Source: a virus. From it: 64,000 nucleotides of DNA. The notes below the pieces were generated by a model, which saw only the letters and a program-made list of their open reading frames with translations, did not search any database and had not been told where the DNA came from. Position numbers and translations under genes: made by a program. This document shows positions 1 to 64,000 of this stretch, one piece after another (the first letter of the stretch is position 1; each line of letters opens with the position of its first letter). The stretch is taken from IMG/VR virus record IMGVR_UViG_3300027844_001828, positions 171,625 to 235,624 of that record. The stretch is one strand, 5' to 3'.

Positions 1-1458
1 GCGGCGAGTGTCAATTCAGCCACGGATGTGTTGCGCCTTGCAATTGGATTGTCCGATGGTGACATAACCATGCGAACCAACACGCCATTTAGAAACTTTA
101 CGCGGAAGGAAAGACGTTTCTTGCTCACCTTGATTGAAAATCAGAATGATTGTGAGGAAGACATCGCTATGGACAAGAATCGTTGGAAGAAGCTTTTAAA
201 CAGATTGCATCCAGGCGATTATAAGAATGCTTTCCCGAATGTGGTGAAGGCAAATAACAACTTGTACAACAACAACGTTGTCAGCTTCAATTCAAAGCTT
301 GAGAAATATCTTGAGACTGAAGACGCATACGCTCTCGTTCTTCTTAAGAGCAGACCCGGTGTCTTTGCAAGAAGATTGTCTCACGCTATTTCAATATTTG
401 GAAGCGCGGCCATCGACGCTTTCGCAGAAATTTGTCCAAAGCTCACGGTTATTAAACTCCTTAAGGTGAAGAAGTTCTTTTCAACCTTGAAGGAAAGAAA
501 TCATCTTGTTTATCCGCCGAAGAGTAATTGGGCCAAGTTGCAGATCGTTGAAAACTCAAAGGCGATACGTCACAATCCACAGGTCATAACTCTTATTGGG
601 AAGATCGACGATGCTCTTAATGAGAAGATGAGTGGAATTTCTGTCAATCTTGATTCCAGAACGAGTCTCGTTAAAATCCAGGGCAACGACTCTGAATTAA
701 CGAACTATGGTCGTGGAACCGTGTTCCCGATTCCAGAGAATATTAATTTCATCAGAAGCGCAAGCTATTGGGAATTACCTGACACTTTTAACAATTGGTA
801 CGACAATGGTTGGAACTTCTTTAACAAGGATTGGAAGGAAAAGGGCGCGTGTTGCTGGGCGAATATGACTTTCGCCAGAAAGGGATGCGCATTCTCTGGC
901 GATCCAACCAACTCAAAGACTGCTGACGGAAAGGCGTGTCAAATGATCGACTTGTACATTGACAAGTTGTTAGCTTTTGGAGTACGTTATGCTGTTTGGA
1001 ATGTCTTGTGCTATTCTCATAAGAAGTTCAGCGAGGCCACTGAGGTCTTTGGTGCGCTTCAATGGGGTGAGGCTCCGCAAAAGGGTAAGCTCTTCGAGCC
1101 AAGCCGTTGCCAACTCTCATTTCCAATTACTGGTGAATGCTATACCAAGTATATCGCATACATTGACTTGGAGAAGCGTGAACTTGTCTACATGGACGCT
1201 AACTTCAAGGCTGACGTTTCTTCCGCAAAGGAAAATGGTCGTATGCTTTCAGAAGTAATGCCAGCCTACATTGAATACTTGAATTCGTTGCCGAGCGTGT
1301 TCGATCTCTTCTCACATGCGAAGCAGGACGTGAATGGGACCGCTGTAGCCTATGACGATAGCAATATCGATATCAAGGGCACAAGTGCCTATGTATTCAA
1401 TCCGACAAATGAGAACAACTCGTTCGAGCAGCTTGAAGTCGCCAAATTTTTATCTTAA
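1..1458 (+). CDS. TerD-like domain protein, 5' end outside window
   Basis: The frame is already open at base 1, so the start lies upstream; an internal ATG at 28 has no clear ribosome binding site. The N-terminal half is basic and I do not recognise it. The C-terminal part (about residues 240-420 counted from the ATG at 28) alternates hydrophobic strands with an FSGDPTN loop, then MIDLYIDKL, VRYAVWNVLCYS and YIAYIDLEKRELVYMD. This pattern resembles the TerD calcium-binding stress-response family, which has an SGD loop followed by an aspartate-rich strand and a V(R/K)xxVF strand. TerD proteins are linked to tellurite, phage and envelope stress responses. The TerD link rests on pattern only. 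The gene ends just before a palindrome and promoter at 1461-1505, so it probably closes an upstream operon. Confidence 0.55.
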   Translation, partial: AASVNSATDVLRLAIGLSDGDITMRTNTPFRNFTRKERRFLLTLIENQNDCEEDIAMDKNRWKKLLNRLHPGDYKNAFPNVVKANNNLYNNNVVSFNSKLEKYLETEDAYALVLLKSRPGVFARRLSHAISIFGSAAIDAFAEICPKLTVIKLLKVKKFFSTLKERNHLVYPPKSNWAKLQIVENSKAIRHNPQVITLIGKIDDALNEKMSGISVNLDSRTSLVKIQGNDSELTNYGRGTVFPIPENINFIRSASYWELPDTFNNWYDNGWNFFNKDWKEKGACCWANMTFARKGCAFSGDPTNSKTADGKACQMIDLYIDKLLAFGVRYAVWNVLCYSHKKFSEATEVFGALQWGEAPQKGKLFEPSRCQLSFPITGECYTKYIAYIDLEKRELVYMDANFKADVSSAKENGRMLSEVMPAYIEYLNSLPSVFDLFSHAKQDVNGTAVAYDDSNIDIKGTSAYVFNPTNENNSFEQLEVAKFLS

Positions 1459-1460
1459 TT

Positions 1461-1475
1461 GGTTATCTGATAACC
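1461..1475. promoter_or_regulatory. 15-bp palindrome beside promoter
   Basis: GGTTATC and GATAACC flank a single T, giving a perfect inverted repeat that ends 2 bp before the -35 box at 1478. Its position suits a repressor or activator operator; its size is too small for a strong terminator. Confidence 0.4.
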
Positions 1476-1477
1476 AC

Positions 1478-1505
1478 TTGAAATTTTCTGAAACCATGTT
1501 ATGAT
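1478..1505 (+). promoter_or_regulatory. Sigma70-like promoter
   Basis: TTGAAA at 1478-1483 and TATGAT at 1500-1505 are separated by 16 bp. It would transcribe the HNH gene at 1529, whose AGGAGG site lies at 1517-1522. Confidence 0.6.
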
Positions 1506-1528
1506 AATAAGGTAACAGGAGGATCAGG

Positions 1529-1870
1529 ATGGGTAAAGGTAAAAAAGAAATCAGGTGATTATTCCGGTCTTCGGTATTTAAGCGTGACGACTATACATGT
1601 GTATGTTGCAAGGTCATTGGGGATGTAGACGCACATCATATTATAGATCGGAATCACTTTCCTGACGGCGGTTATGTCATAGACAACGGGATTACCCCAT
1701 GTCCAGATTGTCACATCTTGGCAGAAGTTTATCACGATGGCGATGGCAGGGAGTATTCAGAAGGGAAGCACCCTCTCGACTTGTTAAAGGCAATAGGGTC
1801 TTCATTTATAGACAACCCACCGTGTTCATGTAACAACTGTGTTGTTTGTGATCACTTTATAAGAAAGTGA
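1529..1870 (+). pseudogene. HNH endonuclease with an in-frame UGA
   Basis: An ATG at 1529 follows a strong AGGAGG. The frame meets TGA at codon 10 (1556-1558) and then stays open in the same frame to TGA at 1868. After the stop the protein shows a classic HNH fold: VFKRDDYTCVCC (first CxxC), DAHHIIDRNHFPDGG (HH plus Arg), NGITPCPDCH (second CxxC and the last His). A Cys-rich tail (CSCNNC) follows. No ATG, GTG or TTG lies between the stop and the first zinc Cys pair, so the domain can only be made by readthrough of UGA, or the gene is dead. A Trp at this place would read naturally. HNH nucleases act as free-standing homing or packaging-associated nicking enzymes in phages. Confidence 0.7.
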
Positions 1871-1877
1871 GGCTTAC

Positions 1878-3851
1878 ATGAAAAAAATTAATCGTGACGA
1901 GTTGATCGGTAAGATTAAGGAAAGAGAGTCGAAGCTTGAAAACGCTTCGATTGAACTCAAAAAACATTTCGTTGGTCTTAATCCAACAATCGATGAAATA
2001 ATCGATTCAATAAGAGTCTGGTACATTATGCCAGAAATTATCACACATCCGGTAATCGTAAATCTTTGGGGAATGACTGGAGTTGGGAAAACCGATTTGA
2101 TTCGTCGCCTTGTACAGCTTCTTGATCTTAGTGATCGTTTTCTTGAAATGCCAATGGACATTGAAGACACAAGTAACTTCCACTGGCACAGTTCAATTCA
2201 AGGTGTTCTTGGATGTAGCAGTCTTGAGCCCGAAACTCCAGGCGTTGTTCTCTTTGACGAATTCCAACGTTATCGCACCATTGACGAGCATGGCCATGAG
2301 CGTACCGATCTTAAGAGGTTTCAAGATATTTGGACCCTTCTTAGCGATGGAAAGTTTTCAAACTCCGGCAAGGGTAAGAATGAGATCCTTGAGATGTTAA
2401 TGGACACTCTTTATTATGAAGAGAGAAGTGGAGACGACGACGCCGATGTAGAGCCCCCTATTGAACATGGTAATTTGACAACTAAGAGTAAGAACAAGAA
2501 AAATAAGGAAGTCAGCACTAAGAAGCGCTTTAGCTTCAGTTTCTATTCTGCCAAATCATTAAAGAAGACTCTCAGAATCCCTGACACCATTGAAACCATA
2601 ATGAAATGGACCGCCGAAACCAAAAAGAAGAAAATCATGGAGGCAATGGAAAGAGATGATATCCTTCATGGTGAAAGCTATTCCCAACTTTTGATTTTCA
2701 TTTGTGGTAATCTTGATTCTGCATTCTGGATGGCCTCCCGCGCTGAAGATGCAGATACCGATGCAGATATCTTGCACAAGCGAAGTCTTGATATTAACAC
2801 AATAGATATCCGCACTTCATTGAAAACGAGATTCAGGTATGAACAGATTGCCCGACTTGGCAATACTCATATCATTTATCCGTGCTTGTCTTCAAAATCT
2901 TACCGGGAACTTATTTCTAGAAAGATCATAGACGCAACCAATAGTTTTAAGGCAAGCACCGACATTGACATCAAAGTTGATCGTTCGGTAAACAATGTGA
3001 TATACAGAAATGGGGTGTTCCCCGCTCAAGGTGTAAGGCCAGTATTTAGTACGATCAACAGTTTGTTTACAACTTCAATGCCACCATTTATCATGGCGGC
3101 GCTCTTAGAAGACTGTAATCAAATTGACGTATCCTTCAAAGACAACAAAATGGTTTGTAAAATACGCGATCAAAATCTCAGTAAGAAGGTGACCTGTAGT
3201 ATTGACAATATTAAGGGCAAGACTTCTGAGGAACAAAAGCATCTCGTGGCGTTGCACGAAGCTTCACATGCTGTTGTTTATATGTTGAAGTTTGGCGTTG
3301 CGCCATGTCAGATTAAAAGTAATATATCAATGTTCTCTGGCGGCTTTGTAATGCCACACTCTATGTTAGAGTCAAAGAATATCTTGATAAGCTTGATTCA
3401 GGTTTATCTTGCTGGCCGTCTCGGTGAAATCGCATTTTTTGGTGACGGGATGACCTCGTCAGGGTGCGCTTCCGATCTTATGGAAGCAACTAAGTTGGCC
3501 AGTAAAATGCTCCGTCGTTACGGCATGGGTGATAGCTTGTCAGTTGTTGTGACATCTAACTTTGAAGATGCCAGTCTTCTTAATCTTGATGTTGACGGAA
3601 CAAACAAAGATATTGATTTGATACTTGACAATCGAGCCAAGGAAACGTCTATTATCATTAACGAAAATTTATCCTTCATTGGCGCAATCGCTGATGAATT
3701 GATGAGAAAGAATGGTGAGATGACAGATAAAGAGGTCGCTAAAATAGCCGAAGAGTTTTGTGAAAATAAAATTGAGTGTCTCCCAGCTGATCATAAAATC
3801 ACTGAGAGTTATGTTGATAAGTATAATGAGAGGCGAACGGATGAAAATTAA
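1878..3851 (+). CDS. AAA+ / FtsH-like M41 metalloprotease
   Basis: This 657-residue protein has an AAA-type ATPase domain with Walker A GMTGVGKT (residues 65-72) and Walker B VVLFDE (123-128), then a charged Lys-rich linker. The C-terminal part has the zinc motif HEASH (460-464). Downstream, VYLAGRLGEIAFF, a TSSGCASDL stretch and ATKLA...RRYGMG match the order of the FtsH peptidase family M41, where an Asp in the second block is the third zinc ligand. Unlike FtsH there is no obvious N-terminal membrane segment and the ATPase has long inserts, so it may be a soluble ATP-dependent protease working on phage or host proteins. It starts 7 bp after the HNH frame and overlaps the next gene by 11 bp, which suggests co-transcription. 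The function is inferred from family; I am confident about both domains. Confidence 0.85.
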   Translation: MKKINRDELIGKIKERESKLENASIELKKHFVGLNPTIDEIIDSIRVWYIMPEIITHPVIVNLWGMTGVGKTDLIRRLVQLLDLSDRFLEMPMDIEDTSNFHWHSSIQGVLGCSSLEPETPGVVLFDEFQRYRTIDEHGHERTDLKRFQDIWTLLSDGKFSNSGKGKNEILEMLMDTLYYEERSGDDDADVEPPIEHGNLTTKSKNKKNKEVSTKKRFSFSFYSAKSLKKTLRIPDTIETIMKWTAETKKKKIMEAMERDDILHGESYSQLLIFICGNLDSAFWMASRAEDADTDADILHKRSLDINTIDIRTSLKTRFRYEQIARLGNTHIIYPCLSSKSYRELISRKIIDATNSFKASTDIDIKVDRSVNNVIYRNGVFPAQGVRPVFSTINSLFTTSMPPFIMAALLEDCNQIDVSFKDNKMVCKIRDQNLSKKVTCSIDNIKGKTSEEQKHLVALHEASHAVVYMLKFGVAPCQIKSNISMFSGGFVMPHSMLESKNILISLIQVYLAGRLGEIAFFGDGMTSSGCASDLMEATKLASKMLRRYGMGDSLSVVVTSNFEDASLLNLDVDGTNKDIDLILDNRAKETSIIINENLSFIGAIADELMRKNGEMTDKEVAKIAEEFCENKIECLPADHKITESYVDKYNERRTDEN

Positions 3852-4011
3852 AGAACTCCAAGAATTAGTCAATGGTAGATTCATTGACGCCTTTGGCAGA
3901 ACACCACTTCGGCAGCGACAGGAAGATATTTTGGGCGAGGCGATTGAACTCAAAAACGCAACAGATATTACGAATCTCAGAGAAGAGACGGGGGATTTGC
4001 TTCAACAATGA
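3841..4011 (+). CDS. MazG-like N-terminal fragment
   Basis: The 56-residue product has an acidic helix pattern (EDILGEAIELKNATDI and NLREETGDLLQQ) that resembles the metal-binding EExxD half of MazG-type NTP pyrophosphatases. It stops at TGA 4009-4011 within an ATGA overlap with the next gene. The first 35 residues of that next gene (GWSVEELVQSTLNKTERR) read like the missing last helices of a MazG domain. The two frames may therefore be one domain split by a frameshift, or two subunits made by coupled translation. Confidence 0.5.
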   Translation: MKIKELQELVNGRFIDAFGRTPLRQRQEDILGEAIELKNATDITNLREETGDLLQQ

Positions 4012-4718
4012 TGTTGTGTAGTGAGTCTGGCTGGTCAGTAGAAGAGCTTGTGCAGTCAACTCTTAATAAGACAGAGAGAAGAAAGGAGCAATACCACACG
4101 TTGGGGAGAAAGACAAAGGTCGCTCTTCTTGGTGGGGCTTTTAATCCGCCTACGATTGGCCACTTAAGGCTTGCACAGTTCATTCTCGATACAAGTAAGA
4201 ACTTCGATGAGGTTTGGTTTGTACCGTGTTATCAGCACATGTATAACAAAGAACTCGTTACACCAGAGCATAGATTGGCTATGTGTAACTTGTTATGCGC
4301 TAACGATTGCAGAATAAAGACATTTGATTATGAGATCAAAAATCAATTACGTGGTGAGACTTACCATTTTGTAAAGAGATTGCTTGATGAAGACTTTGCA
4401 AAAGACCAATATGATTTTAGTATGATAATTGGGTTGGACAATGCTAACACATTTGATAAGTGGGTGAACTACGAAGATCTTGAGAAGATGATGCGCTTTG
4501 TCGTGGTGTCTCGACAAGGGACCGAAAGAGATGAGTCTGTAGACTGGTACTTAAAGCCACCACACATTTATCTTTACAGTGGTGGTGATGTCCCAGAGAT
4601 ATCTTCAACGGAAATCAGAAGGTGTATCGTCGAAGACGACACATCACAAGCCGCTTACGTTAAAGAGTTCATGGATGATGGGGTATGGAAATACCTTTGT
4701 GATAACGAACTTTATTGA
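4008..4718 (+). CDS. NMN/NaMN adenylyltransferase (NadD-like) with MazG-like N-terminal tail
   Basis: Residues 36-236 form a nucleotidyltransferase of the NadD/NadM class: VALLGGAFNPPTIGH (about 38-52) carries the (H/T)xGH catalytic signature, and ISSTEIRR near residue 204 is the ISSTxIR motif that closes the active site. Such enzymes join ATP to (nicotinate) nicotinamide mononucleotide to make NAD(H) or its acid precursor. The first 35 residues are not part of this fold and continue the MazG-like helices of the preceding gene. The ATG overlaps the previous stop (ATGA), so translation is probably coupled. NAD synthesis fits with the PARP at 9228-10670, an NAD consumer. A strong terminator follows at 4731. 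Confidence 0.85.
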   Translation: MMLCSESGWSVEELVQSTLNKTERRKEQYHTLGRKTKVALLGGAFNPPTIGHLRLAQFILDTSKNFDEVWFVPCYQHMYNKELVTPEHRLAMCNLLCANDCRIKTFDYEIKNQLRGETYHFVKRLLDEDFAKDQYDFSMIIGLDNANTFDKWVNYEDLEKMMRFVVVSRQGTERDESVDWYLKPPHIYLYSGGDVPEISSTEIRRCIVEDDTSQAAYVKEFMDDGVWKYLCDNELY

Positions 4719-4730
4719 ATTAAGGCATAG

Positions 4731-4768
4731 AAAAGGGGCGGCAATTACTTGCCGCCCCTTTTTATTTA
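4731..4768. terminator. Bidirectional intrinsic terminator
   Basis: A 14-bp perfect stem (AAAAGGGGCGGCAA and its complement) encloses a 4-nt loop TTAC and is flanked by A and T runs. It lies between convergent genes (4008-4718 + and 4783-5130 -) and can stop both. Confidence 0.9.
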
Positions 4769-4782
4769 AGCTTGTCTTAAGA

Positions 4783-5130
4783 TTAGCTTGAGCTTGAGCT
4801 TGAACTTGAAGCAATGCTCTCTGGCAATTCAACGTCCAGGTTGGTCTTAAGTCTGAAACGATAATCAATTTCGGCGATCATCGAATCACTAATTGTTGAA
4901 TACTGCCCATTGTCCATAATCCCTTCAAGGAAAAACTTAAGACTTTGGAATCCCGCATCGACAACAGCTGTGCCGCCAACGTCAAGGTATTCATATGATG
5001 TTTGCAATTTTCCAGCGGTCACGAGGGAAGTCAAAAAAGTCACAATTTCATCGACAGTTGGACTGCTGTTGAAACTATTGTCATTGTCATGATCAGCCAT
5101 CGCTGCTAATGTGTTGTATATTAGGCTCAT
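4783..5130 (-). CDS. Small protein with poly-serine C-terminus
   Basis: The 115-residue product starts after AAGGAG on the - strand (about 5141-5136). It has no recognised domain. Residues 1-105 are acidic and of mixed helical/strand character, and the chain ends with eight serines. The same poly-Ser habit appears in the larger - strand protein at 6186-7847, so both may belong to one virion or surface assembly, with Ser runs acting as flexible linkers. Function unknown. Confidence 0.65.
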   Translation of the reverse strand: MSLIYNTLAAMADHDNDNSFNSSPTVDEIVTFLTSLVTAGKLQTSYEYLDVGGTAVVDAGFQSLKFFLEGIMDNGQYSTISDSMIAEIDYRFRLKTNLDVELPESIASSSSSSSS

Positions 5131-5296
5131 TCTTTAGTCTCCTTTTTAAATTAAGGCTATATAACCGTCCAATGTATGAAATCGGTCTTCATAAAATGAA
5201 TATACTCGATCAAAGTGCCTGTACCCTTTAATTAGACAAGTTTTTTCATGGTATTATAAAGGTATTGTTAAAAAGAAATTAGAAATAAATTTTATT

Positions 5297-5815
5297 ATGG
5301 AAGAACCTGAAGTACAAACCAATAAAAAGAAGTATAAAATAGTCATCTGGATAATCACAACTGTGATGCTTCCAGTCATCGGCTATCTCGCTATATTCCT
5401 TATCCAATCAACCCTTCAATTGTCTAAAGATATGTCAGCTGTTCAAACAGAGATCACTACTCTGAAAGAAGATAGCGATTCAGACAAGGCTATGTGGGCG
5501 ACACTGTCCGAGCATAGAAAGAGCCTCGCGGCCATGGAAACCAAATTGGCGGTGATGAAAAGTCTTACTAAGAACATCGATTCAAACAGAAATATCAATG
5601 TCACCATTAGTGGATTGAAGGGAAATGATTTCACCGCTTTCCCATTAGTCACACCTGATAATGCATTAATGCCTTCACCAGAAGCGCAAGGCCCAATAGG
5701 AGACGAGTTTCCAGAAGGGCTTATTGAAAAGCTTGAAGATTTTAATATGATTCAGCAAGAATCAGAAATTGACTTTAGGCAAAGAACTATGATGGAATAC
5801 GAGCAGAAAAATTAG
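5297..5815 (+). CDS. Membrane-anchored coiled-coil protein
   Basis: The 172-residue product has a Lys-rich start, one transmembrane helix (about residues 14-35, VIWIITTVMLPVIGYLAIFL) and then a long charged helical region with coiled-coil character (about 40-95). The tail is acidic. The layout, N-terminal anchor plus periplasmic coil, resembles i-spanins or phage membrane tethers, but no family match is certain. It is a lone + gene facing two - strand genes. Confidence 0.6.
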   Translation: MEEPEVQTNKKKYKIVIWIITTVMLPVIGYLAIFLIQSTLQLSKDMSAVQTEITTLKEDSDSDKAMWATLSEHRKSLAAMETKLAVMKSLTKNIDSNRNINVTISGLKGNDFTAFPLVTPDNALMPSPEAQGPIGDEFPEGLIEKLEDFNMIQQESEIDFRQRTMMEYEQKN

Positions 5816-6181
5816 CTATTTCAGCATCTTATGGAATGTTTCGCCATAAGTTTTCTTTGCGTAGTCAAGATAAGGCGTGATTTCATTCACTCCAACCACT
5901 TTAAGGGGCCTTCTGAATTGTTTTATCTTTGATTGGCTCTTCTTATCAAGCTTGCCCTTAATCTCTATATACTCGCCGTCTATGATGAAATCAGGGTAGT
6001 ATTTACGCTTCTTACCATAGTACTTATAAACAAAGCCACGATTATTGCGCTTTATGTCGGTCCCATGATCAAGATGATATAAGAGAAAGGCCAATTCCCA
6101 GGAGCTATCACACCAGATACGTTTATAGTATCCGCAATGCCCCCAACTCCACTTCTTTTGTCTTTTCCTATCGAACTTCAA
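5816..6181 (-). CDS. PD-(D/E)XK-like nuclease
   Basis: The 121-residue basic protein contains SSWELAFLLYHLDHG near residue 27, YYPDFIIDGEYIEIKGK near 60-76, and a later Lys-rich helix. An early Glu, then PD followed by ExK at 10-15 residues' distance, is the catalytic layout of the PD-(D/E)XK nuclease fold found in phage homing and Holliday-type endonucleases. It lies 4 bp downstream of the Ser-rich gene on the same strand. Its stop abuts the convergent + gene, with no terminator between. Such compact nucleases are often mobile passengers next to structural genes. Confidence 0.65.
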   Translation of the reverse strand: MKFDRKRQKKWSWGHCGYYKRIWCDSSWELAFLLYHLDHGTDIKRNNRGFVYKYYGKKRKYYPDFIIDGEYIEIKGKLDKKSQSKIKQFRRPLKVVGVNEITPYLDYAKKTYGETFHKMLK

Positions 6182-6185
6182 GGGA

Positions 6186-7847
6186 TTAACCGCTTGAACT
6201 GCTTGAGCAACTACTTGAACTGCTTGAGCAACTACTTGAACTTGAACTACTGTTACATGCCGCCGCAGTTATAGTACAGCCACCACCATATCCATTATAG
6301 GCACCAGTGGCTGGAGAGGTTCCAGAATCGAACACGTAGCAACGTGGATTATCTCCTCCGTATGAGTTTTCATTAGCAAGAATCCATAATCCACCATCAT
6401 AGTCACTGTAGAACAGTCTAAATAATTCATTGTTGTCTCTATGGGTATAAATCCAACGACTTCCACCTGTTACAAATGACAACGTTGATGTTTGCCAGTA
6501 TCCTTTACCACCAGTTGCACAGTAGATTCCAGAATATTCATCTGCGGTTCCAGTGACCTTATATGCTTGTTCGATAATTGAATCGGCAGAACTCGAACTG
6601 CATGAGCAGCTTGAGCTACTTGACGGTGAAGGGTCAAGGGACATGCTACTACTACTACTGCTTAAGCTACTTGAGCTACTTGAGCTACCACATGCTGCTG
6701 TAATTAATGTGAGGTCATCATTTCCCCAAACTCCAATTGGAGGCGAGTCGGCACTAAAAGGGATCGATACGGCTTTGTTAAAACCATTATATGTACTTGG
6801 AGCAAGAACCCATCTTCCCACTTCTCTTTCTTCATAAAATAAGATCTTGGTGGCATCGGCGGCGTTTTCATAAACGAACTTGCTTCCGCCAGCAACAAAT
6901 GCACCATCTAAGAAATAGGCGACATGATCAGGGCAGTAGACGCCATTGTATCCAGAGGTTTCAAATCCGGTTATCTTATATGATTGGGCTCCAAACGGAT
7001 CGACGCTGGAACTACTTGAGCTACTAACCCAACTTGAACATGAGCTTGAACTACATGAGTTTGAACTTGATGAAACCCAACTTGAACAAGATGAGCTTGA
7101 GGAACTTGAGGAAGATGATGAGCAACTACATGAGCAACTGCTTGATGAACTTGAGGATGAGCTACCACATGTTGCCGTTGCAATTACTGCGCTCCCGTCC
7201 CATGATCCAGTGGGTGGAGTCGTTCCATTGTCTTGTATTAAATCTATTTCGTTTTGGCCGTCATATAAATCTTCATTTGCCAATATCCACCATCCACCAG
7301 CATAATTGTTGTAAAACAAGAACAAATCATTAGTTGGATCTTGATATCTCAATCTGCTTCCACCAGATACCCATGAACCGTGATCATAATAACCAGAGTC
7401 AAAGGCGCAATAAACACCGTTCTGAGCTTGGGTTAAACCACCAACACTAAATGCTGATACAGCAAGATTGTCGAGGGAGCTTGAAGAGCTTGAGCAGCTA
7501 CATGATGAGGAAGAACTTTGGGAAACTGAGGAACATGAGCTACTTGAGCTTGAACAATCGACATTTTGTGTTATGGTAAGACCACCGTCACCCCAGACAC
7601 CGGGTGGCGGCACTAAGGCGGAATGCTTCAGATTAGTGTATTGATTGAAGCCGTTGTAACTTTGAGCTATGGTCCATCTATTAATAGTACCGTAAATCTC
7701 ATAAAAAATCTGCTTGGTGGCGTCATCTCTATTGTTATAGATTTGTCTTGTCCCACCGCCAACGAAGGCTCCGCTTTCATAGTACCCTAAAGAGTCTTCA
7801 CAATAGACACCATCAAAACCAGTTGAATTGCTAATTCGTATAGCCAT
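6186..7847 (-). CDS. Repeat protein with four ~95-residue domains joined by Ser/Cys-rich linkers
   Basis: The 553-residue product starts after GGAGG on the - strand. It is built from four related domains (about residues 1-95, 128-230, 285-390 and 420-530). Each has a GVYC motif near the start, a G(G/S)xR/K(F/W)xY turn, an aromatic RW(I/V)LA strand and a final PP/PA-x-G-x-W/Y block. Linkers of 15-45 residues are almost pure serine with scattered cysteines. Paired Cys residues within domains suggest disulphides and therefore an extracellular or virion-surface place, such as a fibre or decoration protein. The repeats look like a carbohydrate-binding or adhesive module, but I cannot name the family. 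Confidence 0.7.
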   Translation of the reverse strand: MAIRISNSTGFDGVYCEDSLGYYESGAFVGGGTRQIYNNRDDATKQIFYEIYGTINRWTIAQSYNGFNQYTNLKHSALVPPPGVWGDGGLTITQNVDCSSSSSSCSSVSQSSSSSCSCSSSSSSLDNLAVSAFSVGGLTQAQNGVYCAFDSGYYDHGSWVSGGSRLRYQDPTNDLFLFYNNYAGGWWILANEDLYDGQNEIDLIQDNGTTPPTGSWDGSAVIATATCGSSSSSSSSSCSCSCSSSSSSSSSSSCSSWVSSSSNSCSSSSCSSWVSSSSSSSVDPFGAQSYKITGFETSGYNGVYCPDHVAYFLDGAFVAGGSKFVYENAADATKILFYEEREVGRWVLAPSTYNGFNKAVSIPFSADSPPIGVWGNDDLTLITAACGSSSSSSSLSSSSSSMSLDPSPSSSSSCSCSSSSADSIIEQAYKVTGTADEYSGIYCATGGKGYWQTSTLSFVTGGSRWIYTHRDNNELFRLFYSDYDGGLWILANENSYGGDNPRCYVFDSGTSPATGAYNGYGGGCTITAAACNSSSSSSSCSSSSSSCSSSSSG

Positions 7848-7941
7848 GTAAAAAATTTCCTCCGCTTGGGCTCAAGCCATTCTAAAAAGTTATAGTGTCT
7901 TAGTATTTCGCTATATTTCTGCTTGTTCCCTTCCTGAGAGC

Positions 7942-7970
7942 TTGACAGACACCACAAGTGGTGCTATATT
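7942..7970 (+). promoter_or_regulatory. Promoter with operator in spacer
   Basis: TTGACA at 7942-7947 and TATATT at 7965-7970 are 17 bp apart. The spacer holds a perfect palindrome ACCACAAGTGGT (7951-7962), well placed for a repressor to block RNA polymerase. It drives the gene at 8018, in a divergent region facing the Ser-rich gene. Confidence 0.7.
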
Positions 7971-8017
7971 CCTCTAATTTGTAACAATATTACGACACGA
8001 CCGCTTAAGGACATATT

Positions 8018-8578
8018 ATGAAAATAAGAAAAGCCGTATATGCTGGCAGCTTCGATCCTGTGACCAATGGGTATCTTGATATCATCAAGAGAGCGTCCAA
8101 AATTTTTGATGAGGTTATCGTTGCAATTGGTATGAATCCTGGTAAAACACCAATGTTTTCTGCTGATGAAAGATATAAATTTGTACATGAAGCCACGTCA
8201 GCGAAGAAATTTGGATCGTTGTTGAGCGTGACATATTCGAGGAAGGATTCTAAAAAGATAGAAAAATTTATTCTTTCGACTGAGGCCGGGGTAGATTACA
8301 GTTGCTTGACAGAAAGACGCCTTCATGGTCTTGACTATTCAATAATTGCAGCCCCAAGGAATATTTACGAGAAGTACGCCAAGGCAATCGCCAGTGAATA
8401 CATTGTTCATGGTGGTTGCACAATAAATGAATACGTGAATGGTAGACATAAGTTTTTGAAGAGCACAATAGAGTCGGATGTTTTCTTGACTGACGAATTT
8501 GCACCATCAGAAGCAATGGCTCAGGAAAACATGGAATGGGAAATTGAAAATCTTTATAAAATAGCGGGGTCAGAATAA
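8018..8578 (+). CDS. CoaD-like nucleotidyltransferase, altered active site
   Basis: The N-terminus [21 protein letters not shown] is almost the standard start of phosphopantetheine adenylyltransferase (CoaD), with GSFDP and the T/HxGH region. Here the last His of TxGH is Tyr (TNGY, residues 16-19), and the C-terminal ISSTxVR-type motif is not present. Those residues bind ATP phosphates in the family, so the protein may have lost adenylyl transfer or changed substrate. It is 186 residues against about 160 for CoaD. The next gene starts at the last base of its stop (TAATG). A GGTKAP-like loop is also missing. Confidence 0.75.
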
Positions 8579-8880
8579 TGGAATTCCCAACAGATCCAGG
8601 GAAATCAAGAATAGAAGACACAATAGGGAAGTCTTCAATAGAAAAAAAAGAAGTCGTATCATATGTTGATACTGAACATAGTGGGCTCCCTCCTGAACAT
8701 CGTCCACATCCATTGGATAGAGTCCTTGTAGATTCTTTCTCTTCGATTAGTGACTCAGAGATTAATGAATTGACTTTTTACGTTCCCATCACGGTATCAT
8801 TTAAGGACGCTGCCGAAATGGCTGAAAAGATAAAATCAATTAGAACATTGTTCCCTAATTCAACCTTGGAGAAAAGATGA
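8578..8880 (+). CDS. Hypothetical protein, 100 residues
   Basis: It is coupled to the CoaD-like gene by TAATG and to the next gene by ATGA (8877). The sequence is hydrophilic, with a conserved-looking ELTFYVPITVSF strand followed by DAAEMAEKIKSI, as in small alpha/beta domains. I do not recognise it. Confidence 0.7.
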   Translation: MEFPTDPGKSRIEDTIGKSSIEKKEVVSYVDTEHSGLPPEHRPHPLDRVLVDSFSSISDSEINELTFYVPITVSFKDAAEMAEKIKSIRTLFPNSTLEKR

Positions 8881-9155
8881 AAACATTAGACCTCAAAAAA
8901 GTAGCTGAAAAGATCGTTAATTCAGGAGGCTCTCGTAAAATGCTCATGTCATCTAAAGATTTTTGTGAGGTGTCGAAGAATAGGGATGAGCGGTTTTGGG
9001 CTGTCCATTCTTCCTTTTGGGAAGGCGGTGAGAAGTTTGTCATGGTTTGCCCATATATTATGTTGAAAATTTTGAGCCCTCGCCCCAGACGTGTCGTAAA
9101 CATGGACCCTTTCCAAGTTATAGTGAAATATTTGTCGCAAACCCCTTGGAATTAA
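8877..9155 (+). CDS. Hypothetical protein, 92 residues
   Basis: It starts in an ATGA overlap. No known motif is visible; it has one hydrophobic segment (about residues 55-70) that is probably a buried strand rather than a membrane helix. Its 3' end contains the -35 box of the PARP promoter (9146-9151). Confidence 0.65.
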   Translation: MKTLDLKKVAEKIVNSGGSRKMLMSSKDFCEVSKNRDERFWAVHSSFWEGGEKFVMVCPYIMLKILSPRPRRVVNMDPFQVIVKYLSQTPWN

Positions 9156-9173
9156 CTTTTGCTGAGATATAGT
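9146..9173 (+). promoter_or_regulatory. Promoter of the PARP gene
   Basis: TTGGAA at 9146-9151 and TATAGT at 9168-9173 have a 16-bp spacer. The PARP ATG is at 9228, giving a leader of about 48 nt with a CGGAG site 11 nt before the ATG. Confidence 0.55.
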
Positions 9174-9227
9174 GATCACGTTGATATTTAATCCAAACAA
9201 TTTCTAACTCAGATCGGAGAATATAAC

Positions 9228-10670
9228 ATGGGCCTCAAAGCACACAAGTTTGGCACACATCCGTTTGACACAACCTACGATGTGATTGATTCCGCCACAC
9301 TCCAATGCACTGACCTCAAGAAAGGGTCTAACAAGTTCTATCAGATGGAGTTACACAAAAACGCCTCTGGTTATTGGAGGATCTTCACAGCTAACGGGCG
9401 CACAGGCTCATACTCTACCCAATTGGAGCGTATGCCTGAAGACGAGACGGCAGGACGCGCAGAGTACGCAAAGATTTTCCGCACCAAGACCACCCGCAAG
9501 AGTCAGCCTTATACTAAGGTTGATGTTGTGAATTCCAACCTTGGAACAGATGCTGGGAACCAAGTTGTTCAATCAGACGACTTCGATCAGAAGAACATCA
9601 CCGTTGCCGACACAGGCAAAAAGAATAAATCAAAGAAGGTTATTCCAATCAAGATTTCTCAGTTGGTTTCCAGGCTCTACAGTGAAGCCGGTAACGCTTG
9701 TAAAAGCCAGCTTCATGGAAGTGTTCAAGCGAGTGAAGAGAACCCTCTTGGGACTCTTACAAAAACTCAGATTGAAGATGGTAGAGCCATTCTTCAAGAG
9801 GCGAATGCCATCTTGGTCGCTGACGCCACTCGTATTGACTCAATTGAATCTGAGGTTATCGCTATAACTGACAAGTTCTACAGCACTATTCCACAGGAAA
9901 TTGCTCTTCGCCCGAAAACTAAAGCCGGAGAAGATGCCCGTGATGATTGGATGCGTGGAATTGCCCTCAACAATGCTACAATCCTTGATGATAAGTTTGA
10001 TCTTCTCGACCTTCTTGGTGATGTGAAGGGAATGATGGGCGGTTTCGCCACGACAGATGAAGAAAAACGTTTGAAAGAGGCGAACTGTGAGTTTTCTGAA
10101 GTGGACAGTGCCACTTTCAAACAGGTCTGCGATCTTATTGTCAATACTCAGTCGAAGCACCACAATTGGAAGTTGAATCCAAGGCGAATTTTTTCAATGA
10201 AAAGCAAATCTCAATCAAGTCATAAAAAAACAATGGGGGAAACCGGGAATTGTCAAGAACTTTTCCATGGATCTGGATCTCAAAATATTTTGGGAATATG
10301 TAAACGAGGAATTTTAATACGTCCTCCTGGGGTCTATATTACTGGCGCGTTATTGGGAAACGGGGCTTATTTCGCTAATAATAGTACAAAATCAAGTCAA
10401 TATTCTACTGGCAGATTTGGTGGATCTGGATCTTCCAATGGAAATACTTCATTTATGTTTGTTGCCAACGTGGCTCTTGGGAAAGTGAAAAAATTAAGCA
10501 AGGGTAGCAGTTCTATTGTCAAAGCACCGAATGGTTTTGATTCTGTTATGGGGGCTGCTAATTATACAGATTGTGGATGGAGTAAACTCCTTCATGATGA
10601 ATTTGTAGTTTATGATGTTAAACAGCATACTCTTGACTACTTGATTGAATTTGAACAATCTTATAGATAG
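9228..10670 (+). CDS. Poly(ADP-ribose) polymerase homologue (WGR + regulatory + catalytic domains)
   Basis: This 480-residue protein has the full eukaryotic PARP1/2-type core. Residues about 30-100 form a WGR domain (SGYWRIFTANGRTGSYS then AEYAKIFRTKT), which senses DNA ends. Residues about 130-300 match the helical regulatory domain (NPLGTLTKTQIEDGRAIL and DKFYSTIP correspond closely to the PARP1 sequence). Residues about 330-480 are the ADP-ribosyl transferase fold with the H-Y-E triad: His347 in FHGSG, Tyr381 in GAYFANNSTKSSQY, Glu458 in HDEFVVYD. All three catalytic residues are present, so poly-ADP-ribosylation is possible in principle. PARPs transfer ADP-ribose from NAD+ to proteins or nucleic acids. 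In a phage it could modify host machinery or signal DNA damage; that is inference. It has its own promoter and follows NAD-related nucleotidyltransferases. Confidence 0.93.
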   Translation: MGLKAHKFGTHPFDTTYDVIDSATLQCTDLKKGSNKFYQMELHKNASGYWRIFTANGRTGSYSTQLERMPEDETAGRAEYAKIFRTKTTRKSQPYTKVDVVNSNLGTDAGNQVVQSDDFDQKNITVADTGKKNKSKKVIPIKISQLVSRLYSEAGNACKSQLHGSVQASEENPLGTLTKTQIEDGRAILQEANAILVADATRIDSIESEVIAITDKFYSTIPQEIALRPKTKAGEDARDDWMRGIALNNATILDDKFDLLDLLGDVKGMMGGFATTDEEKRLKEANCEFSEVDSATFKQVCDLIVNTQSKHHNWKLNPRRIFSMKSKSQSSHKKTMGETGNCQELFHGSGSQNILGICKRGILIRPPGVYITGALLGNGAYFANNSTKSSQYSTGRFGGSGSSNGNTSFMFVANVALGKVKKLSKGSSSIVKAPNGFDSVMGAANYTDCGWSKLLHDEFVVYDVKQHTLDYLIEFEQSYR

Positions 10671-10788
10671 AGAGGGATTTAACTTTAAGGGTATACTATT
10701 GACGAGAGAGAGATTTCTGGTCCAGAAGTAGAGAAGAAAAAAAATATTTTTAATCCAGAGCTTGAATCACCGAGATGAGGGGGTTATA

Positions 10789-11409
10789 TTGAAAACAGTA
10801 AGAACAACAGTGGATGGAAAGACTGAGTTTGAGATGATCGAGGAAGGTGCGGTTGTGGCGGCTTGCAAATACACTCAGGGAAACGCATCGTTCATACCAA
10901 CCATTTCAAATCTTAAGGTGAAGCTAAGTGAGAGAAAGAAAGGGTACGCTCGAAAACTAATGATGAAGATCATGGAAGGGTTTGGCCCTCCGATCCAACT
11001 ACAGGCGATACCATTTAGAGATTTGGGAGAGAAACAAGATCCTATCACAGTTGAAGATCTAAGAAAATTTTATGAGTCATTGGGTTTTGAAGGATTGCCA
11101 GGAACAAAGTTTATGCTCTGGTATTTGAAAGACAATGATGAGAACATAGCCACGAAGCAATTCTCTTTGTATCTATGGGAAGCGAGACTAACGAACATCG
11201 AAGGTATCTTTGGTACAGGAAAAACTGAAAAGGAATCAATTGGAGATCTTGTTTCAAGGTATCCAGTAATTTTCGGAGTCAAGAACATTGGAAAATCAGA
11301 AGACAACGATGCTTGGGCAACTGGAGATCTTGCTTCAAGGTATCCAACAATTTTCGGAGTTAAGAACATCGGAAAATCAGAAGACAAAGAAGTGGCGGCA
11401 ACTCATTAG
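10789..11409 (+). CDS. GNAT acetyltransferase with C-terminal 27-residue repeats
   Basis: A TTG start at 10789 follows GAGGGGG by 5 nt; an earlier TTG at 10762 is possible. Residues about 45-115 show a GNAT core: SNLKVKLSERKKGYARKLM is motif A, with RxxGxA binding acetyl-CoA pyrophosphate, and DLRKFYESLGFEGLPG is the motif B helix and turn. After the core, a sequence beginning GDL(V/A)SRYP and ending IGKSED occurs twice, encoded by an 81-bp near-identical direct repeat (11242-11322 and 11323-11388). The repeated tail may bind a partner. Substrate unknown. Confidence 0.75.
   Translation: MKTVRTTVDGKTEFEMIEEGAVVAACKYTQGNASFIPTISNLKVKLSERKKGYARKLMMKIMEGFGPPIQLQAIPFRDLGEKQDPITVEDLRKFYESLGFEGLPGTKFMLWYLKDNDENIATKQFSLYLWEARLTNIEGIFGTGKTEKESIGDLVSRYPVIFGVKNIGKSEDNDAWATGDLASRYPTIFGVKNIGKSEDKEVAATH
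11242..11388 (+). repeat. 81-bp tandem repeat inside the GNAT gene
   Basis: The unit starting GGAGATCTTG occurs at 11242 and 11323 with few substitutions. The period of 81 keeps the reading frame, so copy changes would alter tail length without breaking the gene. Confidence 0.8.
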
Positions 11410-11410
11410 A

Positions 11411-11608
11411 GTGTTAAGTGTTGAGGGAGAACTTGTTAATATTGTCATCCCTGGATTTAGTGCCACAGAAGTGATCACCATTACAACTGATAACATTCCA
11501 TCCGAAGTTTTATCAATTTTTGAACCAGACACAAGGGTTTATGCAAGAGTTAATATTGGGGTGGAAGATTCCCAACACCTTGATTTTTCAGATTGGAGTA
11601 CATCATGA
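11411..11608 (+). CDS. Hypothetical protein, 65 residues
   Basis: A GTG at 11411 lies directly after the GNAT stop. The product is a beta-rich acidic protein (LVNIVIPGF, EVITITTDNIP, TRVYARVNIGV) with no known motif. Its stop overlaps the next ATG (ATGA at 11605), which supports the reading frame. Confidence 0.55.
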   Translation: MLSVEGELVNIVIPGFSATEVITITTDNIPSEVLSIFEPDTRVYARVNIGVEDSQHLDFSDWSTS

Positions 11609-12417
11609 GATATAGAATAACACTCTCAAACTCCACCGTCCCCTTGATTGCCAGAAAACATTTTTCAACCAGATGCCATGTTTGCAATAGTTTGTTTACC
11701 AGACATGGTTGTTCAAATTGTCCGCCAAGTCCAAGATATAACACCAAACAAAAAACAGGAGAGAGCAAGATGCAAAAGACATTGACAGTAGCAGTGAGTG
11801 ACGAAATCCACAATGGATTTGTAGCCAACGGCTGTGAATTCAGCGCCCATGACATCACCGTTGCCATTCGTAAAAAGATCAACGCGGGCGATTTGGAGAT
11901 TCACGGTCTTCCGTTTCAAGATGTTGACGGGACTCCGAATACGCAGCGTATCGAACATGACGCTGTACGAACTGAAGTTCATGGTGTCTGTGGTGTTGAT
12001 AACATCACCGGATATGCTCGCAAGTGGAACAGAACTGTCGGCTATTTTAGCTGGACCTTAGATGCTGCCACCGATGACGATGACGATGACTTCGTAAACA
12101 TTGCAACCAAGGATGGCACTTCCGTTATCTGGAATTCGCAAACACCAGCGCCCGCCCTCCCGCCAAAGACGCCGACGATCAAGGCCAATGCGGCGGCAAA
12201 TCCGAATGATCATATCGTCATCGGAAAGATCCTAAACTATGTCAATGGCAGAGTTAACGATGGTGTCAACCCCACGTTGAAGGCAACACAGAGTTGCATC
12301 AAGCGTAACCCTCTTACGGTCAGACAAATCTCTGATATCGTACAGAACAATGGTTACAAGATCAGCAATGATGGAGGAAAGGCGTACTGTTATTCCGAAA
12401 TCACACCCTCAAGCTAA
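11605..12417 (+). CDS. Zinc-finger-headed hypothetical protein
   Basis: The 270-residue product has a possible zinc knuckle CHVC...CSNC at about residues 24-39, then a second possible start at 11770 with a better AGGAGA site, so a shorter 215-residue form may be made. The rest has an acidic run of six Asp (about 160), a Pro/Ala linker (about 185) and a helical C-terminal part with repeated polar helices (TVRQISDIVQNNGYKIS) that could be a helix-turn-helix. Function unknown. A terminator follows at 12439. Confidence 0.65.
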   Translation: MRYRITLSNSTVPLIARKHFSTRCHVCNSLFTRHGCSNCPPSPRYNTKQKTGESKMQKTLTVAVSDEIHNGFVANGCEFSAHDITVAIRKKINAGDLEIHGLPFQDVDGTPNTQRIEHDAVRTEVHGVCGVDNITGYARKWNRTVGYFSWTLDAATDDDDDDFVNIATKDGTSVIWNSQTPAPALPPKTPTIKANAAANPNDHIVIGKILNYVNGRVNDGVNPTLKATQSCIKRNPLTVRQISDIVQNNGYKISNDGGKAYCYSEITPSS

Positions 12418-12438
12418 TTCGCGGGGTCATGGTATAAT

Positions 12439-12474
12439 AAGATGAGGGCTGCGAAAGCGGTCCTCATCTTTTGG
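12439..12474 (+). terminator. Intrinsic terminator
   Basis: GATGAGG.CTGC pairs with GCGG.CCTCATC around a GAAA tetraloop and is followed by TTTT. It closes the PARP-to-11605 group. Confidence 0.85.
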
Positions 12475-12508
12475 TTATAACTAAACTATTGCTAATATAG
12501 GTAAATAT

Positions 12509-12808
12509 ATGGATCAGTATAGAAATCAGGTAGACCGCTTCCTCATGGCATTTAATTCAATGAGTGCCCTGGTGAAGATTCATATGATAATGTTCGATGT
12601 ATCAACTAAAACATTATCATTCTCTGTCTCATTAGAGATTTATGACAAGTATCTCAATGATGATAAGTATGGTAGCATGAACAATTTCGTTCATTTGTCT
12701 CAGGCTTTTTTCGACCAAATACACGTGATTTCGAATTCATACTTCGGTGAATCTGTTGATTGGGACGAGGTCAATCAAATAGGAATGGTAAAAGTAGCTA
12801 TAAAATGA
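12509..12808 (+). CDS. Hypothetical protein, 99 residues
   Basis: It begins with ATG after an AT-rich leader. The product is mixed alpha/beta with two likely strands (MIMFDVSTKTLSFSVSLEIYD) and an acidic C-terminal half. No family recognised. Confidence 0.65.
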   Translation: MDQYRNQVDRFLMAFNSMSALVKIHMIMFDVSTKTLSFSVSLEIYDKYLNDDKYGSMNNFVHLSQAFFDQIHVISNSYFGESVDWDEVNQIGMVKVAIK

Positions 12809-12879
12809 TGCAGGGGTTTTAGATTCAATTAATGAATAAATATCTTGTGGTTTAATTTTTATACTAGGGTCATTAAATA

Positions 12880-14487
12880 ATGAAAATAAAAACAGTAAGA
12901 GTCGCTCAAGATGCCAATACTCAAATTAGACAAGATGCAGAAATTGCATTGGCAAACATAATTCAGTATCTTAGCAATCAAAATGTTGATAAGGCAGTGG
13001 TTGATAATTTTTATGATGAGCTTGTCGGTGAGATCTCAAACATTGAGCTTGAAGGCAGAGAAGAAGAGATCGCAAGTATTTACATAGCGAACACTGTCTT
13101 GGCCGACCTTGTTAAAAACATTAAGATTTTAGATGCGGACAAAGATAGAGGTGCCTCCGCCGAGGATGTTGGATATTTAATAGAGCAGACTTATGGGGCT
13201 GGTATTATTGATGCGATCAATGCAAATCCAGACAAGTTGACCCCAGCAGAGATGGATGAGAATATATCAATCGCCACAGGCGGTCTGGATTTCACTCAGA
13301 AGTTTTTCAATCTCATTCCACATATAAGAGATTCGGCCACCACAGTGGCCGCTTACGATTTCAAGAGTGTGTTCGTGGCGTATGCCACAGAAGTAGATCT
13401 TCAAGACGGAGATAGTGAAGAACTAAAGAATATTCAATCCGTTTACCTCGCAATGTTATTGAAAGGGCATTTCAATGCAGATGATCTAAACGCATCATTC
13501 ATTAAATTAAAAGAAGTCGTGTCATCAAACAGGGCGAATCAGAGTCTTGAGCAAATCTGGTCCAGATATAATGATGCCGAAGATAAAGAAATTCCATTAA
13601 GAGATGCGATGGCGGCAATCAATGAGGCTACAACTTCACTTGAGAAATCGGTTTTTGGAACGGAAACATTTAAGGGTGAAGAAATTTCAGAACCAATGAC
13701 CTTCTCTGACGAACCAATGTTCTTCTCTGACGAGCCAACGGTTGAAGAGCAATCTTCTGCGCTCGTCCCAACACCAGGGAATAAACAAGAAGAACCAGCG
13801 GCACAAGCGCCTGCGCAAGAAACGCCGCCGCCGAGTATGGACCCGTCGCCGCCGAAACCGACGCCGCCGAGTATGGACCCACCGCCGCCGAGTATGGACC
13901 CGCCTATTCCACCTGACGTGAAAGAAGAGGAAAAGCCAGAACCACTTCCGGGCGAAACACAATCTCAGTACAATGAAAGAGCAAAGAGAATTGAAATAGC
14001 CGATGACGCCGAAGAAGAAGCGGCGATGGGTGTTATTTACAAAACGTTGAAAAGTCTTAAGATGGCGGACATGAGAATTCGTGCCGCTTGGGAACGTTAT
14101 AGATCCGGGGGAGAGTTTAACGACTTGAAGCAGGAGGTTGAAAAATATTTCTATGTAGAGTTGACGAATGTCGGCTCTGGTATTAAAGGAAAGATGAATG
14201 AAGGAGATCAGGCGGCGAAAGCGAAGGATGACCTTGGCTCTGCCGCTAACCAGAATACTCAGAATATGAATGAACAGGATATTAATGCTGACTTCAGTGC
14301 TTTCGGCTACGACACCGGATACATGGACCCAAATCAAACGTGGACAAGCGTGACTCTTAATAGGCTACCCAAAACTGCGAACTCAGGATTGGAGTTAAGA
14401 CTAAGAATGGAAGACCCATTACCACCTGTCTATAGGGGGCTGATACCTTCACAGTCATCAGATTCTTTCTCTTTGATAAGAAAATAG
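12880..14487 (+). CDS. Large hypothetical protein with Pro-rich hinge
   Basis: The 535-residue acidic protein has a helical N-terminal half (residues 1-260), a low-complexity hinge (about 268-365) with repeats of EEPMTFSDEP type and of P(P)SMDP(P/S)PP, and a second helical domain (365-535) with a basic helical stretch. Two folded halves linked by a Pro/Glu hinge are common in phage structural or scaffold-like proteins, but I see no diagnostic motif. The Pro-rich segment is encoded by GCCGCCGAGTATGGACCC-type repeats at 13827-13905 that could expand or contract. Confidence 0.7.
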   Translation: MKIKTVRVAQDANTQIRQDAEIALANIIQYLSNQNVDKAVVDNFYDELVGEISNIELEGREEEIASIYIANTVLADLVKNIKILDADKDRGASAEDVGYLIEQTYGAGIIDAINANPDKLTPAEMDENISIATGGLDFTQKFFNLIPHIRDSATTVAAYDFKSVFVAYATEVDLQDGDSEELKNIQSVYLAMLLKGHFNADDLNASFIKLKEVVSSNRANQSLEQIWSRYNDAEDKEIPLRDAMAAINEATTSLEKSVFGTETFKGEEISEPMTFSDEPMFFSDEPTVEEQSSALVPTPGNKQEEPAAQAPAQETPPPSMDPSPPKPTPPSMDPPPPSMDPPIPPDVKEEEKPEPLPGETQSQYNERAKRIEIADDAEEEAAMGVIYKTLKSLKMADMRIRAAWERYRSGGEFNDLKQEVEKYFYVELTNVGSGIKGKMNEGDQAAKAKDDLGSAANQNTQNMNEQDINADFSAFGYDTGYMDPNQTWTSVTLNRLPKTANSGLELRLRMEDPLPPVYRGLIPSQSSDSFSLIRK

Positions 14488-14498
14488 GTCAAACAGGT

Positions 14499-14526
14499 TT
14501 GTAAAGCCGCATTGTTGGGTTATGGT
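14499..14526 (+). promoter_or_regulatory. Promoter of the TTGTAA/TATGGT class
   Basis: TTGTAA (14499-14504), 16 bp, TATGGT (14521-14526), preceded by TTGGG. An ATG lies 5 bp downstream at 14532, but the likely gene start is 14584. Confidence 0.65.
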
Positions 14527-14583
14527 ATTGGATGCTGAGCAAATCAGCTTCAACCAAAACAGAATATAACAATGAGGTGTCTG

Positions 14584-14844
14584 ATGACCACGAACAAGCA
14601 GATCGAAGAACTTCGCGAAGAGAACCGTGCCCTCAAGGCCAATCTCGCCAGAGCCAAGGGTTTGTTTCGTTCTCTTGAGTCAATGTTGGACATCAACGCC
14701 TCAATTCTCAAGGGCGACACCACGGGGTGTCACGACGCTTGGCGTTATACGGAAAAGGCAACATTTAACCTTCGCTCATTCTTTGACAGAGTTTATGGGG
14801 TAAAAGAACTCGTGGAGAAGAGCCGTGCAGAAAACCATTCATGA
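14584..14844 (+). CDS. Small coiled-coil protein
   Basis: The ATG at 14584 follows GAGGTG by 5 nt. The 86-residue product begins with a clear heptad pattern (IEELREENRALKANLARAKGL, about residues 6-26) and a second helix. No enzyme motif. Its 3' end overlaps the FHA gene by 20 bp. Confidence 0.65.
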   Translation: MTTNKQIEELREENRALKANLARAKGLFRSLESMLDINASILKGDTTGCHDAWRYTEKATFNLRSFFDRVYGVKELVEKSRAENHS

Positions 14845-15397
14845 TACGATAGAGTTCAAACCGGAATTGGTGTTTTTATCTTCGAAATACGGTAAGAAAG
14901 GGGGCATCTTCTCTCTTACCAACATTCCGATTGGAGAATCTATAACGATTGGGCGAAGCCCTAATTGTGACGTTTCGCGTCCGACAAGTAGTGCCTTAAG
15001 TAAAATACACTACAAAATCGTTAGGGTGGAGACCAAAAGGTTTGTTCTTGAAGACTGTGATAGCACGAATGGAACATTCATCAATGGTTTGCAAGCTCAT
15101 GAATCAAATATTGATGCCGGTGACATTATAGGCTCCGGTGATATTGAGATCTTGTTTAATGATGGCAATCCTCTCAACACAAAGAACAAGGCAGTAATTG
15201 ATTGGACTACAGAAAGTTTCAATGCCGAAGACATGGACAGCTTGAACCCATTCAACAATGGTGATTCAGCAATCGATAAAATTAAAAAGAAAAAGACTGA
15301 CTTAACGGTTAAGGTGATTTTATTTACCTTAGTCATCATCGCTTGCTTGGTCGGCGGATCATTGCTCGCATTATTAATCGGATTGGGGATACTCTAA
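14825..15397 (+). CDS. FHA-domain membrane protein
   Basis: GTG start. Residues 15-110 form a forkhead-associated domain: GRSPNCDVS (43-51), SKIH (59-62) and DSTNGTFING (79-88) hold the Arg, Ser/His and Asn that bind phosphothreonine. Residues about 162-188 are one hydrophobic helix at the extreme C-terminus, so the FHA domain would face the cytoplasm from a tail anchor. The following genes are GspF-like and pseudopilin-like, and FHA proteins are known partners of secretion systems and of phospho-signalling. Here it may recruit a phosphorylated component to the membrane. Confidence 0.85.
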   Translation: MQKTIHDTIEFKPELVFLSSKYGKKGGIFSLTNIPIGESITIGRSPNCDVSRPTSSALSKIHYKIVRVETKRFVLEDCDSTNGTFINGLQAHESNIDAGDIIGSGDIEILFNDGNPLNTKNKAVIDWTTESFNAEDMDSLNPFNNGDSAIDKIKKKKTDLTVKVILFTLVIIACLVGGSLLALLIGLGIL

Positions 15398-15922
15398 ATG
15401 GAATATAAATACAAGGCAATGGATGGGCAAGGCAAAGAGTGTAAAGGAACTGTTGCTGCCAAGAGCGAGAATGAGGCCTGTTCTCTTATCAAAGAAATGG
15501 GTCAGTTCCCAATAAGTATTACCCCTGTTGGAGCCGAAAATGGTGAGAAAGAACATAGTAAGGCTCGTAAAGGTTTCGCTCTCATTATGGACAACCTCAA
15601 AGAGGCGGTTGAGACCTGGGATGGGCCAAACAAAGATGAGCCCGAATTGTCCGATTTAGAACGGGAGACCTCAAACGCTCTTAAACTCTCAGGGTTCGGC
15701 AAACACATAGTTGATTTTGTTTGCAAGTGCGTCAAAGACCGCAAGAATCCAAAGGAAGTTTTGCTTCACATGTATACAGCAGAACAAGAACTCCCCATTC
15801 AATTGTTGTTCGCATGGATCGAGAATCCCACCGATGAAAATGTGAAAAAACTTGGAAAGAGATTGAATATTGACATAGACAAGACTATCTTGAACATGGA
15901 GCAAGAAAATGCAAAGGAATGA
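15398..15922 (+). CDS. GspF/PilC N-terminal-like protein
   Basis: The start YKYKAMDGQGKECKGTVAA, then SENEACSLIKEMGQFPISI, matches the short N-terminal segment of type II secretion/type IV pilus platform proteins (GspF/PilC). The rest (residues 50-174) has no transmembrane helices and does not resemble the GspF core, so this is a stand-alone cytoplasmic module. It starts at the base after the FHA stop. The gene could be an adapter that mimics or competes with a host pilus platform. Confidence 0.65.
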   Translation: MEYKYKAMDGQGKECKGTVAAKSENEACSLIKEMGQFPISITPVGAENGEKEHSKARKGFALIMDNLKEAVETWDGPNKDEPELSDLERETSNALKLSGFGKHIVDFVCKCVKDRKNPKEVLLHMYTAEQELPIQLLFAWIENPTDENVKKLGKRLNIDIDKTILNMEQENAKE

Positions 15923-16019
15923 CACGCGAGTAATTGAACCATTCGGTTTTATGGGATTCTTTTTCTTGTTATGTTTGGAGGGGAGGCAGGTTCCCCAAGA
16001 AACAACAGACCTAAGATGA
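15909..16019 (+). CDS. Micro-protein, 36 residues
   Basis: It starts inside the end of the previous gene and ends in an ATGA overlap with the next. It has a short hydrophobic core (FGFMGFFFLLCL). Support comes only from coupling and position. Confidence 0.35.
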   Translation: MQRNDTRVIEPFGFMGFFFLLCLEGRQVPQETTDLR

Positions 16020-16078
16020 ATCCGTGGTTCATTGTGTCAGTAATTTTTGCGGAGGCAATCTTAATTATAATAGTTTAA
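16016..16078 (+). CDS. Micro-protein, 20-residue membrane helix
   Basis: The ATG overlaps the previous stop. The 20-residue product is nearly all hydrophobic (FIVSVIFAEAILIIIV), so it would be one membrane helix. Confidence 0.35.
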   Translation: MNPWFIVSVIFAEAILIIIV

Positions 16079-16098
16079 CATAAACATCGAGAATTAAA

Positions 16099-16611
16099 AT
16101 GAAAAAACCTGTGCTAAAAAGATTTACATTTATTGAAATCCTTGTGGTTGCAGCTATAGTTTTTATCATAGGACCAATGATTTTTTCTGGTGTTTATCAG
16201 AAAACTGTTTATGATAAACACAAGGCTATTAAATCTCTTTATATATTCACAATGTCAAAAGAACAGTTTTATGAGTTCTACAATGTTGACAATGATGTTA
16301 TGAAAGCCGAGTTGAATGCATTATCCGAAAATAAATTGCACCCAAGGGACTCTTTACACTTTAAATAGTGGTTTCCTATTGATAAGGTTGAAACGGTGAC
16401 GAAACCATCCGGGAAAAACTTTTATCACACATGGCGAGCTTATGAAGAGGATACTGAAATTAGTGAGAAGGGATTTTATCTCTTGTTTTACGCTAATCAA
16501 ATTCCAAATTTTTCATCTTCATGGTCAGCGTATTCAACAATAACCAAAAACCCAAGTGGCCTTACGGAAGTTTCTTTCAATATTCTTCTTGACGCCAAGG
16601 AGATCCGATGA
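16099..16611 (+). pseudogene. Pseudopilin-like protein with in-frame UAG
   Basis: Residues 8-25 (RFTFIEILVVAAIVFIIG) form a type IV prepilin-like start with Glu at the +5 place, but Arg replaces the Gly needed by prepilin peptidase. The frame meets TAG at 16366 and stays open in the same frame to 16611. The part after the stop (HTWRAYEEDTEISEKGFYLLF and following) is clearly homologous to the end of the next gene (HWRTYETKSDLTEKQFYILF). The post-stop region is thus real coding sequence, and the TAG either kills the gene or is read through. Confidence 0.7.
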
Positions 16612-17036
16612 TAATCCGTAGACACAACTTTGACCTTGTTGCGCTTCTTGTTGCAATCTTTGCAATATTAATATTAGCCGGGCTCCTTTTTCCAGCCTGG
16701 AATCAAGCGAGATCGAAAGCGAGATACAAAAAACTTATTTTGAAAACTGAAGAAAAAATAGAGGCCCCTGTTGATAATGCTCAAGAAGCCGCTATAGTAG
16801 AGGTGATTGAATCAGATACTATCAAAGGCATTGATAAAGATAGTATTTATTATCACTGGCGGACATATGAAACTAAAAGCGATCTTACCGAGAAACAGTT
16901 CTACATCTTGTTTTATGCAAACGATTTGCCAGGGTTTAGCGACGTTTTCGAGGCGTACTGTACAATTACCAGAGAAAAAAGTAAATTAACGAAAAGTCAA
17001 TTTGACTTATTATTCAACGAGAAAGCAATACATTAG
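16608..17036 (+). CDS. Pseudopilin-like membrane protein, paralogue of 16099
   Basis: The 142-residue product has a hydrophobic N-terminal helix (LVALLVAIFAILILAGLLF, about residues 10-28) after a basic RRHNFD start, then a small domain of about 60 residues that matches the end of the preceding broken gene. A prepilin cleavage Gly is missing and Asp stands near the +5 Glu place. It begins in an ATGA overlap with the preceding frame. The pair looks like a tandem duplication of which one copy is intact. Confidence 0.65.
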   Translation: MIIRRHNFDLVALLVAIFAILILAGLLFPAWNQARSKARYKKLILKTEEKIEAPVDNAQEAAIVEVIESDTIKGIDKDSIYYHWRTYETKSDLTEKQFYILFYANDLPGFSDVFEAYCTITREKSKLTKSQFDLLFNEKAIH

Positions 17037-17045
17037 GAGAAATAT

Positions 17046-18065
17046 ATGTCATCATCAACGAACGCCAGCATTGAAGCAGAAGAGGATGACCTACAGACAG
17101 CTTTAGAGTCTGACACCGGATACGCAGAGTCAAAGGGGCAACCCACTTCTGACGAGGGTTCTGTAGAGTGCGACAAGAGTGTTGATCCCACAAAGAAGAA
17201 AGATGTGATACAGTGGTCTTTGATCGGCGACAACAAATTTTTCCCTTGTGGTGAAACGGCAGGCCAGTTGATCCCTGGTGTTTATGAAATATCATCAAGC
17301 GATCATGGTATCTTCTTTGAAAAGATCCCAATTAAATTGGAAGGGTTGATTCGATTCCCGCAAGTAAACTCTGAATTGGTCATTGATGAAATTCAAAGGT
17401 TCTGGACCTTGGAAGATCAATTCAAGAAACATTCTCTCTCATATAAGAGAGGAATGTTACTCTGGGGTCCACCCGGATCTGGTAAGTCTTGCACGATCCA
17501 ATTGCTCACACATGATGTTGTGGCGCGAGGCGGCATTGCATTGAACATTAATAACCCGAATCTCTTTGGGCAAGGGTTGAGGATCTTGAGAAAGATTCAA
17601 CCTGAGACTCCAGTCATCGTGATCATGGAAGACCTTGACGCCTTGATTTATCACTACAACGAATCTGATATCTTGAATATCTTGGATGGCGTTACAGAAT
17701 TGCACAAGATTGTTTTCCTCGCAACAACCAACTATCCAGACAGACTTGGCGCTCGTGTTATTAACAGACCGTCAAGATTCGACAAGAGATTTAAGATTGG
17801 TCACCCAGATGATGAATCAAGAAAGATCTATATCGAACACTTGTTCAGAAATGACGAGTCAGATCTTGAGTCAATCGATATCGAAGGATGGGTTGAAGAC
17901 ACAGAAGGATTTTCTCTTGCACATATCAAGGAACTCTTTGTGGCGCATGTGATCCTTGGTGACGGTTATGATGATGCTGTTAAGATCTTGAGCAGCATGA
18001 GAGAAAGAGTCAAGCCGGAAGAGGAATTCGATCAGAATACGGTTGGATTCGGAAAAAGCGAGTGA
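17046..18065 (+). CDS. AAA+ ATPase
   Basis: Start follows TAGGAG. This 339-residue protein has Walker A GPPGSGKS (about residue 141), Walker B VIVIMEDLDAL, sensor-1 ATTNYPD and an arginine-finger region NRPSRFDKR, the order of classical AAA proteins such as proteasomal ATPases and Bcs1. The N-terminal 100 residues are acidic and unrelated. Such ATPases unfold or remodel proteins; without a protease domain it would act as a remodelling factor, possibly with the protease at 1878-3851. RBS TAGGAG precedes the ATG by 7 nt. Confidence 0.88.
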   Translation: MSSSTNASIEAEEDDLQTALESDTGYAESKGQPTSDEGSVECDKSVDPTKKKDVIQWSLIGDNKFFPCGETAGQLIPGVYEISSSDHGIFFEKIPIKLEGLIRFPQVNSELVIDEIQRFWTLEDQFKKHSLSYKRGMLLWGPPGSGKSCTIQLLTHDVVARGGIALNINNPNLFGQGLRILRKIQPETPVIVIMEDLDALIYHYNESDILNILDGVTELHKIVFLATTNYPDRLGARVINRPSRFDKRFKIGHPDDESRKIYIEHLFRNDESDLESIDIEGWVEDTEGFSLAHIKELFVAHVILGDGYDDAVKILSSMRERVKPEEEFDQNTVGFGKSE

Positions 18066-18070
18066 TAACA

Positions 18071-18481
18071 ATGGGCCATGTTGATCAGTTGGTGAGTGAT
18101 GAAGAAGAGTTGCAGGGGCTTCTTGCCTCTGCGCCCTTCGCTCACTCAATGGAAGACCAGTCGCACATGTTCAAGAGCAATTATCAAGAACGGTTAATGA
18201 TCCCAAATTGACATTTGGTCTTCAACCTGGACCATTTTATATTTTCTCAGGAAACCCCCGAAGAAAAATGTTTCAGGAGTTCGGACAAGATGAAAAGTAT
18301 ATCAGAAAAACTGTTGGGAGAAGAACTTGAGCTACAGGATATTTTAGCAGAGTTCCCAGATGGTAGTGAAGAGATTGACCCACCATTAGATTCGATGACA
18401 AAAGTTTCTGATATCAGAGGACGGATCTTCTTTATAGACAAAGAGGCTGAAGTTCATTCAATGGAGAGTTCCGTAGAATAG
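18071..18481 (+). pseudogene. Acidic hypothetical protein with in-frame UGA
   Basis: The frame from ATG 18071 runs 46 codons to TGA (18209-18211), then continues without a stop for 89 more codons in the same frame to TAG at 18479. Both parts are acidic and Ser/Leu-rich, consistent with one protein. The second part could start alone at TTG 18215. No function recognised. Confidence 0.4.
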
Positions 18482-18498
18482 CAAACGCTGGGGCTCAG

Positions 18499-18535
18499 AG
18501 TCCTGGGTAACAGTGGTAAGCCGTTACCCAGGACT
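18499..18535 (+). other. Strong 13-bp hairpin
   Basis: AGTCCTGGGTAAC pairs perfectly with its complement across an 11-nt loop. No U-run follows, so it is more likely an RNA stability or processing element, or a protein-binding site, than a simple terminator. It lies 36 bp before the next AGGAG-led small gene. Confidence 0.6.
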
Positions 18536-18570
18536 AACCTGTTACATCTAACCTCCAAAAGGAGATCACA

Positions 18571-18690
18571 ATGACGATGCTTAAAAACATCCTGCACCAA
18601 CTCGCTATTCTTCTCGGTTTGCGCAGTGCTGTGAACTATGGCAATGGCAGACTCGGTAAGGTTTGTCTTGACAGCGCCTTAGTTCTGTAA
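18571..18690 (+). CDS. Micro-protein, 39 residues
   Basis: ATG follows AAAGGAG by 7 nt. The product begins with an amphipathic helix (LKNILHQLAILLGLRSAV). No match known. Support comes from the ribosome binding site. Confidence 0.45.
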   Translation: MTMLKNILHQLAILLGLRSAVNYGNGRLGKVCLDSALVL

Positions 18691-18742
18691 CGTCGTCAGG
18701 CACTCAGTAACGGCCCCGTCCCCATCCTTGCTCCTCCGCGTC

Positions 18743-19231
18743 ATGGAATGTTCTAAGACAATAAGGGGAACGAGTCGAGATTTAGGGGATACGGAGGAAT
18801 TTTTTGCTTATGACCTTGAGTCGTTTGATGAATTTACTGAAGAACATGACGTTTCAGGATTTTCTCGTTGGTTTGACAGATTGATTCCTATGACATATAA
18901 TTACTTCCATTGGGACAAAGATCGGTCGCTTGACGAAAAACCATTCTTAGATCTTTTTGAAAAGCATCGTTGTCCGATATTCGTTCTCAAAAATATTGAA
19001 CGAATGTCAGTCACTGTAGAGTTGAATCCTTGCCTCAAAGATATGCAGTTCTATCGGTACCATGATGCTCATACGGCATATCAGGAGATTTCTCAGTACT
19101 TAGGCAATGAGCTTGCTGTTCAGAAAGATCCTAATGTTCCGGTTGGAAATGACGTAACCCTTGCTTCCAGTAAGGGATTCGACAAGTGGAGCTTCAGAAA
19201 AGAATCCAATAAAAAGAAGAAGAAAGGTTGA
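18743..19231 (+). CDS. Conserved phage protein of unknown function
   Basis: The 162-residue product contains TYNYFHWDKD, CPIFVLKN, LKDMQFYRYHDAHTAYQEIS, YLGN and the end GFDKWSFRK. This order recurs in many phage genomes as an uncharacterised protein, usually with a GFDxxSFRK tail and a Lys-rich end, as here. The start is uncertain: ATG 18743 has no clear binding site, and TTG 18728 is an alternative. The gene is strong support for a phage source. Confidence 0.7.
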   Translation: MECSKTIRGTSRDLGDTEEFFAYDLESFDEFTEEHDVSGFSRWFDRLIPMTYNYFHWDKDRSLDEKPFLDLFEKHRCPIFVLKNIERMSVTVELNPCLKDMQFYRYHDAHTAYQEISQYLGNELAVQKDPNVPVGNDVTLASSKGFDKWSFRKESNKKKKKG

Positions 19232-19255
19232 CATCGACGTTTGGTGGGATATGGT
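19228..19255 (+). promoter_or_regulatory. Promoter
   Basis: TTGACA (19228-19233), 16 bp, TATGGT (19250-19255). The spacer end GTTTGGTGGGA closely resembles the one at 33664-33692. It decides the start of the next gene: an upstream in-frame codon at 19258 lies before the likely transcript start. Confidence 0.75.
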
Positions 19256-19302
19256 AGTTGCACGTTGAAACAACGCCAAACACCAAACGGAGCACATCAA
19301 GC

Positions 19303-20427
19303 ATGAATGACGACATCAGAGCACTTTGGATGAAGAGAATCTTCTGCGAGATCAACAACTTGCAGTGGGCAATGAAGAAGCTTCAGGGACAGCATCCAAG
19401 GCTCATTGATCAATTGGAGCTTCCCAACATCATTATCAACGATGAGCTTAAACACGCTTGGGGCCGTTATCACAATAGTTCCAACACGATTGAACTCTCA
19501 GTGCGATTGCTCAACGATCATCCCTGGAGCGCGGTGAAACATGTCATTGGACATGAGTACGCGCATTTGGTCGTACATCGCGTTTTTGAGCTTCATGGGC
19601 GTCCACATGGCGAAGCTTTCAAGCGGGCTTGTAAAATTCTTGGAGTTGAAGACTCAACTACGTGCAGTCATGAGTTTCTTCAGAAGCAGGGTTACACAAA
19701 AGATGATTCTATGTTCCGAAAGGTTCAGAAGCTTCTTGCTTTGGCAGACGGCTCAAATGAGCACGAGTCCAGAAATGCAATGGTCAAGGCTCAGAGATTC
19801 ATTGAGCTTCACAATGTTGACTTGATCCGAGGCAATTCGGAGATCGAAGATCTTTATTTGAAAAGAACGGCGGGAAGATGCTGGAAAAGGATTCCGTCTT
19901 ACATTGATGCATTGGCGACAATCATCCGTGAGAACTACAAAGTCAAAGTCATCACGTCCGTCAATTATGGCGTCAATAAATATGGCGGAAGCGTGAGCGG
20001 GAAATGCCGCATGTTTGAATTCTTTGGAAAGCCAGAGCATTTGGACATTGCTGATTACGTTTTTAACTTTCTTCTTGACGCAGGCGAAAACGCTTGGAAG
20101 GAAGTTCAGAAGAGTGGTGAAGCGAAGGATTCTGGTTACAAAAAGATCGGTTACCTCAACGGGTTTTACGAAGGCTTCTCGGAGAAGCTTTGGGAAGCTC
20201 GTGAAGAGGTCGAAAAGGATTTTGACAACGACACAACCGCTATGATCTGCAAAGATGACGATATTCTTAACGAACAATACAGTCGCGCCTACACTCGTCT
20301 TGTGAACAGATACACTGGAAGTTCAAGAACCAGTAGTGGTTGGGGCGCTGGCGCATCTGCTGGCCGCATCTGCTCAATCAGACCTGGAGTCAGTGCCGGA
20401 GGCGGGGGGCCAAAACTTTTGACATGA
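19303..20427 (+). CDS. SprT-like metallopeptidase + DUF2786 protein
   Basis: The 374-residue product has a zinc motif HEYAH at residues 84-88 followed by HGRPHGEAFKRACKILG, the pattern of SprT/Spartan-like metallopeptidases, where a later His completes the zinc site. Next, KVQKLLALADGSNEHESRNAMVKAQRFIE (about 135-165) is a DUF2786 signature, common in phages and mobile elements. The C-terminal part is helical with a Gly-rich end. SprT proteins cut DNA-protein crosslinks; a DNA-linked role is likely. The stop overlaps the next ATG (ATGA). Confidence 0.85.
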   Translation: MNDDIRALWMKRIFCEINNLQWAMKKLQGQHPRLIDQLELPNIIINDELKHAWGRYHNSSNTIELSVRLLNDHPWSAVKHVIGHEYAHLVVHRVFELHGRPHGEAFKRACKILGVEDSTTCSHEFLQKQGYTKDDSMFRKVQKLLALADGSNEHESRNAMVKAQRFIELHNVDLIRGNSEIEDLYLKRTAGRCWKRIPSYIDALATIIRENYKVKVITSVNYGVNKYGGSVSGKCRMFEFFGKPEHLDIADYVFNFLLDAGENAWKEVQKSGEAKDSGYKKIGYLNGFYEGFSEKLWEAREEVEKDFDNDTTAMICKDDDILNEQYSRAYTRLVNRYTGSSRTSSGWGAGASAGRICSIRPGVSAGGGGPKLLT

Positions 20428-21269
20428 ACATCGACATAAACAACGCATTAATACTCGGAGACGTACACGCTGACGTGTCGTTTATCACAATAGCCGTAGA
20501 AAAGGCCATAGAGCATGATCTTGAGGCGGTTATCGTGGTTGGGGACTTCGGGTATTGGCCAGAGGCGTATTTCGTCCACAGAGCCATTAAAGGCTATCCA
20601 TATATCTATGACAGAGATTACTTCGAGAGCAATCCAGAATTTGCATTGAAGGATGATCTTGAAGTGATACCTTCAGTCACGGCTCTTGAATACGATATCC
20701 CTGTTTATTTCATTGACGGAAATCATGAATTCTTTGGCGTCGAGGGAAAGCCTGGGTTGTCACAGTTTACAGAAATTACTGAGATAAACAAAAACCTCTT
20801 CTATGTTCCAAGGGGAATCGTTGAAAGGATTGCGAACACAACTGTGGCATTTGTCGGTGGCGCTGCCTCATTAGATAGAAACCCTGAGAAATTGGGGATT
20901 CATTGGTATGAAGAGGAAACCATAACATTTAATGATGTTAGGACGATACTTGATTACCCTAATGATATTGACGTTGTATTATCTCATGATATACCAATAT
21001 CATATTCTCCCCCTGAAGTACGCTTCGTTTTACCACATGCAATCCCAGGAAGAGAAGAGTTGGAAAAAATACTCACAAATAAATGTCCTAATCATTGGTA
21101 TTCTGGACATTACCACGTAAACGATGTAAAATATGATCGAAGATGTAACACCTTGTTCAGAATTCTTGCGTCAAATAAAAATATCTACGATGATGAACCC
21201 GTATTTGGAATTCATTTCGATTTCGTGAAAAACCAAGAAATCAAAGAAATAAGAGTTAATAAACAATGA
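20424..21269 (+). CDS. Metallophosphoesterase
   Basis: This 281-residue calcineurin-type phosphoesterase shows all metal motifs in order: GDVHAD (12-17), VVGDFGYW (about 40-47), DGNHEFF (about 101-107), LSHD (about 186-189) and WYSGHYH near 230. Such enzymes cleave phosphomonoesters or phosphodiesters, including nucleotides and RNA ends. ATGA overlaps on both sides place it in one operon with the SprT-like and HD genes, a set that could serve nucleic-acid repair or nucleotide signalling. Confidence 0.88.
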   Translation: MNIDINNALILGDVHADVSFITIAVEKAIEHDLEAVIVVGDFGYWPEAYFVHRAIKGYPYIYDRDYFESNPEFALKDDLEVIPSVTALEYDIPVYFIDGNHEFFGVEGKPGLSQFTEITEINKNLFYVPRGIVERIANTTVAFVGGAASLDRNPEKLGIHWYEEETITFNDVRTILDYPNDIDVVLSHDIPISYSPPEVRFVLPHAIPGREELEKILTNKCPNHWYSGHYHVNDVKYDRRCNTLFRILASNKNIYDDEPVFGIHFDFVKNQEIKEIRVNKQ

Positions 21270-21757
21270 TAAAATTAACAGATAAAGACATTTTAGTCGC
21301 CATGAACTTCATGATCAGCAAGCATGGATTCACCTTAGACGCCAACGGCGACCTCTATATATTCCACCCAATCCGTGTCGCAACTTACTTGATCGAAAGG
21401 GGTTGCAGTGAGTTGAAAATCGTTTGCGCCTTGCTTCATGATGTGGTTGAAGACTGCTATGTTGGACGCCGGGAAGAGGGATTGGACGACATTGAGCGGT
21501 ATTTTGGAACAGAGGCGAGAGAAATCCTTGACGTGATGAGTCACGATAAAAACGATAAGGATTACGATGAATACATTGGCGGGATTATCAGTAGTGCTTA
21601 TAGAGATATTACAAGAGAGATTAAATTGGCAGATATCAATGACAATACTTTGATATGGAGACTCGATCATTTCCCTGAGGATCGAAGGAAAAGAATGGAA
21701 GATAAATATGAGAAAGCTGAATCAAGAATTCGTCAAAGTATATACAATGAGAATTGA
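21266..21757 (+). CDS. HD-domain hydrolase, SpoT/Mesh1-like
   Basis: The 163-residue product has FHPIRVATYL (His34), CALLHDVVED (His58-Asp59) and later IKLADINDN, which are the metal-binding and late Asp motifs of the (p)ppGpp hydrolase-type HD domain. Length and order match small alarmone synthetase/hydrolase family enzymes such as Mesh1 and SAH. It could degrade ppGpp or related nucleotides and so lower the host stringent response. Coupled to the phosphoesterase by ATGA. Substrate not proven. Confidence 0.82.
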   Translation: MIKLTDKDILVAMNFMISKHGFTLDANGDLYIFHPIRVATYLIERGCSELKIVCALLHDVVEDCYVGRREEGLDDIERYFGTEAREILDVMSHDKNDKDYDEYIGGIISSAYRDITREIKLADINDNTLIWRLDHFPEDRRKRMEDKYEKAESRIRQSIYNEN

Positions 21758-21768
21758 ACAAAACAAAT

Positions 21769-21790
21769 TTCCTCATCATGAGGAATCTTC
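21769..21790 (+). terminator. Possible weak terminator
   Basis: A 7-bp stem TTCCTCA/TGAGGAA with a 3-nt loop is followed by TCTTC. It is the only structure after the phosphoesterase-HD operon; the U-run is poor. Confidence 0.3.
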
Positions 21791-21826
21791 GCATGAGAAA
21801 CATACATAAAACCAAGGTAAATAAAC

Positions 21827-22081
21827 ATGGACGATAGTGAACCAAAAGAAGTCGCTCAGTCGGATGTGTCTATAGTACTAAAGGCTTTTAGAAAAGAATT
21901 GATCAAACGAGATATTGTTGATGGCGAAACCATTGACAACATTGATAATCAAGTTCTCCTAAAGGCCCTGTCAACAGCTTATAGAATGCCTGGAAGCATT
22001 GAGACCGTTGTTGAGTGTGCTGTAAACGAAGTTCGTAAAGAACTACAATCCGCTGAGAAGAAAGATTCGACGCTTATCTAA
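21827..22081 (+). CDS. Hypothetical protein, 84 residues
   Basis: It is acidic and helical (VSIVLKAFRKELIKRDIV, VLLKALSTAYRMP). No known motif; the pattern suits a small DNA- or protein-binding helical bundle. Confidence 0.6.
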   Translation: MDDSEPKEVAQSDVSIVLKAFRKELIKRDIVDGETIDNIDNQVLLKALSTAYRMPGSIETVVECAVNEVRKELQSAEKKDSTLI

Positions 22082-22103
22082 TTGAGTGTTAGTCTCATAA
22101 GAT

Positions 22104-22580
22104 ATGGAAAAAATCACAGTAATAGAAGATAACAATATCGACGTTGAAGGGATCATCTGTTTAGATGTCATTTTGCTCCGAGATTATTGCGATCCATTCT
22201 CTAATAATCTTTGGTTAGATATGGAGTCTCCAATCACCAAAGAAGAGATTGATTTCTGTCTTGATCATAATATCCTCATAGAGCCAGACGACAATGATGA
22301 ACCCATGACCGTCTATACAAGAGACCAACACGCTGGAAAGATAGCCTACTTCGTAAAAGAAGGCATCAGAGACCCAATATCAATAGACATTGGCATTCCG
22401 TCTTTAAGCGTCCCTTGTTGGTTCATAGTTGATGGCAACCATCGCTATGCTGCCGCAATAATAAGAGAAGAGCCCAAAATCAAAGCCGCTTGGTCAGGAG
22501 ATCTTGACTTTCTCCAATCCCTCGATATAGTATACGATGAAAGAAAACATAAGGAAGTCCACCAAGCTTGTATAGGATAG
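22104..22580 (+). CDS. ParB/sulfiredoxin-like domain protein
   Basis: The 158-residue product contains FIVDGNHRYAAAIIREEP (about residues 111-128), the DGxHR motif of the ParB/Srx nucleotide-binding fold, preceded by VPCW. Enzymes of this fold use CTP or ATP, or act as nucleases. It lacks a helix-turn-helix, so chromosome partition is unlikely. It starts after a short gap and is probably in one unit with the next small genes. Confidence 0.65.
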   Translation: MEKITVIEDNNIDVEGIICLDVILLRDYCDPFSNNLWLDMESPITKEEIDFCLDHNILIEPDDNDEPMTVYTRDQHAGKIAYFVKEGIRDPISIDIGIPSLSVPCWFIVDGNHRYAAAIIREEPKIKAAWSGDLDFLQSLDIVYDERKHKEVHQACIG

Positions 22581-22615
22581 CTAAAAAGATCGCCAAACTC
22601 GGAGTGTAGATATTT

Positions 22616-22903
22616 ATGAAAGCATCTGGAAGGTTAATTGAAAAATTAGACATCCTTGATAACATGCATCCAAATGATCTTGAAGTGTTAAAAGAGTCAT
22701 TTGATATGATGAGGGCAACGGATGGGAACCTTTGTGCGACATATAGCCCTGATCATAGGCTCTATGATCATGCATATAAAATCGCCAAAACATATAGCCT
22801 TGGAACTTGCGTCTTCGCAGACCAAACATATTCTATTAGATTAAATAGCAACGGAATTAAGTTGGCTAAGTTGTACGAGTTGTACGAAGAAATAATATTC
22901 TGA
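22616..22903 (+). CDS. Hypothetical protein, 95 residues
   Basis: The protein is mostly helical, ending KLYELYEEIIF. No motif recognised. It is 35 bp after the ParB-like gene and 9 bp before a membrane protein gene. Confidence 0.6.
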   Translation: MKASGRLIEKLDILDNMHPNDLEVLKESFDMMRATDGNLCATYSPDHRLYDHAYKIAKTYSLGTCVFADQTYSIRLNSNGIKLAKLYELYEEIIF

Positions 22904-22912
22904 GGTTCTTAA

Positions 22913-23185
22913 ATGATTTTTATTTATGTGTTACTTGTAATTTTAGCATGGCTTTTATTAGGTGTGTCAGTATTTGTTTCCTGGAGGTACTTTGTTGATG
23001 AAGAGAACATAACAGTTGGTTTGTTATCTGAAGACGAGTCGTTTTTCGCTTATTTTATCTGGCCAGTATTTTTGCTTTTCGTATCAAGAGATAAAATTAA
23101 AGATTGGACCCGGGAAAATCGCGATATAGTATTACTTGAACAAAAAAAGACGGATGAACAAAAGGAGAATACAGATGAACCGTGA
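22913..23185 (+). CDS. Membrane protein, 90 residues
   Basis: There are two hydrophobic helices (about residues 2-26 and 43-58) and a charged C-terminal tail. The gene overlaps the start of the YegP-like gene by 11 bp. Confidence 0.65.
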   Translation: MIFIYVLLVILAWLLLGVSVFVSWRYFVDEENITVGLLSEDESFFAYFIWPVFLLFVSRDKIKDWTRENRDIVLLEQKKTDEQKENTDEP

Positions 23186-23504
23186 TTGTAGAATCGAGTA
23201 TTATAAAGATAAGAATGAAAAGTTCCGGTGCAGGATCTTCGGAGCTAACGGAAAGCAATTATCTCGTAGCACAAAGGGATACAAAAATAAGGCCCGCTTG
23301 AGATATCTTGTACACACTTGTGGTGATTCACCTGATCAAGTTAATGTTTACAGGGGTAAGGCGGGTGAATATAGATGGAATGCATCTTACCAAGGAGATA
23401 AGGTTATTATGGCTTCAGAGGGTTATAAAAACAGGTCGGAATGCGTCCACAGCTTGAATCTCTCTATCGATGAAAGGGAATTGGATAACCCTCCAGGTAC
23501 ATAA
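23175..23504 (+). CDS. Double DUF1508 (YegP-like) repeat protein
   Basis: ATG follows AAAGGAG. The 109-residue protein contains two copies of a motif: YKDKNEKFRCRIFGANGK then STKGYKNKARLRYLV, and YRGKAGEYRWNASYQGDK then SEGYKNRSECVHSL. This is the YegP/DUF1508 pattern, small beta-alpha repeats normally found in tandem. The biochemical role of the family is not established. Confidence 0.8.
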   Translation: MNRDCRIEYYKDKNEKFRCRIFGANGKQLSRSTKGYKNKARLRYLVHTCGDSPDQVNVYRGKAGEYRWNASYQGDKVIMASEGYKNRSECVHSLNLSIDERELDNPPGT

Positions 23505-23526
23505 TAAAAACTGGAGATATAATCTA

Positions 23527-23943
23527 ATGCGAATAATTAGAAGATCCGATAAAAAAGAAATTAATAAAAAGGGGCAATGGGAAAATGGCGTTGAGACAGA
23601 TCCGTCAGATTATTATGAAGATCCAGATACATCTGTAAAGATTAATCTTACTGACGATCTTGATGCAGACGTTGAAGTTTTATTAAATGCCGAGGGTGTC
23701 AATGTCGAGCCCGCAGAATACGACGGGCCATATGAGTCGTTCCCAGGCTCCGTTGATATTGAAAAGCTAATTGTTGCCGAGTCATTTTCAATCACGGTTA
23801 CATTCCCAGCGGGAATTGAATTCCCTGAAATGCTGGTTCCATATACCGGAGCTAGTAATATGGGAGAACTTCTCTCAAAGGCTTCTGAGAAATTAGGGAA
23901 TTTAGTTACAACAGAGTATTATCCTGATTCAAGGTCAATATAA
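23527..23943 (+). CDS. Hypothetical acidic protein, 138 residues
   Basis: ATG after CTGGAG. It has alternating strands (VKINLTDDLDADVEVLLNAEG, SFSITVTFPAGIEFP). No family recognised. TAATG overlap to the next gene. Confidence 0.6.
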   Translation: MRIIRRSDKKEINKKGQWENGVETDPSDYYEDPDTSVKINLTDDLDADVEVLLNAEGVNVEPAEYDGPYESFPGSVDIEKLIVAESFSITVTFPAGIEFPEMLVPYTGASNMGELLSKASEKLGNLVTTEYYPDSRSI

Positions 23944-24146
23944 TGGATTGGTATAAAAAAGCTACAGTTAAGACATTCAGTGAGTACAATGAGATCTCCT
24001 TAAAAAATAACGTGCATGTTAATAACGATCAATTAATGGACCTCAAAAACAATAGATTCAAAGATCGTTATAGAGATCTTATGTTGGCTCATATAGAACA
24101 ATGTTCTGAATGCGACAGTAGATACACTGCCTTCACCGGAATATAA
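23943..24146 (+). CDS. Small CxxC protein, 67 residues
   Basis: TAATG-coupled to the previous gene. The C-terminus HIEQCSECDSRYTAF has His and a CxxC as in anti-sigma-type zinc heads, but the protein is otherwise basic and unrecognised. Confidence 0.55.
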   Translation: MDWYKKATVKTFSEYNEISLKNNVHVNNDQLMDLKNNRFKDRYRDLMLAHIEQCSECDSRYTAFTGI

Positions 24147-24156
24147 TTTCTCCCGC

Positions 24157-24184
24157 TTGCAATACCAACCAAATGTGTTATAAT
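24157..24184 (+). promoter_or_regulatory. Promoter
   Basis: TTGCAA (24157-24162), 16 bp, TATAAT (24179-24184). The transcript would have a leader of about 75 nt before the gene at 24267. Confidence 0.7.
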
Positions 24185-24266
24185 ATTGGAGGGAAGCAAA
24201 AGACTCCACAGTTGGCTATTTAACCAATATTTATTAATATAAGCTAATCAACTAAGGAAATTTACG

Positions 24267-24524
24267 ATGATATTTTCAAGAGATAAAAGCATCACAGGTA
24301 CGCCATTAAAAGAGATCCAGGATATTGGTGTGACAAGAGCAATGGCTGAGAAACTATGGGCGACACTCGATGACGTTGATACATTATCTGATGTTCTCAA
24401 ACCACATGATGAGGCTTCATATAAGAGGTTTTATGACTCCACAATGAAAATAGTTGCGAAAAGAACTGAGCAATTAACAAGTGATGGATACGAATTGTTC
24501 CTACCAAATGGAGAGCATGCATAA
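24267..24524 (+). CDS. Hypothetical protein, 85 residues
   Basis: AAGGAAA precedes the ATG. The sequence LKEIQDIGVTRAMAEKLWATLDDVDTL resembles a helix-hairpin-helix-type DNA-binding pattern, but this is weak. It heads a unit with the zinc-ribbon genes. Confidence 0.55.
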   Translation: MIFSRDKSITGTPLKEIQDIGVTRAMAEKLWATLDDVDTLSDVLKPHDEASYKRFYDSTMKIVAKRTEQLTSDGYELFLPNGEHA

Positions 24525-24526
24525 TT

Positions 24527-24698
24527 ATGGAGATGATTGAATATTATGGTCCAGCATGTAGAAAATGTGGCAGCGCCACGAACTATGAATACGAACTATG
24601 AATACGAACTCTGTGATCGTTGCTTTGTAAAACGGATTTTGACCATTGCTTATACCTTCTTTGCGGTTATAATAATAGTCATCGTGGCTGTATTATGA
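24527..24698 (+). pseudogene. Zinc-ribbon membrane protein broken by 13-bp duplication
   Basis: From ATG 24527 the frame reads GPACRKCGSATNYEYEL and then stops because the 13-bp unit AACTATGAATACG is present twice (24581-24593 and 24594-24606). With one copy the frame reads on as CDRCFVKR, completing a CxxC...CxxC ribbon, then a membrane helix, and ends TGA at 24696 in an ATGA overlap with the next gene. That exact coupling strongly suggests the one-copy form is the functional one. Slippage of the duplicate could switch the gene on or off. Confidence 0.8.
24581..24606 (+). repeat. 13-bp tandem duplication
   Basis: Two perfect copies of AACTATGAATACG plus a partial AACT. Length 13 is not a multiple of three, so copy number sets the reading frame. 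Confidence 0.9.
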
Positions 24699-24829
24699 AA
24701 TGCTTAGATTGCAATAATGAAGTTGGTAAGACATATTGGGACTTCTGTATAGGCTGTTGGGCGAAGAGATTCGGAGTCGCAATAGGATTGATAATCTTAC
24801 TGCTTGTGTTGTTGTTAATTTTTGCGTAA
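24695..24829 (+). CDS. Zinc-ribbon membrane micro-protein, 44 residues
   Basis: KCLDCNN and FCIGCW give two CxxC pairs, followed by a membrane helix (VAIGLIILLLVLLLIFA). It is a paralogue of the broken gene just upstream and is coupled to it by ATGA. A ribbon on the cytoplasmic side of one helix suggests a small regulator or membrane-targeting protein. Confidence 0.7.
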   Translation: MKCLDCNNEVGKTYWDFCIGCWAKRFGVAIGLIILLLVLLLIFA

Positions 24830-24897
24830 TGACTTGACATGTGGCGATATAGTAGTGGCATCGTTAGATAAACTTGAAATCAAAACAGGAGGAAGTG

Positions 24898-25254
24898 ATG
24901 AAAGGAATTGTAATTTGGATTGTAGCGTCAATCGCAGCTTTGGTGTTGCTCGGAACCTTAGCATTCGGAGCCGAATGGGCTGGACTTGCATGGAAGGGGT
25001 ATTTCAAACCCAAGCATGCGGCTGTTGAGCGTGAAGTCTTCATGGAGACACGTTCATTCAATCAAGCCGTGATTACAGCACTCGCTGATCATCGACTTGA
25101 ATGGATTCGCGAGGAAGATCCAATCGCCAAGAATGCGATTTTGGCCACTGTCAGGCTCCAGTATGGAGAGTATGATGAATCGAAACTCACGTCACCCGAA
25201 TTGATCAGCTTTCTTAAGACTGCTAAATACGGAAAGAGTAATCCGGGTTTTTAG
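24898..25254 (+). CDS. Membrane-anchored protein, 118 residues
   Basis: ATG follows AGGAGG by 5 nt. One N-terminal helix (about residues 4-27) is followed by a soluble helical domain. No motif known; possibly a phage membrane or lysis accessory protein. Confidence 0.65.
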   Translation: MKGIVIWIVASIAALVLLGTLAFGAEWAGLAWKGYFKPKHAAVEREVFMETRSFNQAVITALADHRLEWIREEDPIAKNAILATVRLQYGEYDESKLTSPELISFLKTAKYGKSNPGF

Positions 25255-25327
25255 CTGGATGAAGAGATCGCACATTTGAAAGCGCATACCTAACCGAAAA
25301 CCAAGAACAAAACATCGGAGAACAACT

Positions 25328-25861
25328 ATGAAAAAGACTATTACATTGATTGCATGCATCATCGGCCTCACTTTTATCACAGGCTGTACGGAAGATAAAA
25401 ACAGTGCGGATTCTATTCAGGCGGAACAAACTAAAGAAGCAATGGTAGAAGCGCAAAGGCAAGTGGGAATGCCAGCTATTGTCAATTATCGAGAACGGAA
25501 AATGATGAAAAGCATTTTCGAATTGCGTGATAAGAACGATCTTATTTGCTACGCATATATTTTCAGTGAAATGACTGGGAAGTACACCTTTCTCGGAAAA
25601 TGTATCGGATATGGTCTCCCGTACTCTGTTCAATTCACAAATCCTGAACGTGTTCGAAAAGTTAGAGGCGCAACCGGATCATATTTAGACACCGTCACAG
25701 TCCCACAGCCAGATCCAAATGGGCTATTCATGCCCGAAGGCTTGTCAGCGACATGGCTTGCTTTGATCAATCCAGAAACCGGCGATCCTCAAGTCGTTTA
25801 TGTCGAACCGTTGATTACGGTCTCACCGTTCCCTTTGCCCAGTACCGTTGTCCAACAATGA
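25328..25861 (+). CDS. Lipoprotein, 177 residues
   Basis: The signal peptide KKTITLIACIIGLTFITGC ends in a lipobox (ITGC, Cys at residue 20), so the mature protein is lipid-anchored. The soluble part has several strands and a Pro-rich end. RBS CGGAGAA. Phage lipoproteins at the cell surface often block superinfection, but there is no direct proof here. Confidence 0.75.
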   Translation: MKKTITLIACIIGLTFITGCTEDKNSADSIQAEQTKEAMVEAQRQVGMPAIVNYRERKMMKSIFELRDKNDLICYAYIFSEMTGKYTFLGKCIGYGLPYSVQFTNPERVRKVRGATGSYLDTVTVPQPDPNGLFMPEGLSATWLALINPETGDPQVVYVEPLITVSPFPLPSTVVQQ

Positions 25862-25889
25862 CTTACCAACCACCCCCCAGGAGAAGAAT

Positions 25890-26147
25890 ATGAAAACATT
25901 GAACATGAATTTGCCAGATATCTTTGTTACAGGAATACTTACATGTGACAAGCCGACAACTAGCAAAGAGCCAAGAGTCATCCTTTGGAAAGAGGGCGCG
26001 ACACCAAAGATACAAGAAGATGGCGACTACTTCCAGTCCCCCGACGACTTCGTGTATGTCAGCCAGTGGGACAGAGCACTCTTTGTCAAAATGTACGGAG
26101 AGATTGAATTGGGATCGTCCCAGGAAATCTCTTTGCAAACTTGGTGA
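25890..26147 (+). CDS. Hypothetical protein, 85 residues
   Basis: Strong AGGAG precedes the ATG at 25890. The product is beta-rich (PRVILWKEGATPKI, FVYVSQWDRALFVKMYGE). No family recognised. It ends in a GTGA overlap. Confidence 0.6.
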   Translation: MKTLNMNLPDIFVTGILTCDKPTTSKEPRVILWKEGATPKIQEDGDYFQSPDDFVYVSQWDRALFVKMYGEIELGSSQEISLQTW

Positions 26148-26152
26148 CCACA

Positions 26153-26416
26153 ATGCACCCCGATGAATTCATCAAATTAGTAGACAATGTTTTCGATGGT
26201 CCTGACGAAGATATATCTTTGAGGACCAGAGAAAGCTTTGACAAGATAACAGATATTAATGAAAAGAGATGGTTTGTTGGTCATGTGTCATTGAGATTGA
26301 CATCTTTCATAAGCGGAATTATAGGATCGGAGAATAATGAAATGAAACTCTTGATAGAGAGAAGTGTTATTGCTGACTTAGCATTCCGTCCGCCAATAAA
26401 GAGGGAAGAGAGGTGA
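26153..26416 (+). CDS. Hypothetical protein, 87 residues
   Basis: The start may be GTG 26144 (overlapping the previous stop) or ATG 26153. The protein is helical, with no motif. GTGA overlap with the next gene. Confidence 0.55.
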   Translation: MHPDEFIKLVDNVFDGPDEDISLRTRESFDKITDINEKRWFVGHVSLRLTSFISGIIGSENNEMKLLIERSVIADLAFRPPIKREER

Positions 26417-26859
26417 ACTATTTAAGAGGGCTCTACAATTCTCTTAAAGAGATGAATAGGCGGCAAACAAAGTCCTTTACGGCATGGAAGGTTATAGATT
26501 GTAATCGGCGCTCTGTAGTCGTTTCAAATGTTCCTGGCATGTCCATGAAATATAGTCTTAATAAATGGGTAAAAAAAGAATTTATGAAAGGACCTCTTAT
26601 GGCTTTCTATACGAAAGAGCAAGCAGAGAGATTCGTGAAAAACAACTTAGCCGGGAACAAAGCGAGAGTTCAATTACTTGATAGACTTGAACACTCTCTT
26701 ATTGTAAAGGCCGAAGTCATTGAATTCAATGAGGCTGAAGAGCCAAAGTGGTCAATTAAAATGATTAGTGAATCAGATTGCAGTATGACAGAGTCGTGGA
26801 GAGCTTGTTCATGGCCAAAGGGAACAATATTTTGTGAACAAATAAAATGTGTGGAGTAA
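26413..26859 (+). CDS. Paralogous AWKV-family protein (copy 1)
   Basis: GTG start in a GTGA overlap. Residues about 20-140 share a plan with the proteins at 30063 and 43313: an N-terminal (A/G)W(K/R)(V/I) strand, a KEQAERFV helix and the end WPKGTIFCEQIKCVE (compare WAKGTVLCEAIKCIT at 30430-30456). The family looks specific to this element. Function unknown. Confidence 0.65.
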   Translation: MNYLRGLYNSLKEMNRRQTKSFTAWKVIDCNRRSVVVSNVPGMSMKYSLNKWVKKEFMKGPLMAFYTKEQAERFVKNNLAGNKARVQLLDRLEHSLIVKAEVIEFNEAEEPKWSIKMISESDCSMTESWRACSWPKGTIFCEQIKCVE

Positions 26860-26869
26860 CATATTATGA

Positions 26870-27025
26870 ATGAAGAAAAAGAGACTGGAAATCCCATTAT
26901 CAGCCTTATCCCAAAAAAATAAGTCATTTATTTGGGGATTCGTTATCTGCTCATTGTTGGTCTATGTAACATCTGGTCCAAAGCAAGAGGCGGAAAACCA
27001 AAGTGGAAGGGACAAAAACGATTGA
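26870..27025 (+). CDS. Small membrane protein, 51 residues
   Basis: A Lys-rich start, one membrane helix (about residues 20-34, FIWGFVICSLLVYVT) and a polar tail. A second ATG at 26866 in another frame gives only 18 codons. The stop overlaps a TTG start of the next frame. Confidence 0.5.
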   Translation: MKKKRLEIPLSALSQKNKSFIWGFVICSLLVYVTSGPKQEAENQSGRDKND

Positions 27026-27198
27026 AAAAAACAGAAGTTATTCATAGGGTTGAAATAGCAACAGTTAAACCAGACGTTTCTGGTTTTTAAGTAATTCCAA
27101 ATGTTATATATGATAAGATAGAATATGATGTTACTCTTTTTGATTCGAACCGAAAAGCACTTGCGACATGGGATCTCAGATATATCATAATCAAATAA
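27022..27198 (+). pseudogene. Small protein interrupted by UAA
   Basis: From TTG 27022 (overlapping the prior stop) the frame runs 22 codons to TAA 27088, then 35 more codons in frame to TAA 27196. The second part (IEYDVTLFDSNRKALATWDL) is typical beta-strand protein sequence. After 27199 only short fragments remain until 27346, so this is probably a decayed gene. Confidence 0.4.
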
Positions 27199-27346
27199 CT
27201 GGCGACCTTCATCTTATAACCAATTCGAAAAAAAAGGGGCGGTTGTATTGAATATCTGGAAAGGGCCATACGGAATCAGTGTGTCTGAATAGATAAATAG
27301 TCTATAACTAACTGTTAATGAATAATTTACGCGGAGTTATGAATAG

Positions 27347-27625
27347 ATGGAAGAGTTAACTAAAGAATCAAGTCGATTGGAGTTTCTCTTTCCGATCATG
27401 ATAGCTAATAGAATGATTAGAACCAATTCTGCTGGCCCTGAGTGTGAAAGGAAATGGTTTAGAAAGCCTCATGGTTGGGAAACACAAAGAAAGACTCCAA
27501 CGTATTTGTATCAACAATGCGCGTTCTGTTCAGACAGGAAGATGATAAGGTTGGCTGAAGGATTTGATGAGCCAAGAGCAAGGGGGTGGGAAGACATAGG
27601 AGTGGTGAAACAAAATGAAAATTGA
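27347..27625 (+). CDS. Hypothetical Cys-containing protein, 92 residues
   Basis: There is a possible zinc pair QQCAFC at about residue 62 and a Trp/Arg-rich segment. Basic protein, perhaps nucleic-acid binding. Overlaps the next ATG at 27615. Confidence 0.55.
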   Translation: MEELTKESSRLEFLFPIMIANRMIRTNSAGPECERKWFRKPHGWETQRKTPTYLYQQCAFCSDRKMIRLAEGFDEPRARGWEDIGVVKQNEN

Positions 27626-27734
27626 AGATGACGGGTCGCTCACACTTCACAGGTGTGATATAGCATGGTGGGTTGACCATTTTGAGAAATCAGACCAGCG
27701 TTTTAATGAAATGGATGTCAAAAAAAGAGCTTAG
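27615..27734 (+). CDS. Micro-protein, 39 residues
   Basis: The product (CDIAWWVDHFEKSDQRF core) starts inside the previous gene. Downstream sequence up to 27882 contains an out-of-frame piece (KKELSELSEFSPDA) that may be its displaced tail, so the gene may be truncated by a frameshift. Confidence 0.35.
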   Translation: MKIEDDGSLTLHRCDIAWWVDHFEKSDQRFNEMDVKKRA

Positions 27735-27882
27735 TGAATTGTCTGAGTTCTCGCCAGACGCATAGATCGCCGCCGCCTCTGCTCAGTCGGCAGGTTATAA
27801 AAAAAGACGGTTGAGTGGATCGAACAAAAAAGGTCAATAGAAAAAACATAATGAAGTAACATTATTAACACAATGAAGCGAC

Positions 27883-28116
27883 ATGTTCTTTTTTATAATA
27901 GCCGTGCTTATAACAGTCATCTTTATGATGGATGTGGAAGCGGGAATTATTACAACAGGCGTTTGTTCGCTTTTCACCCTAACAATACTTACAGGATTTA
28001 CAAACTGGATATTAATAGTCCTGATTATTGACACAATCATTACTGGCAGCGTTGATGAAACACTGTTTGGAATGACAATGTTTATAACAGCACTATTTTT
28101 ATTTTCAGAAATATGA
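27883..28116 (+). CDS. Integral membrane protein, 77 residues
   Basis: There are three hydrophobic helices (about 2-17, 22-50 and 58-75) with few charges. Holin-like size, but no nearby lysin is visible. Ends in an ATGA overlap. Confidence 0.6.
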   Translation: MFFFIIAVLITVIFMMDVEAGIITTGVCSLFTLTILTGFTNWILIVLIIDTIITGSVDETLFGMTMFITALFLFSEI

Positions 28117-28295
28117 CAATGAGAGAAGAAGATAGAATTGAACTGAAGAAGGCCTTGAAAGAGGCATCGATTAGTACCAGACCATCAAACCGCTTTGATC
28201 GTGTGGCAACAATAGAATTTAAGAGCGGATCGACGAAATCAGCAGAACTAATATTGAACGCGGCAAGAAGCTTCGTCAGGATGAAAGAAGATTAA
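28113..28295 (+). CDS. Hypothetical protein, 60 residues, ending in a tandem repeat
   Basis: The helical basic product is coupled by ATGA. Its stop codon lies in the first unit of a 10-bp repeat (ATTAAAGAAG, 28291-28320), so repeat length would change its C-terminus. Confidence 0.5.
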   Translation: MTMREEDRIELKKALKEASISTRPSNRFDRVATIEFKSGSTKSAELILNAARSFVRMKED

Positions 28296-28323
28296 AGAAG
28301 ATTAAAGAAGATTAAAGAAGAAT
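28281..28323 (+). repeat. 10-bp tandem repeat
   Basis: Three perfect copies of ATTAAAGAAG (28291-28320) and one near copy ATGAAAGAAG (28281-28290). The unit is not a multiple of three. Confidence 0.85.
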
Positions 28324-28387
28324 AAGTGACAACGCAAGATCTAATGGATTTGGATGGGGGGAACCGCCGTCCTGAAGAGAGGTAACC

Positions 28388-28951
28388 ATGAAAATAAAGA
28401 TCATTCAAGCTGGACAAGCATTAAGATGTAAGAAATCTCACATTTTCAAGTTGATGGAGGTGGGGTCGAATGATCAGATAAATGTCGAATTCAAGTGGTG
28501 TATCTATTATGAGGATGACACCTTGGTTAAGACCAGAGCCGATAAAGAGGAATATGTTCTCCCGAAACAAATGTCCATAACATCAAGAAACGCTACAAAA
28601 GAAAGCGCTGAACTTGTACTCGAAGAAGAATTCTCAAAGTACATAGCATCAATGGAACAACCAGACGGCGACGACGCACTCGTTTTGTTCTTGGAAGGTA
28701 AAGAGAAAAACATTGTCTATCAAGATGAAGATGTATGGGTGGCAATTAAGGAATTCTTCTTGTTTTTGTGCGAATGGGACGAGCCACCAGAAGTTAAAGA
28801 GCCAGAAACCTATACACAAGAAGAACTTGAAGAACATCAAAAGTCCGTACCCGAACTCTGGGACGCAGATCCCGATTGCTGGCATGAACTCGATCCAAAC
28901 TCATGGTCTGGAATCAAATGTATGAAATGCACAGGGTGGTATCGCCTCTAA
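28388..28951 (+). CDS. Hypothetical protein with C-terminal Cys pair, 187 residues
   Basis: GAGAGGTAACC precedes the ATG. The middle is acidic, and the end NSWSGIKCMKCTGWYRL has a CxxC plus aromatic residues with a His/Cys (CWHEL) 15 residues before, a possible zinc knuckle. Function unknown. TAATG overlap to the micro-lipoprotein. Confidence 0.6.
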   Translation: MKIKIIQAGQALRCKKSHIFKLMEVGSNDQINVEFKWCIYYEDDTLVKTRADKEEYVLPKQMSITSRNATKESAELVLEEEFSKYIASMEQPDGDDALVLFLEGKEKNIVYQDEDVWVAIKEFFLFLCEWDEPPEVKEPETYTQEELEEHQKSVPELWDADPDCWHELDPNSWSGIKCMKCTGWYRL

Positions 28952-29034
28952 TGAATAGAAACACAGTAATATTTATTATCCTCTTGTCGTTATTTTTATT
29001 AACGGCAGCATGCGGATTTCCAGCTATGGCTTGA
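28951..29034 (+). CDS. Micro-lipoprotein, 27 residues
   Basis: The product is a signal peptide ending in a lipobox (LLTAAC) with only six residues after the Cys, as in Rz1-type o-spanins or entericidins. Its stop TGA lies within the TTGACA -35 box of the next promoter. Role in lysis is possible but unproven. Confidence 0.5.
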   Translation: MNRNTVIFIILLSLFLLTAACGFPAMA

Positions 29035-29059
29035 CAAACACATAATTATCCGGTATAGT
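29031..29059 (+). promoter_or_regulatory. Strong consensus promoter
   Basis: TTGACA (29031-29036), 17 bp, TATAGT (29054-29059). Drives the gene at 29096 with a leader of about 30 nt. Confidence 0.85.
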
Positions 29060-29095
29060 ACAAGCATTAACAACGACAAGAACTAAGAGAATAAC

Positions 29096-29749
29096 ATGAA
29101 CTTGACAAGAAAACTATTGGCGTCAACAGAGCCGTGCCTCAAAAGAAACGCGATCTATGACAAAGACCCACAACAATTAGCCTACACAGTCAATGCGTCC
29201 ACAAACCCAATGGTCTTTATGGATGCGCAGAAAAGGATCATCGGCGAAGAGATCATTATCAAAGGTGATCTTGAATATATTGAAAAGAACGAAGATAAAA
29301 TGCTCACCGGAATCTTCGACCTTGCACAAGAACACGAAAAAGTCAAATATGATTTCAGAGACTTTAGATTGAGAACGATGATAAGGGCCATCCAGGACAT
29401 TGAAAAACATGATCTCGTCGTCGCAAATATCATCATGGGAATCGAAGACTGGACCCAATTGAATCACTACTACTCGGCTAAAAAATGGAAGAGGGTCTTC
29501 GGAGCATACGCAAAGGTAAGACCCATGACCGAAGAAACCTGGAAAACAACTGGAATCATAGCAAAGATCCAAGGACCAATAAGACCAGTTGATATCATCG
29601 CCCTTCCAAATATGCCAAAAGGACAAATCTACCTCGCTACCAAGGGAGAGTATATTGGAGAAATTAGTTCGTCGGAATTGAAGGATAATGTAAGATCTTT
29701 AACGATCTGTATAACAAGCATGACTGGAGTTAATGTATTAACAACATGA
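29096..29749 (+). CDS. Hypothetical protein, 217 residues
   Basis: A soluble protein with a helical N-terminal part and a beta-rich C-terminal part (GPIRPVDIIALPNMPKGQIYL, GEYIGEISSSEL). It has its own strong promoter and so should be well expressed. I recognise no family. ATGA overlap with the next gene. Confidence 0.65.
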   Translation: MNLTRKLLASTEPCLKRNAIYDKDPQQLAYTVNASTNPMVFMDAQKRIIGEEIIIKGDLEYIEKNEDKMLTGIFDLAQEHEKVKYDFRDFRLRTMIRAIQDIEKHDLVVANIIMGIEDWTQLNHYYSAKKWKRVFGAYAKVRPMTEETWKTTGIIAKIQGPIRPVDIIALPNMPKGQIYLATKGEYIGEISSSELKDNVRSLTICITSMTGVNVLTT

Positions 29750-29988
29750 AAATAAGCAACTTCAAATTAGAAAATGAAGAGAGAGACGGTGAGCATGTGA
29801 TTTTTACAGGGACAGTTGAAGTAGTCACCGGCTCCTGGTTCTGGAAAAAGAAGACGGTCAAAGGAGTCAAGAAGAAAACTTTTTTGTGGTTCTGGACCGA
29901 CAATGGTGAATTAACTCCGGGAGAACTCGTGGAAAACGCCGCCAGAGTCTTTGCAGAAAAATCAGGCAAGCATCCCAAACTCTTGTGA
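29746..29988 (+). CDS. Hypothetical protein, 80 residues
   Basis: Small beta-rich protein (HVIFTGTVEVVTGSWFWKKK, TFLWFWTDNG) coupled by ATGA. No motif known. Confidence 0.6.
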   Translation: MKISNFKLENEERDGEHVIFTGTVEVVTGSWFWKKKTVKGVKKKTFLWFWTDNGELTPGELVENAARVFAEKSGKHPKLL

Positions 29989-30062
29989 AAGAAACAATAG
30001 ATAAAACTGTTGACAATAAATCACAAGACTTAAGAATAAATTTGAACAGTAGGAGCAAACCA

Positions 30063-30458
30063 ATGAAACCAACTATCGGATGGAAAGTCATTAGTAAAGA
30101 GAGAAAATCAATCCTTACAGGTGATGTGAAAGGATACGGAAAAGAATATCCAATCGGGAAAATGGTGGGAAGATCCAAACGAAGACTCCCAATTATGGCA
30201 ATGAAAACAAGACAAGATGCCGTGGATTTCATAAAGATGGAAAGAAAAAAACACGACGAACAGGAGAACTACTTCACAAGAGCATTAGATGAAGCAGTGA
30301 TCGTTCAAGTGGAAATGTATGGAATCAAAGACAAAACAGAATACGTTAATGATACTAAAATCTTCTTGGTCTCTACTACGCCAATTGTAAGCCAATCATA
30401 CAAAAGACCATGGGCCAAAGGAACCGTCCTCTGCGAAGCAATCAAATGTATAACTTGA
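30063..30458 (+). CDS. Paralogous AWKV-family protein (copy 2)
   Basis: ATG 30063 follows TAGGAGC. The 131-residue product starts TIGWKVISKERKSIL and ends RPWAKGTVLCEAIKCIT, matching copy 1 at 26413-26859 over its full length, with the same TRQDAVDFIKMER-type middle helix. A longer form from GTG 29985 is possible but begins with unrelated residues. Confidence 0.65.
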   Translation: MKPTIGWKVISKERKSILTGDVKGYGKEYPIGKMVGRSKRRLPIMAMKTRQDAVDFIKMERKKHDEQENYFTRALDEAVIVQVEMYGIKDKTEYVNDTKIFLVSTTPIVSQSYKRPWAKGTVLCEAIKCIT

Positions 30459-30472
30459 TAGGAGAATAAACA

Positions 30473-30562
30473 ATGAAACCAGAAGGATTACTTCTTAAAG
30501 CCGAAAGAGAATACATAGAAAAGAACAAGTCGCCACTAAGAGAAGACTACCACTATGTCTAA
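30473..30562 (+). CDS. Micro-protein, 29 residues
   Basis: ATG follows TAGGAG. The charged helical product overlaps the next micro-gene by 8 bp. First of a chain of four overlapping small frames. Confidence 0.45.
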   Translation: MKPEGLLLKAEREYIEKNKSPLREDYHYV

Positions 30563-30641
30563 AATAATGAGAGGAAATCTTTTAATAAAACACGGATTCT
30601 CAGTAGCTGTTGATGGTGTTGAAATCACAAGCAATCTATGA
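30555..30641 (+). CDS. Micro-protein, 28 residues
   Basis: Overlaps its neighbours on both sides (ATGA at 30638). Sequence IMRGNLLIKHGFSVAVDGVEI resembles a small beta hairpin. Confidence 0.4.
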   Translation: MSKIMRGNLLIKHGFSVAVDGVEITSNL

Positions 30642-30712
30642 TAACCTTACCAAAAAATAAAGCCATCGATGCCATTATAGCCGTCTACGTCAAACCAAAG
30701 GAAATAAAATGA
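30638..30712 (+). CDS. Micro-protein, 24 residues
   Basis: ATGA overlaps at both ends (30638 and 30709) argue for real translation. Short hydrophobic centre AIDAIIAVYV. Confidence 0.4.
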   Translation: MITLPKNKAIDAIIAVYVKPKEIK

Positions 30713-30984
30713 CATATAACACGCATACAGAGGGACTACCGCCAGGAAATGATAAGGACAACAAAGCTAAGAATAGAAGACCAAACGAAGGTAAGATTAA
30801 ATGCCCAGAACTAAACAAAGAACAACAAATAAGATATAATGCATACCTTGAAGGATGCTTGAAATATGTACATATCTGGGAACCAACAGAAGAACAATCT
30901 CAAAGAGAATTGAAATACGCAGAAGAACAATCTCAAAGAGCATTGGAATACGCAAAAGATAAATCACGAAAAAGCTTTCAATAA
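30709..30984 (+). CDS. Hypothetical helical protein, 91 residues
   Basis: Last of the coupled chain. The C-terminal half contains a duplicated 11-residue unit (EEQSQRELKYA, EEQSQRALEYA) encoded by a 33-bp direct repeat, giving a long charged helix. Confidence 0.55.
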   Translation: MTYNTHTEGLPPGNDKDNKAKNRRPNEGKIKCPELNKEQQIRYNAYLEGCLKYVHIWEPTEEQSQRELKYAEEQSQRALEYAKDKSRKSFQ

Positions 30985-31058
30985 CAACATGAATGAACAT
31001 AAAGAAGAATAAGCATGGGATAAGCAATGTAACCTCGAATTAACTGGGAGAATAAAGA

Positions 31059-31319
31059 ATGACAGGAATAGAATGGTATTGCATATACTGTGGAGGATCA
31101 ATACTTACAAGCCTCGGAATCATTATGAACAACGGTGATAGATTCATAAGAAAAAAACACCCAAGATATGACGCCGATATATCAATCATAGCATGCCCAT
31201 TACTATTGCCAATGTCAATATACGCATTGATAGGTAAATTTTTATACTTAATTAATATAAAGACCACGTACATGACATATAACGAAAAACAGGAGAACCA
31301 ATATGGAACTCAACTTTAA
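31059..31319 (+). CDS. Membrane protein, 86 residues
   Basis: ATG follows GGGAGA. There are two hydrophobic helices (about residues 8-24 and 44-68) and a CxxC near the start (YCIYCGG). The 3' end overlaps the next gene. Confidence 0.55.
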   Translation: MTGIEWYCIYCGGSILTSLGIIMNNGDRFIRKKHPRYDADISIIACPLLLPMSIYALIGKFLYLINIKTTYMTYNEKQENQYGTQL

Positions 31320-31461
31320 CCCGTTATTTGAACAATTGAAAAGAAAAAGAATTATTACTAATAACAAGCCGAAGCACAACCATAAGAAAATTAAAGAACA
31401 AAAACAAAAACAAGAGCAAAAGAAAAGGATGCTGCCAATTATGACAGCGATAACAGGATGA
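31303..31461 (+). CDS. Lys/Gln-rich small protein, 52 residues
   Basis: ATG follows ACAGGAG. A very basic coiled helix (KEQKQKQEQKKR), likely nucleic-acid associated. Ends in an ATGA overlap. Confidence 0.5.
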   Translation: MELNFNPLFEQLKRKRIITNNKPKHNHKKIKEQKQKQEQKKRMLPIMTAITG

Positions 31462-31637
31462 AACAAATTATTAATAAAATCATTGACTGACTCTGGTGGA
31501 TCATTGTAATAAGAAAAAATGAGTCCCACCCATCCCTTAACATGAACAAAGTAAATAAACATGGAATGCTCATAGAACAAAATAGAATCATGAGACTAAG
31601 AAAAAAAGAACATGACATGGATCTTGATAATGAATGA
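31458..31637 (+). pseudogene. Small membrane protein with in-frame UGA
   Basis: The frame starts by ATGA coupling, runs KQIINKIID and meets TGA at 31488-31490, then stays open in frame for 48 codons (LWWIIVIRKNE...) to TGA 31635. A membrane helix would cross the UGA position. Either a nonsense mutation or UGA readthrough. Confidence 0.45.
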
Positions 31638-31653
31638 CAATGAGGGAGAACAA

Positions 31654-31961
31654 TATGGAAGATGAAGTATAGAAGAAACTCAATTGATTGAGAAAGAGAT
31701 AAAACTAATAAGCACAGACGCAGAACTCGGAGAAGCATGGTACGCTTCTCTCATAAATTCAAAGAAAACCTCGATCAAGAAAGACAAAATGAAACTAAGA
31801 TCCGAGACAGCGATGGAGCAAGACCAGTTGAAATACACGATGGAGGAAACCTCGGAAGCCAAAGATCAGAGATCATAGTATGGAATGCAGATCATGATTC
31901 AGTCGAATACGTTAGAGATAACATGAAGGAACTCTGGAAAGTAGTGTTGTTAGGAGAGTAA
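31654..31961 (+). pseudogene. Broken hypothetical gene
   Basis: ATG 31654 after GGGAGAA gives only five codons. Two other frames hold convincing protein pieces: IEKEIKLISTDAELGEAWYA (from 31684) and IIVWNADHDSVEYVRDNMKE (frame of ATG 31737, ending 31961). Together they look like one gene with frameshifts. Confidence 0.35.
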
Positions 31962-32613
31962 CACTGAATGTTGCGCACATAGGCGAAGTAGCACTGAATG
32001 CGTATACGATACACACGCACACACAGGTGATACTATCAAATGATCTATAGGAGGCCTTAAAATTGATATAATGACCTGTATATAACCCATTAAGTGACAT
32101 TATGGATCATATATGACGCATTATAGAGTCCTACTGAATGTTGTGCAGGCTCCTATGACATGCACTGAATGCCCACGCAAGGGCGCACGGAACATGCACT
32201 GAATGCCTGGATAGACATGCGCTCGAACATGCGCTCGAACATACGTGTGAGAGCGCATGTTACAAAAAAGCGTAACACTTGTTATAAAATAATGTAACTA
32301 TTATATGAATGGGTAAGGACTGGGGAAAAGTGTTATACAAAAGTATAAATAATAATTAATAGAATCACTTTTTCGAATTTCAGGAGCGCTGCTCAAAAAA
32401 ATTTCTCCTTTAATGATGTTGTGTAAAGATCGCAAAATCAAACACTTACAAAAATGACTAAAATATAATAACTGTAAGGATTAAAATAGGCCGTTTAAGG
32501 GGTTGCACTGGTCGCAATAGAGGTGTATATTGTGTACCATGATGGGCAACTATCGTCGTAGTAGAGGTTAATGTTAGTAAGAAGATGACGAGTTTTTTGA
32601 CATGCACTGAATG
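31962..32613 (+). repeat. Dispersed CACTGAATG repeats
   Basis: The 9-mer also appears outside at 41512, 51614, 51645 and 55432 in intergenic DNA, commonly before a CACAC tract. At 51645 it supplies the start codon of the next gene (TGA-ATG). Confidence 0.7.
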
Positions 32614-32715
32614 TTCGTATGTGCGCATGTGTGTTAGTAAGTATGCACGCCTGTTAATAATGTGACCTGTCGTTTAAAAATGATGACCTGTGATTTCTAA
32701 GAGGTTAGCCAACTT
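31962..32715. other. Gene-free AT-rich region with CACTGAATG repeats (candidate origin or control region)
   Basis: No credible gene is present in 754 bp. Perfect CACTGAATG copies lie at 31962, 31992, 32163, 32197 and 32605, with ACTGAATG at 32133; several are followed by TGCGCA or CACACA tracts. GACCTGT occurs three times (about 32072, 32662 and 32684). The part around 32270-32480 is very AT-rich (TGTTATAAAATAATGTAAC type). Such a mix of short direct repeats and an easily melted core is typical of replication origins, but no initiator gene is adjacent. Confidence 0.5.
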
Positions 32716-32717
32716 GT

Positions 32718-32751
32718 GAACTTTAAGTTTCGCTTACGAAACTCAAAGTTC
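32718..32751 (+). other. 15-bp hairpin before SprT-like gene
   Basis: GAACTTTAAGTTTCG pairs with CGAAACTCAAAGTTC across the loop CTTA with one mismatch. It lies 34 bp before the ATG at 32785 and would be in the mRNA leader; its lack of a U-run argues against simple termination. Confidence 0.65.
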
Positions 32752-32784
32752 ATTTATCAATATATAGGTGTGATACATTTAAAT

Positions 32785-33399
32785 ATGATTGATCCTCAGA
32801 AGAAAAAATTATATGCCTGGGAAGAATATCTACATGATCATTTGGAAATTGTAGAAGAGAGCCTATCAATCGTAGAGTGCCGAAAAATCATTCGAGAGAT
32901 GTGCGAAGACTTTGCTATCATTCCCCCAAAAGTGATAATCGGGAAAAAAGAATATGCCATGGCATCTGGGGATGGGAAATTAATCGAGTTGCCAAAATGG
33001 TTTCTGGAAGAACTATCTAGTATTCATGAGGCATGTCATGTGATCGCCTTTAGCATAGCTCCACAAGAAAATCATCATGGCCCGACATTCGTGAGATTGA
33101 TGATAGATTTTATTAAAAAGAGATGGGCATCTGAGATAACATTAAAAAGACTTGAGGATTTAGCTCTTAAACATAATCTAAAAATTGCGAAGCTTGGGGT
33201 GGTCTCTCCGGTCACGAAACGAGAGAAACAGAGGCTAAGGCGGCTAAGAACAAATGTGAAGATAGCAGACGATATGTACAGGGTGAATCAAAGGGGATCA
33301 AAGCGGGCCATTAATTATAAAAAGAAACGGGACTCTTATAAAAAAGAATTATCTGATCTCGTCGGACTTCTTTATAAAAAGTACTGGTCAGTCTTATAA
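32785..33399 (+). CDS. SprT-like metallopeptidase
   Basis: The 204-residue product has HEACH at residues 81-85 and HHGPTF at 97-102, the zinc pattern of SprT/Spartan-type and WLM-like peptidases. The rest is a basic helical tail. A longer frame from GTG 32716 would place the leader hairpin inside the gene, so ATG 32785 is preferred. Probably acts on DNA-bound proteins. Confidence 0.75.
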   Translation: MIDPQKKKLYAWEEYLHDHLEIVEESLSIVECRKIIREMCEDFAIIPPKVIIGKKEYAMASGDGKLIELPKWFLEELSSIHEACHVIAFSIAPQENHHGPTFVRLMIDFIKKRWASEITLKRLEDLALKHNLKIAKLGVVSPVTKREKQRLRRLRTNVKIADDMYRVNQRGSKRAINYKKKRDSYKKELSDLVGLLYKKYWSVL

Positions 33400-33481
33400 A
33401 AGTATTGGTAATTTCTGTAAACCCTTTTGGTCATTTTCATAAAAGTCTTTACGTATATGACCAAAAGTCTGGAGAGTTGTC

Positions 33482-33515
33482 GGTTCACTGTATAAAACAT
33501 TTTATACAGTGGACC
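33482..33515. repeat. 34-bp palindrome, copy 1
   Basis: Left arm GGTTCACTGTATAAAA, centre CA, right arm its complement (one G-T mismatch). Six such copies exist in the window. A half copy with only the right arm lies at 33566-33581. Confidence 0.95.
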
Positions 33516-33565
33516 GAAACGAGGAAGCGCCTGGTGTACGAAAACGGACGATTTGGTAAAAACAC

Positions 33566-33581
33566 TTTTATACAGTGGACC
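33566..33581. repeat. Half palindrome
   Basis: Only the right arm TTTTATACAGTGGACC is intact; the left arm is deleted to GGTAAAAACAC. It suggests deletion within a palindrome during replication. Confidence 0.85.
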
Positions 33582-33663
33582 GGAGGGTTGGCCGTGGAGT
33601 TTTGGTAAGATCTGTAAAATATCCCTTAATAGGTATAAGAGAAAAGAATCTTTCACAGAGTGC

Positions 33664-33692
33664 TTGTAATGTGAATGTTGGTGGGATATAGT
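33664..33692 (+). promoter_or_regulatory. Leaderless-type promoter
   Basis: TTGTAA (33664-33669), 17 bp ending GGTGGGA, TATAGT (33687-33692). The next ATG (33699) is 6 bp downstream. Confidence 0.75.
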
Positions 33693-33698
33693 GTTTGC

Positions 33699-33755
33699 AT
33701 GATAACCAAAACGACAATCAATGGCGACATTGTTCAGATTGAAACAGCAACATAG
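33699..33755 (+). CDS. Leader peptide, 18 residues
   Basis: The ATG lies where transcription should begin. The product ITKTTINGDIVQIETAT is unrecognised; it overlaps the next micro-gene in another frame. Confidence 0.4.
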   Translation: MITKTTINGDIVQIETAT

Positions 33756-33813
33756 CAAGGGTGAAGCAGTAGAGTGGCTTGAAAAAGAGAGTGTACTAAC
33801 TTACGGATGGTGA
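33721..33813 (+). CDS. Micro-protein, 30 residues
   Basis: Helical product (LKQQHSKGEAVEWLEKESVL) ending 3 bp before the next ATG. Support comes only from position. Confidence 0.35.
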   Translation: MATLFRLKQQHSKGEAVEWLEKESVLTYGW

Positions 33814-33816
33814 ATT

Positions 33817-34059
33817 ATGGATATCAAATATGCCAAATCTGGAAATGTTACATTGACATCTGAGGCTTTCTCTTACCATCCTTTATGGTGGCATGAGAAA
33901 GGGTTACAGGAAACTGCATCTGGGTATGGATCTAAGCTGACTACACCGTACAAGGTGCGGCACAACAATAGATGGAAGAGAGTCTATGCGATTTGCTGGA
34001 GCAATGCGGCAAGCCATTACATCTTCAACAAGGGACAACGTGAATATATTCATGGGTGA
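33817..34059 (+). CDS. Hypothetical protein, 80 residues
   Basis: Aromatic-rich basic protein (HPLWWHEKGL, YKVRHNNRWKRVYAICWSN). No family recognised; spacing of 3 bp to the next ATG suggests one operon. Confidence 0.6.
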   Translation: MDIKYAKSGNVTLTSEAFSYHPLWWHEKGLQETASGYGSKLTTPYKVRHNNRWKRVYAICWSNAASHYIFNKGQREYIHG

Positions 34060-34062
34060 AAT

Positions 34063-34299
34063 ATGAAAATCTCTGAAATACCGAATCTGGACGATCATTC
34101 AATTGATCCAAATGATTACGATAAATTGATCGTAGAGTTTCTTGTAGCAGGACAGTGCCTTCTTAGGCTCTCTAACTACGCTCAAATAAAGGCTGAAAGC
34201 ATAAAGGAAAGAAAAGCAGGGAACATTGAAAAAGCTTTTCTTCTATCTCGTAATATGGAAAATACTTATAATGAATTGCCAGATTGGGCGAGGTGGTGA
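34063..34299 (+). CDS. Hypothetical helical protein, 78 residues
   Basis: All-helical product with IVEFLVAGQCLLRLSNYAQIKAESI. No motif. Between 34300 and 34442 only fragments are seen. Confidence 0.55.
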   Translation: MKISEIPNLDDHSIDPNDYDKLIVEFLVAGQCLLRLSNYAQIKAESIKERKAGNIEKAFLLSRNMENTYNELPDWARW

Positions 34300-34442
34300 G
34301 ATGAAAGCAGTAACAGGAGAATTGTGGCAAAATAAATCACCTCTGTCAAGAGTGAATGACAATCTGGTAGAACGATGAATGGGATAGGGGTTCAGCCCCC
34401 CAAGAAAAGATCACACGACACATCACAACGGAGGGTTGAGAG

Positions 34443-34874
34443 ATGACTATCGAACACCCAGAATATTTTTACTATGCAGAGCTGGAAGGCGACTTCTTTC
34501 ATTCGTTTGATTATTATACGGATTTGGTTATCAACATCCACTGCACCTCAATTGAAATCCGTAAAACCTCGATGAAAAGGTACACTTGGCCTTGGCGGAT
34601 GCTCAGGGAGACGCATTGGGAGGCGGTGGAAGACGCCGAGAACCTCCTAAAGAATTATGCCGACGTCCTGTTCCGAAGCCAGCAGAAACCCCACCCTGCC
34701 ATCCCAGACGCAGATGCGGTGAACACCCACATCTTGAAAATGAGGGACGGGGTGTCGTTGCCGTCGCCGGAATACATGCGAGAGTGGATTGGTACTCAAA
34801 CCCTCTACCTGTATGCTGGACCTGGCCAAGTGCATGTGGAACCACTACCCCACGAACAAGGAGACGAGGAATGA
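34443..34874 (+). CDS. Hypothetical protein, 143 residues, GC-rich
   Basis: ATG follows CGGAGGG. The 3' two thirds are clearly more GC-rich than surrounding genes, a sign of separate origin. The product has aromatic acidic segments and a Trp-rich helix (RYTWPWRMLRETHWEAVEDA). Function unknown. Confidence 0.6.
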   Translation: MTIEHPEYFYYAELEGDFFHSFDYYTDLVINIHCTSIEIRKTSMKRYTWPWRMLRETHWEAVEDAENLLKNYADVLFRSQQKPHPAIPDADAVNTHILKMRDGVSLPSPEYMREWIGTQTLYLYAGPGQVHVEPLPHEQGDEE

Positions 34875-35001
34875 GTGAATGACAAGACGATGTGCAGGTT
34901 GCGACTCTGAATCTATATAAGGGATTCTCCGAAGGTGGTCGTCATCGAATGGTTAGTTGATCATGCGACTGAGGTTCAATCCCTGTATCAGACTGCCAAT
35001 C

Positions 35002-35043
35002 TTTCTAATAACGACTTGAAAAGTCAACTTGAGGGGTTAGAGT
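35002..35043 (+). repeat. 42-bp repeated promoter block, copy 1
   Basis: An exact 42-bp match with 37049-37090. It contains TTGAAA (35016-35021), 16 bp, TAGAGT (35038-35043), i.e. a whole promoter. Confidence 0.95.
35016..35043 (+). promoter_or_regulatory. Leaderless-type promoter
   Basis: TTGAAA, 16 bp ending GAGGGGT, TAGAGT. The ATG at 35050 is 6 bp downstream. It fixes the start of the GHKL gene downstream of here. Confidence 0.8.
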
Positions 35044-35049
35044 GTTATT

Positions 35050-35106
35050 ATGTCAATAACATACAAAGAACTTGCAGCAACGATTTTGTCCTGGAATCAG
35101 GAATAA
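35050..35106 (+). CDS. Leader peptide, 18 residues
   Basis: The leaderless micro-frame (ITYKELAATILSWNQE) contains the AGGA ribosome binding site of the main gene and stops 2 bp before its ATG at 35109, so its translation should control re-initiation on the main gene. Confidence 0.55.
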   Translation: MSITYKELAATILSWNQE

Positions 35107-35108
35107 CG

Positions 35109-36689
35109 ATGAAGATTAAAGTTGGTCACGAGTTCTTCCGCAAAGAGCGGTACTCCGCATACGCTGATTGGAAAACCGCATTCTGGCGGGAACTGGAACA
35201 AAATTCAGATGATGCCAAGTCAAGGCGCGTCGATATCAATATAGTTCCTGATGGGAATGGCTGTATTGTTGGATTCGATGACAACGGCTGTGGTATGAGT
35301 GAGGCTGTCATTCGGGATGTGTTTATGAGTCTTGGTGAGACTACGAAGTCGGGTGATTCTACGGGTGGGTTTGGTCGCGCTCGTATGCTGACTCACTTTT
35401 CAATGCCTAAGTATCAGATCAAATCGGGTTGTATTTATGTGAGCGGCAAGGGATCTGAGTATCAAATCAGGAAAAGTGATAGCTACGTTTTGGGGACGAA
35501 GCAGAAGATATGGATTGATGATGCTTCTATGTCAGACATGGAAATGGCTTTGCATGATTATCTTGGAAAGTGTAATCTTGCCCATGACATCTACGTCAAT
35601 GGTGTACGGTGGAACAAGTGGTTGTACAGGCGTAAGCTTATCAGGGATATGACATTTGGTTCAGTCTACGTGAACAAATCCTCAGACCTTAAAAACACAG
35701 TCGTGTTCAGGGTCAACGGGGTGATGATGTTCACTCGATATACATCGGCAAATGCGTTGGTGGTGATCGAAATCTATCCCAGTATTAGTCGTGATGTGCT
35801 TACTTCTAACCGTGATGGAATTCACTACAAGTATCAAAGCGAACTGGATATATTTCTTAACAAGTTGGCTATCGATACGACTTCGACTCTAAAGCGTAGA
35901 CGGACAAACAAGAGTACTCGCAGACAAGGACAAGGTTGTTTCATCTCCTGTGTAAAGCGGAAGGAATTGTCGGTGATGAAGCGGGATTCTGATCCATCCG
36001 ATTCCTACTCTGGTAACGGTGGCTACACTATGGATACTTCAAGTGATGAAGCCACGATAAAGTCCTTCACAGGTGTGGTTTTTGGTGGCACAAGTCAGGC
36101 AGATTCTGAGCCGATTGCAGCCTTGTACGGTGGTGATGGCTATTATGGATCTGAGTCTGAGTGTATCGCCAAACTCGTAGAATCTGATCCTACTGAGATC
36201 GATATGTATGATGTGGCGATACTTGATGAGTGTCAGGATATAGGACCGGTTAGTAAGGTGATCGAATCATACGATCCTACGAATTGGAGAGACAAGGCTG
36301 GCGGCACGAAAAAGAAGCTCCTGTCTCTGTGGCAGATTGCGGTCAAGCATTCTCTGGATATTCTTCAAGAGGAAAAACCCTCTGATGGTATTCCTTGGAT
36401 CGTTGGGTGGGTATTCGATGATAGTGAAGAGGCAGGGATGAAGGCTGCACACAAGATGTATGACGATACGCATGGGTTCCTTATCAATCCAGTAGGCTTG
36501 GATGGCAAGTTGCAATTCAAGTTGAATCCTGAGGGCAAGTCTTCATTGTTCGCAATCGCCCTACATGAGGTTACTCATGTTTATTGCGAGATGCACAATC
36601 AGGAGTTCTCGTCCCTTCATACTGCACTGACAATCAATGGGATGTCTCGGATCAAGGAAGTTCTCAGAGACATGAAGGAGAATTCATAA
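35109..36689 (+). CDS. GHKL (Hsp90-type) ATPase fused to an HExxH domain
   Basis: The 526-residue product starts with a GHKL ATPase: WRELEQNSDDA (N box, about 26-36), DDNGCGM (G1, 57-63) and GGFGRARML (G2 lid, 86-94). The transducer-like region follows to about 270, including RDVLTSNRDG. After a Ser/Gly-rich linker (about 290-350), the last 60 residues hold ALHEVTHVYCEMHNQEFSS (HEVTH at 486-490), a zinc-peptidase-like motif with a third His six residues on. GHKL ATPases act as ATP-gated clamps (Hsp90, MutL, MORC). Fusion with a metallopeptidase-like end suggests an ATP-regulated protease or clamp. The match to rIIA-like phage proteins is only general. Confidence 0.82.
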   Translation: MKIKVGHEFFRKERYSAYADWKTAFWRELEQNSDDAKSRRVDINIVPDGNGCIVGFDDNGCGMSEAVIRDVFMSLGETTKSGDSTGGFGRARMLTHFSMPKYQIKSGCIYVSGKGSEYQIRKSDSYVLGTKQKIWIDDASMSDMEMALHDYLGKCNLAHDIYVNGVRWNKWLYRRKLIRDMTFGSVYVNKSSDLKNTVVFRVNGVMMFTRYTSANALVVIEIYPSISRDVLTSNRDGIHYKYQSELDIFLNKLAIDTTSTLKRRRTNKSTRRQGQGCFISCVKRKELSVMKRDSDPSDSYSGNGGYTMDTSSDEATIKSFTGVVFGGTSQADSEPIAALYGGDGYYGSESECIAKLVESDPTEIDMYDVAILDECQDIGPVSKVIESYDPTNWRDKAGGTKKKLLSLWQIAVKHSLDILQEEKPSDGIPWIVGWVFDDSEEAGMKAAHKMYDDTHGFLINPVGLDGKLQFKLNPEGKSSLFAIALHEVTHVYCEMHNQEFSSLHTALTINGMSRIKEVLRDMKENS

Positions 36690-37042
36690 TGAGTTGGTAC
36701 ATAGTCGGTGAAGATGGAAAGTGTCAGGCAAAGGAGAATGATTTGCAGATCGCTTTGATGGTGGCTAAGGGAAAGGGATGTCCTTTCATTACGGATGACA
36801 TTAAGTCACCAAAGAAGCAGTGGATCAAGGTGGATGATGTGATTAGTTGCGGGGCATACATCGAAGATGCGGGAGGCGAAGTGAAAAGCGGCGGATTGGA
36901 GGTAGGTACGATGAGTAATTCAACGTTTGATCGATTAGTTCTTATTGGAGCTAAGAGAAAATGGAAAAGTGTTCCTTTGGTGATTACTTTGAGGATCATC
37001 CATAAATGCAGTGGGGGTCATCCACCTTGTGACGAGCAATGA
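36689..37042 (+). CDS. Hypothetical protein, 117 residues
   Basis: TAATG overlap with the GHKL gene. Mixed alpha/beta with IKVDDVISCGAYIEDA; no motif. Its 3' end runs close to the second 42-bp promoter repeat. Confidence 0.6.
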   Translation: MSWYIVGEDGKCQAKENDLQIALMVAKGKGCPFITDDIKSPKKQWIKVDDVISCGAYIEDAGGEVKSGGLEVGTMSNSTFDRLVLIGAKRKWKSVPLVITLRIIHKCSGGHPPCDEQ

Positions 37043-37048
37043 GACTTA

Positions 37049-37090
37049 TTTCTAATAACGACTTGAAAAGTCAACTTGAGGGGTTAGAGT
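37049..37090 (+). repeat. 42-bp repeated promoter block, copy 2
   Basis: Identical to 35002-35043. Contains TTGAAA (37063-37068) and TAGAGT (37085-37090); the gene ATG (37098) is 7 bp downstream, so the mRNA should be leaderless. Confidence 0.95.
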
Positions 37091-37097
37091 AATTGTT

Positions 37098-37349
37098 ATG
37101 AGCGACACAGACCAAGAAGATCAGTACGAGCGTTCGATGAGTGAAGAGAAAGAAACAAAAGGATCAAGCATAACACAATTTGTTTTGATTTTTGTAGCGA
37201 TTATGTTCACCGTATGTATGAGGGTTTCACTCACAACCATAAGTGGACTTCGGGCGAAAGTTAGTGATCTTACGCAAGAAAACATTTCGCTTCGATATGA
37301 TGTTATAGAGCTTCAAGAGTTCTACGAATGCCCACCGGAGATACCATGA
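37098..37349 (+). CDS. Single-span membrane protein, 83 residues
   Basis: An acidic N-terminus is followed by one membrane helix (about residues 24-46) and a coiled-coil tail (RAKVSDLTQENISLRYDVIELQEF), as in spanin- or FtsL-like proteins. Leaderless start. ATGA overlap with the next gene. Confidence 0.65.
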   Translation: MSDTDQEDQYERSMSEEKETKGSSITQFVLIFVAIMFTVCMRVSLTTISGLRAKVSDLTQENISLRYDVIELQEFYECPPEIP

Positions 37350-37765
37350 AATCAGTTGACAAATTAATTCGCGCTATTGATCGTGGCAAGCTTGTTGTCA
37401 CGGGCCACGATCTTATTTGTGCTGTGAACATTCACGAAGCCAGGATCGAAGTCAAGGTCTATCATGATTACGAGCATGTTCATTTCGATATCTGTTTCGA
37501 GCAACATGCTATTGACATCAACATCGAAGAGACGGATTTTGTTCTTCTCTATCAGACTTCGGCCCGGAATAATGGCCGGGTGTTAGGTCTCGAAGACTTA
37601 AATATTGTTTTGAAACTCGACTTGACAGAAGCGGCCATTGATGCTATAGTGTTTCATTACAAGTCAATCTTGTTACCCGCGACGGGTTTCACTGACGAAC
37701 AGTTAAGTGATATCGTCTCGGCATCTGAGTCACAACATTCGAATAGACAAGAGGTTACAGCCTAA
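37346..37765 (+). CDS. Hypothetical protein, 139 residues
   Basis: ATGA-coupled. Alpha/beta protein with VHFDICFEQHAIDINIEET. An almost perfect promoter lies inside it (37622-37650). Confidence 0.6.
   Translation: MKSVDKLIRAIDRGKLVVTGHDLICAVNIHEARIEVKVYHDYEHVHFDICFEQHAIDINIEETDFVLLYQTSARNNGRVLGLEDLNIVLKLDLTEAAIDAIVFHYKSILLPATGFTDEQLSDIVSASESQHSNRQEVTA
37622..37650 (+). promoter_or_regulatory. Internal consensus promoter
   Basis: TTGACA (37622-37627), 17 bp, TATAGT (37645-37650) inside the coding sequence, 115 bp before the next gene at 37765. Confidence 0.6.
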
Positions 37766-38553
37766 TGCCACGGACTAATAAACCCGTCCCGAAGTTTTTA
37801 CTCACCTTGAAATCGTCAAACATCAAAACCGGGCCGATGGCTGTAAGCACTTCTCCAATGGGTACTTGCCCGGACGCCTGCCCTTTCAAGGGTAATGGTT
37901 GCTACGCTGCCTACGGCCCTGTAAAAATCTGGTGGGACGCCTGTACAGCCAATGGTGACGATCCGGTTGAGGCATACACTGAGTTCCTTAGCCGCGTTAC
38001 TGAAAACATTGACAACGATGCATTTTGGAGACATAATCAAGCTGGCGATTTATTTTCATTGAATGGTCGAACGATCAATCAAAAGGCGGCCCGTGCTTTG
38101 ATTGCTGCGAACGAGGGTAAGAAAGGTTATACTTACACTCACTACGGCGTGATCAAACAGCCTTTCACACAGAAGCGTGAGGCAGAGCGGAATCGTAAGA
38201 TTGTTGAAGAAATGAATGCGAGCGGGTTCGCTACGAATGTATCGGCTAACAGCATGGAGCATGCCGATAAGATCAAGGCGAGCGGTATCAAGGCTCCAAT
38301 CGTTACGTTGTTGCCGGAGCGGTACAAACATGACAAGAAAGCTTTCTTGACACCTGGGGGCAATAAGATCGTTGCTTGTCCCGCGATTACACATGACGAC
38401 ATTACTTGTGTGAAGTGTAAGCTTTGCATGCATCCTGAACGTGATATTATCGTGGGGTTTCCATCACATGGTAGTGGTAAACGCCGGGCTGAATCAGTGT
38501 ACACTGAATGGAGTCCGGACGAGATTAAAACAACAGCCAAGGGAAAAATCTAA
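37765..38553 (+). CDS. Cys-rich conserved phage protein (DUF7227-like)
   Basis: The 262-residue product has GTCPDACPFKGNGCYA (about residues 33-48) near the N-terminus, HNQAGDLFS in the middle, GFATNVSANSMEHAD, and CVKCKLCMHPERDIIVGFPSHG near the end. This cysteine order is found in a widespread uncharacterised phage family; I recall it as DUF7227 but could not check. Clustered Cys suggest a metal site. TAATG to its neighbours on both sides. Confidence 0.7.
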   Translation: MPRTNKPVPKFLLTLKSSNIKTGPMAVSTSPMGTCPDACPFKGNGCYAAYGPVKIWWDACTANGDDPVEAYTEFLSRVTENIDNDAFWRHNQAGDLFSLNGRTINQKAARALIAANEGKKGYTYTHYGVIKQPFTQKREAERNRKIVEEMNASGFATNVSANSMEHADKIKASGIKAPIVTLLPERYKHDKKAFLTPGGNKIVACPAITHDDITCVKCKLCMHPERDIIVGFPSHGSGKRRAESVYTEWSPDEIKTTAKGKI

Positions 38554-38615
38554 TGGGAAAGGAACAGAAAGTTATTTTAGAGGGTTCGTATTTAACTATC
38601 TCACACTTGGCTTAG
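38553..38615 (+). CDS. Micro-protein, 20 residues
   Basis: TAATG-coupled short frame; no further support. Confidence 0.25.
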   Translation: MGKEQKVILEGSYLTISHLA

Positions 38616-38683
38616 ATCATGTCCTTATGAGATGAAACCTGGCGAGACCGATTGTTTCGCTCCTTCTGAGCTTCAAGAGTTTT

Positions 38684-38845
38684 ATGATATCGTATCTAAA
38701 ACTGGGTTTTTTATTTTTCGCGGTTTGGATTTACTTATTTTTTGGTTTTTCAATAATTGTTGTAATCTCTCTTGTGTTATTTACTCTCATTAATGTTTTC
38801 TTTTTAATAGCCTTATTTAATAAGGCGGAATATTTTGATGATTGA
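38684..38845 (+). CDS. Membrane protein, 53 residues
   Basis: AAGAG lies 5 nt before the ATG. Two long hydrophobic helices (FLFFAVWIYLFFGFSIIVV, LVLFTLINVFFLIALF) with a short acidic tail, possibly holin-like. An alternative frame from 38632 gives a less convincing product. Confidence 0.55.
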   Translation: MISYLKLGFLFFAVWIYLFFGFSIIVVISLVLFTLINVFFLIALFNKAEYFDD

Positions 38846-38846
38846 C

Positions 38847-38875
38847 TTGACAGGAATGCCCTCAGCGGTTACAGT
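38847..38875 (+). promoter_or_regulatory. Promoter
   Basis: TTGACA (38847-38852), 17 bp, TACAGT (38870-38875), followed by inverted TAACTGTAACTGTTAAC. Confidence 0.65.
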
Positions 38876-38925
38876 ATGGTTAACTGTAACTGTTAACATA
38901 ACCAACCAGGAGTTGTAAAGCCAAA

Positions 38926-39093
38926 ATGGCGAACAGATCAAAAATCATTAGTAAGTTCAATCAAAAGAACAAAACCCGTCGTGGATTTGACGATGGATAT
39001 TCCGCAAACCGTGAACCGACGAGGAAGAAGAAGCGCAGCAAGCGCATAAAGCCTCCGAAGGAAGACAGTTACGAGAGAAATGGTCGCGACTAA
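38926..39093 (+). CDS. Very basic small protein, 55 residues
   Basis: Rich in Lys and Arg (TRKKKRSKRIKPPKED), so likely binds nucleic acid. It has its own promoter and an AGGAG site 12 nt upstream. Confidence 0.6.
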   Translation: MANRSKIISKFNQKNKTRRGFDDGYSANREPTRKKKRSKRIKPPKEDSYERNGRD

Positions 39094-39107
39094 TTTATAA
39101 CAACTCC

Positions 39108-39135
39108 TTGACAAAAACTCAACCCGTGCTATGTT
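39108..39135 (+). promoter_or_regulatory. Leaderless-type promoter
   Basis: TTGACA (39108-39113), 16 bp, TATGTT (39130-39135), ATG 6 bp downstream at 39142. Confidence 0.75.
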
Positions 39136-39141
39136 GTAGGT

Positions 39142-39183
39142 ATGAAGAACATCAAACAGGTACGGGTAACACTTGAAAAATGA
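39142..39183 (+). CDS. Leader peptide, 13 residues
   Basis: Leaderless micro-frame KNIKQVRVTLEK whose stop lies inside the start of the next gene (TTG 39173). Confidence 0.4.
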   Translation: MKNIKQVRVTLEK

Positions 39184-39385
39184 TAGTTGCCCTATCAAGA
39201 GAAAGTGTCTAAGGTGGATGGCAAAGCCAGGACTAAATGCAGACGGCGGGTTCGAAGAATGGCTGGCCGATATTTTCGCGAAAGAGGGTATTGATGTTCC
39301 CCATTCTGCCCTCGGAATGGTCAAAGAGCGCATCAAATACTTCGATAATCGGCCCAATCGTCAAAGATCTGAAGCGCCAGTTTAA
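39173..39385 (+). CDS. Hypothetical protein, 70 residues
   Basis: Starts at TTG 39173 or ATG 39218. Sequence NADGGFEEWLADIFAKEGIDVP and KERIKYFDNRPN; helical, no motif. Confidence 0.5.
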   Translation: MKNDSCPIKRKCLRWMAKPGLNADGGFEEWLADIFAKEGIDVPHSALGMVKERIKYFDNRPNRQRSEAPV

Positions 39386-39434
39386 GGGCTTAGATGTCAT
39401 CAAGGATTATTAATTTAACCAAACAGGAAAGAAG

Positions 39435-39758
39435 ATGAACAACGAAAGAATTGCGAGACAGCTGGTAAAGATTGCCGGTGAGTTAGTAGGAGCAAGTAGA
39501 GCCAAACCCAAGGACAAAAAAAGTCCTTTCGATAATGCAGTCGATAAATATGAAGACATGGTGAAGGACGGGTATAGCCACGCTGATGCTTTGAAACATA
39601 CCAAGAGTTCTTTCCCAGGATTGACAAAGACAGATGAGAAAGATATCTCGAAGGTCAAGAAGCTCTTTGGCGATCACCGACTTACAGCCGAGGGAATTTC
39701 GACAGGCAGAACGGCAGCCAAAATCATCACGGTTGGAAAGTACAAGTTCAAATGGTAA
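39435..39758 (+). CDS. Protein with IARxLVxIAxE N-terminal signature, 107 residues
   Basis: The first 20 residues (NNERIARQLVKIAGELVGAS) form an amphipathic helix shared by several otherwise different proteins here (49298, 57681, 57970, 58296, 58698). The core is acidic/basic helical with a possible DNA-binding centre. A shared N-terminus on unrelated bodies suggests a targeting or cleavable propeptide. Confidence 0.65.
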   Translation: MNNERIARQLVKIAGELVGASRAKPKDKKSPFDNAVDKYEDMVKDGYSHADALKHTKSSFPGLTKTDEKDISKVKKLFGDHRLTAEGISTGRTAAKIITVGKYKFKW

Positions 39759-39854
39759 TGACATTAACTCCAGCGAAGGAAGAGGCATTATGCGAGTTGC
39801 TGTAGGAACAATTAGTCCCATGATCCTTTTCCATATGGCTTGTGTCAATTCAGA

Positions 39855-39947
39855 GTGAAACATGAGCATGCAACGTTCGTTGGCGAGACTCTCAAGTCTC
39901 TTGATGTTGAGGAATACGAAATTAAAACAATAACCATCGAGGATTGA
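39855..39947 (+). CDS. Micro-protein, 30 residues
   Basis: GTG start (or TTG 39840). KHEHATFVGETLKSLDVEEYEIKT looks like a genuine beta-alpha unit. Its stop is 3 bp before the next ATG. Confidence 0.4.
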   Translation: MKHEHATFVGETLKSLDVEEYEIKTITIED

Positions 39948-39950
39948 TCC

Positions 39951-40688
39951 ATGGAAAAGCTTTTTCAAGGTACGTTATCTGTCTGGAGTGGTTGCGTTTA
40001 TGCTCAGGCGAGGCCTTTTACTTATGAAGACTTCGAGTTTTTCGATCTTTCTGTTTCAGAGAAAGGGGGAACCAGCAAGTATGCGTCGGTGACAAAGGCC
40101 TTTCGATTGAAACAAGAGGTTCTCGACGAAGTCGTTTCAGAAAGTTGCCTCAGTATTGGCAAGGGCTTCTTCATGGAATGGGATAAGATAAAGAATCATT
40201 ATATTTATGTCACACAAGACATCAAGTATAATGGCTGTCGGACTTTGGCTTCGAAAGTTGCCAAGTATGATAAGGCCTGTGCGGAAGTTATTTATCGCTG
40301 GAATGAGATTGGCGACTCCTTGGTTGAGAAGCGCATCGAAGAAATCAATGAGGACTTTCAAAGGTTGTTGTCCCGGTCTCGTGAGGATTACCTTCAGCGG
40401 TACACTGAATTCCTCTCAAACTTGAGAGGGTACGAGCAATCAGAGTTGATCGAAGAGTCTGGCACAGCTTCTGATATTCTCATGCTTGATGAGATGGGAA
40501 AGGCGGTCATGGCCTTGGAGAGATCAATTAATTCTAGGAAGTACGCTTGTCTTTTAGAATCATTCGAGTTGCCTGATAAGGGCAGCTGGATCAACGAGCT
40601 TCCCACTGAATTGACTGAGCAGGTTATTTTGAACTTGAGAAAAAGTGTTGATAACTCAGTTCCGGAATTCCGAGGAGTTTTGACTTAA
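39951..40688 (+). CDS. Hypothetical protein, 245 residues
   Basis: A mostly helical protein with a long charged helix (about residues 120-155). No motif recognised. Followed directly by a GTG-started gene. Confidence 0.6.
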   Translation: MEKLFQGTLSVWSGCVYAQARPFTYEDFEFFDLSVSEKGGTSKYASVTKAFRLKQEVLDEVVSESCLSIGKGFFMEWDKIKNHYIYVTQDIKYNGCRTLASKVAKYDKACAEVIYRWNEIGDSLVEKRIEEINEDFQRLLSRSREDYLQRYTEFLSNLRGYEQSELIEESGTASDILMLDEMGKAVMALERSINSRKYACLLESFELPDKGSWINELPTELTEQVILNLRKSVDNSVPEFRGVLT

Positions 40689-40689
40689 G

Positions 40690-40959
40690 GTGAAAGACCC
40701 CAGGAACATCAGCGAATTTACAAGTAATCGAAAACCCCCTCCTGAACCATCAAGCAAATCTGAAAAAGAATTGTATTGGGCTCAACAGATTGCCGAGATG
40801 TTCTCAGAGAAAGAACAGAAGGACAAGGCGGGTGAAGTCGTAGGTTACTGTATTGAAGAGGGTTACGACTTGCTCGATATATTTCGAGCGTTAGTGGTTC
40901 TTAACTCGGCCTATGAACGTGAGAAGTTAAAAGTATTAAACCTCCAAGAAAAAACTTAG
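40690..40959 (+). CDS. Hypothetical protein, 89 residues
   Basis: GTG start 1 bp after the previous stop. An N-terminal Pro-rich part and then helices (LYWAQQIAEMFSEKEQ). No motif. Confidence 0.55.
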   Translation: MKDPRNISEFTSNRKPPPEPSSKSEKELYWAQQIAEMFSEKEQKDKAGEVVGYCIEEGYDLLDIFRALVVLNSAYEREKLKVLNLQEKT

Positions 40960-40966
40960 AATGGAG

Positions 40967-40995
40967 TTGTAAAGATCTTCATTTAACGGTATAGT
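40967..40995 (+). promoter_or_regulatory. Promoter
   Basis: TTGTAA (40967-40972), 17 bp, TATAGT (40990-40995); leader of about 50 nt to the ATG at 41053. Confidence 0.75.
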
Positions 40996-41052
40996 AATTG
41001 GTGTTAAGGGGCATATTGCCCAGAGGTGAAAAAGCGAACAAGGAGAAGGCTT

Positions 41053-41439
41053 ATGAATATAACTGTGAGACAATTTGCTCAGATCAACAACATGTATCCA
41101 CCTAATTTGGCGGACATGGATTACAAGACCCGTAAGAAGGTAGAGGCCAAGGTGTATGCGAGAGCCTCGGCGGTTGTTAACTATCTCCTTACGATCAATG
41201 CAATCACTGATACTGGCAAGAAAGTGCAGGCACGTGGTGGTATTGGGCGAAGTTCGGTCGTGTACAGCGTACCAGCCGGTGCGATTCATTTGACCTTGGT
41301 TGCAGAAGGCACCGATGTTCCTGAGGATACCCCTTATCCTGAGAAGCCTAAGGCAGAAGAGACCACACCAGAGGTAGATACAAACATGACTACCACTGAG
41401 AATGAAGAATCAACGGAGCCTGTGGAAGCGTCAGCGTAG
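41053..41439 (+). CDS. Hypothetical protein with acidic Thr/Glu tail, 128 residues
   Basis: ATG follows AAGGAGA. The first 90 residues are compact (VRQFAQINNMYPPNLADMD, ARASAVVNYLLTINAI) with a winged-helix-like order; the tail is Thr/Glu/Pro-rich. Ends before a strong terminator. Confidence 0.65.
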   Translation: MNITVRQFAQINNMYPPNLADMDYKTRKKVEAKVYARASAVVNYLLTINAITDTGKKVQARGGIGRSSVVYSVPAGAIHLTLVAEGTDVPEDTPYPEKPKAEETTPEVDTNMTTTENEESTEPVEASA

Positions 41440-41460
41440 ATCCTGAGAAGTTGTAAGATG

Positions 41461-41496
41461 GTGCTCGTCGGGGAACCCGGCGGGCACTTTCTTTTT
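41461..41496 (+). terminator. Intrinsic terminator
   Basis: A 12-bp GC-rich stem (GTGCTCGTCGGG with complement), a GAA loop and a T-run TTTCTTTTT. Confidence 0.9.
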
Positions 41497-41511
41497 ATTA
41501 GGGCTTGCATC

Positions 41512-41562
41512 CACTGAATGTGGGGGTATCGTATGTGTATGAACACCCACACACCCCCGGAG
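41512..41562 (+). repeat. CACTGAATG copy with TG/CA tract
   Basis: CACTGAATG followed by GTATGTGTATG and CACCCACACACCCCC. The same layout occurs at 31962, 51614 and 55432. Confidence 0.7.
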
Positions 41563-41572
41563 ACATATTAAG

Positions 41573-41926
41573 ATGGACCCTCAAAGCTACAATACCTTTC
41601 GCACCATGTTCCAACGTGGTGAGATCACTGGTGAGATCACCCAGTTCGGTGCGGATGAGGTGAAGGGTGATACCAACTTTGGTCATGCACAAACACTTAC
41701 GCCAGAACAGTATCTGGGTCTTGTTACCGACCCTCTCCAAGAAGTAGCTGCACTTTTGAGTTCTCGCTTCGGTCTTGGTCTTGTTGACATCGACGAAGAG
41801 ATGGCGATTCGTAATTTAGTGGAAGGCTCTACGCCAGAAGCTATTGTGAATGATATAGAGACTAAACAAGACCTTGATCGTAATGATCAAGGCCCCTACG
41901 GATTGGGGTTACAGGGTTGGATTTGA
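41573..41926 (+). CDS. Hypothetical protein, 117 residues
   Basis: Acidic, mixed fold; possibly helical bundle (EEMAIRNLVEGSTPEAIVND). Preceded by GGAGACATATTAAG. No family known. Confidence 0.6.
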   Translation: MDPQSYNTFRTMFQRGEITGEITQFGADEVKGDTNFGHAQTLTPEQYLGLVTDPLQEVAALLSSRFGLGLVDIDEEMAIRNLVEGSTPEAIVNDIETKQDLDRNDQGPYGLGLQGWI

Positions 41927-41981
41927 ACAGGTCTTAAACACTTCTGTGTCGTATAATATACATATATCTACAGGAGATGAC

Positions 41982-42047
41982 ATGTTAAAGATACTACAAA
42001 CAGAATTAGATAGAACATCAATAATTAAACAACTATCATCGGAGTAG
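41982..42047 (+). CDS. Micro-protein, 21 residues
   Basis: ATG after ACAGGAG. Amphipathic helix KILQTELDRTSIIKQLSSE. A TATAAT box lies at 41952. Confidence 0.4.
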   Translation: MLKILQTELDRTSIIKQLSSE

Positions 42048-42050
42048 ATT

Positions 42051-42143
42051 GTGACTCATATGGAATTAGTAGGATGGTATGCAATAGGCTTTTTTGTAGT
42101 ATATGTATTGTTTTATGTATTAGAAATCATAGAAATTTCATGA
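42051..42143 (+). CDS. Micro membrane protein, 30 residues
   Basis: GTG 42051 or ATG 42060. One membrane helix (WYAIGFFVVYVLFYVLEII). Confidence 0.4.
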   Translation: MTHMELVGWYAIGFFVVYVLFYVLEIIEIS

Positions 42144-42150
42144 GAAGAAG

Positions 42151-42447
42151 ATGATGAGTTTCCAGGAGGCGCAAGCATGTCACTTAAAGCATTGCTTGTT
42201 CTTCGTTAGAAAGATAGGTTCTGATGAGTCTGAGCCGTTAGAAACGGCAAAGCTTTTGAAAGACAAGACTCACGTATTTTTTCAGGCTTAGCTTATTCTA
42301 AGCGCATTGAAGCCGGTCACATATTAGTCCCTGCCCATCCTCCGTCCTCATCAACGAGGCGACCGCCAAGTATACACCCGCGAAGAGTTCGATGCTGAAT
42401 ATGAGTGGGTGGGCTGCTCCTACCCGCCACAATCGAGCGGGTCCTAA
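42151..42447 (+). pseudogene. Remnant gene with several frameshifts
   Basis: Protein-like pieces follow each other in different frames: SLKALLVLR (after AGGAGG at 42165), RKIGSDESEPLETAKLLKD, then GLAYSKRIEAGHILVPAHP, then VYTREEFDAEYEWVGCSYPP to TAA 42447. Each joins at a small indel, so a gene of about 95 codons has decayed. It ends at a palindrome. Confidence 0.5.
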
Positions 42448-42450
42448 CTT

Positions 42451-42484
42451 GGTTCACTGTATAAAAACTTTTATACAGTGGACC
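42451..42484. repeat. 34-bp palindrome, copy 2
   Basis: GGTTCACTGTATAAAA, centre AC, complementary right arm. Lies 51 bp before the next -35 box. Confidence 0.95.
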
Positions 42485-42534
42485 GTAGTGATAGGCACCC
42501 GGAAGTCTTTTTCCTAAAAACTCCTCAAGTGAGC

Positions 42535-42562
42535 TTGTAACCAACGAATGATGGGTTATTGT
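42535..42562 (+). promoter_or_regulatory. Leaderless-type promoter
   Basis: TTGTAA (42535-42540), 16 bp ending ATGGGT, TATTGT (42557-42562), ATG 6 bp downstream at 42569. Confidence 0.75.
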
Positions 42563-42568
42563 GTGAGT

Positions 42569-42790
42569 ATGTCAAAAACAATCCAGATCAAAAAGGGCTG
42601 CGAGTGTGGTAGCCAGAGGTTCAATGCAGATCGATTGATCCGCGTTGAAATCATTGTTGACGAGAACAATATGTTCGTTGAAAATATAGCTGGCGGCGAT
42701 GCTGTCTCTATTGTTGACGACAAACCCCCAGAGGGACCGTACACTTGTGTTGAGTGTGAGTGCGAGTACGACACCCTTGATGGAGAATGA
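42569..42790 (+). CDS. Zinc-ribbon protein, 73 residues
   Basis: KKGCECGSQRF at the start and YTCVECECEY at the end give two CxC/CxxC knuckles around a beta-rich centre, a typical small zinc ribbon. Leaderless start after the promoter. ATGA overlap with the next gene. Confidence 0.7.
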   Translation: MSKTIQIKKGCECGSQRFNADRLIRVEIIVDENNMFVENIAGGDAVSIVDDKPPEGPYTCVECECEYDTLDGE

Positions 42791-43053
42791 TGCCTACCAA
42801 ACGTAAGTTTTACCGTACTGTTCTTGCTATCGAAGTTCTTAGCGAGACGCCCATTTCGGCCTGTACTTCATATCAGGACATTCTTCGTGAAGCTGAAGAG
42901 GGTGATTTCTCTCATGCTTCACTTCCTCAAGAGGTATACAATCAGGAAATAGACGGGCGAAAATGCGCTGAGCTTTTGGTTAGGCAGGGTAGCGATTCTG
43001 GTTTTTTCCAGTTGACAGATATTGGGGAGGATGTCGAGGATTATGATGGATAA
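42787..43053 (+). CDS. Hypothetical protein, 88 residues
   Basis: ATGA-coupled. KRKFYRTVLAIEVLSETPI begins like a small phage beta protein; acidic end. Family not recognised. Confidence 0.6.
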   Translation: MMPTKRKFYRTVLAIEVLSETPISACTSYQDILREAEEGDFSHASLPQEVYNQEIDGRKCAELLVRQGSDSGFFQLTDIGEDVEDYDG

Positions 43054-43171
43054 ATTGTATGTTCCTTATGTGACGGAAAGGTGGGTAGTGATACCGCACA
43101 CCTCAATCAAGATAAATGGATCGGAGAGTGTTGCTGGGATGAAAGACTCCGGGGGACAGAATAATGGCTGA
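43043..43171 (+). CDS. Small protein, 42 residues
   Basis: Overlaps the previous gene by 11 bp and the next by 8 bp. Beta-like VTERWVVIPHTSIKING segment. Confidence 0.45.
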   Translation: MMDKLYVPYVTERWVVIPHTSIKINGSESVAGMKDSGGQNNG

Positions 43172-43316
43172 GTTAATAGTAATTTCTGTGGTTATTTTCA
43201 TTTCTTGTGTGGTGTGTACGTTCGTTGCCACACAAAAGCAGGCGAAACCTTTGATGATCTTGCAAGGGGTTATCAGAAAGAGATCGAAGAGCTTTACAAG
43301 CAGATCGCCAACATGA
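43164..43316 (+). CDS. Small membrane protein, 50 residues
   Basis: N-terminal membrane helix (LIVISVVIFISCVVCTFVAT) with a basic tail. Its stop overlaps ATG 43313. In the next frame, upstream of 43313, the piece FDDLARGYQKEIEELYKQI also looks coding, so helix and downstream domain may once have been one protein. Confidence 0.5.
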   Translation: MAELIVISVVIFISCVVCTFVATQKQAKPLMILQGVIRKRSKSFTSRSPT

Positions 43317-43687
43317 TCGAATTTGTCCCATTCACAGCCTGGAGAATTGTGTATGAGAATAAGATGTTCATTGTAAAAAGCGAACAGATTAATATACGCA
43401 GGATTGTAAATGGAGAAATCCGATATATGGTTAGCACTGGCATGTTCTGCACTGGGATGTTTTCGACTCTTTATGACAGTCGAGACGACATTCCTAAAGG
43501 TAGGGGGAATTCCCGCACATGGTATCACCATGCTCTTTTCAAAGATGAAATTGAAGCGTTGCTTGCCATTCAAGGGTTGGCGCAAGAAATTTTGAAGACT
43601 CGCAACGATTCACATCAAGAAGACGTTTTACCGCTTCACAAATCAATCGACTCAAACGCCAAACGCTTAAAGGAACTCGGAATATGA
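43313..43687 (+). CDS. Paralogous AWKV-family protein (copy 3)
   Basis: ATGA-coupled start. EFVPFTAWRIVYENKMFIV matches the SFTAWKVIDCNRRSVVV start of copy 1 (26413-26859), though the C-terminal KG(T)xxCExIKC motif is missing. A longer form from TTG 43205 is possible. Function unknown. Confidence 0.6.
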   Translation: MIEFVPFTAWRIVYENKMFIVKSEQINIRRIVNGEIRYMVSTGMFCTGMFSTLYDSRDDIPKGRGNSRTWYHHALFKDEIEALLAIQGLAQEILKTRNDSHQEDVLPLHKSIDSNAKRLKELGI

Positions 43688-43860
43688 AATACATTCGCAG
43701 AAATCCGCTGGAAAAAGACTTTGGTTGGGGAAAATTAAAATTAAGAAGTTGGGATAAAATTAAAAATGAGCTTGACAAATGCGATCTTCTTTGTGGAAAT
43801 TGCCATGATGAAGCGCATCAAGAAATTAGAACTGGAACTATTTTTACCCCAATAGCTTAA
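43684..43860 (+). CDS. C-terminal HNH endonuclease fragment overlapping tRNA
   Basis: The 58-residue product (SWDKIKNELDKCDLLCGNCH then DEAHQEI) is the end of a homing HNH nuclease: W..I..EL.KC.LLC.NCH..xH. The N-terminal CxxC half is absent. It is ATGA-coupled, and its last 5 codons lie inside the tRNA-Arg gene, so the fragment reads into the tRNA. A similar fragment precedes the second tRNA. Confidence 0.7.
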   Translation: MKYIRRNPLEKDFGWGKLKLRSWDKIKNELDKCDLLCGNCHDEAHQEIRTGTIFTPIA

Positions 43861-43920
43861 GGGATAAAGCAGTGGATTTCTAATCCACATATTCAGGTTC
43901 GAATCCTGGTTGGGGTACCA
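43846..43920 (+). tRNA. tRNA-Arg (UCU anticodon)
   Basis: Acceptor ACCCCAA pairs with TTGGGGT (43910-43916); anticodon stem GTGGA/TCCAC encloses TTTCTAA with TCT at the anticodon; the T arm has GGTTCGAATCC. Discriminator A and an encoded CCA follow. It reads AGA codons, which are very common in this window, so it supports phage translation. Confidence 0.93.
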
Positions 43921-43974
43921 GAATTAACTTAATTAACTGCTTGATAAATTTCAAAACGGAGATAGAGTAACAGT

Positions 43975-44103
43975 ATGCAAGAAATACTCACAACCTTAAT
44001 TGCCTTGGGGGCCTTACACTTTACATCGTGTGGAACATTTCCTACACCCTCTCACATTTTCATTGGTGTCAATAGGACTTACGAAAATACCTTTCGTGAG
44101 TAA
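43975..44103 (+). CDS. Small lipoprotein, 42 residues
   Basis: Signal-like start and lipobox (LHFTSC, Cys at 19), 23 residues after the Cys. Similar in size to Rz1-type outer spanins. CGGAGA precedes the ATG by 12 nt. Confidence 0.5.
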   Translation: MQEILTTLIALGALHFTSCGTFPTPSHIFIGVNRTYENTFRE

Positions 44104-44314
44104 AGATCCTGATAACGTAACCTGTTGTAGCGTAACCTGCTTCAGTCCATTAGGCGGGTTCGCCTGGCTGCGAGTTCCAGGGGGGTGCGGAACTGTTCGC
44201 AATTGAGACGGTAACGCACAACACGGAGGACTGAGCAATAACTGCGCAAAACTATCGCACATACCGGCGCAAGTACGATACTACCATCAAACATAAACCA
44301 AACGAGGCTGAATA

Positions 44315-44941
44315 ATGAGTAAAGCAACCATCATGGCTGGCATCGACAGCGACAGCAGCCGCGTCATCGCCAACAATACAGTCGAGTACACTGTTGGCAA
44401 AGCCCGTACAATACGGCTGCATTCGACGGACGTCATCACCTTCGATGCGCTCGGCGGCGTGACGCTGGACACGGGGGGCTGGCTAACCCCGACCACCAAA
44501 GACCGGATAAACCAATTCCAAACCGCTGCTCGGTTGCACAGCGAGCGGGGGATCTGGTACGCTACCATCGGAGGCAAGCGGTACATATATCAAGACGGCC
44601 TCCGCATCGGGCCACGCGGCGGCGTCACGGGCCACGCTGGTCCGGCAGCGATCAAGGCGCAGCGTAAAAAAACTAAGCAAATCAAAGCTTACTGCGATGC
44701 TATTCGGGCGCTGGATACGTTGCCAGAACCAGAACCCGGTGACTGTTTTATTTGTAGTGGTTTTAAAGGCACCGATTGTCTGCAAAGTCACCTGGATGAG
44801 ATGTATATACACGGGTCACTCATTAGGCGCGCAATGGAGGCGCGTGGATACAGCGAGTTTGCGCTGCGATTTGCCTATCAGATCGACAATCGTGACACAG
44901 TTGTCCGTGCAGTCCTAGCCTATTTCAAGGCCAACTGCTAA
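44315..44941 (+). CDS. GC-rich hypothetical protein, 208 residues
   Basis: Codon use is clearly more GC-rich than its neighbours, and 44130-45000 as a whole stands out. The N-terminal part has TVEYTVGKARTIRLHSTDVI and DALGGVTLDTGGWLTPTTK, a pattern I recall from environmental phages; the C-terminal part has CFICSG...CLQSH. Likely recently acquired. Confidence 0.65.
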   Translation: MSKATIMAGIDSDSSRVIANNTVEYTVGKARTIRLHSTDVITFDALGGVTLDTGGWLTPTTKDRINQFQTAARLHSERGIWYATIGGKRYIYQDGLRIGPRGGVTGHAGPAAIKAQRKKTKQIKAYCDAIRALDTLPEPEPGDCFICSGFKGTDCLQSHLDEMYIHGSLIRRAMEARGYSEFALRFAYQIDNRDTVVRAVLAYFKANC

Positions 44942-45014
44942 TCCACCGGATCGTCCGCTCTGATAGGCAACTCATCCCAGCACCAACGCAGTCTAATCAG
45001 CCATCGCATAGATC

Positions 45015-45380
45015 GTGATCTCGCTCATTGAAGTTTACATTCGGCGCGATGTTTCCATTGTAGAGGCCGAGGAATGGATTTGGGACAGACATGGGCGTGG
45101 ATTCACGAAACTCAAGGATTTTCATTGTGACCGGCCTTATATCGCCTTCATTCGTACACATGATGGGTTCACTCGGCAAAGAATTGGCAAAAGGTTACTT
45201 TTCAAGGCGACTGGGATCATTCAGGACAGGTTAGGCCTCGCCGGTATCCATTCAGGGGAAAGTTCGACCAGAGGTACTGGTGGCCGGGCGTTCTTTACTT
45301 ATATTGAGCGTTACTATAGGCATCGATTGAAATCTAAGAATCTCCCAGGTTCCCGCAAAAAAGATTATGTTATTGTTTGA
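45015..45380 (+). CDS. GNAT-like N-acetyltransferase, 121 residues
   Basis: GTG start. RQRIGKRLLFKATG fits motif A (Q/RxxGxG/A) of GNAT enzymes, and GLAGIHSGESS...GGRAFFTYIERYY fits the following strand and helix. It is short, so the N-terminal part of the fold may be reduced. Substrate unknown. Confidence 0.5.
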   Translation: MISLIEVYIRRDVSIVEAEEWIWDRHGRGFTKLKDFHCDRPYIAFIRTHDGFTRQRIGKRLLFKATGIIQDRLGLAGIHSGESSTRGTGGRAFFTYIERYYRHRLKSKNLPGSRKKDYVIV

Positions 45381-45404
45381 CATTTCGACAATCTGCATTA
45401 TGGT
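45377..45404 (+). promoter_or_regulatory. Leaderless-type promoter
   Basis: TTGACA (45377-45382), 16 bp, TATGGT (45399-45404); ATG at 45413 is 8 bp downstream. Confidence 0.75.
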
Positions 45405-45412
45405 AGGGCATC

Positions 45413-45433
45413 ATGAACAAACACAACTTCTAA
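45413..45433 (+). CDS. Leader peptide, 6 residues
   Basis: NKHNF follows the initiator Met at the predicted transcript start. The main gene starts at 45473 with AGAGGAA. Confidence 0.3.
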   Translation: MNKHNF

Positions 45434-45472
45434 GCACATCTCAGCCAACTTAAATCAACAGAGGAATTAGAA

Positions 45473-46114
45473 ATGTCTTTTCATGGAATGATAGATCGAA
45501 TAGCTGGTGCAGCAGTTAAGACTGCTATAGATTGGGCACCAGTAGAAGAGGGTTTGGATTATTGGCCAGTTGAAAAGCAACAATCTGAATTGGATAATGC
45601 TCAAAAGGTTTTCAAGAAATCTCTTCAAGATGGTTCGTTTAGGAAACTGCATGCAATCATAAAAGGTCGCAGTACTTACTATAATGCTACATCAGATCCT
45701 AAGGCTTTCTCTTTTCATGCTCCTATCGCATTGATGTTGGATGCCATGAATGAGCTTGGGTGGAGAGGGCTTGAGGATGACATATCAAGATTGGTGGCAA
45801 GAAGGGTATATGAGAATCCAGATTCTGGCATCAAGATAATGAAAGGTGAAGGTGATACGTTTGTAGCATTTCTTCCTTCTTCAAGTGCAAAGCCGGTTGA
45901 TAGGCGTAGTAGCGATAAGACTGCCAGTAAGTATATCCTTACTGTTGATGATTCTGTTGAGGCTCACAAGTTGGAGAGTATGGCAGATGATTTGAAGGAT
46001 GTGGAGTATGACAACTATGATGTTTACTCTACAGATAAGGATGGTCTCAAGAAGCTGAAGAGTGAATTGAATAAAAAAGGAATTAATTCTGAAGCAATAA
46101 AGACACGTTGGTGA
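45473..46114 (+). CDS. Hypothetical protein, 213 residues
   Basis: RBS AGAGGAA. A soluble two-part protein: a helical part (residues 1-130) and, after KTAS, a ferredoxin-like part (SKYILTVDDSVEAHKLESMADDL). No family recognised. Confidence 0.65.
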   Translation: MSFHGMIDRIAGAAVKTAIDWAPVEEGLDYWPVEKQQSELDNAQKVFKKSLQDGSFRKLHAIIKGRSTYYNATSDPKAFSFHAPIALMLDAMNELGWRGLEDDISRLVARRVYENPDSGIKIMKGEGDTFVAFLPSSSAKPVDRRSSDKTASKYILTVDDSVEAHKLESMADDLKDVEYDNYDVYSTDKDGLKKLKSELNKKGINSEAIKTRW

Positions 46115-46228
46115 TCTTAACGTAGGGATCTTAACGGACCTCGATAAGGGGAGAGACGAGCCAGTTAATAAGACAGTAGAAAAAACAATCGGATTCAATT
46201 TAATCATCAAACACTCAAGGAAGGTATC

Positions 46229-46441
46229 ATGTTGTTAGGCTTAATTTAATTTATTACTGTGACGATCTGGGCTTGGTTAATTCCGGCTGGAGTTTCAGCT
46301 TTGATTTTGATTGCTGGACTCTTTATCGTTTTTGTTAAATTAAGGGATGATGGTACAGACGAAGAGGATCAATGTGTTGTTGGATACATCTTCGTAATCC
46401 TTTTCGTCTGTCCTTGGCTTGCTTACTTTCTTATCGTATAG
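46229..46441 (+). pseudogene. Two-helix membrane protein with in-frame UAA
   Basis: ATG 46229 follows AAGGAAGG, but TAA occurs at codon 7 (46247). The same frame then encodes two membrane helices (IPAGVSALILIAGLFIVFV, VVGYIFVILFVCPWLAYFL) to 46441. Re-initiation at GTG 46259 could rescue it. Confidence 0.5.
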
Positions 46442-46466
46442 GTGTTTGTTTAGGGACCGTAGCACA

Positions 46467-46586
46467 ATGGTATGTCATAATTGTCATGGAGAGATACATG
46501 ATGAGCTAATTCCTAAAAAACAAATTTTAGAACTTCAAATTAGTAAATGGAATCGTGGCCAAACGGTTAAGGCTGCATGCTCATAA
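46467..46586 (+). CDS. C-terminal HNH fragment overlapping tRNA-Met
   Basis: VCHNCHGEIHDELIPKKQIL is the last zinc Cys pair and HxxxH end of an HNH nuclease. The frame runs into the tRNA and stops inside its anticodon loop (TCATAA). The rest of the nuclease is gone, as at 43684. Confidence 0.6.
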   Translation: MVCHNCHGEIHDELIPKKQILELQISKWNRGQTVKAACS

Positions 46587-46624
46587 CATGTTGATTGTAG
46601 GTTCGAACCCTACCGGTTCCACCA
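46549..46624 (+). tRNA. tRNA-Met (CAU anticodon)
   Basis: Acceptor GGAATCG pairs with CGGTTCC; D arm GCC/GGC; anticodon stem GCATG/CATGT with loop CTCATAA; T arm GTAGG/CCTAC around TTCGAAC; ACCA is encoded. CAU could also be a lysidine-modified Ile tRNA. Confidence 0.9.
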
Positions 46625-46641
46625 TTTCTTTTCAATAACGC

Positions 46642-46669
46642 TTGTAAAAATTCAAACCAGTGTCATTGT
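46642..46669 (+). promoter_or_regulatory. Leaderless-type promoter
   Basis: TTGTAA (46642-46647), 16 bp, CATTGT (46664-46669), ATG 6 bp downstream at 46676. It lies 17 bp after the tRNA. Confidence 0.65.
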
Positions 46670-46675
46670 ACCTCC

Positions 46676-46891
46676 ATGAGCAAAAGCATTTCAGATCGAC
46701 TCGAAGAGTTGAAAGTTCACCTTCGTAATAAGCATCGGATTAAGTATGGCGCTGACTATACAATCTTGATCAGTAGTGAGCAACTCCATATATTATGTGT
46801 TGATGCTTACACTGATGCTATCATTGAACACTTTCGAAGTTTTGATATTGCAATCTCAACGTTGTCAATCATAGGGAAAAGGGAGTGGTAA
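46676..46891 (+). CDS. Hypothetical protein, 71 residues
   Basis: Leaderless start. Helical start (ISDRLEELKVHLRNKHRIKY) and then strands; no motif. Confidence 0.6.
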   Translation: MSKSISDRLEELKVHLRNKHRIKYGADYTILISSEQLHILCVDAYTDAIIEHFRSFDIAISTLSIIGKREW

Positions 46892-46893
46892 GT

Positions 46894-47097
46894 ATGAAAT
46901 TCTTACTCGCATTCTTTCTTTGTTCGAATCTCTATGCGGTAGATATCTTCGAATAGTTCGACCGAATCGCTGCAAAGGACTACCATTTGCAGGTTTATTA
47001 CTGTTCTAACATGTGTTCCGAGTTCATCATCGCGATAAATCGTTCACTGTTACCGGCGCGAATCACCGCGCCAGACAACCCTGGAGAAAGAATCTGA
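46894..47097 (+). pseudogene. Secreted small protein with in-frame UAG
   Basis: Signal peptide KFLLAFFLCSNLYA then VDIFE, TAG at 46954, and an open frame of 46 more codons (FDRIAAKDYHLQVYYCSNMC...) ending TGA 47095-47097, which overlaps the next ATG (TGATG). The exact coupling of the far end argues that the whole frame was one gene. Confidence 0.55.
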
Positions 47098-47333
47098 TGA
47101 CTACTAAAGCCGGACATTTCAACCTTGATTGGATCGCGGAATGCCGATCAAATGAAGGTGACGACGAAACGCTTGAGGCATGGGTATGCAGAGCAAGAAA
47201 TTGTGAGATGACTGAGATCGACAAAGATGGTAGTGTCTGGTGCGGTCGAAAGCGGCGGTACGAATACGATGGCTTTTGGCTATCACAAGAAGCGTGCGAC
47301 GAGACCGTAGCCACTATCGAGCGAGGGCTATAG
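47097..47333 (+). CDS. Hypothetical protein, 78 residues
   Basis: Coupled to the preceding frame. Four Cys and basic segments (WVCRARNCEMTE, WCGRKRRYEYDG). Function unknown. Confidence 0.6.
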   Translation: MTTKAGHFNLDWIAECRSNEGDDETLEAWVCRARNCEMTEIDKDGSVWCGRKRRYEYDGFWLSQEACDETVATIERGL

Positions 47334-47399
47334 CAAGGGACCAAACCACCGTGGCGAAACGCACCTGCGAGTGCGTCACGTAAAGGAGATTAGATAGTC

Positions 47400-47450
47400 A
47401 TGTTGTTATGCGCCAACTGCCCAAACTATTATGAGAAGCACGGTACGTGA
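47400..47450 (+). CDS. Micro-protein, 16 residues
   Basis: AAAGGAG precedes the ATG. LLCANCPNYYEKHGT has a CxxC and a His; perhaps the truncated start of a zinc ribbon, with further pieces downstream. Confidence 0.3.
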   Translation: MLLCANCPNYYEKHGT

Positions 47451-47457
47451 TAGTACT

Positions 47458-47553
47458 ATGCTTCATCCAGCTATCTATAAGAAGAATTTCTCAGCTTATG
47501 GGTATGAAAAACATTTCAATAAAGCTTTGGGTGGACAACCAAGATACTATTAA
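47458..47553 (+). CDS. Micro-protein, 31 residues
   Basis: Aromatic basic product (AIYKKNFSAYGYEKHFNKAL). No clear ribosome binding site; low support. Confidence 0.3.
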   Translation: MLHPAIYKKNFSAYGYEKHFNKALGGQPRYY

Positions 47554-47580
47554 CATTGAAAAAAATCAAGGAGAAAAATA

Positions 47581-47799
47581 ATGAGGACAATCGTCCATGT
47601 GAATCAGCATGTGATAAAAGCTAATAGAAAGAATCAAAAGAACGATCCAGTTTTGACAGTCAAGACCTATAAAAGTAATGACTACGCACATGAGGTCATA
47701 ATAAATGGACCCTCGAAGATAATCTATAGACCGGACAAGCCATTGCCTTGCGGAGCGCAAGTTTGGATTGAAACAGAATCAGATGTAGAAAAAAGGTAG
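47581..47799 (+). CDS. Hypothetical beta-rich protein, 72 residues
   Basis: RBS AAGGAG. RTIVHVNQHVIKANRK and VLTVKTYKSNDYAHEVIING match a small phage protein pattern I recall but cannot name. Confidence 0.65.
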   Translation: MRTIVHVNQHVIKANRKNQKNDPVLTVKTYKSNDYAHEVIINGPSKIIYRPDKPLPCGAQVWIETESDVEKR

Positions 47800-47880
47800 G
47801 AAGCTTTTTTGTGGAAAATATATTGCCCAGAATGTATAATAAAAGAGGGCGAAGTCAATAACAAACACAGAGGATGACAA

Positions 47881-48036
47881 ATGAGTATCGCTGAACGACT
47901 TGAATATTTACGTGGGGAAATTAAACAAGAACGAATCAGCTACGGAGAAATTGCTGAATTGCAATCACTTGCGACACACATTGACGAGGGTGACGTTCAA
48001 CTCCGAGAATGGGCAGGGATTCCAGAGAGGGAGTAG
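47881..48036 (+). CDS. Small conserved phage protein, 51 residues
   Basis: Helical sequence LEYLRGEIKQERISYGEIAE then LQSLATHIDEGD and LREWAGIPE. This is a very frequent small protein in phages, of unknown role. Confidence 0.7.
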   Translation: MSIAERLEYLRGEIKQERISYGEIAELQSLATHIDEGDVQLREWAGIPERE

Positions 48037-48134
48037 AGTGGTACAAGATTGTAGACACAGTGATTCCAGCCAATGCAAGGAAAAGAGAGATGGATGAAAA
48101 ATTAAAGCGGATTGACCATTCGAGGCGATTTTGA
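48009..48134 (+). CDS. Small protein, 41 residues
   Basis: Overlaps the previous gene by 28 bp and the DenV start by 4 bp. Charged helix (ANARKREMDEKLKRIDH). Confidence 0.4.
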   Translation: MGRDSREGVEWYKIVDTVIPANARKREMDEKLKRIDHSRRF

Positions 48135-48580
48135 GATGTAACGCAGGAATTAGTCCAGAGCACATGGCAGATCAGCATTTGTGTGAAGCAAGTGAACTTA
48201 AAATGGTGCCTGGCACCATAAAAAAGAGATTAAAATTTAACATAACAAAACCCATCCCAGATAAGTTTTGTTTGAATGGAGGACATATCTCGTTCTTCTA
48301 TGATAAATTGCACTATTTGCGCCTTCGCCATGGTCATGTATTTAAGGAATGCATAGCCAGAGGTAGAAAATGCCAGAGCTTATTTTATGATCTATCAGAT
48401 TTTCCTGACAATCTGATAAATGATTGGCATCCTACTTTAGATGATAGTAGGATAGTAAGAACCCGCATGGTGAAGAGATTATTTCAGAAACCCAAATTTT
48501 ATCGCTATAAAGGAGAACCTATAGATGATATGGAAGACTTTTGCTCTAGGATCATGCTGAGTCCTTTATATACGAAGTAA
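48131..48580 (+). CDS. denV: Pyrimidine-dimer DNA glycosylase (T4 endonuclease V family)
   Basis: The 149-residue product follows T4 DenV in length and order: near the start DQHLCEASEL, with the Glu that acts in catalysis, then GGHISFFYDKLHYLRLRH, EC.ARG, and an end KPKFYRYKGEPI. TTG 48131 overlaps the preceding stop and yields the usual short N-terminus before DQHL; the N-terminal residue after Met is Arg rather than the Thr of T4, as in bacterial homologues. The enzyme removes UV dimers by a glycosylase/lyase reaction and protects phage DNA. Confidence 0.85.
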   Translation: MRCNAGISPEHMADQHLCEASELKMVPGTIKKRLKFNITKPIPDKFCLNGGHISFFYDKLHYLRLRHGHVFKECIARGRKCQSLFYDLSDFPDNLINDWHPTLDDSRIVRTRMVKRLFQKPKFYRYKGEPIDDMEDFCSRIMLSPLYTK

Positions 48581-48581
48581 G

Positions 48582-48812
48582 ATGGCTTTAAGCGGTAATA
48601 AACGATACAAGAGCGACAAATAGGGCTCAAATGGTACCCACTCCCTTAAAAAAATAGAAGATGCACGGCATTCACGCAGTCTAACCACACGCAAGGATAT
48701 TTACAGGGTCAGTGATTTGCCAAATAGTATCGCAGCGAATCTGGAGATCGATGCCGTCAATAGTAGCGATCACTTCGCAGCAGACTTTGCCTTCGCCCCC
48801 TTGATAGAATAA
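48582..48812 (+). pseudogene. Small protein with in-frame UAG
   Basis: ATG 48582 reads 13 codons (ALSGNKRYKSDK) to TAG 48621, then 62 codons open in the same frame to TAA 48810. No start codon lies just after the TAG. The post-stop sequence (SLTTRKDIYRVSDLPNSIAA) looks like ordinary protein. Confidence 0.5.
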
Positions 48813-48827
48813 ATTTTCCAACACGAG

Positions 48828-48855
48828 TTGACAGGACGAATTCGTGAGCTATAGT
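48828..48855 (+). promoter_or_regulatory. Promoter
   Basis: TTGACA (48828-48833), 16 bp, TATAGT (48850-48855). Leader of about 38 nt to ATG 48900. Confidence 0.8.
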
Positions 48856-48899
48856 TGATCATAGTCCGAAACCACAATCCAAATAACGAGGATAAGGCG

Positions 48900-49214
48900 A
48901 TGGTTCTAAAACAGTTTCTTTACAAAGGTAGAACGGGCAAGACGCGAGTCAACAATGTGACAAGCCGCGTTAAGCGTGGCGTGATGGTCGCAGTAAAGGG
49001 TGCGGGTCGCACAGTCAATGTCGGCTGGAGCAAGTGCTCCCCTGGAGACTACTTCGACAGGGATCGTGCTCACGCCAATGCGATTGCCCGGCTCGTCCAG
49101 CCGGATCATGTTGAATTCCCGGCCTCCGAGTCTGATCAGCGTCAGTTCGATCACTTTGCAAAGCGGGCGGCGAGCGCATTCAAAATTTTGATCAAGAACG
49201 TGAAGGTGGTCTGA
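48900..49214 (+). CDS. Basic hypothetical protein, 104 residues
   Basis: ATG after CGAGGA. Beta-rich basic start (TRVNNVTSRVKRGVMVAVKGAG) suggests nucleic-acid binding. GC content is higher than average. Confidence 0.6.
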   Translation: MVLKQFLYKGRTGKTRVNNVTSRVKRGVMVAVKGAGRTVNVGWSKCSPGDYFDRDRAHANAIARLVQPDHVEFPASESDQRQFDHFAKRAASAFKILIKNVKVV

Positions 49215-49297
49215 TGCAGAAGTTGATACGCGGCGATCAACCAAGTAGTCTCGCCAGCCGCCCCTATTTTTCTTAAAACAACTAATGGATAGAAGCA

Positions 49298-49597
49298 ATG
49301 AATTTTGAACAGAGAATCGCACATAAGCTTGTCGGTATAGCTGAAAGGTTAATAGTTGTCGGTGAGATTAGAAAGCCTGCCGATGTAGATCAGAAGTTCT
49401 GGGAAGCATTAGTCGAAGCAGCAGACGATGTTGTGGATGGTAAGGGTAATTTTAAGAACCATGTCAAGAAATTAAAGAAGCAATTCCCTACTTCAGATGA
49501 GGAAGACATTACTTCCATAATGCAAGAAATGATTGGCCACTCTGAAAGGCTTGCAGCTGATCGGGGAACTTTGGTTCATAGGTGCTCGTGTCTATGA
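49298..49597 (+). CDS. Protein with IAxxLVxIAE N-terminal signature, 99 residues
   Basis: NFEQRIAHKLVGIAERLIVV is the shared N-terminal helix (see 39435). The middle (KKQFPTSDEEDITSIMQEMIGH) also resembles the 39435 protein (KSSFPGLTKTDEKDISKVKKLFGDH), so these two are full paralogues. ATGA overlap with the next gene. Confidence 0.65.
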   Translation: MNFEQRIAHKLVGIAERLIVVGEIRKPADVDQKFWEALVEAADDVVDGKGNFKNHVKKLKKQFPTSDEEDITSIMQEMIGHSERLAADRGTLVHRCSCL

Positions 49598-49776
49598 GAA
49601 CCCTGCTGTTTTTGAAGAGGGGCGACAAGTCTGAGTTTGAGACTAATGGCACGAAATATCGTGGCACAGTTAGTCGTGTTTATAAGGATGAGGCTGATCT
49701 TGAAAAGATTAATCCCCCTACCTCAGATGATGATGATGAGGCTACAGTTCTTCTCACTCGTTTGAAAAAGGTGTAA
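49594..49776 (+). CDS. Hypothetical protein, 60 residues
   Basis: ATGA-coupled. Beta-rich with an acidic loop (SDDDDEA). No motif. Confidence 0.55.
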   Translation: MRTLLFLKRGDKSEFETNGTKYRGTVSRVYKDEADLEKINPPTSDDDDEATVLLTRLKKV

Positions 49777-49780
49777 TGTA

Positions 49781-49966
49781 GTGAGATATAATGCGATATC
49801 TAATGCGATATCTAATCTAATAGATGCCGCAGAGAGACTTGCAGCTACAGATATCGTTTTAGATGCCCTTGAGGTTGCAGAGCGTATTACTAAGGATTTC
49901 ACTCGAAAGGGTGAGATTTCCAAGAATGATGTCAAAAACATGGGTGTATCAAAATGTGTCTGTTAG
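49781..49966 (+). CDS. Small helical protein with tandem NAIS repeat, 61 residues
   Basis: GTG start. A 12-bp repeat AATGCGATATCT occurs twice (49789-49812). NLIDAAERLAATDIVLDALE resembles the shared helix family; Cys-containing end. Confidence 0.5.
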   Translation: MRYNAISNAISNLIDAAERLAATDIVLDALEVAERITKDFTRKGEISKNDVKNMGVSKCVC

Positions 49967-50075
49967 CGCCTTTGGCGATGGTTTCAACTCGAAAGAGAAG
50001 GCCTCAGAGAAGGGCTACTTTGCAATCGCCATTGAACAAGAACCGTCACAAGTTGTGGCAAAGGAGAATGGTTAA
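49929..50075 (+). CDS. Small protein, 48 residues
   Basis: ATG inside the end of the previous gene. KTWVYQNVSVSAFGDGFNSK then KGYFAIAIEQEP; likely a beta protein. Low support. Confidence 0.4.
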   Translation: MSKTWVYQNVSVSAFGDGFNSKEKASEKGYFAIAIEQEPSQVVAKENG

Positions 50076-50255
50076 GTCTCAAGTAGAGGCTTAGCAAGGC
50101 AGTACTGGTGTAGCCGGTTAGGGTTTTGAGCCCGGTGGCAGTCGCACCCTTAAGATACAAAAGTATTGATAAGGCACCAGTTGGGAATAAGCTGCACAGT
50201 CGAAGCGGACGTAGAGATTGCCAAGTCTCGCCCCACCGTTTCATTTTGGATAACT

Positions 50256-50672
50256 ATGAAAGAAACCATCATAAAGAAAAAGCAAGACCTCGAAAGAACG
50301 GGTGGTCACATCAAACCTGAAGATGTATTCCCATTCATTGAGCCAAGCACGAAACCGAACAGGAGTCCAAAGCATGATTTCCTGGGACACTCAGTAAATG
50401 TTTCGTCTCCCCGCTACAATGTCTTCGCAAACAAGGGATGTGACTGTGTTACTTGCGGAGTTAAGGGTAAGTATTTCCTCCTTGAAAGGCACAAGGCCTC
50501 CGGCCCCAAGCAGCCCTATCATTTGAATCTCTACGCTATCGATTTCGAAGGGGATGAGGTACTTATGACTGTTGACCACATCATCCCAGCTTCGCATGGT
50601 GGACCCAGATCCTTCGACAACCTTCAGCCCATGTGCAAAGTTTGTAATGAAGAAAAGGGTAACACAGTTTGA
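50256..50672 (+). CDS. HNH endonuclease, 138 residues
   Basis: The protein has CVTCG (first zinc pair), VDHIIPASHGGP (DH and His), FDNLQPMCKVCNEEKGN (Asn, His-equivalent and second CxxC). The N-terminus is basic. It is complete and probably active as a nicking or homing nuclease. The 180 bp upstream hold no gene but several GC-rich short hairpins. Confidence 0.85.
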   Translation: MKETIIKKKQDLERTGGHIKPEDVFPFIEPSTKPNRSPKHDFLGHSVNVSSPRYNVFANKGCDCVTCGVKGKYFLLERHKASGPKQPYHLNLYAIDFEGDEVLMTVDHIIPASHGGPRSFDNLQPMCKVCNEEKGNTV

Positions 50673-50901
50673 CAAACACTGAATCATGCAGTAGGTTATG
50701 TGTGCATGGTGAGTAACGCTCGCCCGTAAGGCGCACGTAGCCGCTATATAGGTGATCCTCAGATGATCAAGAGGGGATAGGGAGTTCGTCGTCCCGAACA
50801 ATCAAGATGGCGATAGGGTAACTTAGAGGTTGGGGGGTGACGTTGAAGTCACGGCTCTTTGATGGAGTCATCACAACCATTTAACTTTATTAAGGAAAAT
50901 C
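50673..50901 (+). other. Intergenic, structured-looking, GC-rich
   Basis: No credible gene. TTGACA occurs at 50669 but the best -10 is 21 bp away. GTGAC/GTCAC and other small inverted repeats suggest a structured leader for 50902. Confidence 0.3.
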
Positions 50902-51285
50902 ATGAGCAACACCGACACAATCGAAGCAGTTGAAGAAGTTATCGAGAGAACCGATTTCATTCCTTCGCGGGATCTTGTGCCTCCCCCGTTTGACCCGAAG
51001 GCTTTCTTCGTTGATGTCGCAGAGAGTGATAGATACACCTTCACGATTAATGGTGAGCACTTTGATCATAACTCTCCTAACTTGGAAGACACCAAGAGGC
51101 AGGCGAGCATCTTCGCACAGAATCTCGAAAAAGGCTTCCATCGAGTTGTGATCTTCAAGAAAGAGGGTCTTTTCTTAGAGTTCGATGTTCATCAAGAGAA
51201 TGGTGACTTCGCCCCACGAAATCATCATGACCATACCAACAGGTACGCTCATCTCGATACTGATTGGTGGAAGACCAAGCCGTGA
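50902..51285 (+). CDS. Hypothetical acidic protein, 127 residues
   Basis: AAGGAAAA precedes the ATG. Mixed fold with RYTFTINGEHFDHNSP; His-rich end (RNHHDHTNRYAH). GTGA overlap with the next gene. Confidence 0.65.
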   Translation: MSNTDTIEAVEEVIERTDFIPSRDLVPPPFDPKAFFVDVAESDRYTFTINGEHFDHNSPNLEDTKRQASIFAQNLEKGFHRVVIFKKEGLFLEFDVHQENGDFAPRNHHDHTNRYAHLDTDWWKTKP

Positions 51286-51572
51286 AACGTCATCGTATAA
51301 TCAACTGGCTTGAGAACAATGGCCATGATGTTATTGATAACCCTACAATACTCTTATTAGATGGACTTGACGAGGCATTCATGGGTGTGACAGAGTTGTG
51401 GAGAGAGAGTACTATCGTAACCGTAGCTAATTACGACTACAAGAAGTGTGTCAACACTCTCATGAAACGAGATGGGATGCCTTACGAAGAGGCTATGGAA
51501 TTCATTGAATCTCAATCCATTGGCGCATACGTCGGAATCTACACTCCAGTTTTTAGTCATAACGTGGCTTGA
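51282..51572 (+). CDS. Hypothetical protein, 96 residues
   Basis: GTG start in a GTGA overlap. Sequence ILLLDGLDEAFMGVTE resembles a Walker-B-like strand but there is no Walker A, so it is not an ATPase. Function unknown. Confidence 0.6.
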   Translation: MKRHRIINWLENNGHDVIDNPTILLLDGLDEAFMGVTELWRESTIVTVANYDYKKCVNTLMKRDGMPYEEAMEFIESQSIGAYVGIYTPVFSHNVA

Positions 51573-51596
51573 CCTTTTCAGATGGCGTGATATGTT
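51569..51596 (+). promoter_or_regulatory. Promoter
   Basis: TTGACC (51569-51574), 16 bp, TATGTT (51591-51596). Two CACTGAATG motifs follow at 51614 and 51645. Confidence 0.65.
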
Positions 51597-51650
51597 GTTT
51601 GCACTTTGATAAGCACTGAATGTTTTCACACACACCACGGGACGCACTGA

Positions 51651-52190
51651 ATGAATACGCAAGACTTGGCGGAAGACATGCAATACGCGGGGTTGATACC
51701 ATCTCAGGGGATCATTACGACAGCTGTCAAAGAATTTTTTGCCAAATACCTTGCCAAAGAGGTCTCGATTTCCTTTTCTCTCGACGAGGTCAAGGGATTC
51801 GCAGAGGATAACCTTGGTATTGCCATTACTGACGAGGACGCTGTGAAGATTTTGGCGAAGATCCGGCAGCGACTATCGGCCTCAACGAAAGCGTGGTCAT
51901 TCAAGCTATTACAGATTACTATGCCTAAGAAAAGGACAAGTATATGCAAAGACTGCAAAGACGTTGGTATGTTCTTGAAGGATGGGGCAATTGAGAGTTG
52001 TCGTAAATGCAGCAAGCTTAACGCTCCGCAGTCCCTTGAGAATTCATTCGAGATATTCCGCCAAGTGATGTTAGCATATGAGGGGTTTTACGACGATTTG
52101 TACGACGACCCTGATTTCGATGAGAAGTGCCTTAAACTTTTTGAAGCCATGATAAAGCAAAAGCGGGAGATGAAAGATGGACAGCAGTGA
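51651..52190 (+). CDS. Hypothetical protein with zinc ribbon, 179 residues
   Basis: The start codon is the ATG of CACTGAATG. Residues about 100-125 hold CKDC...CRKC. The N-terminal part is helical, and the C-terminal part acidic helical. Overlaps the next gene by 14 bp. Confidence 0.65.
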   Translation: MNTQDLAEDMQYAGLIPSQGIITTAVKEFFAKYLAKEVSISFSLDEVKGFAEDNLGIAITDEDAVKILAKIRQRLSASTKAWSFKLLQITMPKKRTSICKDCKDVGMFLKDGAIESCRKCSKLNAPQSLENSFEIFRQVMLAYEGFYDDLYDDPDFDEKCLKLFEAMIKQKREMKDGQQ

Positions 52191-52524
52191 GACCGAAGAA
52201 GAAGCTATGAAAAAGGGAGACGAACTCCTTGCTATGATGAAAGGTGATGGCTGGGAGCTTAGTGTTCACGAAAACATGGGGTGGCACTACAGTGTTCGAA
52301 ATGGCCCCATGCAGATGCAGTCAAGCTCTTCCGGTGGAACCACCACATATTCGATACTTCTTGGCGGGAGCTTGGTGGTCCGCACCGCCGGTGTGTCACA
52401 CTTTCTTGTTGAAGACTGGTACGCCGACCCGAACGAAGCTGTTGAAGCACAAATCTATAAGGCAAAAGAGTTCGTTCTCTCACAGGTCGAGTTGTTGACC
52501 CACATCATAAAGTGTTGTGTTTAA
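52177..52524 (+). CDS. Hypothetical protein, 115 residues
   Basis: Mixed fold with GWELSVHENMGWHYSVRNGP, beta-rich, like a small binding domain. A terminator follows. Confidence 0.6.
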   Translation: MDSSETEEEAMKKGDELLAMMKGDGWELSVHENMGWHYSVRNGPMQMQSSSSGGTTTYSILLGGSLVVRTAGVSHFLVEDWYADPNEAVEAQIYKAKEFVLSQVELLTHIIKCCV

Positions 52525-52556
52525 CCAACAAACGTAACACATCCAGAAGATTTATC

Positions 52557-52593
52557 AAGAGCCTCGACGAAATATTATCGTCGGGGCTTTTGC
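52557..52593 (+). terminator. Intrinsic terminator
   Basis: A 14-bp stem (GCCTCGACGA core with its partner), a 7-nt loop and TTTT. Confidence 0.88.
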
Positions 52594-52643
52594 GTGTACG
52601 GCCCATTGAGGTGATCGCCGAGGGACTCCCTTCCACCTCGCTT

Positions 52644-52677
52644 GGTTCACTTTATAAAATGTTTTATACAGTGGACC
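52644..52677. repeat. 34-bp palindrome, copy 3
   Basis: GGTTCACTTTATAAAA, centre TG, TTTTATACAGTGGACC; one mismatch against the consensus left arm. Confidence 0.93.
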
Positions 52678-52746
52678 GAAACGGTTTGCCGTCGCTGGCG
52701 GTCGGGGCCCCCGATATCGCCAGCTCTTCAGGCTCATGTTGCTCCT

Positions 52747-52780
52747 GGCTCACTGTATAAAACATTTTATACAGTGGACC
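52747..52780. repeat. 34-bp palindrome, copy 4
   Basis: GGCTCACTGTATAAAA, centre CA, TTTTATACAGTGGACC. Only 69 bp after copy 3 and 76 bp before the next promoter. Confidence 0.95.
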
Positions 52781-52855
52781 GAAACGGATAGGAGCCGGGC
52801 TCCCTGGTGAGACAAAATGACACACATTATTTTCGAAAATAGTCTTTTATCAAGC

Positions 52856-52883
52856 TTGACATAAACGTTTGGTGAGTTAGAGT
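52856..52883 (+). promoter_or_regulatory. Leaderless-type promoter
   Basis: TTGACA (52856-52861), 16 bp with GTTTGGTGAGT, TAGAGT (52878-52883), ATG 6 bp on at 52890. Confidence 0.85.
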
Positions 52884-52889
52884 CATTGC

Positions 52890-52925
52890 ATGCATCGAAA
52901 AATCATCATCCAACTCGGAGTTTAA
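52890..52925 (+). CDS. Leader peptide, 11 residues
   Basis: HRKIIIQLGV follows Met at the transcript start. The CGGAG of the main gene lies within it, and it stops 2 bp before ATG 52928. Confidence 0.5.
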   Translation: MHRKIIIQLGV

Positions 52926-52927
52926 TC

Positions 52928-53557
52928 ATGGACCTTGTACCCGGAACACTTGCAGTTCATCGTGGCAGTATTGTTTTCGTCACCAGAGTCGAAAACGCGA
53001 AAAAGTATCCCATCATCTTCAAGAAAGCGTTACAGGCGAAGGGGACATATCACGACAGAGCCACCGGCTTTTCTTCTGTGATCGGCTCATTTGACTTGAA
53101 GCAGTTCAACGAACTCTCCGGGTCTCCGGCGCGAACCATTGAAGCTGACGATGACGTTGATCTCGATGCGGTGGAAGTTTACATTAAGGGGTTGAACATC
53201 GATGATGATCTCCTCTTGAAGAGTGGTAAGACAGCGAAGTATCGCGGATGGGTATCGCGTCGTCCAGTGATGCCAATCTCAGCCACTATCAATGGTAGGC
53301 CGTTTAAGCTCCGGCCCGACAGCATTGTCCTCCCGAAAGATAAACGTTCTGAGGATGTAATCATGGAAGAAGTCCTTGATGTCTACTGCGGTCTCTCGCC
53401 GGAAAATCTTACCAGTGACGGTGAAGTGAGAGCCTCGGCGGTTGTTAACCAGCGTTATCGTGAGTTGAAAAAGCAGCTTCGCGGCTTGTGCAGTGAACTT
53501 GGCCGTGATGTCAGCGAGACAGAAGCGTACTCTTATCCCGGAAACATGAACAAGTAA
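52928..53557 (+). CDS. Hypothetical protein, 209 residues
   Basis: Starts DLVPGTLAVHRGSIVFVT; mixed alpha/beta with a basic middle (RGWVSRRPVMPISATINGRPF). The end is charged helical. No family recognised. Confidence 0.65.
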   Translation: MDLVPGTLAVHRGSIVFVTRVENAKKYPIIFKKALQAKGTYHDRATGFSSVIGSFDLKQFNELSGSPARTIEADDDVDLDAVEVYIKGLNIDDDLLLKSGKTAKYRGWVSRRPVMPISATINGRPFKLRPDSIVLPKDKRSEDVIMEEVLDVYCGLSPENLTSDGEVRASAVVNQRYRELKKQLRGLCSELGRDVSETEAYSYPGNMNK

Positions 53558-53567
53558 CTGGAGAATT

Positions 53568-54260
53568 ATGATGTCTGTGATCCAACTCAATACCGAGCAT
53601 GAAAACCGAAGTGAGACATGGGACGGGGGGAGTGATCTTCCTGACGGCCTGTCTGTCAAAGAGATTCCTACCACCTATCAGTATGATGGTAAGACCGTAT
53701 CTTACTCATACAAGCGGTATACCTATCCCGAACTCGGCTCACCCCGGATGTATGACAGCATGATGGGCGGCGTCATCGTCCCCATTAGCGGGAAGAAGTA
53801 TCGCATCATCATTGAAGTCAATTACTATGATGATGTTCCAAGTAACGCTATCCTCACGTTCATTCCGACCGACGAGTCAGAGACGGAATTCACTCCCTAT
53901 GATGTAGTTGCGCATCACAAGATGCTCGTCGAAGAGATGAAGAAACGTCGAGACAATTATCTTGAGGAAGATGATGAAGATTATAACCTCTTCTACAAGA
54001 ACATGGCAGCAGAGGAACAGCACAACATTGATCAGATTGAAATGGGCGATTATTCCTATTCTTCCGGGAGCAAGGTCAAGTTGTTTGGTCAACCGGACTT
54101 CGTTCAAGATGGAATGTTTCCACTTTATGAAGGACGCATCGCTCGCCACCTTGTCACCTTTGAAGATAACTGGGGTGACTCTGGGAATACCAACATCATG
54201 ATTGGTCTTGATGAAGCCGGAATCCCAGCAAAAGCATGGTTCGAGGCAAGTTGTTGCTAA
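53568..54260 (+). CDS. DUF1963/YwqG-like protein, 230 residues
   Basis: The C-terminal part (KLFGQPDFVQDGMFP, then HLVTFEDNWGDSGNTNIMIGL) follows the DUF1963 pattern of G.P.W/F.Q and W.DxG. The N-terminal part is beta-rich and acidic. TAACTGGAG precedes the ATG. The family has no settled function. Confidence 0.5.
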   Translation: MMSVIQLNTEHENRSETWDGGSDLPDGLSVKEIPTTYQYDGKTVSYSYKRYTYPELGSPRMYDSMMGGVIVPISGKKYRIIIEVNYYDDVPSNAILTFIPTDESETEFTPYDVVAHHKMLVEEMKKRRDNYLEEDDEDYNLFYKNMAAEEQHNIDQIEMGDYSYSSGSKVKLFGQPDFVQDGMFPLYEGRIARHLVTFEDNWGDSGNTNIMIGLDEAGIPAKAWFEASCC

Positions 54261-54276
54261 TCTTTTCAAAAGTGGC

Positions 54277-54304
54277 TTGAAATTTTCACAACCTACGTTA
54301 TAGT
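54277..54304 (+). promoter_or_regulatory. Promoter
   Basis: TTGAAA (54277-54282), 16 bp, TATAGT (54299-54304); leader of about 50 nt to ATG 54363 with GGGAGG. Confidence 0.8.
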
Positions 54305-54362
54305 ATTATCAACGTCAGCAAAAGTTGACAGTAACTGAAACCGCCACCAATGGGAGGCACTT

Positions 54363-55427
54363 ATGAGCGCAGGAATCATACCCGGAGTCGATGCAGGATG
54401 TATTGGCTACAAGGAACATTTCGGGGGTACCTGGCATGGGTTCCCGGAGTACGAAGTTATCGATGGCCCAGTCTCAATGGAACAGACCCGTAAAATTCTT
54501 GAGCATGAAGTTGTCATGAATCCGGTAACGTTGACTGGTGACTTCGAAGGCGAGGAAACCGAGATGTTCGCTCTTGTTCGCAAGGACACTGGCCGCGTCC
54601 TTTACAAAGAGAGCGTGTCGGATGAGTATTACATCACCCAGAACAAGGCGTTTCTCGACCAGCTTCAGTTGCGTATCTTGACCCCAAACCCGCAAGTTTC
54701 AATCGAATCCACCGGTACGCTCTTCGCCTTCCGCGTCGGTTTCGTGAACTTGCTTCTCAATCGGTTCCGTGTCAATGGTGATGACAGTGAGACAATCGCT
54801 CGTCTCATGTACTACAATGCGTTCGGTGGTCGCAGCATTACAGCTGGCGCACACACCACTCGTATCGAATGTGCCAACACGATGAACATGGCCGAAGCGC
54901 AAGCTTACGCTAACGCAACGATCAAGAAGTTCAAGCATACAAAGAATGCTGAGAAACGTCTTGCTGACCACCTCGTTGACTTGGGCGAGATGTATTCGCT
55001 CATGGAAACGCACAAGGACGCACTCAACTGGCTTTCTTCGCAGACTATCAACTCAACGGAAGTTCAGCGGTTCGTTGGTAACCTCTTCGCCCTCCCAGCC
55101 AAGGCTTCGAAGACGATGATCAGTCGGCGAACCAGAGAGCGGGGCGAACTCTTGCAACACTTCGAGGACTGTGACAATCTTCAGGGTGCGATTGCGAGGA
55201 CTCGATTTTCCATGCTTCAGGCTGTTATCTGGTACGCGAACAACAACAATATCCGTGGGGATAGTGACATGGCGTATTCGTACTTCAATACGGTTTCCGG
55301 CGGGACACGTGATGCCTTGAATCAGCAGGCGTTCAGGCTCTTGACTTGTCAAGACATCCCGCTCCCAGTCGTTGACATCACTGAACCGGAAACGGCGGGT
55401 GAGACGGAACTTGCTCCCGCAGAGTAA
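54363..55427 (+). CDS. DUF932 phage/plasmid-type protein
   Basis: The 354-residue product contains EMFALVRKDTGRVLYKESVSDEYYITQNKAF, FAFRVGFVNLLLNRFRV and HTTRIECANTMNMAEA, matching the DUF932 order (fluent strands, QN helix, R(I/V)xCxNT). The family is common in phages and plasmids, with no settled function; links to recombination or replication have been suggested. RBS GGGAGG. Leader promoter at 54277. Confidence 0.82.
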   Translation: MSAGIIPGVDAGCIGYKEHFGGTWHGFPEYEVIDGPVSMEQTRKILEHEVVMNPVTLTGDFEGEETEMFALVRKDTGRVLYKESVSDEYYITQNKAFLDQLQLRILTPNPQVSIESTGTLFAFRVGFVNLLLNRFRVNGDDSETIARLMYYNAFGGRSITAGAHTTRIECANTMNMAEAQAYANATIKKFKHTKNAEKRLADHLVDLGEMYSLMETHKDALNWLSSQTINSTEVQRFVGNLFALPAKASKTMISRRTRERGELLQHFEDCDNLQGAIARTRFSMLQAVIWYANNNNIRGDSDMAYSYFNTVSGGTRDALNQQAFRLLTCQDIPLPVVDITEPETAGETELAPAE

Positions 55428-55431
55428 CGTC

Positions 55432-55466
55432 CACTGAATGCGCACACGGGGGAGGGGTTTCCTCCC
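55432..55466 (+). repeat. CACTGAATG copy and small hairpin
   Basis: CACTGAATG (55432-55440) then CGCACACGGGGGAGGGG and TTTCCTCCCCCATT, a GGGGGAGG/CCTCCCCC hairpin that could end the DUF932 transcript. Confidence 0.65.
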
Positions 55467-55812
55467 CCATTAACATCTGAGGTAAAATTATGAGTCGTAA
55501 TTAGATTCATGTATCAAGTACAGACAGTTTTTTTGGCAGAGCGAGATCGACAGGTATCTTTTTGGTGGTTACACAGTTGTCCCACAAACAACTACGATTG
55601 TTATTTCTGGTGAAAAGAAGTTCTTCAGTATGTTCATGAATCCACCGAAGGAACGCGAGGGTGATTCGATCACTGATGAAGATTAAAAGAAATTTCACAA
55701 TACGGTTTGTATTTAATTCGATGCGTGTCATATTGTGATTGTTAAGGCCGAATGTGGGGTTTGCCACCACAAAATAAACACCAAACATGTTCAAGCAATG
55801 GAGAACACCAGC

Positions 55813-56178
55813 ATGAGCGAGAATCAAAACGAGAATGAATGTGCCGATGGTGCCGAGACTCAGGTGCCGACAACGAATCAGCGTGGCCGGGCGAAGGGTT
55901 CCGTGACTGCCGCTCAGAAGGAATCGATGCAGAATGGCCGTATCGCTGCTGGCAAGCGCAAGGCAGCGGCGATCAAGGTCATCGAGAAGAACGATGCCTT
56001 CACGAAGGCTTCGACTTGGCGCAACGTTGACCCGACCATTACGGCGGCGATCATCGACGCGGCAACCGAAGGCGGAGCAAAGGCGCAGGACAAGCAGGAT
56101 GCGGCTCGTGCCGTGGCTCAGTCCCGCATTAACGCCATCGACGCTGAACGGGCGCAGTTGGTTGCAGACCTCGGCTAA
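55813..56178 (+). CDS. Ala/Lys-rich basic protein, 121 residues
   Basis: ATG after TGGAGAAC. The product (RGRAKGSVTAAQKESMQNGRIAAGKRKAAAIK) is rich in Ala, Lys and Gln, like H1-type or DNA-compaction proteins; the C-terminal half forms helices. A GTG at 55735 directly after a -10-like TATTGT would give a longer form. Terminator follows. Confidence 0.6.
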   Translation: MSENQNENECADGAETQVPTTNQRGRAKGSVTAAQKESMQNGRIAAGKRKAAAIKVIEKNDAFTKASTWRNVDPTITAAIIDAATEGGAKAQDKQDAARAVAQSRINAIDAERAQLVADLG

Positions 56179-56204
56179 GACAGCCGAACGTCGAATATTA
56201 GTAA

Positions 56205-56242
56205 AGAAAAGCCCCACCGGGAAACTGGTGGGGCTTTTCTGT
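56205..56242 (+). terminator. Intrinsic terminator
   Basis: A 14-bp stem with AAAAGCCCCACC and its complement, 8-nt loop, then TCTGTTTT. Confidence 0.92.
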
Positions 56243-56297
56243 TTTCCCGGCTCGCCGATCTTTACCCCCTTGGCGAGACCTCCTGGTGACCTCGGCT

Positions 56298-56331
56298 GGC
56301 TCACTGTATAAAACATTTTATACAGTGGACC
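56298..56331. repeat. 34-bp palindrome, copy 5
   Basis: GGCTCACTGTATAAAA, centre CA, TTTTATACAGTGGACC; 56 bp after a terminator and 60 bp before a -35 box. Confidence 0.95.
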
Positions 56332-56390
56332 AAAACGGGTGGTCTCGATCAGACCAGGGCTGACCTCTCATATTTCTTTTCAAGAACAGC

Positions 56391-56418
56391 TTGCAATGTT
56401 GAAGATGCGATCTATATT
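56391..56418 (+). promoter_or_regulatory. Promoter
   Basis: TTGCAA (56391-56396), 16 bp, TATATT (56413-56418). An ATG 4 bp downstream (56423) opens a 10-residue frame; the first real gene is at 56593, leaving a leader of about 170 nt with no gene. Confidence 0.7.
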
Positions 56419-56592
56419 GTTGATGTGTATAGCACAAGCTACCTCACAGGGGTGAGGGGAAATGCATCAATCGGAGAAAACGGTTGAAGTGCAGGAGGGA
56501 TTCTACTCCTTTAAGTACAGGTATGAGCTGCGTTTTTGCGAAGTATCAGTGGCTTGAATCCTGTTACATACTAACTTAACAAGGGGGATGAG

Positions 56593-56808
56593 ATGAATGA
56601 TGGGAATAAAAATCTCAAACTTGATCTAATGCTTCTGGGCAACAAGCTCGTGACTGAGTATGGATACCCGACGGGGAATCAGATGATCGGATCGTCATGG
56701 TTCCTGAATGCAGTGAACAATTTTACAGAAGCTTTGAACGAGGCACCACCAGAGGTGCTGGAACTCCTGTCAGAATTTGGTTACGATTGGCCTGTTGTTG
56801 AAAAATGA
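56593..56808 (+). CDS. Hypothetical protein, 71 residues
   Basis: Helical acidic protein (LDLMLLGNKLVTEYGYPTG). Start after AAGGGGGATGAG. No motif. Confidence 0.6.
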   Translation: MNDGNKNLKLDLMLLGNKLVTEYGYPTGNQMIGSSWFLNAVNNFTEALNEAPPEVLELLSEFGYDWPVVEK

Positions 56809-56833
56809 AATAGGAGAAACAGAGGTAGCGTAG

Positions 56834-57220
56834 ATGGAAATTAATAAAAAACGAATCAGGGTGACCTACGAGATTATCACACCTGAGTCTTCTGCCAACG
56901 GAGATGTTGCAGAGAGTGGGTGGCTCGATGAGGGGGGTAGAGACTTCCGTCTACCTCTTTGTCCGAGTAGCCCTGAAGGAGATACCCCAGTTGCTTTCGC
57001 TATTGATCACCTGAGATGTGAGGGAGCAACCAGTGATGGGGGTAGTGAATGGTTGACTGCCTACGGGGATATGGAAACTGACGGTAGCGTGACCAATACA
57101 TCCTTCCACCTTGTCGAAGGTGAGTGGACTGACGAGGAAATTGATGAAATTCATAGAGCTTTGTCGCCAGCACCATATAACGCAGCAGCATATGCTGCCA
57201 AAATGAGAAATAAAAAATGA
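56834..57220 (+). CDS. Hypothetical protein, 128 residues
   Basis: Beta-rich start (KKRIRVTYEIITPESSANGD) with an acidic Gly-rich middle and a helical Ala-rich end (PAPYNAAAYAAKMRNKK). The start RVTYEIITPESSANGD is a pattern frequent in phage small proteins. ATGA overlap. Confidence 0.65.
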   Translation: MEINKKRIRVTYEIITPESSANGDVAESGWLDEGGRDFRLPLCPSSPEGDTPVAFAIDHLRCEGATSDGGSEWLTAYGDMETDGSVTNTSFHLVEGEWTDEEIDEIHRALSPAPYNAAAYAAKMRNKK

Positions 57221-57522
57221 AAAAGACCATCGATTACTACACAGAGATGTGCGTTGACGGAAGTGGACGAGTAGTTCTGATGCGGGAAGATAGCGATAAC
57301 TATGTAGAGGAAGTGACCATCGTTGAAGGGACGAAATACTCCTCTGGCTATAGCGTGACAGCAATGGATGTTCAGGCAGCTATCACACAGGACATCATGC
57401 GAAACTGTGTCAGGGTAGATTACCGACTGTCCCCTGACGTAGACAAGGGCGACAATAGGACTACTCGATACGAGACTCCCCAGTACGCCAATTGTGAGCC
57501 TGTATTACCTTCCCGTAAATAA
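57217..57522 (+). CDS. Hypothetical protein, 101 residues
   Basis: ATGA-coupled. Beta-rich start (YYTEMCVDGSGRVVLMRED). No family recognised. Confidence 0.6.
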   Translation: MKKTIDYYTEMCVDGSGRVVLMREDSDNYVEEVTIVEGTKYSSGYSVTAMDVQAAITQDIMRNCVRVDYRLSPDVDKGDNRTTRYETPQYANCEPVLPSRK

Positions 57523-57541
57523 AAAAAACAGGAGAAACCAG

Positions 57542-57577
57542 ATGAGTAATGAGTTTCCCCTTGCAATAGTTAGGTGA
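57542..57577 (+). CDS. Micro-protein, 11 residues
   Basis: CAGGAG precedes the ATG by 7 nt; SNEFPLAIVR follows. Possible leader peptide. Confidence 0.3.
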   Translation: MSNEFPLAIVR

Positions 57578-57606
57578 AGAGAGAGAAACCTAACAAGGAG
57601 GAAACG

Positions 57607-57669
57607 ATGTTTAAGTCAGAGTTTGCAATCAAGGCACTGATTCTCGTGTGTGGTCACCCAACTAACTAA
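57607..57669 (+). CDS. Micro-protein, 20 residues
   Basis: Strong AAGGAGG before ATG; hydrophobic helix FAIKALILVCG. Confidence 0.4.
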   Translation: MFKSEFAIKALILVCGHPTN

Positions 57670-57680
57670 GGAAAGGAACA

Positions 57681-57980
57681 ATGAACAATCAAGTGATAGC
57701 TAATGAATTGGTGGCAGGGTCAACGGCAAAAGGGCTTTTCGATGCTATTATGATGGATATAATGCCACGGGCATCTGTCACTGTCGATTTTGGTATCGAT
57801 TCAAAGAAGCACTATGAAGCTTTATATTATCCTATTAGGTCAGGCGAGATTGATTTACAAGATTTAGAGAGAGTGGTGGGAGATGGTCCTGCTATTACGG
57901 ATCTCGTGAGAAAGAGCAAGGGAAATCCTCATCGGAACATCACATTTACAACCAGCTATGATGGCAAGTATGGACAATAA
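57681..57980 (+). CDS. Protein with IANELV N-terminal signature, 99 residues
   Basis: NNQVIANELVAG is the shared start. The rest is mixed alpha/beta, unlike the others. AAGGAAAGGAA precedes the ATG, the same leader form as at 58943. Confidence 0.65.
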   Translation: MNNQVIANELVAGSTAKGLFDAIMMDIMPRASVTVDFGIDSKKHYEALYYPIRSGEIDLQDLERVVGDGPAITDLVRKSKGNPHRNITFTTSYDGKYGQ

Positions 57981-58299
57981 TAAAATAGCTAATGAACTTC
58001 TGAAAGTGGCTGAAAGCCTGATCGCTGGGAGAGGTTTCACCAAACAGCGCACAGAACCACTTCCGGATGTGAACGGGGTGTGGCGAAAGGTTTGGTTCAA
58101 CTACCACCCTGATGGAACTATGGAGATTCAACTCTCTTCAACGGCAAAGATCGAGTTTGGGTTCAGTACCTATGTGGACAGAGATTGGGGGATTTGGGAT
58201 ACGAATCAATTGGATGACCTTTACAAAAACATTCGGAATGGCAAGATGCCAAGAGGATTCGTCCACACAGAGGGTGCCAAGTTCATACCTGAACAATGA
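57970..58299 (+). CDS. Protein with IANELLxVAE N-terminal signature, 109 residues
   Basis: Start chosen at ATG 57970 because DNNKIANELLKVAESLIAGR then aligns with its paralogues; ATGs at 57958 and 57961 are alternatives. Beta-rich body (RKVWFNYHPDGTMEIQLSS). ATGA overlap with the next gene. Confidence 0.65.
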   Translation: MDNNKIANELLKVAESLIAGRGFTKQRTEPLPDVNGVWRKVWFNYHPDGTMEIQLSSTAKIEFGFSTYVDRDWGIWDTNQLDDLYKNIRNGKMPRGFVHTEGAKFIPEQ

Positions 58300-58682
58300 A
58301 TCAGAAAATAGCATCTGAGTTAGTGGATATGGCTGAGAGGGTCGCTGCAAATAAAACTCTCTTGGATTATGATGGGGATGATGCAGAAATAGCTGATGAC
58401 TTGGAAGCGGCATTGAGTTATTTTCTTGGCGGTTCTTCAGAGGTGAACAAGACTGAGATCATTTTCTATGAAGAAGAAACACGAAAGGGTGAATCAGTTC
58501 AGATATCGGTAACGGTGGAAAATCAATGGCGGAATCTTTTAGTCGGTCTCTACATCACAGGGGAAAATGGTGATGGACCCACATACGAGGACGGTATGTG
58601 GAGCTTTGATATCACCGATTCGGTTCGAGAAGTTGCCAAAACCATTGGACAAGCTGCTCAAAAAGTACTCAAAAAGTTCTAA
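58296..58682 (+). CDS. Protein with IASELVxMAE N-terminal signature, 128 residues
   Basis: NQKIASELVDMAERVAANK start. Body beta-rich (EIIFYEEETRKGESVQISVTV) then a helix (VREVAKTIGQAAQKVLKKF). Coupled by ATGA. Confidence 0.65.
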   Translation: MNQKIASELVDMAERVAANKTLLDYDGDDAEIADDLEAALSYFLGGSSEVNKTEIIFYEEETRKGESVQISVTVENQWRNLLVGLYITGENGDGPTYEDGMWSFDITDSVREVAKTIGQAAQKVLKKF

Positions 58683-58697
58683 ACAAGGAGAGAAACA

Positions 58698-58883
58698 ATG
58701 AATCAAAAAATAGCAAGTGAGATGGTGGAGAAGGTTGTGAATAGGGTTGCTGCTGGTGTAGCTTCCGAGGCGGGATTGTATCACAGGTTTACAGGCACAA
58801 TTAGTGTAAAAAACGCAATTTTTGAACTAAAGAGAGACGGAAAAATAGATTGGAAAAAAGGAACTTGGGTAGCTGGAAAGTAG
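58698..58883 (+). CDS. Protein with IASEMVExV N-terminal signature, 61 residues
   Basis: NQKIASEMVEKVVNRVAAG start; the body is short and basic. AAGGAG precedes the ATG. Fourth consecutive gene with this start. Confidence 0.65.
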   Translation: MNQKIASEMVEKVVNRVAAGVASEAGLYHRFTGTISVKNAIFELKRDGKIDWKKGTWVAGK

Positions 58884-58942
58884 CGCAGTAGAACCACACT
58901 TTAACGAGCGTCTTGGAATCAAAACTAACTAAGGAAAGGACA

Positions 58943-59053
58943 ATGGACAATCTATCGTTATCCGATATCAAGAAGGCAATTCAAGCAGTTAAAAGAGACA
59001 AGTGGCGTGATGATAGGACCATCATGAGTATTGTTGAAATATTCTTAGCATAG
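58943..59053 (+). CDS. Small helical protein, 36 residues
   Basis: AAGGAAAGGACA before ATG. DNLSLSDIKKAIQAVKRDKW; lies just before a promoter. Confidence 0.5.
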   Translation: MDNLSLSDIKKAIQAVKRDKWRDDRTIMSIVEIFLA

Positions 59054-59054
59054 T

Positions 59055-59082
59055 TTGTAATAACTAAAAATGAGGTTAGAGT
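59055..59082 (+). promoter_or_regulatory. Leaderless-type promoter
   Basis: TTGTAA (59055-59060), 16 bp ending TGAGGT, TAGAGT (59077-59082), ATG 6 bp downstream at 59089. One of the clearest cases. Confidence 0.85.
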
Positions 59083-59088
59083 AAGAAC

Positions 59089-59307
59089 ATGAGTCAACCA
59101 TATTCAATTTTCATTCTCCATGACAATGGTACATGGGAACAACCAACGTTTTGTGTTGAGAACGGAGACCGCCTTTCTTTGGATGAAATTGAGAAATGCG
59201 CACAAAACCAGTTCGGCGGGTTTCTTAGCTATGGCCTTCAATCAGATGATGACGCCCCCGAAGAGAATATCTGTGAAATCCCTAACCCCATTAACAAGAA
59301 GGCGTAA
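59089..59307 (+). CDS. Hypothetical protein, 72 residues
   Basis: Leaderless start with no ribosome binding site. Beta start (YSIFILHDNGTWEQPTF). Family not known. Confidence 0.65.
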   Translation: MSQPYSIFILHDNGTWEQPTFCVENGDRLSLDEIEKCAQNQFGGFLSYGLQSDDDAPEENICEIPNPINKKA

Positions 59308-59308
59308 C

Positions 59309-59485
59309 ATGGAATCCGATATTATCAATATCCTTACCGAGCTCCTTCAATATTATGGGCCGGAGCACGGTGTCACGAACACTTCAATGGTCGGCACAGA
59401 TTGTTCTGTCGCCTTCGATTTTTCCGGGAAGTCATTTCTTATAAGCTCTAACGATATAAATTTGATCGATGAACTGGTAAATTAG
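59309..59485 (+). CDS. Hypothetical protein, 58 residues
   Basis: ATG 1 bp after the previous stop. ESDIINILTELLQYYGPEHG; helical then beta. Ends 4 bp before ald. Confidence 0.6.
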   Translation: MESDIINILTELLQYYGPEHGVTNTSMVGTDCSVAFDFSGKSFLISSNDINLIDELVN

Positions 59486-59489
59486 CGAC

Positions 59490-60578
59490 ATGCAAATTGG
59501 CGTTCCAAAAGAAATTAAAAACAACGAGTTCAGGGTTGGGCTAACTCCTGCTTCAGTAGCTGAATTAATTGCTAACAATCATTCCGTCTTTGTTGAACAT
59601 AATGCTGGCAAAGAAATTGGCTTCTCTGATAACGATTACTCTTTAGCAGGAGCAAATATTCTTGAAACTGCTGCCGAAGTCTTCAATGCTGCCGAGCTTA
59701 TTATTAAGGTTAAGGAGCCCATGCAAGAAGAATTGCAATTTCTATCCGCTCGCCACACTCTTTTTACTTACTTGCACTTAGCTGGTGATAAGAAGCATGC
59801 TGCTAATCTAATTAAAACTGGTGTTACAGGCATTGCTTATGAAACTGTTACTTCAGCTAATGGCTCTTTGCCATTGCTTGCGCCAATGAGTGCTATTGCT
59901 GGTCAACTCAGCATAGTGGTTGGCTCCTATCATCTGTTAAAACCAAATAAAGGCAGGGGAACTTTAATTGGATCTTTTGGAGAAATTGATCCAAGAGTTG
60001 TTACTGTTATTGGAGCAGGCGTGGCTGGTACTGAGGCCATTGAAAAAGCAATTAGAAACAATGCTCACGTTAAAATTATTGATTTATCTAAAGAGAGATT
60101 GGCTGAGTTAGAAGTAATTCATGGAACTGACCGCATTGAATACATTGAATCCACCGACGCTGCGATTGTCGAGGCTTTATCACAATCTGACTTGGTTGTT
60201 GGCGCTGTTTATGTTGTTGGCAAACAAGCTCCAAAAATCGTAACAGAGAAAATGCTTGCCAAGATGACCCCAGGAAGTGTGATGGTTGATATTTCAATTG
60301 ATCAAGGCGGATGCTTTGAGACAAGCCGACCAACGAATCATGATGAGCCTACTTTTATTAAAGATGGAGTCGTGCATTATTGTGTTACTAACATGCCCGC
60401 CGCAGTTCCCTTGACGGCGACCCACGCATTGAATAAAGCAACCTTACCTTTTGTGATAGACCTAGCAAACAAAGGTATAGATCAAGCATTAAAAGATGAC
60501 GAACATCTTTTAAATGGATTGAATATAAAAAATGGTGAAGTTGTTCATCCTGCTGTAAAAGAAGCCTTGCTAGGCTAA
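59490..60578 (+). CDS. ald: Alanine dehydrogenase
   Basis: The 362-residue product matches Ald along its whole length (usual size about 370). Substrate residues are in place: Arg15 (NEFRVGLTP), Lys75 (KVKEP), His96 (YLHLAGD) and Asp271 (SIDQGG). The NAD site is GAGVAG at 175-180. The enzyme interconverts L-alanine and pyruvate plus ammonia with NAD(H). No ribosome binding site is visible, and its codon use (many GCT, ATT, TTA) differs from neighbours. Ald is rare in phages and probably a host-derived passenger that feeds pyruvate and NADH or sets the alanine pool for cell-wall work. Confidence 0.95.
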   Translation: MQIGVPKEIKNNEFRVGLTPASVAELIANNHSVFVEHNAGKEIGFSDNDYSLAGANILETAAEVFNAAELIIKVKEPMQEELQFLSARHTLFTYLHLAGDKKHAANLIKTGVTGIAYETVTSANGSLPLLAPMSAIAGQLSIVVGSYHLLKPNKGRGTLIGSFGEIDPRVVTVIGAGVAGTEAIEKAIRNNAHVKIIDLSKERLAELEVIHGTDRIEYIESTDAAIVEALSQSDLVVGAVYVVGKQAPKIVTEKMLAKMTPGSVMVDISIDQGGCFETSRPTNHDEPTFIKDGVVHYCVTNMPAAVPLTATHALNKATLPFVIDLANKGIDQALKDDEHLLNGLNIKNGEVVHPAVKEALLG

Positions 60579-60596
60579 ATCGTCAATAGCGACTTA

Positions 60597-60818
60597 GTGC
60601 GCGGGTTCGAGCAGTGTTGGCAGGTATTTGACGGTGACCTATCGAAGTGCATGGCGGTGACTGAATTGATACTTGCCGGTGGCTTTTACGGCATTCGGAC
60701 TGCGGATTACTGCGGCGATAATGGTGACGGGTTCTCGTCTGAGTTTATCATCGACTCCACCGACGTGGACGGACTGAAAGCGATCTATAAACAGTACAAA
60801 GCGAGGGCAACACGATGA
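60597..60818 (+). CDS. Hypothetical protein, 73 residues
   Basis: Starts at GTG 60597. It lies at the start of a GC-rich patch (about 60600-61340). Sequence GFYGIRTADYCGDNGDGFSS. Function unknown. Confidence 0.5.
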   Translation: MRGFEQCWQVFDGDLSKCMAVTELILAGGFYGIRTADYCGDNGDGFSSEFIIDSTDVDGLKAIYKQYKARATR

Positions 60819-60882
60819 GCACGATGCAAATTACGACAATCCCAACATCACCAACTATGCCGAATCGGTATAGGTAACGCCC

Positions 60883-60969
60883 GTGGGTAGTGTGTTGCAG
60901 CAGCAGGTCTACCTGTCTGCATCCTACGATGCCGCAATGAGCGAGTACCGCGACCGACTGAACAAGTAA
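60883..60969 (+). CDS. Remnant of a small protein, 28 residues
   Basis: From GTG 60883: GSVLQQQVYLSASYDAAMSE. The same frame is open upstream through YDNPNITNYAESV but is cut by TAG 60871, so this is probably the end of a longer gene. Confidence 0.35.
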   Translation: MGSVLQQQVYLSASYDAAMSEYRDRLNK

Positions 60970-61005
60970 CCACAACCGCAACGGCGCGCCAGATAACAGA
61001 GAGGA

Positions 61006-61293
61006 ATGAACATGGAAACCCACCACGCATACTACACGCACGACGAACACGACAAGTGGACGCTGATACACCAAGGCCTGCCATGCAATGCACCCCGCGA
61101 TCTCGCAACGTGCCGCAAGCTGGCGAAGCGTTACGGGCTGGAAGTCACGCACGTATGGCTGGCCGAGGACGGAAAGTTCGCGCCGCTAACACAAGTCGGA
61201 GAGGATGGGCTTGTCGAGCGGTGCGTTGACTGCAACGGCACGAACATCGAAGAACAAACCTGTAACGATTGCTTAACTGAGGCGCTAACATGA
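61006..61293 (+). CDS. GC-rich protein with C-terminal zinc ribbon, 95 residues
   Basis: HHAYYTHDEHDKWTLIHQGL at the start, then CVDCNGTNIEEQTCNDC at the end (CxxC...CxxC). Belongs to the GC-rich patch. ATGA overlap with the next frame. Confidence 0.65.
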   Translation: MNMETHHAYYTHDEHDKWTLIHQGLPCNAPRDLATCRKLAKRYGLEVTHVWLAEDGKFAPLTQVGEDGLVERCVDCNGTNIEEQTCNDCLTEALT

Positions 61294-61367
61294 CACGCGA
61301 ACCATCAATCACAATACGCAAGACAAACCGCAAACGCGATATTTTTTTCTTTCAGTGCATTTGTTAG
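61290..61367 (+). CDS. Truncated basic protein, 25 residues
   Basis: ATGA-coupled. TREPSITIRKTNRKRD is GC-rich coding; at about 61341 the sequence turns AT-rich (TTTTTTTC) and the frame soon ends, so the gene seems cut at an insertion boundary. Confidence 0.4.
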   Translation: MTREPSITIRKTNRKRDIFFFQCIC

Positions 61368-61389
61368 CTCTAAGTTAGGGTTGGCCCCC

Positions 61390-61581
61390 ATGCATGGAGA
61401 GGTTTATGGCTATGGTTCAATGTGCGCACCGTCGCCAACAGCCTTCGCCAAGGATTGTGATTACATTGCGAAGTGGAGGGATATCCTCCGGGGCGAATAC
61501 TCCAGGCTTGACGGTGTGATCATCAGTGATGGTGACTACCGCACTGGGAATATCTTCGTTGTTTTCTTCAAGCCTGCTTGA
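61390..61581 (+). CDS. Hypothetical protein, 63 residues
   Basis: Central helix DYIAKWRDILRGEYSRL and a beta end (GNIFVVFFKPA). Its stop overlaps the TTGACA of the next promoter. Confidence 0.55.
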   Translation: MHGEVYGYGSMCAPSPTAFAKDCDYIAKWRDILRGEYSRLDGVIISDGDYRTGNIFVVFFKPA

Positions 61582-61605
61582 CAAATGACTTGCACTGAGT
61601 AATGT
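61578..61605 (+). promoter_or_regulatory. Leaderless-type promoter
   Basis: TTGACA (61578-61583), 16 bp, TAATGT (61600-61605), ATG 6 bp downstream at 61612, in frame with the next gene. Confidence 0.7.
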
Positions 61606-61647
61606 ACACGCATGCGTAACATACACGAAATCAATGGAGTTAATATT

Positions 61648-62013
61648 ATGGCAACAATAAAAAATCCCGGAGGCACATCGAATTTACAGGGTAGAGAGAA
61701 CAGTATTCGAAGTCTCTCATTAGTCAATGCCAGAATATGTGGAGATAGTTCAGATGGAATCGTCTCAAAGAGGTGTGATTGCAAGTACCTCAACCCTGGA
61801 GATGTGCTTACGAGTTGCCAGACTGGTTGTAGCGAGCTTCGGACAGTCATTTTCATGTTGGAAAACATGACAGAGGAGGAGTATCAATTAGCCTTGTCTG
61901 TTGGAGCCGAACGCCTTAGAGGTTCCGAAAGAAAAGCCCGGCTCGATAGGTTGCGGGACAAGCTCGATGATGTAGACATTCGTACTTTACAGTCAGAAGG
62001 GCTTGATATCTAA
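61648..62013 (+). CDS. Hypothetical protein, 121 residues
   Basis: Two starts share the frame: leaderless ATG 61612 (133 residues) and ATG 61648 behind TGGAG (121 residues). The body has Cys residues (CDCKYLN, SCQTGC) and a charged helical end (RGSERKARLDRLRDKLDDVD). Both forms may be made. Confidence 0.65.
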   Translation: MATIKNPGGTSNLQGRENSIRSLSLVNARICGDSSDGIVSKRCDCKYLNPGDVLTSCQTGCSELRTVIFMLENMTEEEYQLALSVGAERLRGSERKARLDRLRDKLDDVDIRTLQSEGLDI

Positions 62014-62030
62014 GATTCAGGAGTCATTGT
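62003..62030 (+). promoter_or_regulatory. Leaderless-type promoter
   Basis: TTGATA (62003-62008), 16 bp, CATTGT (62025-62030), ATG 6 bp downstream at 62037. Confidence 0.6.
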
Positions 62031-62036
62031 AACACC

Positions 62037-62072
62037 ATGAATCACACACTGACAGCCAAGGAACAATCATGA
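62037..62072 (+). CDS. Leader peptide, 11 residues
   Basis: NHTLTAKEQS follows Met at the transcript start. The AAGGA of the main gene lies inside it, and its stop overlaps the main ATG (ATGA at 62069), so the two are coupled. Confidence 0.55.
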   Translation: MNHTLTAKEQS

Positions 62073-62353
62073 CGCGACATGGAACATGTTATTGGAAGAA
62101 CTTCAACTGTGCTCAAATTTATTATCATGATCAAGGCCATGATGATTATGAGATCAACGACAAACTATATCGTCGTGAGATCATTTGCAATGAGGAGCCC
62201 AAGTGCAACACTGCTGCCGGAGAGATCATCAACGTGGATGAATATGGTCGCTACCTGATATTTGTCCCTGACACGCCTCCTGCGCCAGCCAAGCCGGAAC
62301 CCAAAGCGTTCAATTTGATCATTGGACATTCACGGGAATTGATGTCGTCATAA
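62069..62353 (+). CDS. Hypothetical protein, 94 residues
   Basis: Beta-rich His/Tyr-containing start (YHDQGHDDYEINDKLYRREI), Cys at CNEEPKC, Pro-rich tail. No family recognised. Confidence 0.6.
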   Translation: MTRHGTCYWKNFNCAQIYYHDQGHDDYEINDKLYRREIICNEEPKCNTAAGEIINVDEYGRYLIFVPDTPPAPAKPEPKAFNLIIGHSRELMSS

Positions 62354-62380
62354 GTTCTTGGCAGGGTGGCGTTTACATAG

Positions 62381-62409
62381 AGAGCCTCATCGGAAACGGT
62401 GGGGCTTTC
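62381..62409 (+). terminator. Intrinsic terminator
   Basis: A 10-bp stem AGCCTCATCG with its partner CGGTGGGGCT around GAAA, then TTTC. Its U-run is short. Confidence 0.7.
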
Positions 62410-62472
62410 GTGTGTCCAGAGGAAGGGAGAATCCGAGGCTCTGCCTCTCCATCGCTCGATTGGGCCTCTGTC

Positions 62473-62506
62473 GGCTCACTGTATAAAACATTTTATACAG
62501 TGGACC
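62473..62506. repeat. 34-bp palindrome, copy 6
   Basis: GGCTCACTGTATAAAA, centre CA, TTTTATACAGTGGACC; 64 bp after the terminator and 51 bp before the next -35 box. Confidence 0.95.
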
Positions 62507-62556
62507 GGGATTTGTTGACGGCGGACACGGCGGACAAAAATATTCCTAAAAAGTGT

Positions 62557-62584
62557 TTGTACTCAAGGAATGTTGATGTAGATT
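62557..62584 (+). promoter_or_regulatory. Promoter
   Basis: TTGTAC (62557-62562), 16 bp, TAGATT (62579-62584); leader of about 22 nt to ATG 62613. Confidence 0.65.
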
Positions 62585-62612
62585 ATTAGCAACCTAAACC
62601 AAAGGATTGATC

Positions 62613-62876
62613 ATGAAGCACTATTTTTTAGTTGGAGTGAGAGAAGTTCACGTATCACATCGGATGGTGTGTGTTGAAGATGAGGACGGGAATCCTTCTG
62701 GTCAATCCCTTGAGGAATGCGCGATTAGCAAGGCGCTCGAAGAGTCTGAAAACGAAGTTTTCTTGGAGTACTCGTACACGATGGAGGAAACAAGGACTCC
62801 AGAGCGAGCTTCTGAGGATGATATTGCAAACTTCTACCCACAAGACGACTCGGAAGAAGAACAGGGGGGGGGATGA
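62613..62876 (+). CDS. Hypothetical acidic protein, 87 residues
   Basis: Beta start (HYFLVGVREVHVSHRMVCVE) then an acidic Glu-rich end. ATGA overlap with the next gene at 62873. Confidence 0.65.
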   Translation: MKHYFLVGVREVHVSHRMVCVEDEDGNPSGQSLEECAISKALEESENEVFLEYSYTMEETRTPERASEDDIANFYPQDDSEEEQGGG

Positions 62877-63163
62877 ACCAGCCCACCAGAGTCGTAGAAT
62901 GTGAAGAACCGGTAGTTCGCAAGTTCGTTGCTGGCGAACTCACTGAGGAAGAAGCATTTGCGGAACACCGAAGGCTCCAATTTAAGCACTTGCGAACAGC
63001 TTATGAGAAGGTGTTCGGGAAGGACTCCAGAGCATTGATCGTCACTGCTATCGAAGATCAGATGACAGCTTTGGGAAAAGTGTCTACCTCAGAAAAGGAG
63101 TGGGCCAGGATTCGTATCGCCGAGTACAAAGAAATATTGATAAACTTGGGCGAGATCGATTGA
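62873..63163 (+). CDS. Hypothetical helical protein, 96 residues
   Basis: ATGA-coupled. Charged helices (TEEEAFAEHRRLQFKHLRTAY). Its stop lies inside the next -35 box. Confidence 0.65.
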   Translation: MNQPTRVVECEEPVVRKFVAGELTEEEAFAEHRRLQFKHLRTAYEKVFGKDSRALIVTAIEDQMTALGKVSTSEKEWARIRIAEYKEILINLGEID

Positions 63164-63187
63164 CTTTTTATTTATAGGTGTCATATT
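63160..63187 (+). promoter_or_regulatory. Promoter
   Basis: TTGACT (63160-63165), 16 bp, CATATT (63182-63187). Gene at 63227 has AAGGAG. Confidence 0.6.
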
Positions 63188-63226
63188 GTTTTATTATGGC
63201 AAAAAGTACACATAAGGAGAACACCT

Positions 63227-63394
63227 ATGTTTGAAAACAAAGAGTTTGATGCCGAGCCATTCGACGCCTTTGTGTCCCGTATGAGTGAGGTGGAGAAGAG
63301 CGCGGAGTTTGTACCGACGGTTACGCCCGAGGCAAAGACAGGGAACATCGGCTACTTCGAGATAGAATGCTTTGATGGAGTCTGGTGGGGCTAA
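63227..63394 (+). CDS. Hypothetical protein, 55 residues
   Basis: ATG behind AAGGAGAACACCT. Acidic, with FEIECFDGVWWG at the end. No motif. Confidence 0.55.
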   Translation: MFENKEFDAEPFDAFVSRMSEVEKSAEFVPTVTPEAKTGNIGYFEIECFDGVWWG

Positions 63395-63412
63395 TTATTT
63401 TCACAAATGAGC

Positions 63413-63440
63413 TTGTAATGAAAACAATCGAGGTTAGAGT
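63413..63440 (+). promoter_or_regulatory. Leaderless-type promoter
   Basis: TTGTAA (63413-63418), 16 bp ending CGAGGT, TAGAGT (63435-63440), ATG 6 bp downstream at 63447. Confidence 0.85.
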
Positions 63441-63446
63441 ACTGGT

Positions 63447-63731
63447 ATGACAAAAACTAATCTTATTCTCGTCATCACTTACGCATACAACGGCATCTAT
63501 GGGCGGCGCGTCGAACAGTTGGCAACGTTCAATGATGACAAAATAGGCCGTGGTCGTGCCGGAACTCATTTCAGGAAGCAATGCAGGGAAAATTTTCCAG
63601 CGTGGGCCACATTAACACGCGCCGAAAGGTCAGACATCCTTGATGATGGCATCTTTGAGAACAACACTCGCTTGGTGACGATCACTCACCAGAGGCAAAT
63701 CAATAACATCATCGACTTTGAGGGTCACTAA
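63447..63731 (+). CDS. Hypothetical protein, 94 residues
   Basis: Leaderless start. LILVITYAYNGIYGRRVEQL then helices (RAERSDILDDGIFENNTRLV). TAATG overlap with the next gene. Confidence 0.65.
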   Translation: MTKTNLILVITYAYNGIYGRRVEQLATFNDDKIGRGRAGTHFRKQCRENFPAWATLTRAERSDILDDGIFENNTRLVTITHQRQINNIIDFEGH

Positions 63732-63997
63732 TGTCTAACATGTCACACTGCCGGTTTACGAATACCTTGGCCGATCTTGAGGATTGTTTTGAACACCTCG
63801 AAGATCCTATCGAATCGTCCGAAGAAGGTGCGCAAGATCACGGTGAACCTATGATAAGCGAAGCCGAGGCCAGTGGACGCGACATGTTGATCGAACTCTG
63901 CACCAGAATCGCACAAGACTACGGAGACATTGACGAATGGAAGGTATCACTTGCACAAAATGCAATACGGAAAACACGTCTGTCGAAGAGATTATGA
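63731..63997 (+). CDS. Hypothetical protein, 88 residues
   Basis: TAATG-coupled. Acidic start (LADLEDCFEHLEDPIESSEE) and a helical end. The stop lies 3 bp from the window edge. Confidence 0.6.
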   Translation: MSNMSHCRFTNTLADLEDCFEHLEDPIESSEEGAQDHGEPMISEAEASGRDMLIELCTRIAQDYGDIDEWKVSLAQNAIRKTRLSKRL

Positions 63998-64000
63998 CGG

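Follow-up and report, generated by a model that had tools for sequence, protein, structure and literature searches.

Background

Short terminal docking peptides on unrelated cargo include the encapsulation peptides of bacterial microcompartments and the cargo peptides of encapsulins; the tag that we describe here differs from these in its destination, which is probably a phage prohead. In phage T4, a capsid-targeting sequence (CTS), an N-terminal stretch of 10-19 residues, brings internal proteins that are otherwise unrelated into the prohead core; its targeting and processing residues are separable, and T4 proteins can also be processed at the C-terminus (PMC9026906). The jumbo phages phiKZ and SPN3US package and eject many proteins, and their proteases cut after S/A/G-X-E and AXE (PMC13282480, PMC10052503), with Ser preferred in the next position in the case of the SPN3US protease gp245, which cuts after AXE (PMC10052503).

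We focus here on the window, by which we mean the final 64 kb (64,000 nucleotides) of the 235.6-kb IMG/VR phage record IMGVR_UViG_3300027844_001828 (G000), and on other phage contigs that carry the same motif. As with the T4 CTS (IPI, IPII, IPIII, Alt), the tag is a short N-terminal stretch that is common to unrelated proteins and transferable, and by analogy our best reading is that it would work as the CTS does. First of all, however, the present tag differs in being a putative two-heptad helix with two invariant alanines that may stand at the N- or the C-terminus. Second, up to about 29 proteins are tagged on one contig, as against a handful in T4. Third, in tag-bearing relatives the protease is phrog_18299 and not S77, and the capsid protein is phrog_2522 and not gp23. 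In sequence, IAxE may bear some resemblance to the T4 CTS. SPN3US differs in that most of its propeptides are long (111-254 residues, with two of 20-24), and no single helix common to them has been described. We found no description of the present tag in the open-access literature.

Tagged proteins of the window

The initial annotation had proposed that at least six proteins of the window begin with nearly the same residues and then diverge. Reading of the open reading frames recovers all six that it named, all on the + strand, and their bodies are mutually unrelated (6/6). The leaders are alike over 11-20 residues, following M-x3-4-[IV]-A-x-E-L-[VL]-x-[IVL]-A-[KR]-x-L-x-A; the full stretch is present in four of the six, the proteins at 57681 and 58698 match in the first half only, and a looser start pattern, M-x3-5-I-A-x-[EQK]-[LM]-[VL], covers them all. 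The motif search that the annotation had called for, run over the 235.6-kb record with two profiles (A1, built from the six window leaders, and A2, built from 52 leaders), yields exactly these six proteins and no others.

The first protein (39435-39758, +, 107 aa) has a good ribosome site, aggaaagaag-ATG, and its tag MNNERIARQLVKIAGELVG (39435-39491) matches with E-values of 1.1e-10 (A1) and 1.6e-9 (A2); it has no Pfam family and only weak PHROG matches (E of at least 0.02). The second (49298-49597, +, 99 aa) has no confident family and carries the tag MNFEQRIAHKLVGIAERLI (49298-49354), matched by A1 and A2. The third (57681-57980, +, 99 aa) has a weakly matching half tag, MNNQVIANELV (57681-57713, A2 E 0.034), which abuts a transferred body. 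The fourth (57970-58299, +, 109 aa), again without a confident family, overlaps the 3' end of the preceding gene and starts at an ATG internal to a reading frame that opens at 57958; its tag MDNNKIANELLKVAESLIAG (57970-58029) is the best window match with A2 (9.0e-10). The fifth (58296-58682, +, 128 aa) carries the tag MNQKIASELVDMAERVAA (58296-58349), matched by both profiles, and the sixth (58698-58883, +, 61 aa), preceded by the ribosome site aaggagagaaac, carries the divergent tag MNQKIASEMVEKVVNRVAAG (58698-58757), a weak match (A2 E 0.076). Searches of all six against Pfam and PHROGs gave weak matches only, the best with E about 0.02, and a related-locus search with two of the whole proteins found no relatives. 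Of two single-sequence AlphaFold2 models, both of low confidence (pLDDT 59 and 46), that of the fifth protein has a helix at residues 4-18 followed by an alpha/beta body.

The tag genes of the window sit among small unknown genes, away from head genes. Searches of the 235.6-kb record, which may be incomplete (PF03420, PF07068, PHROGs), found no gp23, S77 protease, phrog_9 terminase or phrog_2522 protein. The record, itself probably incomplete, begins within tail-like genes, and its head module therefore probably lies outside the sequenced stretch. Its ties to other contigs are the tag, the body of the protein at 57681 and several replication and metabolic genes, among them a ribonucleotide reductase that is 48% identical to that of G003.

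Anatomy and distribution of the tag

A degenerate DNA pattern for the motif, run against a viral contig collection, identified other phage contigs that carry it, several in many copies. A2 matches number 31 in G001, 17 in G003, 15 in G009, 13 each in G004 and G008, 12 in G012 and 5 in G002, with 6 in the window's record; on the 139.6-kb G001 about 29 proteins are tagged. With a cut-off of 13 bits or more, which defines the counts below, the profile search gives 87 helices on nine phage contigs, which amount to about 550 kb. Reversal of the same frames gave none, and neither did 245 kb from control phages, 250 kb from bacterial loci or 120 kb of the remainder of the window's record. One genome scan returned 34 scattered single bacterial matches, none reaching 13 bits, and these were set aside. 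A2 has no match in Xanthomonas phage XacN1 (385 kb) or in LR745208 (485 kb); XacN1, which lacks the tag and has a T4-type capsid protein, was dropped as a close relative. A tblastn search of phages with the 23-aa consensus, too short a query, gave no match.

As to position, 72 of the 87 helices are no more than 25 residues from the start of their frame, for another 14 there is a start codon at the motif itself, and a single one is C-terminal. Nearly all copies are N-terminal and a few, including some below the 13-bit cut, are C-terminal. Taking the first Ile/Val as residue 0, the columns are Ala1 in 99%, Glu3 in 85%, Leu4 in 94%, Val/Leu/Ile5 in 92%, Ala8 in 95%, Lys/Arg9 in 81%, Leu11 in 79% and Ala/Ser/Gly13 in 88%, with no strong preference beyond; these figures are inflated, because the profile sequences were picked by motif. 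Variation is lowest at the two alanines and at the leucines on the helix face. The spacing is that of two heptads, [IV]-A-[KR]-E-L-V-x repeated, which would place Leu and Ile/Val on one face with Ala flanking. The helix is amphipathic (hydrophobic moment 0.51, as against 0.28 for shuffled leaders), and we read the pattern as one suited to packing against another helix. In the window leaders, codons at common residues are identical in 31% of pairs, compared with 33% expected from codon usage. Synonymous codons are thus near random, which argues that the peptide itself is under selection and that it is the protein sequence in which the likeness is maintained.

Bodies and transfer of the tag

The 84 bodies fall into 71 families, and two related bodies never occur on one contig; in G001 all 26 of 26 are unrelated to each other. 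Many are small unknown proteins. Others include a tRNA nucleotidyltransferase/poly(A) polymerase with an HD domain in G001, whose homologue in G003 is tagged too, a rubrerythrin-like protein, and zinc ribbons accompanied by a WGR domain. By sequence alone, several proteins were assigned as zincin-like from their HExxH motifs (no Pfam match) and one in G003 as ADP-ribosyltransferase (ART)-like (nothing significant in Pfam).

Two cases bear on transfer. Residues 12-95 of the window protein at 57681, that is, the body behind its half tag, align at about 51% identity with the C-terminal part of a longer, differently starting G004 protein (1.5e-28). In G003, two homologous zincins (24% identity over 255 aa, 1e-15) are tagged at opposite ends: one N-terminally, whereas the other has hardly any residues before its body and terminates in AKELIYIAKSLIS. 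These comparisons support a tag that is transferable, occurs on assorted proteins and can stand at either terminus.

Linkage to head genes in related contigs

In most relatives the tagged genes flank, or sit within, the head module, which comprises the protease phrog_18299, the scaffold and the capsid protein (MCP) phrog_2522. In G001 the region at 110.8-129.4 kb holds the MCP (4e-53), the head maturation protease (3e-11), the portal and the terminase; a tagged gene at 115841-116365 is found upstream of the protease, two genes away, and most of the tag genes form a cluster at 72-91 kb, with tail genes on one side and head genes on the other. The phrog_2522 MCP is present on G001, G002, G004, G008, G009 and G012, and none was found on the G003 contig, despite its 17 profile matches. 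In G008 seven flagged tag genes lie at most 6.6 kb downstream of the MCP gene, four of them just past a 72-aa open reading frame; a helix-like stretch, KVAGMLVKLAQTILAED, noticed by eye in the scaffold-like protein of this contig is below the profile threshold and was discounted. In G009 the protease gene shares 4 bases at its 5' end with a tag gene. The phrog_18299 protease adjoins tag genes in G001, G004 and G009, and the G007 protease was assigned by sequence likeness. In G007 the genes run as follows: tag genes, protease, C-tagged small protein, scaffold, acidic core, decoration protein and MCP, where decoration, scaffold and core are names assigned from position and composition.

Furthermore, the tag helix forms the C-terminus of a small acidic protein, whose gene stands between those of the scaffold and the protease, in G001 (LARRLVAMAKRLMT), G004 (VASSLIKIAKSLLG) and G007 (IAGKLLSLAEALITE); the G004 and G007 helices score 10.6 and 12.2 bits, under the 13-bit cut. 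A tag on assorted proteins, clustering with head genes and a C-tagged protein of the head module are what a capsid-targeting sequence predicts.

Probable function of the tag

We consider it probable that the two-heptad amphipathic helix is a transferable docking tag, which would target proteins to the prohead core and load them as cargo into the head for injection. What we observe in the sequences is a common helix motif on unrelated bodies, a peptide under selection, its terminal position, its transfer and, in relatives, its clustering with head genes. In the proposed mechanism, the tag would adopt a helical fold and most likely bind the growing prohead at its scaffold or core; small effector and enzyme domains that are unrelated to one another would thereby be enclosed in the head and would enter the next host along with the DNA. 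Since no head genes are recognised on the window's contig, packaging there is inferred from relatives, and the window's phage would be expected to act likewise. Virion proteomics for any of these tag-bearing phages was not found in the literature.

The initial annotation had gone further and suggested a capsid-targeting propeptide, with the AxE and GxE sites resembling those cut by prohead proteases. Its targeting part is supported in the relatives by a transferable terminal tag, by clustering with head genes and by the C-tagged head-module protein; obligatory cleavage is not. The reading in question, a special case of the docking tag whose likelihood overlaps with that of the general one, is that the peptide, having brought its protein to the prohead, would be removed by the head protease, which would cut behind the Glu of AxE and leave mature proteins that begin past this site. 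A prohead protease gene, which the annotation had proposed to look for, is missing as an S77 member from the window's record, yet present as phrog_18299 beside tag genes in three relatives, with a fourth protease assigned by likeness. AxE is frequent, occurring at the first site in 74 of the 87 helices, and cleavage after such motifs is what the phiKZ and SPN3US proteases perform. The motif is not obligatory, however: it occurs at the second site in just 33/87 and at either site in 79/87, leaving eight helices with AxE at neither. In the window, the protein at 39435 has ARQ at the first site and AGE at the second, and that at 49298 has AxE at neither. Conservation also extends ten residues past the first AxE, and the residue after the Glu (P1') is Leu in 94%, where the SPN3US protease prefers Ser. 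A helix conserved beyond the first Glu, with Leu next, makes cleavage possible for many of these proteins and does not point to it as the reason for conservation. Removal of the tag by a head protease is thus possible, not indicated as general, and on balance rather doubtful.

The position of most G001 tag genes, between tail and head genes, and an amphipathic helix with a mean net charge of about +1 would also suit docking of the cargo to the tail, the baseplate or another part of the particle, or to a hub outside the virion in the infected cell, such as a membrane or a phage compartment. Against such destinations, the C-tagged small protein and the flanking tag genes belong to the head module, and the way in which conserved Leu and Ile/Val alternate with invariant Ala looks to us more like helix-helix packing than membrane binding; because of this pattern, membrane targeting was ranked low. 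We regard docking outside the prohead as unlikely.

A further alternative is descent, in which the likeness would be a by-product of recent gene duplication, with the rest diverged and no function of its own. Tag genes often stand in tandem, as duplication would have it, but the bodies are unrelated within every contig, the near-random synonymous codons indicate that the window leaders are not a recent DNA duplication, and a homologous zincin is tagged at the opposite end, making this explanation very improbable. Finally, chance likeness of short N-terminal helices, or a gene-calling artefact, can be dismissed as negligible: the motif is short and two of the six window copies are partial, but there are no matches in reversed frames and controls, and the core motif occurs at residues 4-7 of open ATG frames of the window seven times, against a mean of 0.12 and a maximum of 1 with shuffled N-termini.

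Possible wider occurrence of terminal tags in the phage G-type capsid lineage

Judged by their MCP, the contigs G001, G002, G004, G008, G009 and G012 appear to belong to the phrog_2522 capsid lineage of phage G, Tunturi_5 and LR745208. We tentatively propose, as a conjecture that we hold at somewhat less than even, that huge phages of this lineage use a terminal address code, in which each lineage would have a short docking helix of its own that a head-module protein carries as well. Effectors by the dozen, unrelated and with the tag at one end or the other, would thereby be loaded into the head; bodies would be swapped between lineages and re-tagged, and the tag sequence of an uncultured phage would by itself reveal its injected effectors. 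If so, one could tell from sequence which proteins huge, mostly uncultured phages inject, the tagged set would be a plausible collection of early counter-defence and takeover factors, and a second, independent example of a portable capsid-loading tag would stand beside that of T4.

Bacillus phage G and the huge phage LR745208 share the capsid-protein family, their MCPs being 38% and 69% identical, respectively, to that of G001. In both, several proteins, among them some with ART-like and zincin bodies, begin with a short motif peculiar to that phage, which suggests that tagging may be a general practice; the motifs, MKRL[IVM]K in phage G (on six proteins, gp38 and gp53 included) and VAFRHLL in LR745208, differ in sequence from the present tag. 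A third homologue of the G003 zincins, in LR745208, carries the different leader VAFRHLLAS, and this leader recurs on its ART-like neighbour.

Shared N-termini in the window's phage and in huge phages

A start of the form [MV][ND]WYK[KS] is common to four proteins of the window's phage and constitutes a second shared N-terminus there (L191-L194), one of the four being encoded within the window (23943-24146) and the others elsewhere in the 235.6-kb record (G000:C1:112633, 114789 and 169731). The pattern had no match in the nine other records searched, nor in the backward control.

In Bacillus phage G (NC_023719.1), six proteins begin with MKRL[IVM]K (28218, 35181, 73330, 207449, 244460 and 446709), two of them ADP-ribosyltransferase-like, and this motif is possibly phage G's own tag. 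In the huge phage LR745208.1 (locus L074), VAFRHLL is found on three proteins, and LRSKL[IV]RLAHxNPxLRxxLLPLLKEA is a further shared start, on two; the shared-start entries of this phage lie at record positions 20240, 21698 and 462706, and also on the L074 minus strand.

Other genes and repeated elements

The tag genes of the window adjoin a complete alanine dehydrogenase-like gene (59490-60578), and a PARP gene of the phage, coding for WGR and regulatory domains, lies at 9228-10667. In the related phage contig G008, the head maturation protease gene (L141:12273-14537) appears to carry an intein-like insert of ~420 residues (CFVAGTRVLMANGT... VIVHNC).

Six copies of GGYTCACTGTATAAAACATTTTATACAGTGGACC occur within the window (33482, 42451, 52644, 52747, 56298 and 62473); the element contains a palindrome (CTGTATAAAA / TTTTATACAG) and could be an operator or other regulatory element. 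GAGGTTAGAGTA, with copies at 37080, 59072 and 63430, stands a short way upstream of three start codons (0.21 expected by chance); one of the three copies has a mismatch. The first copy (37080) shares bases with the end of an exact 42-bp repeat of window positions 35002-35043.
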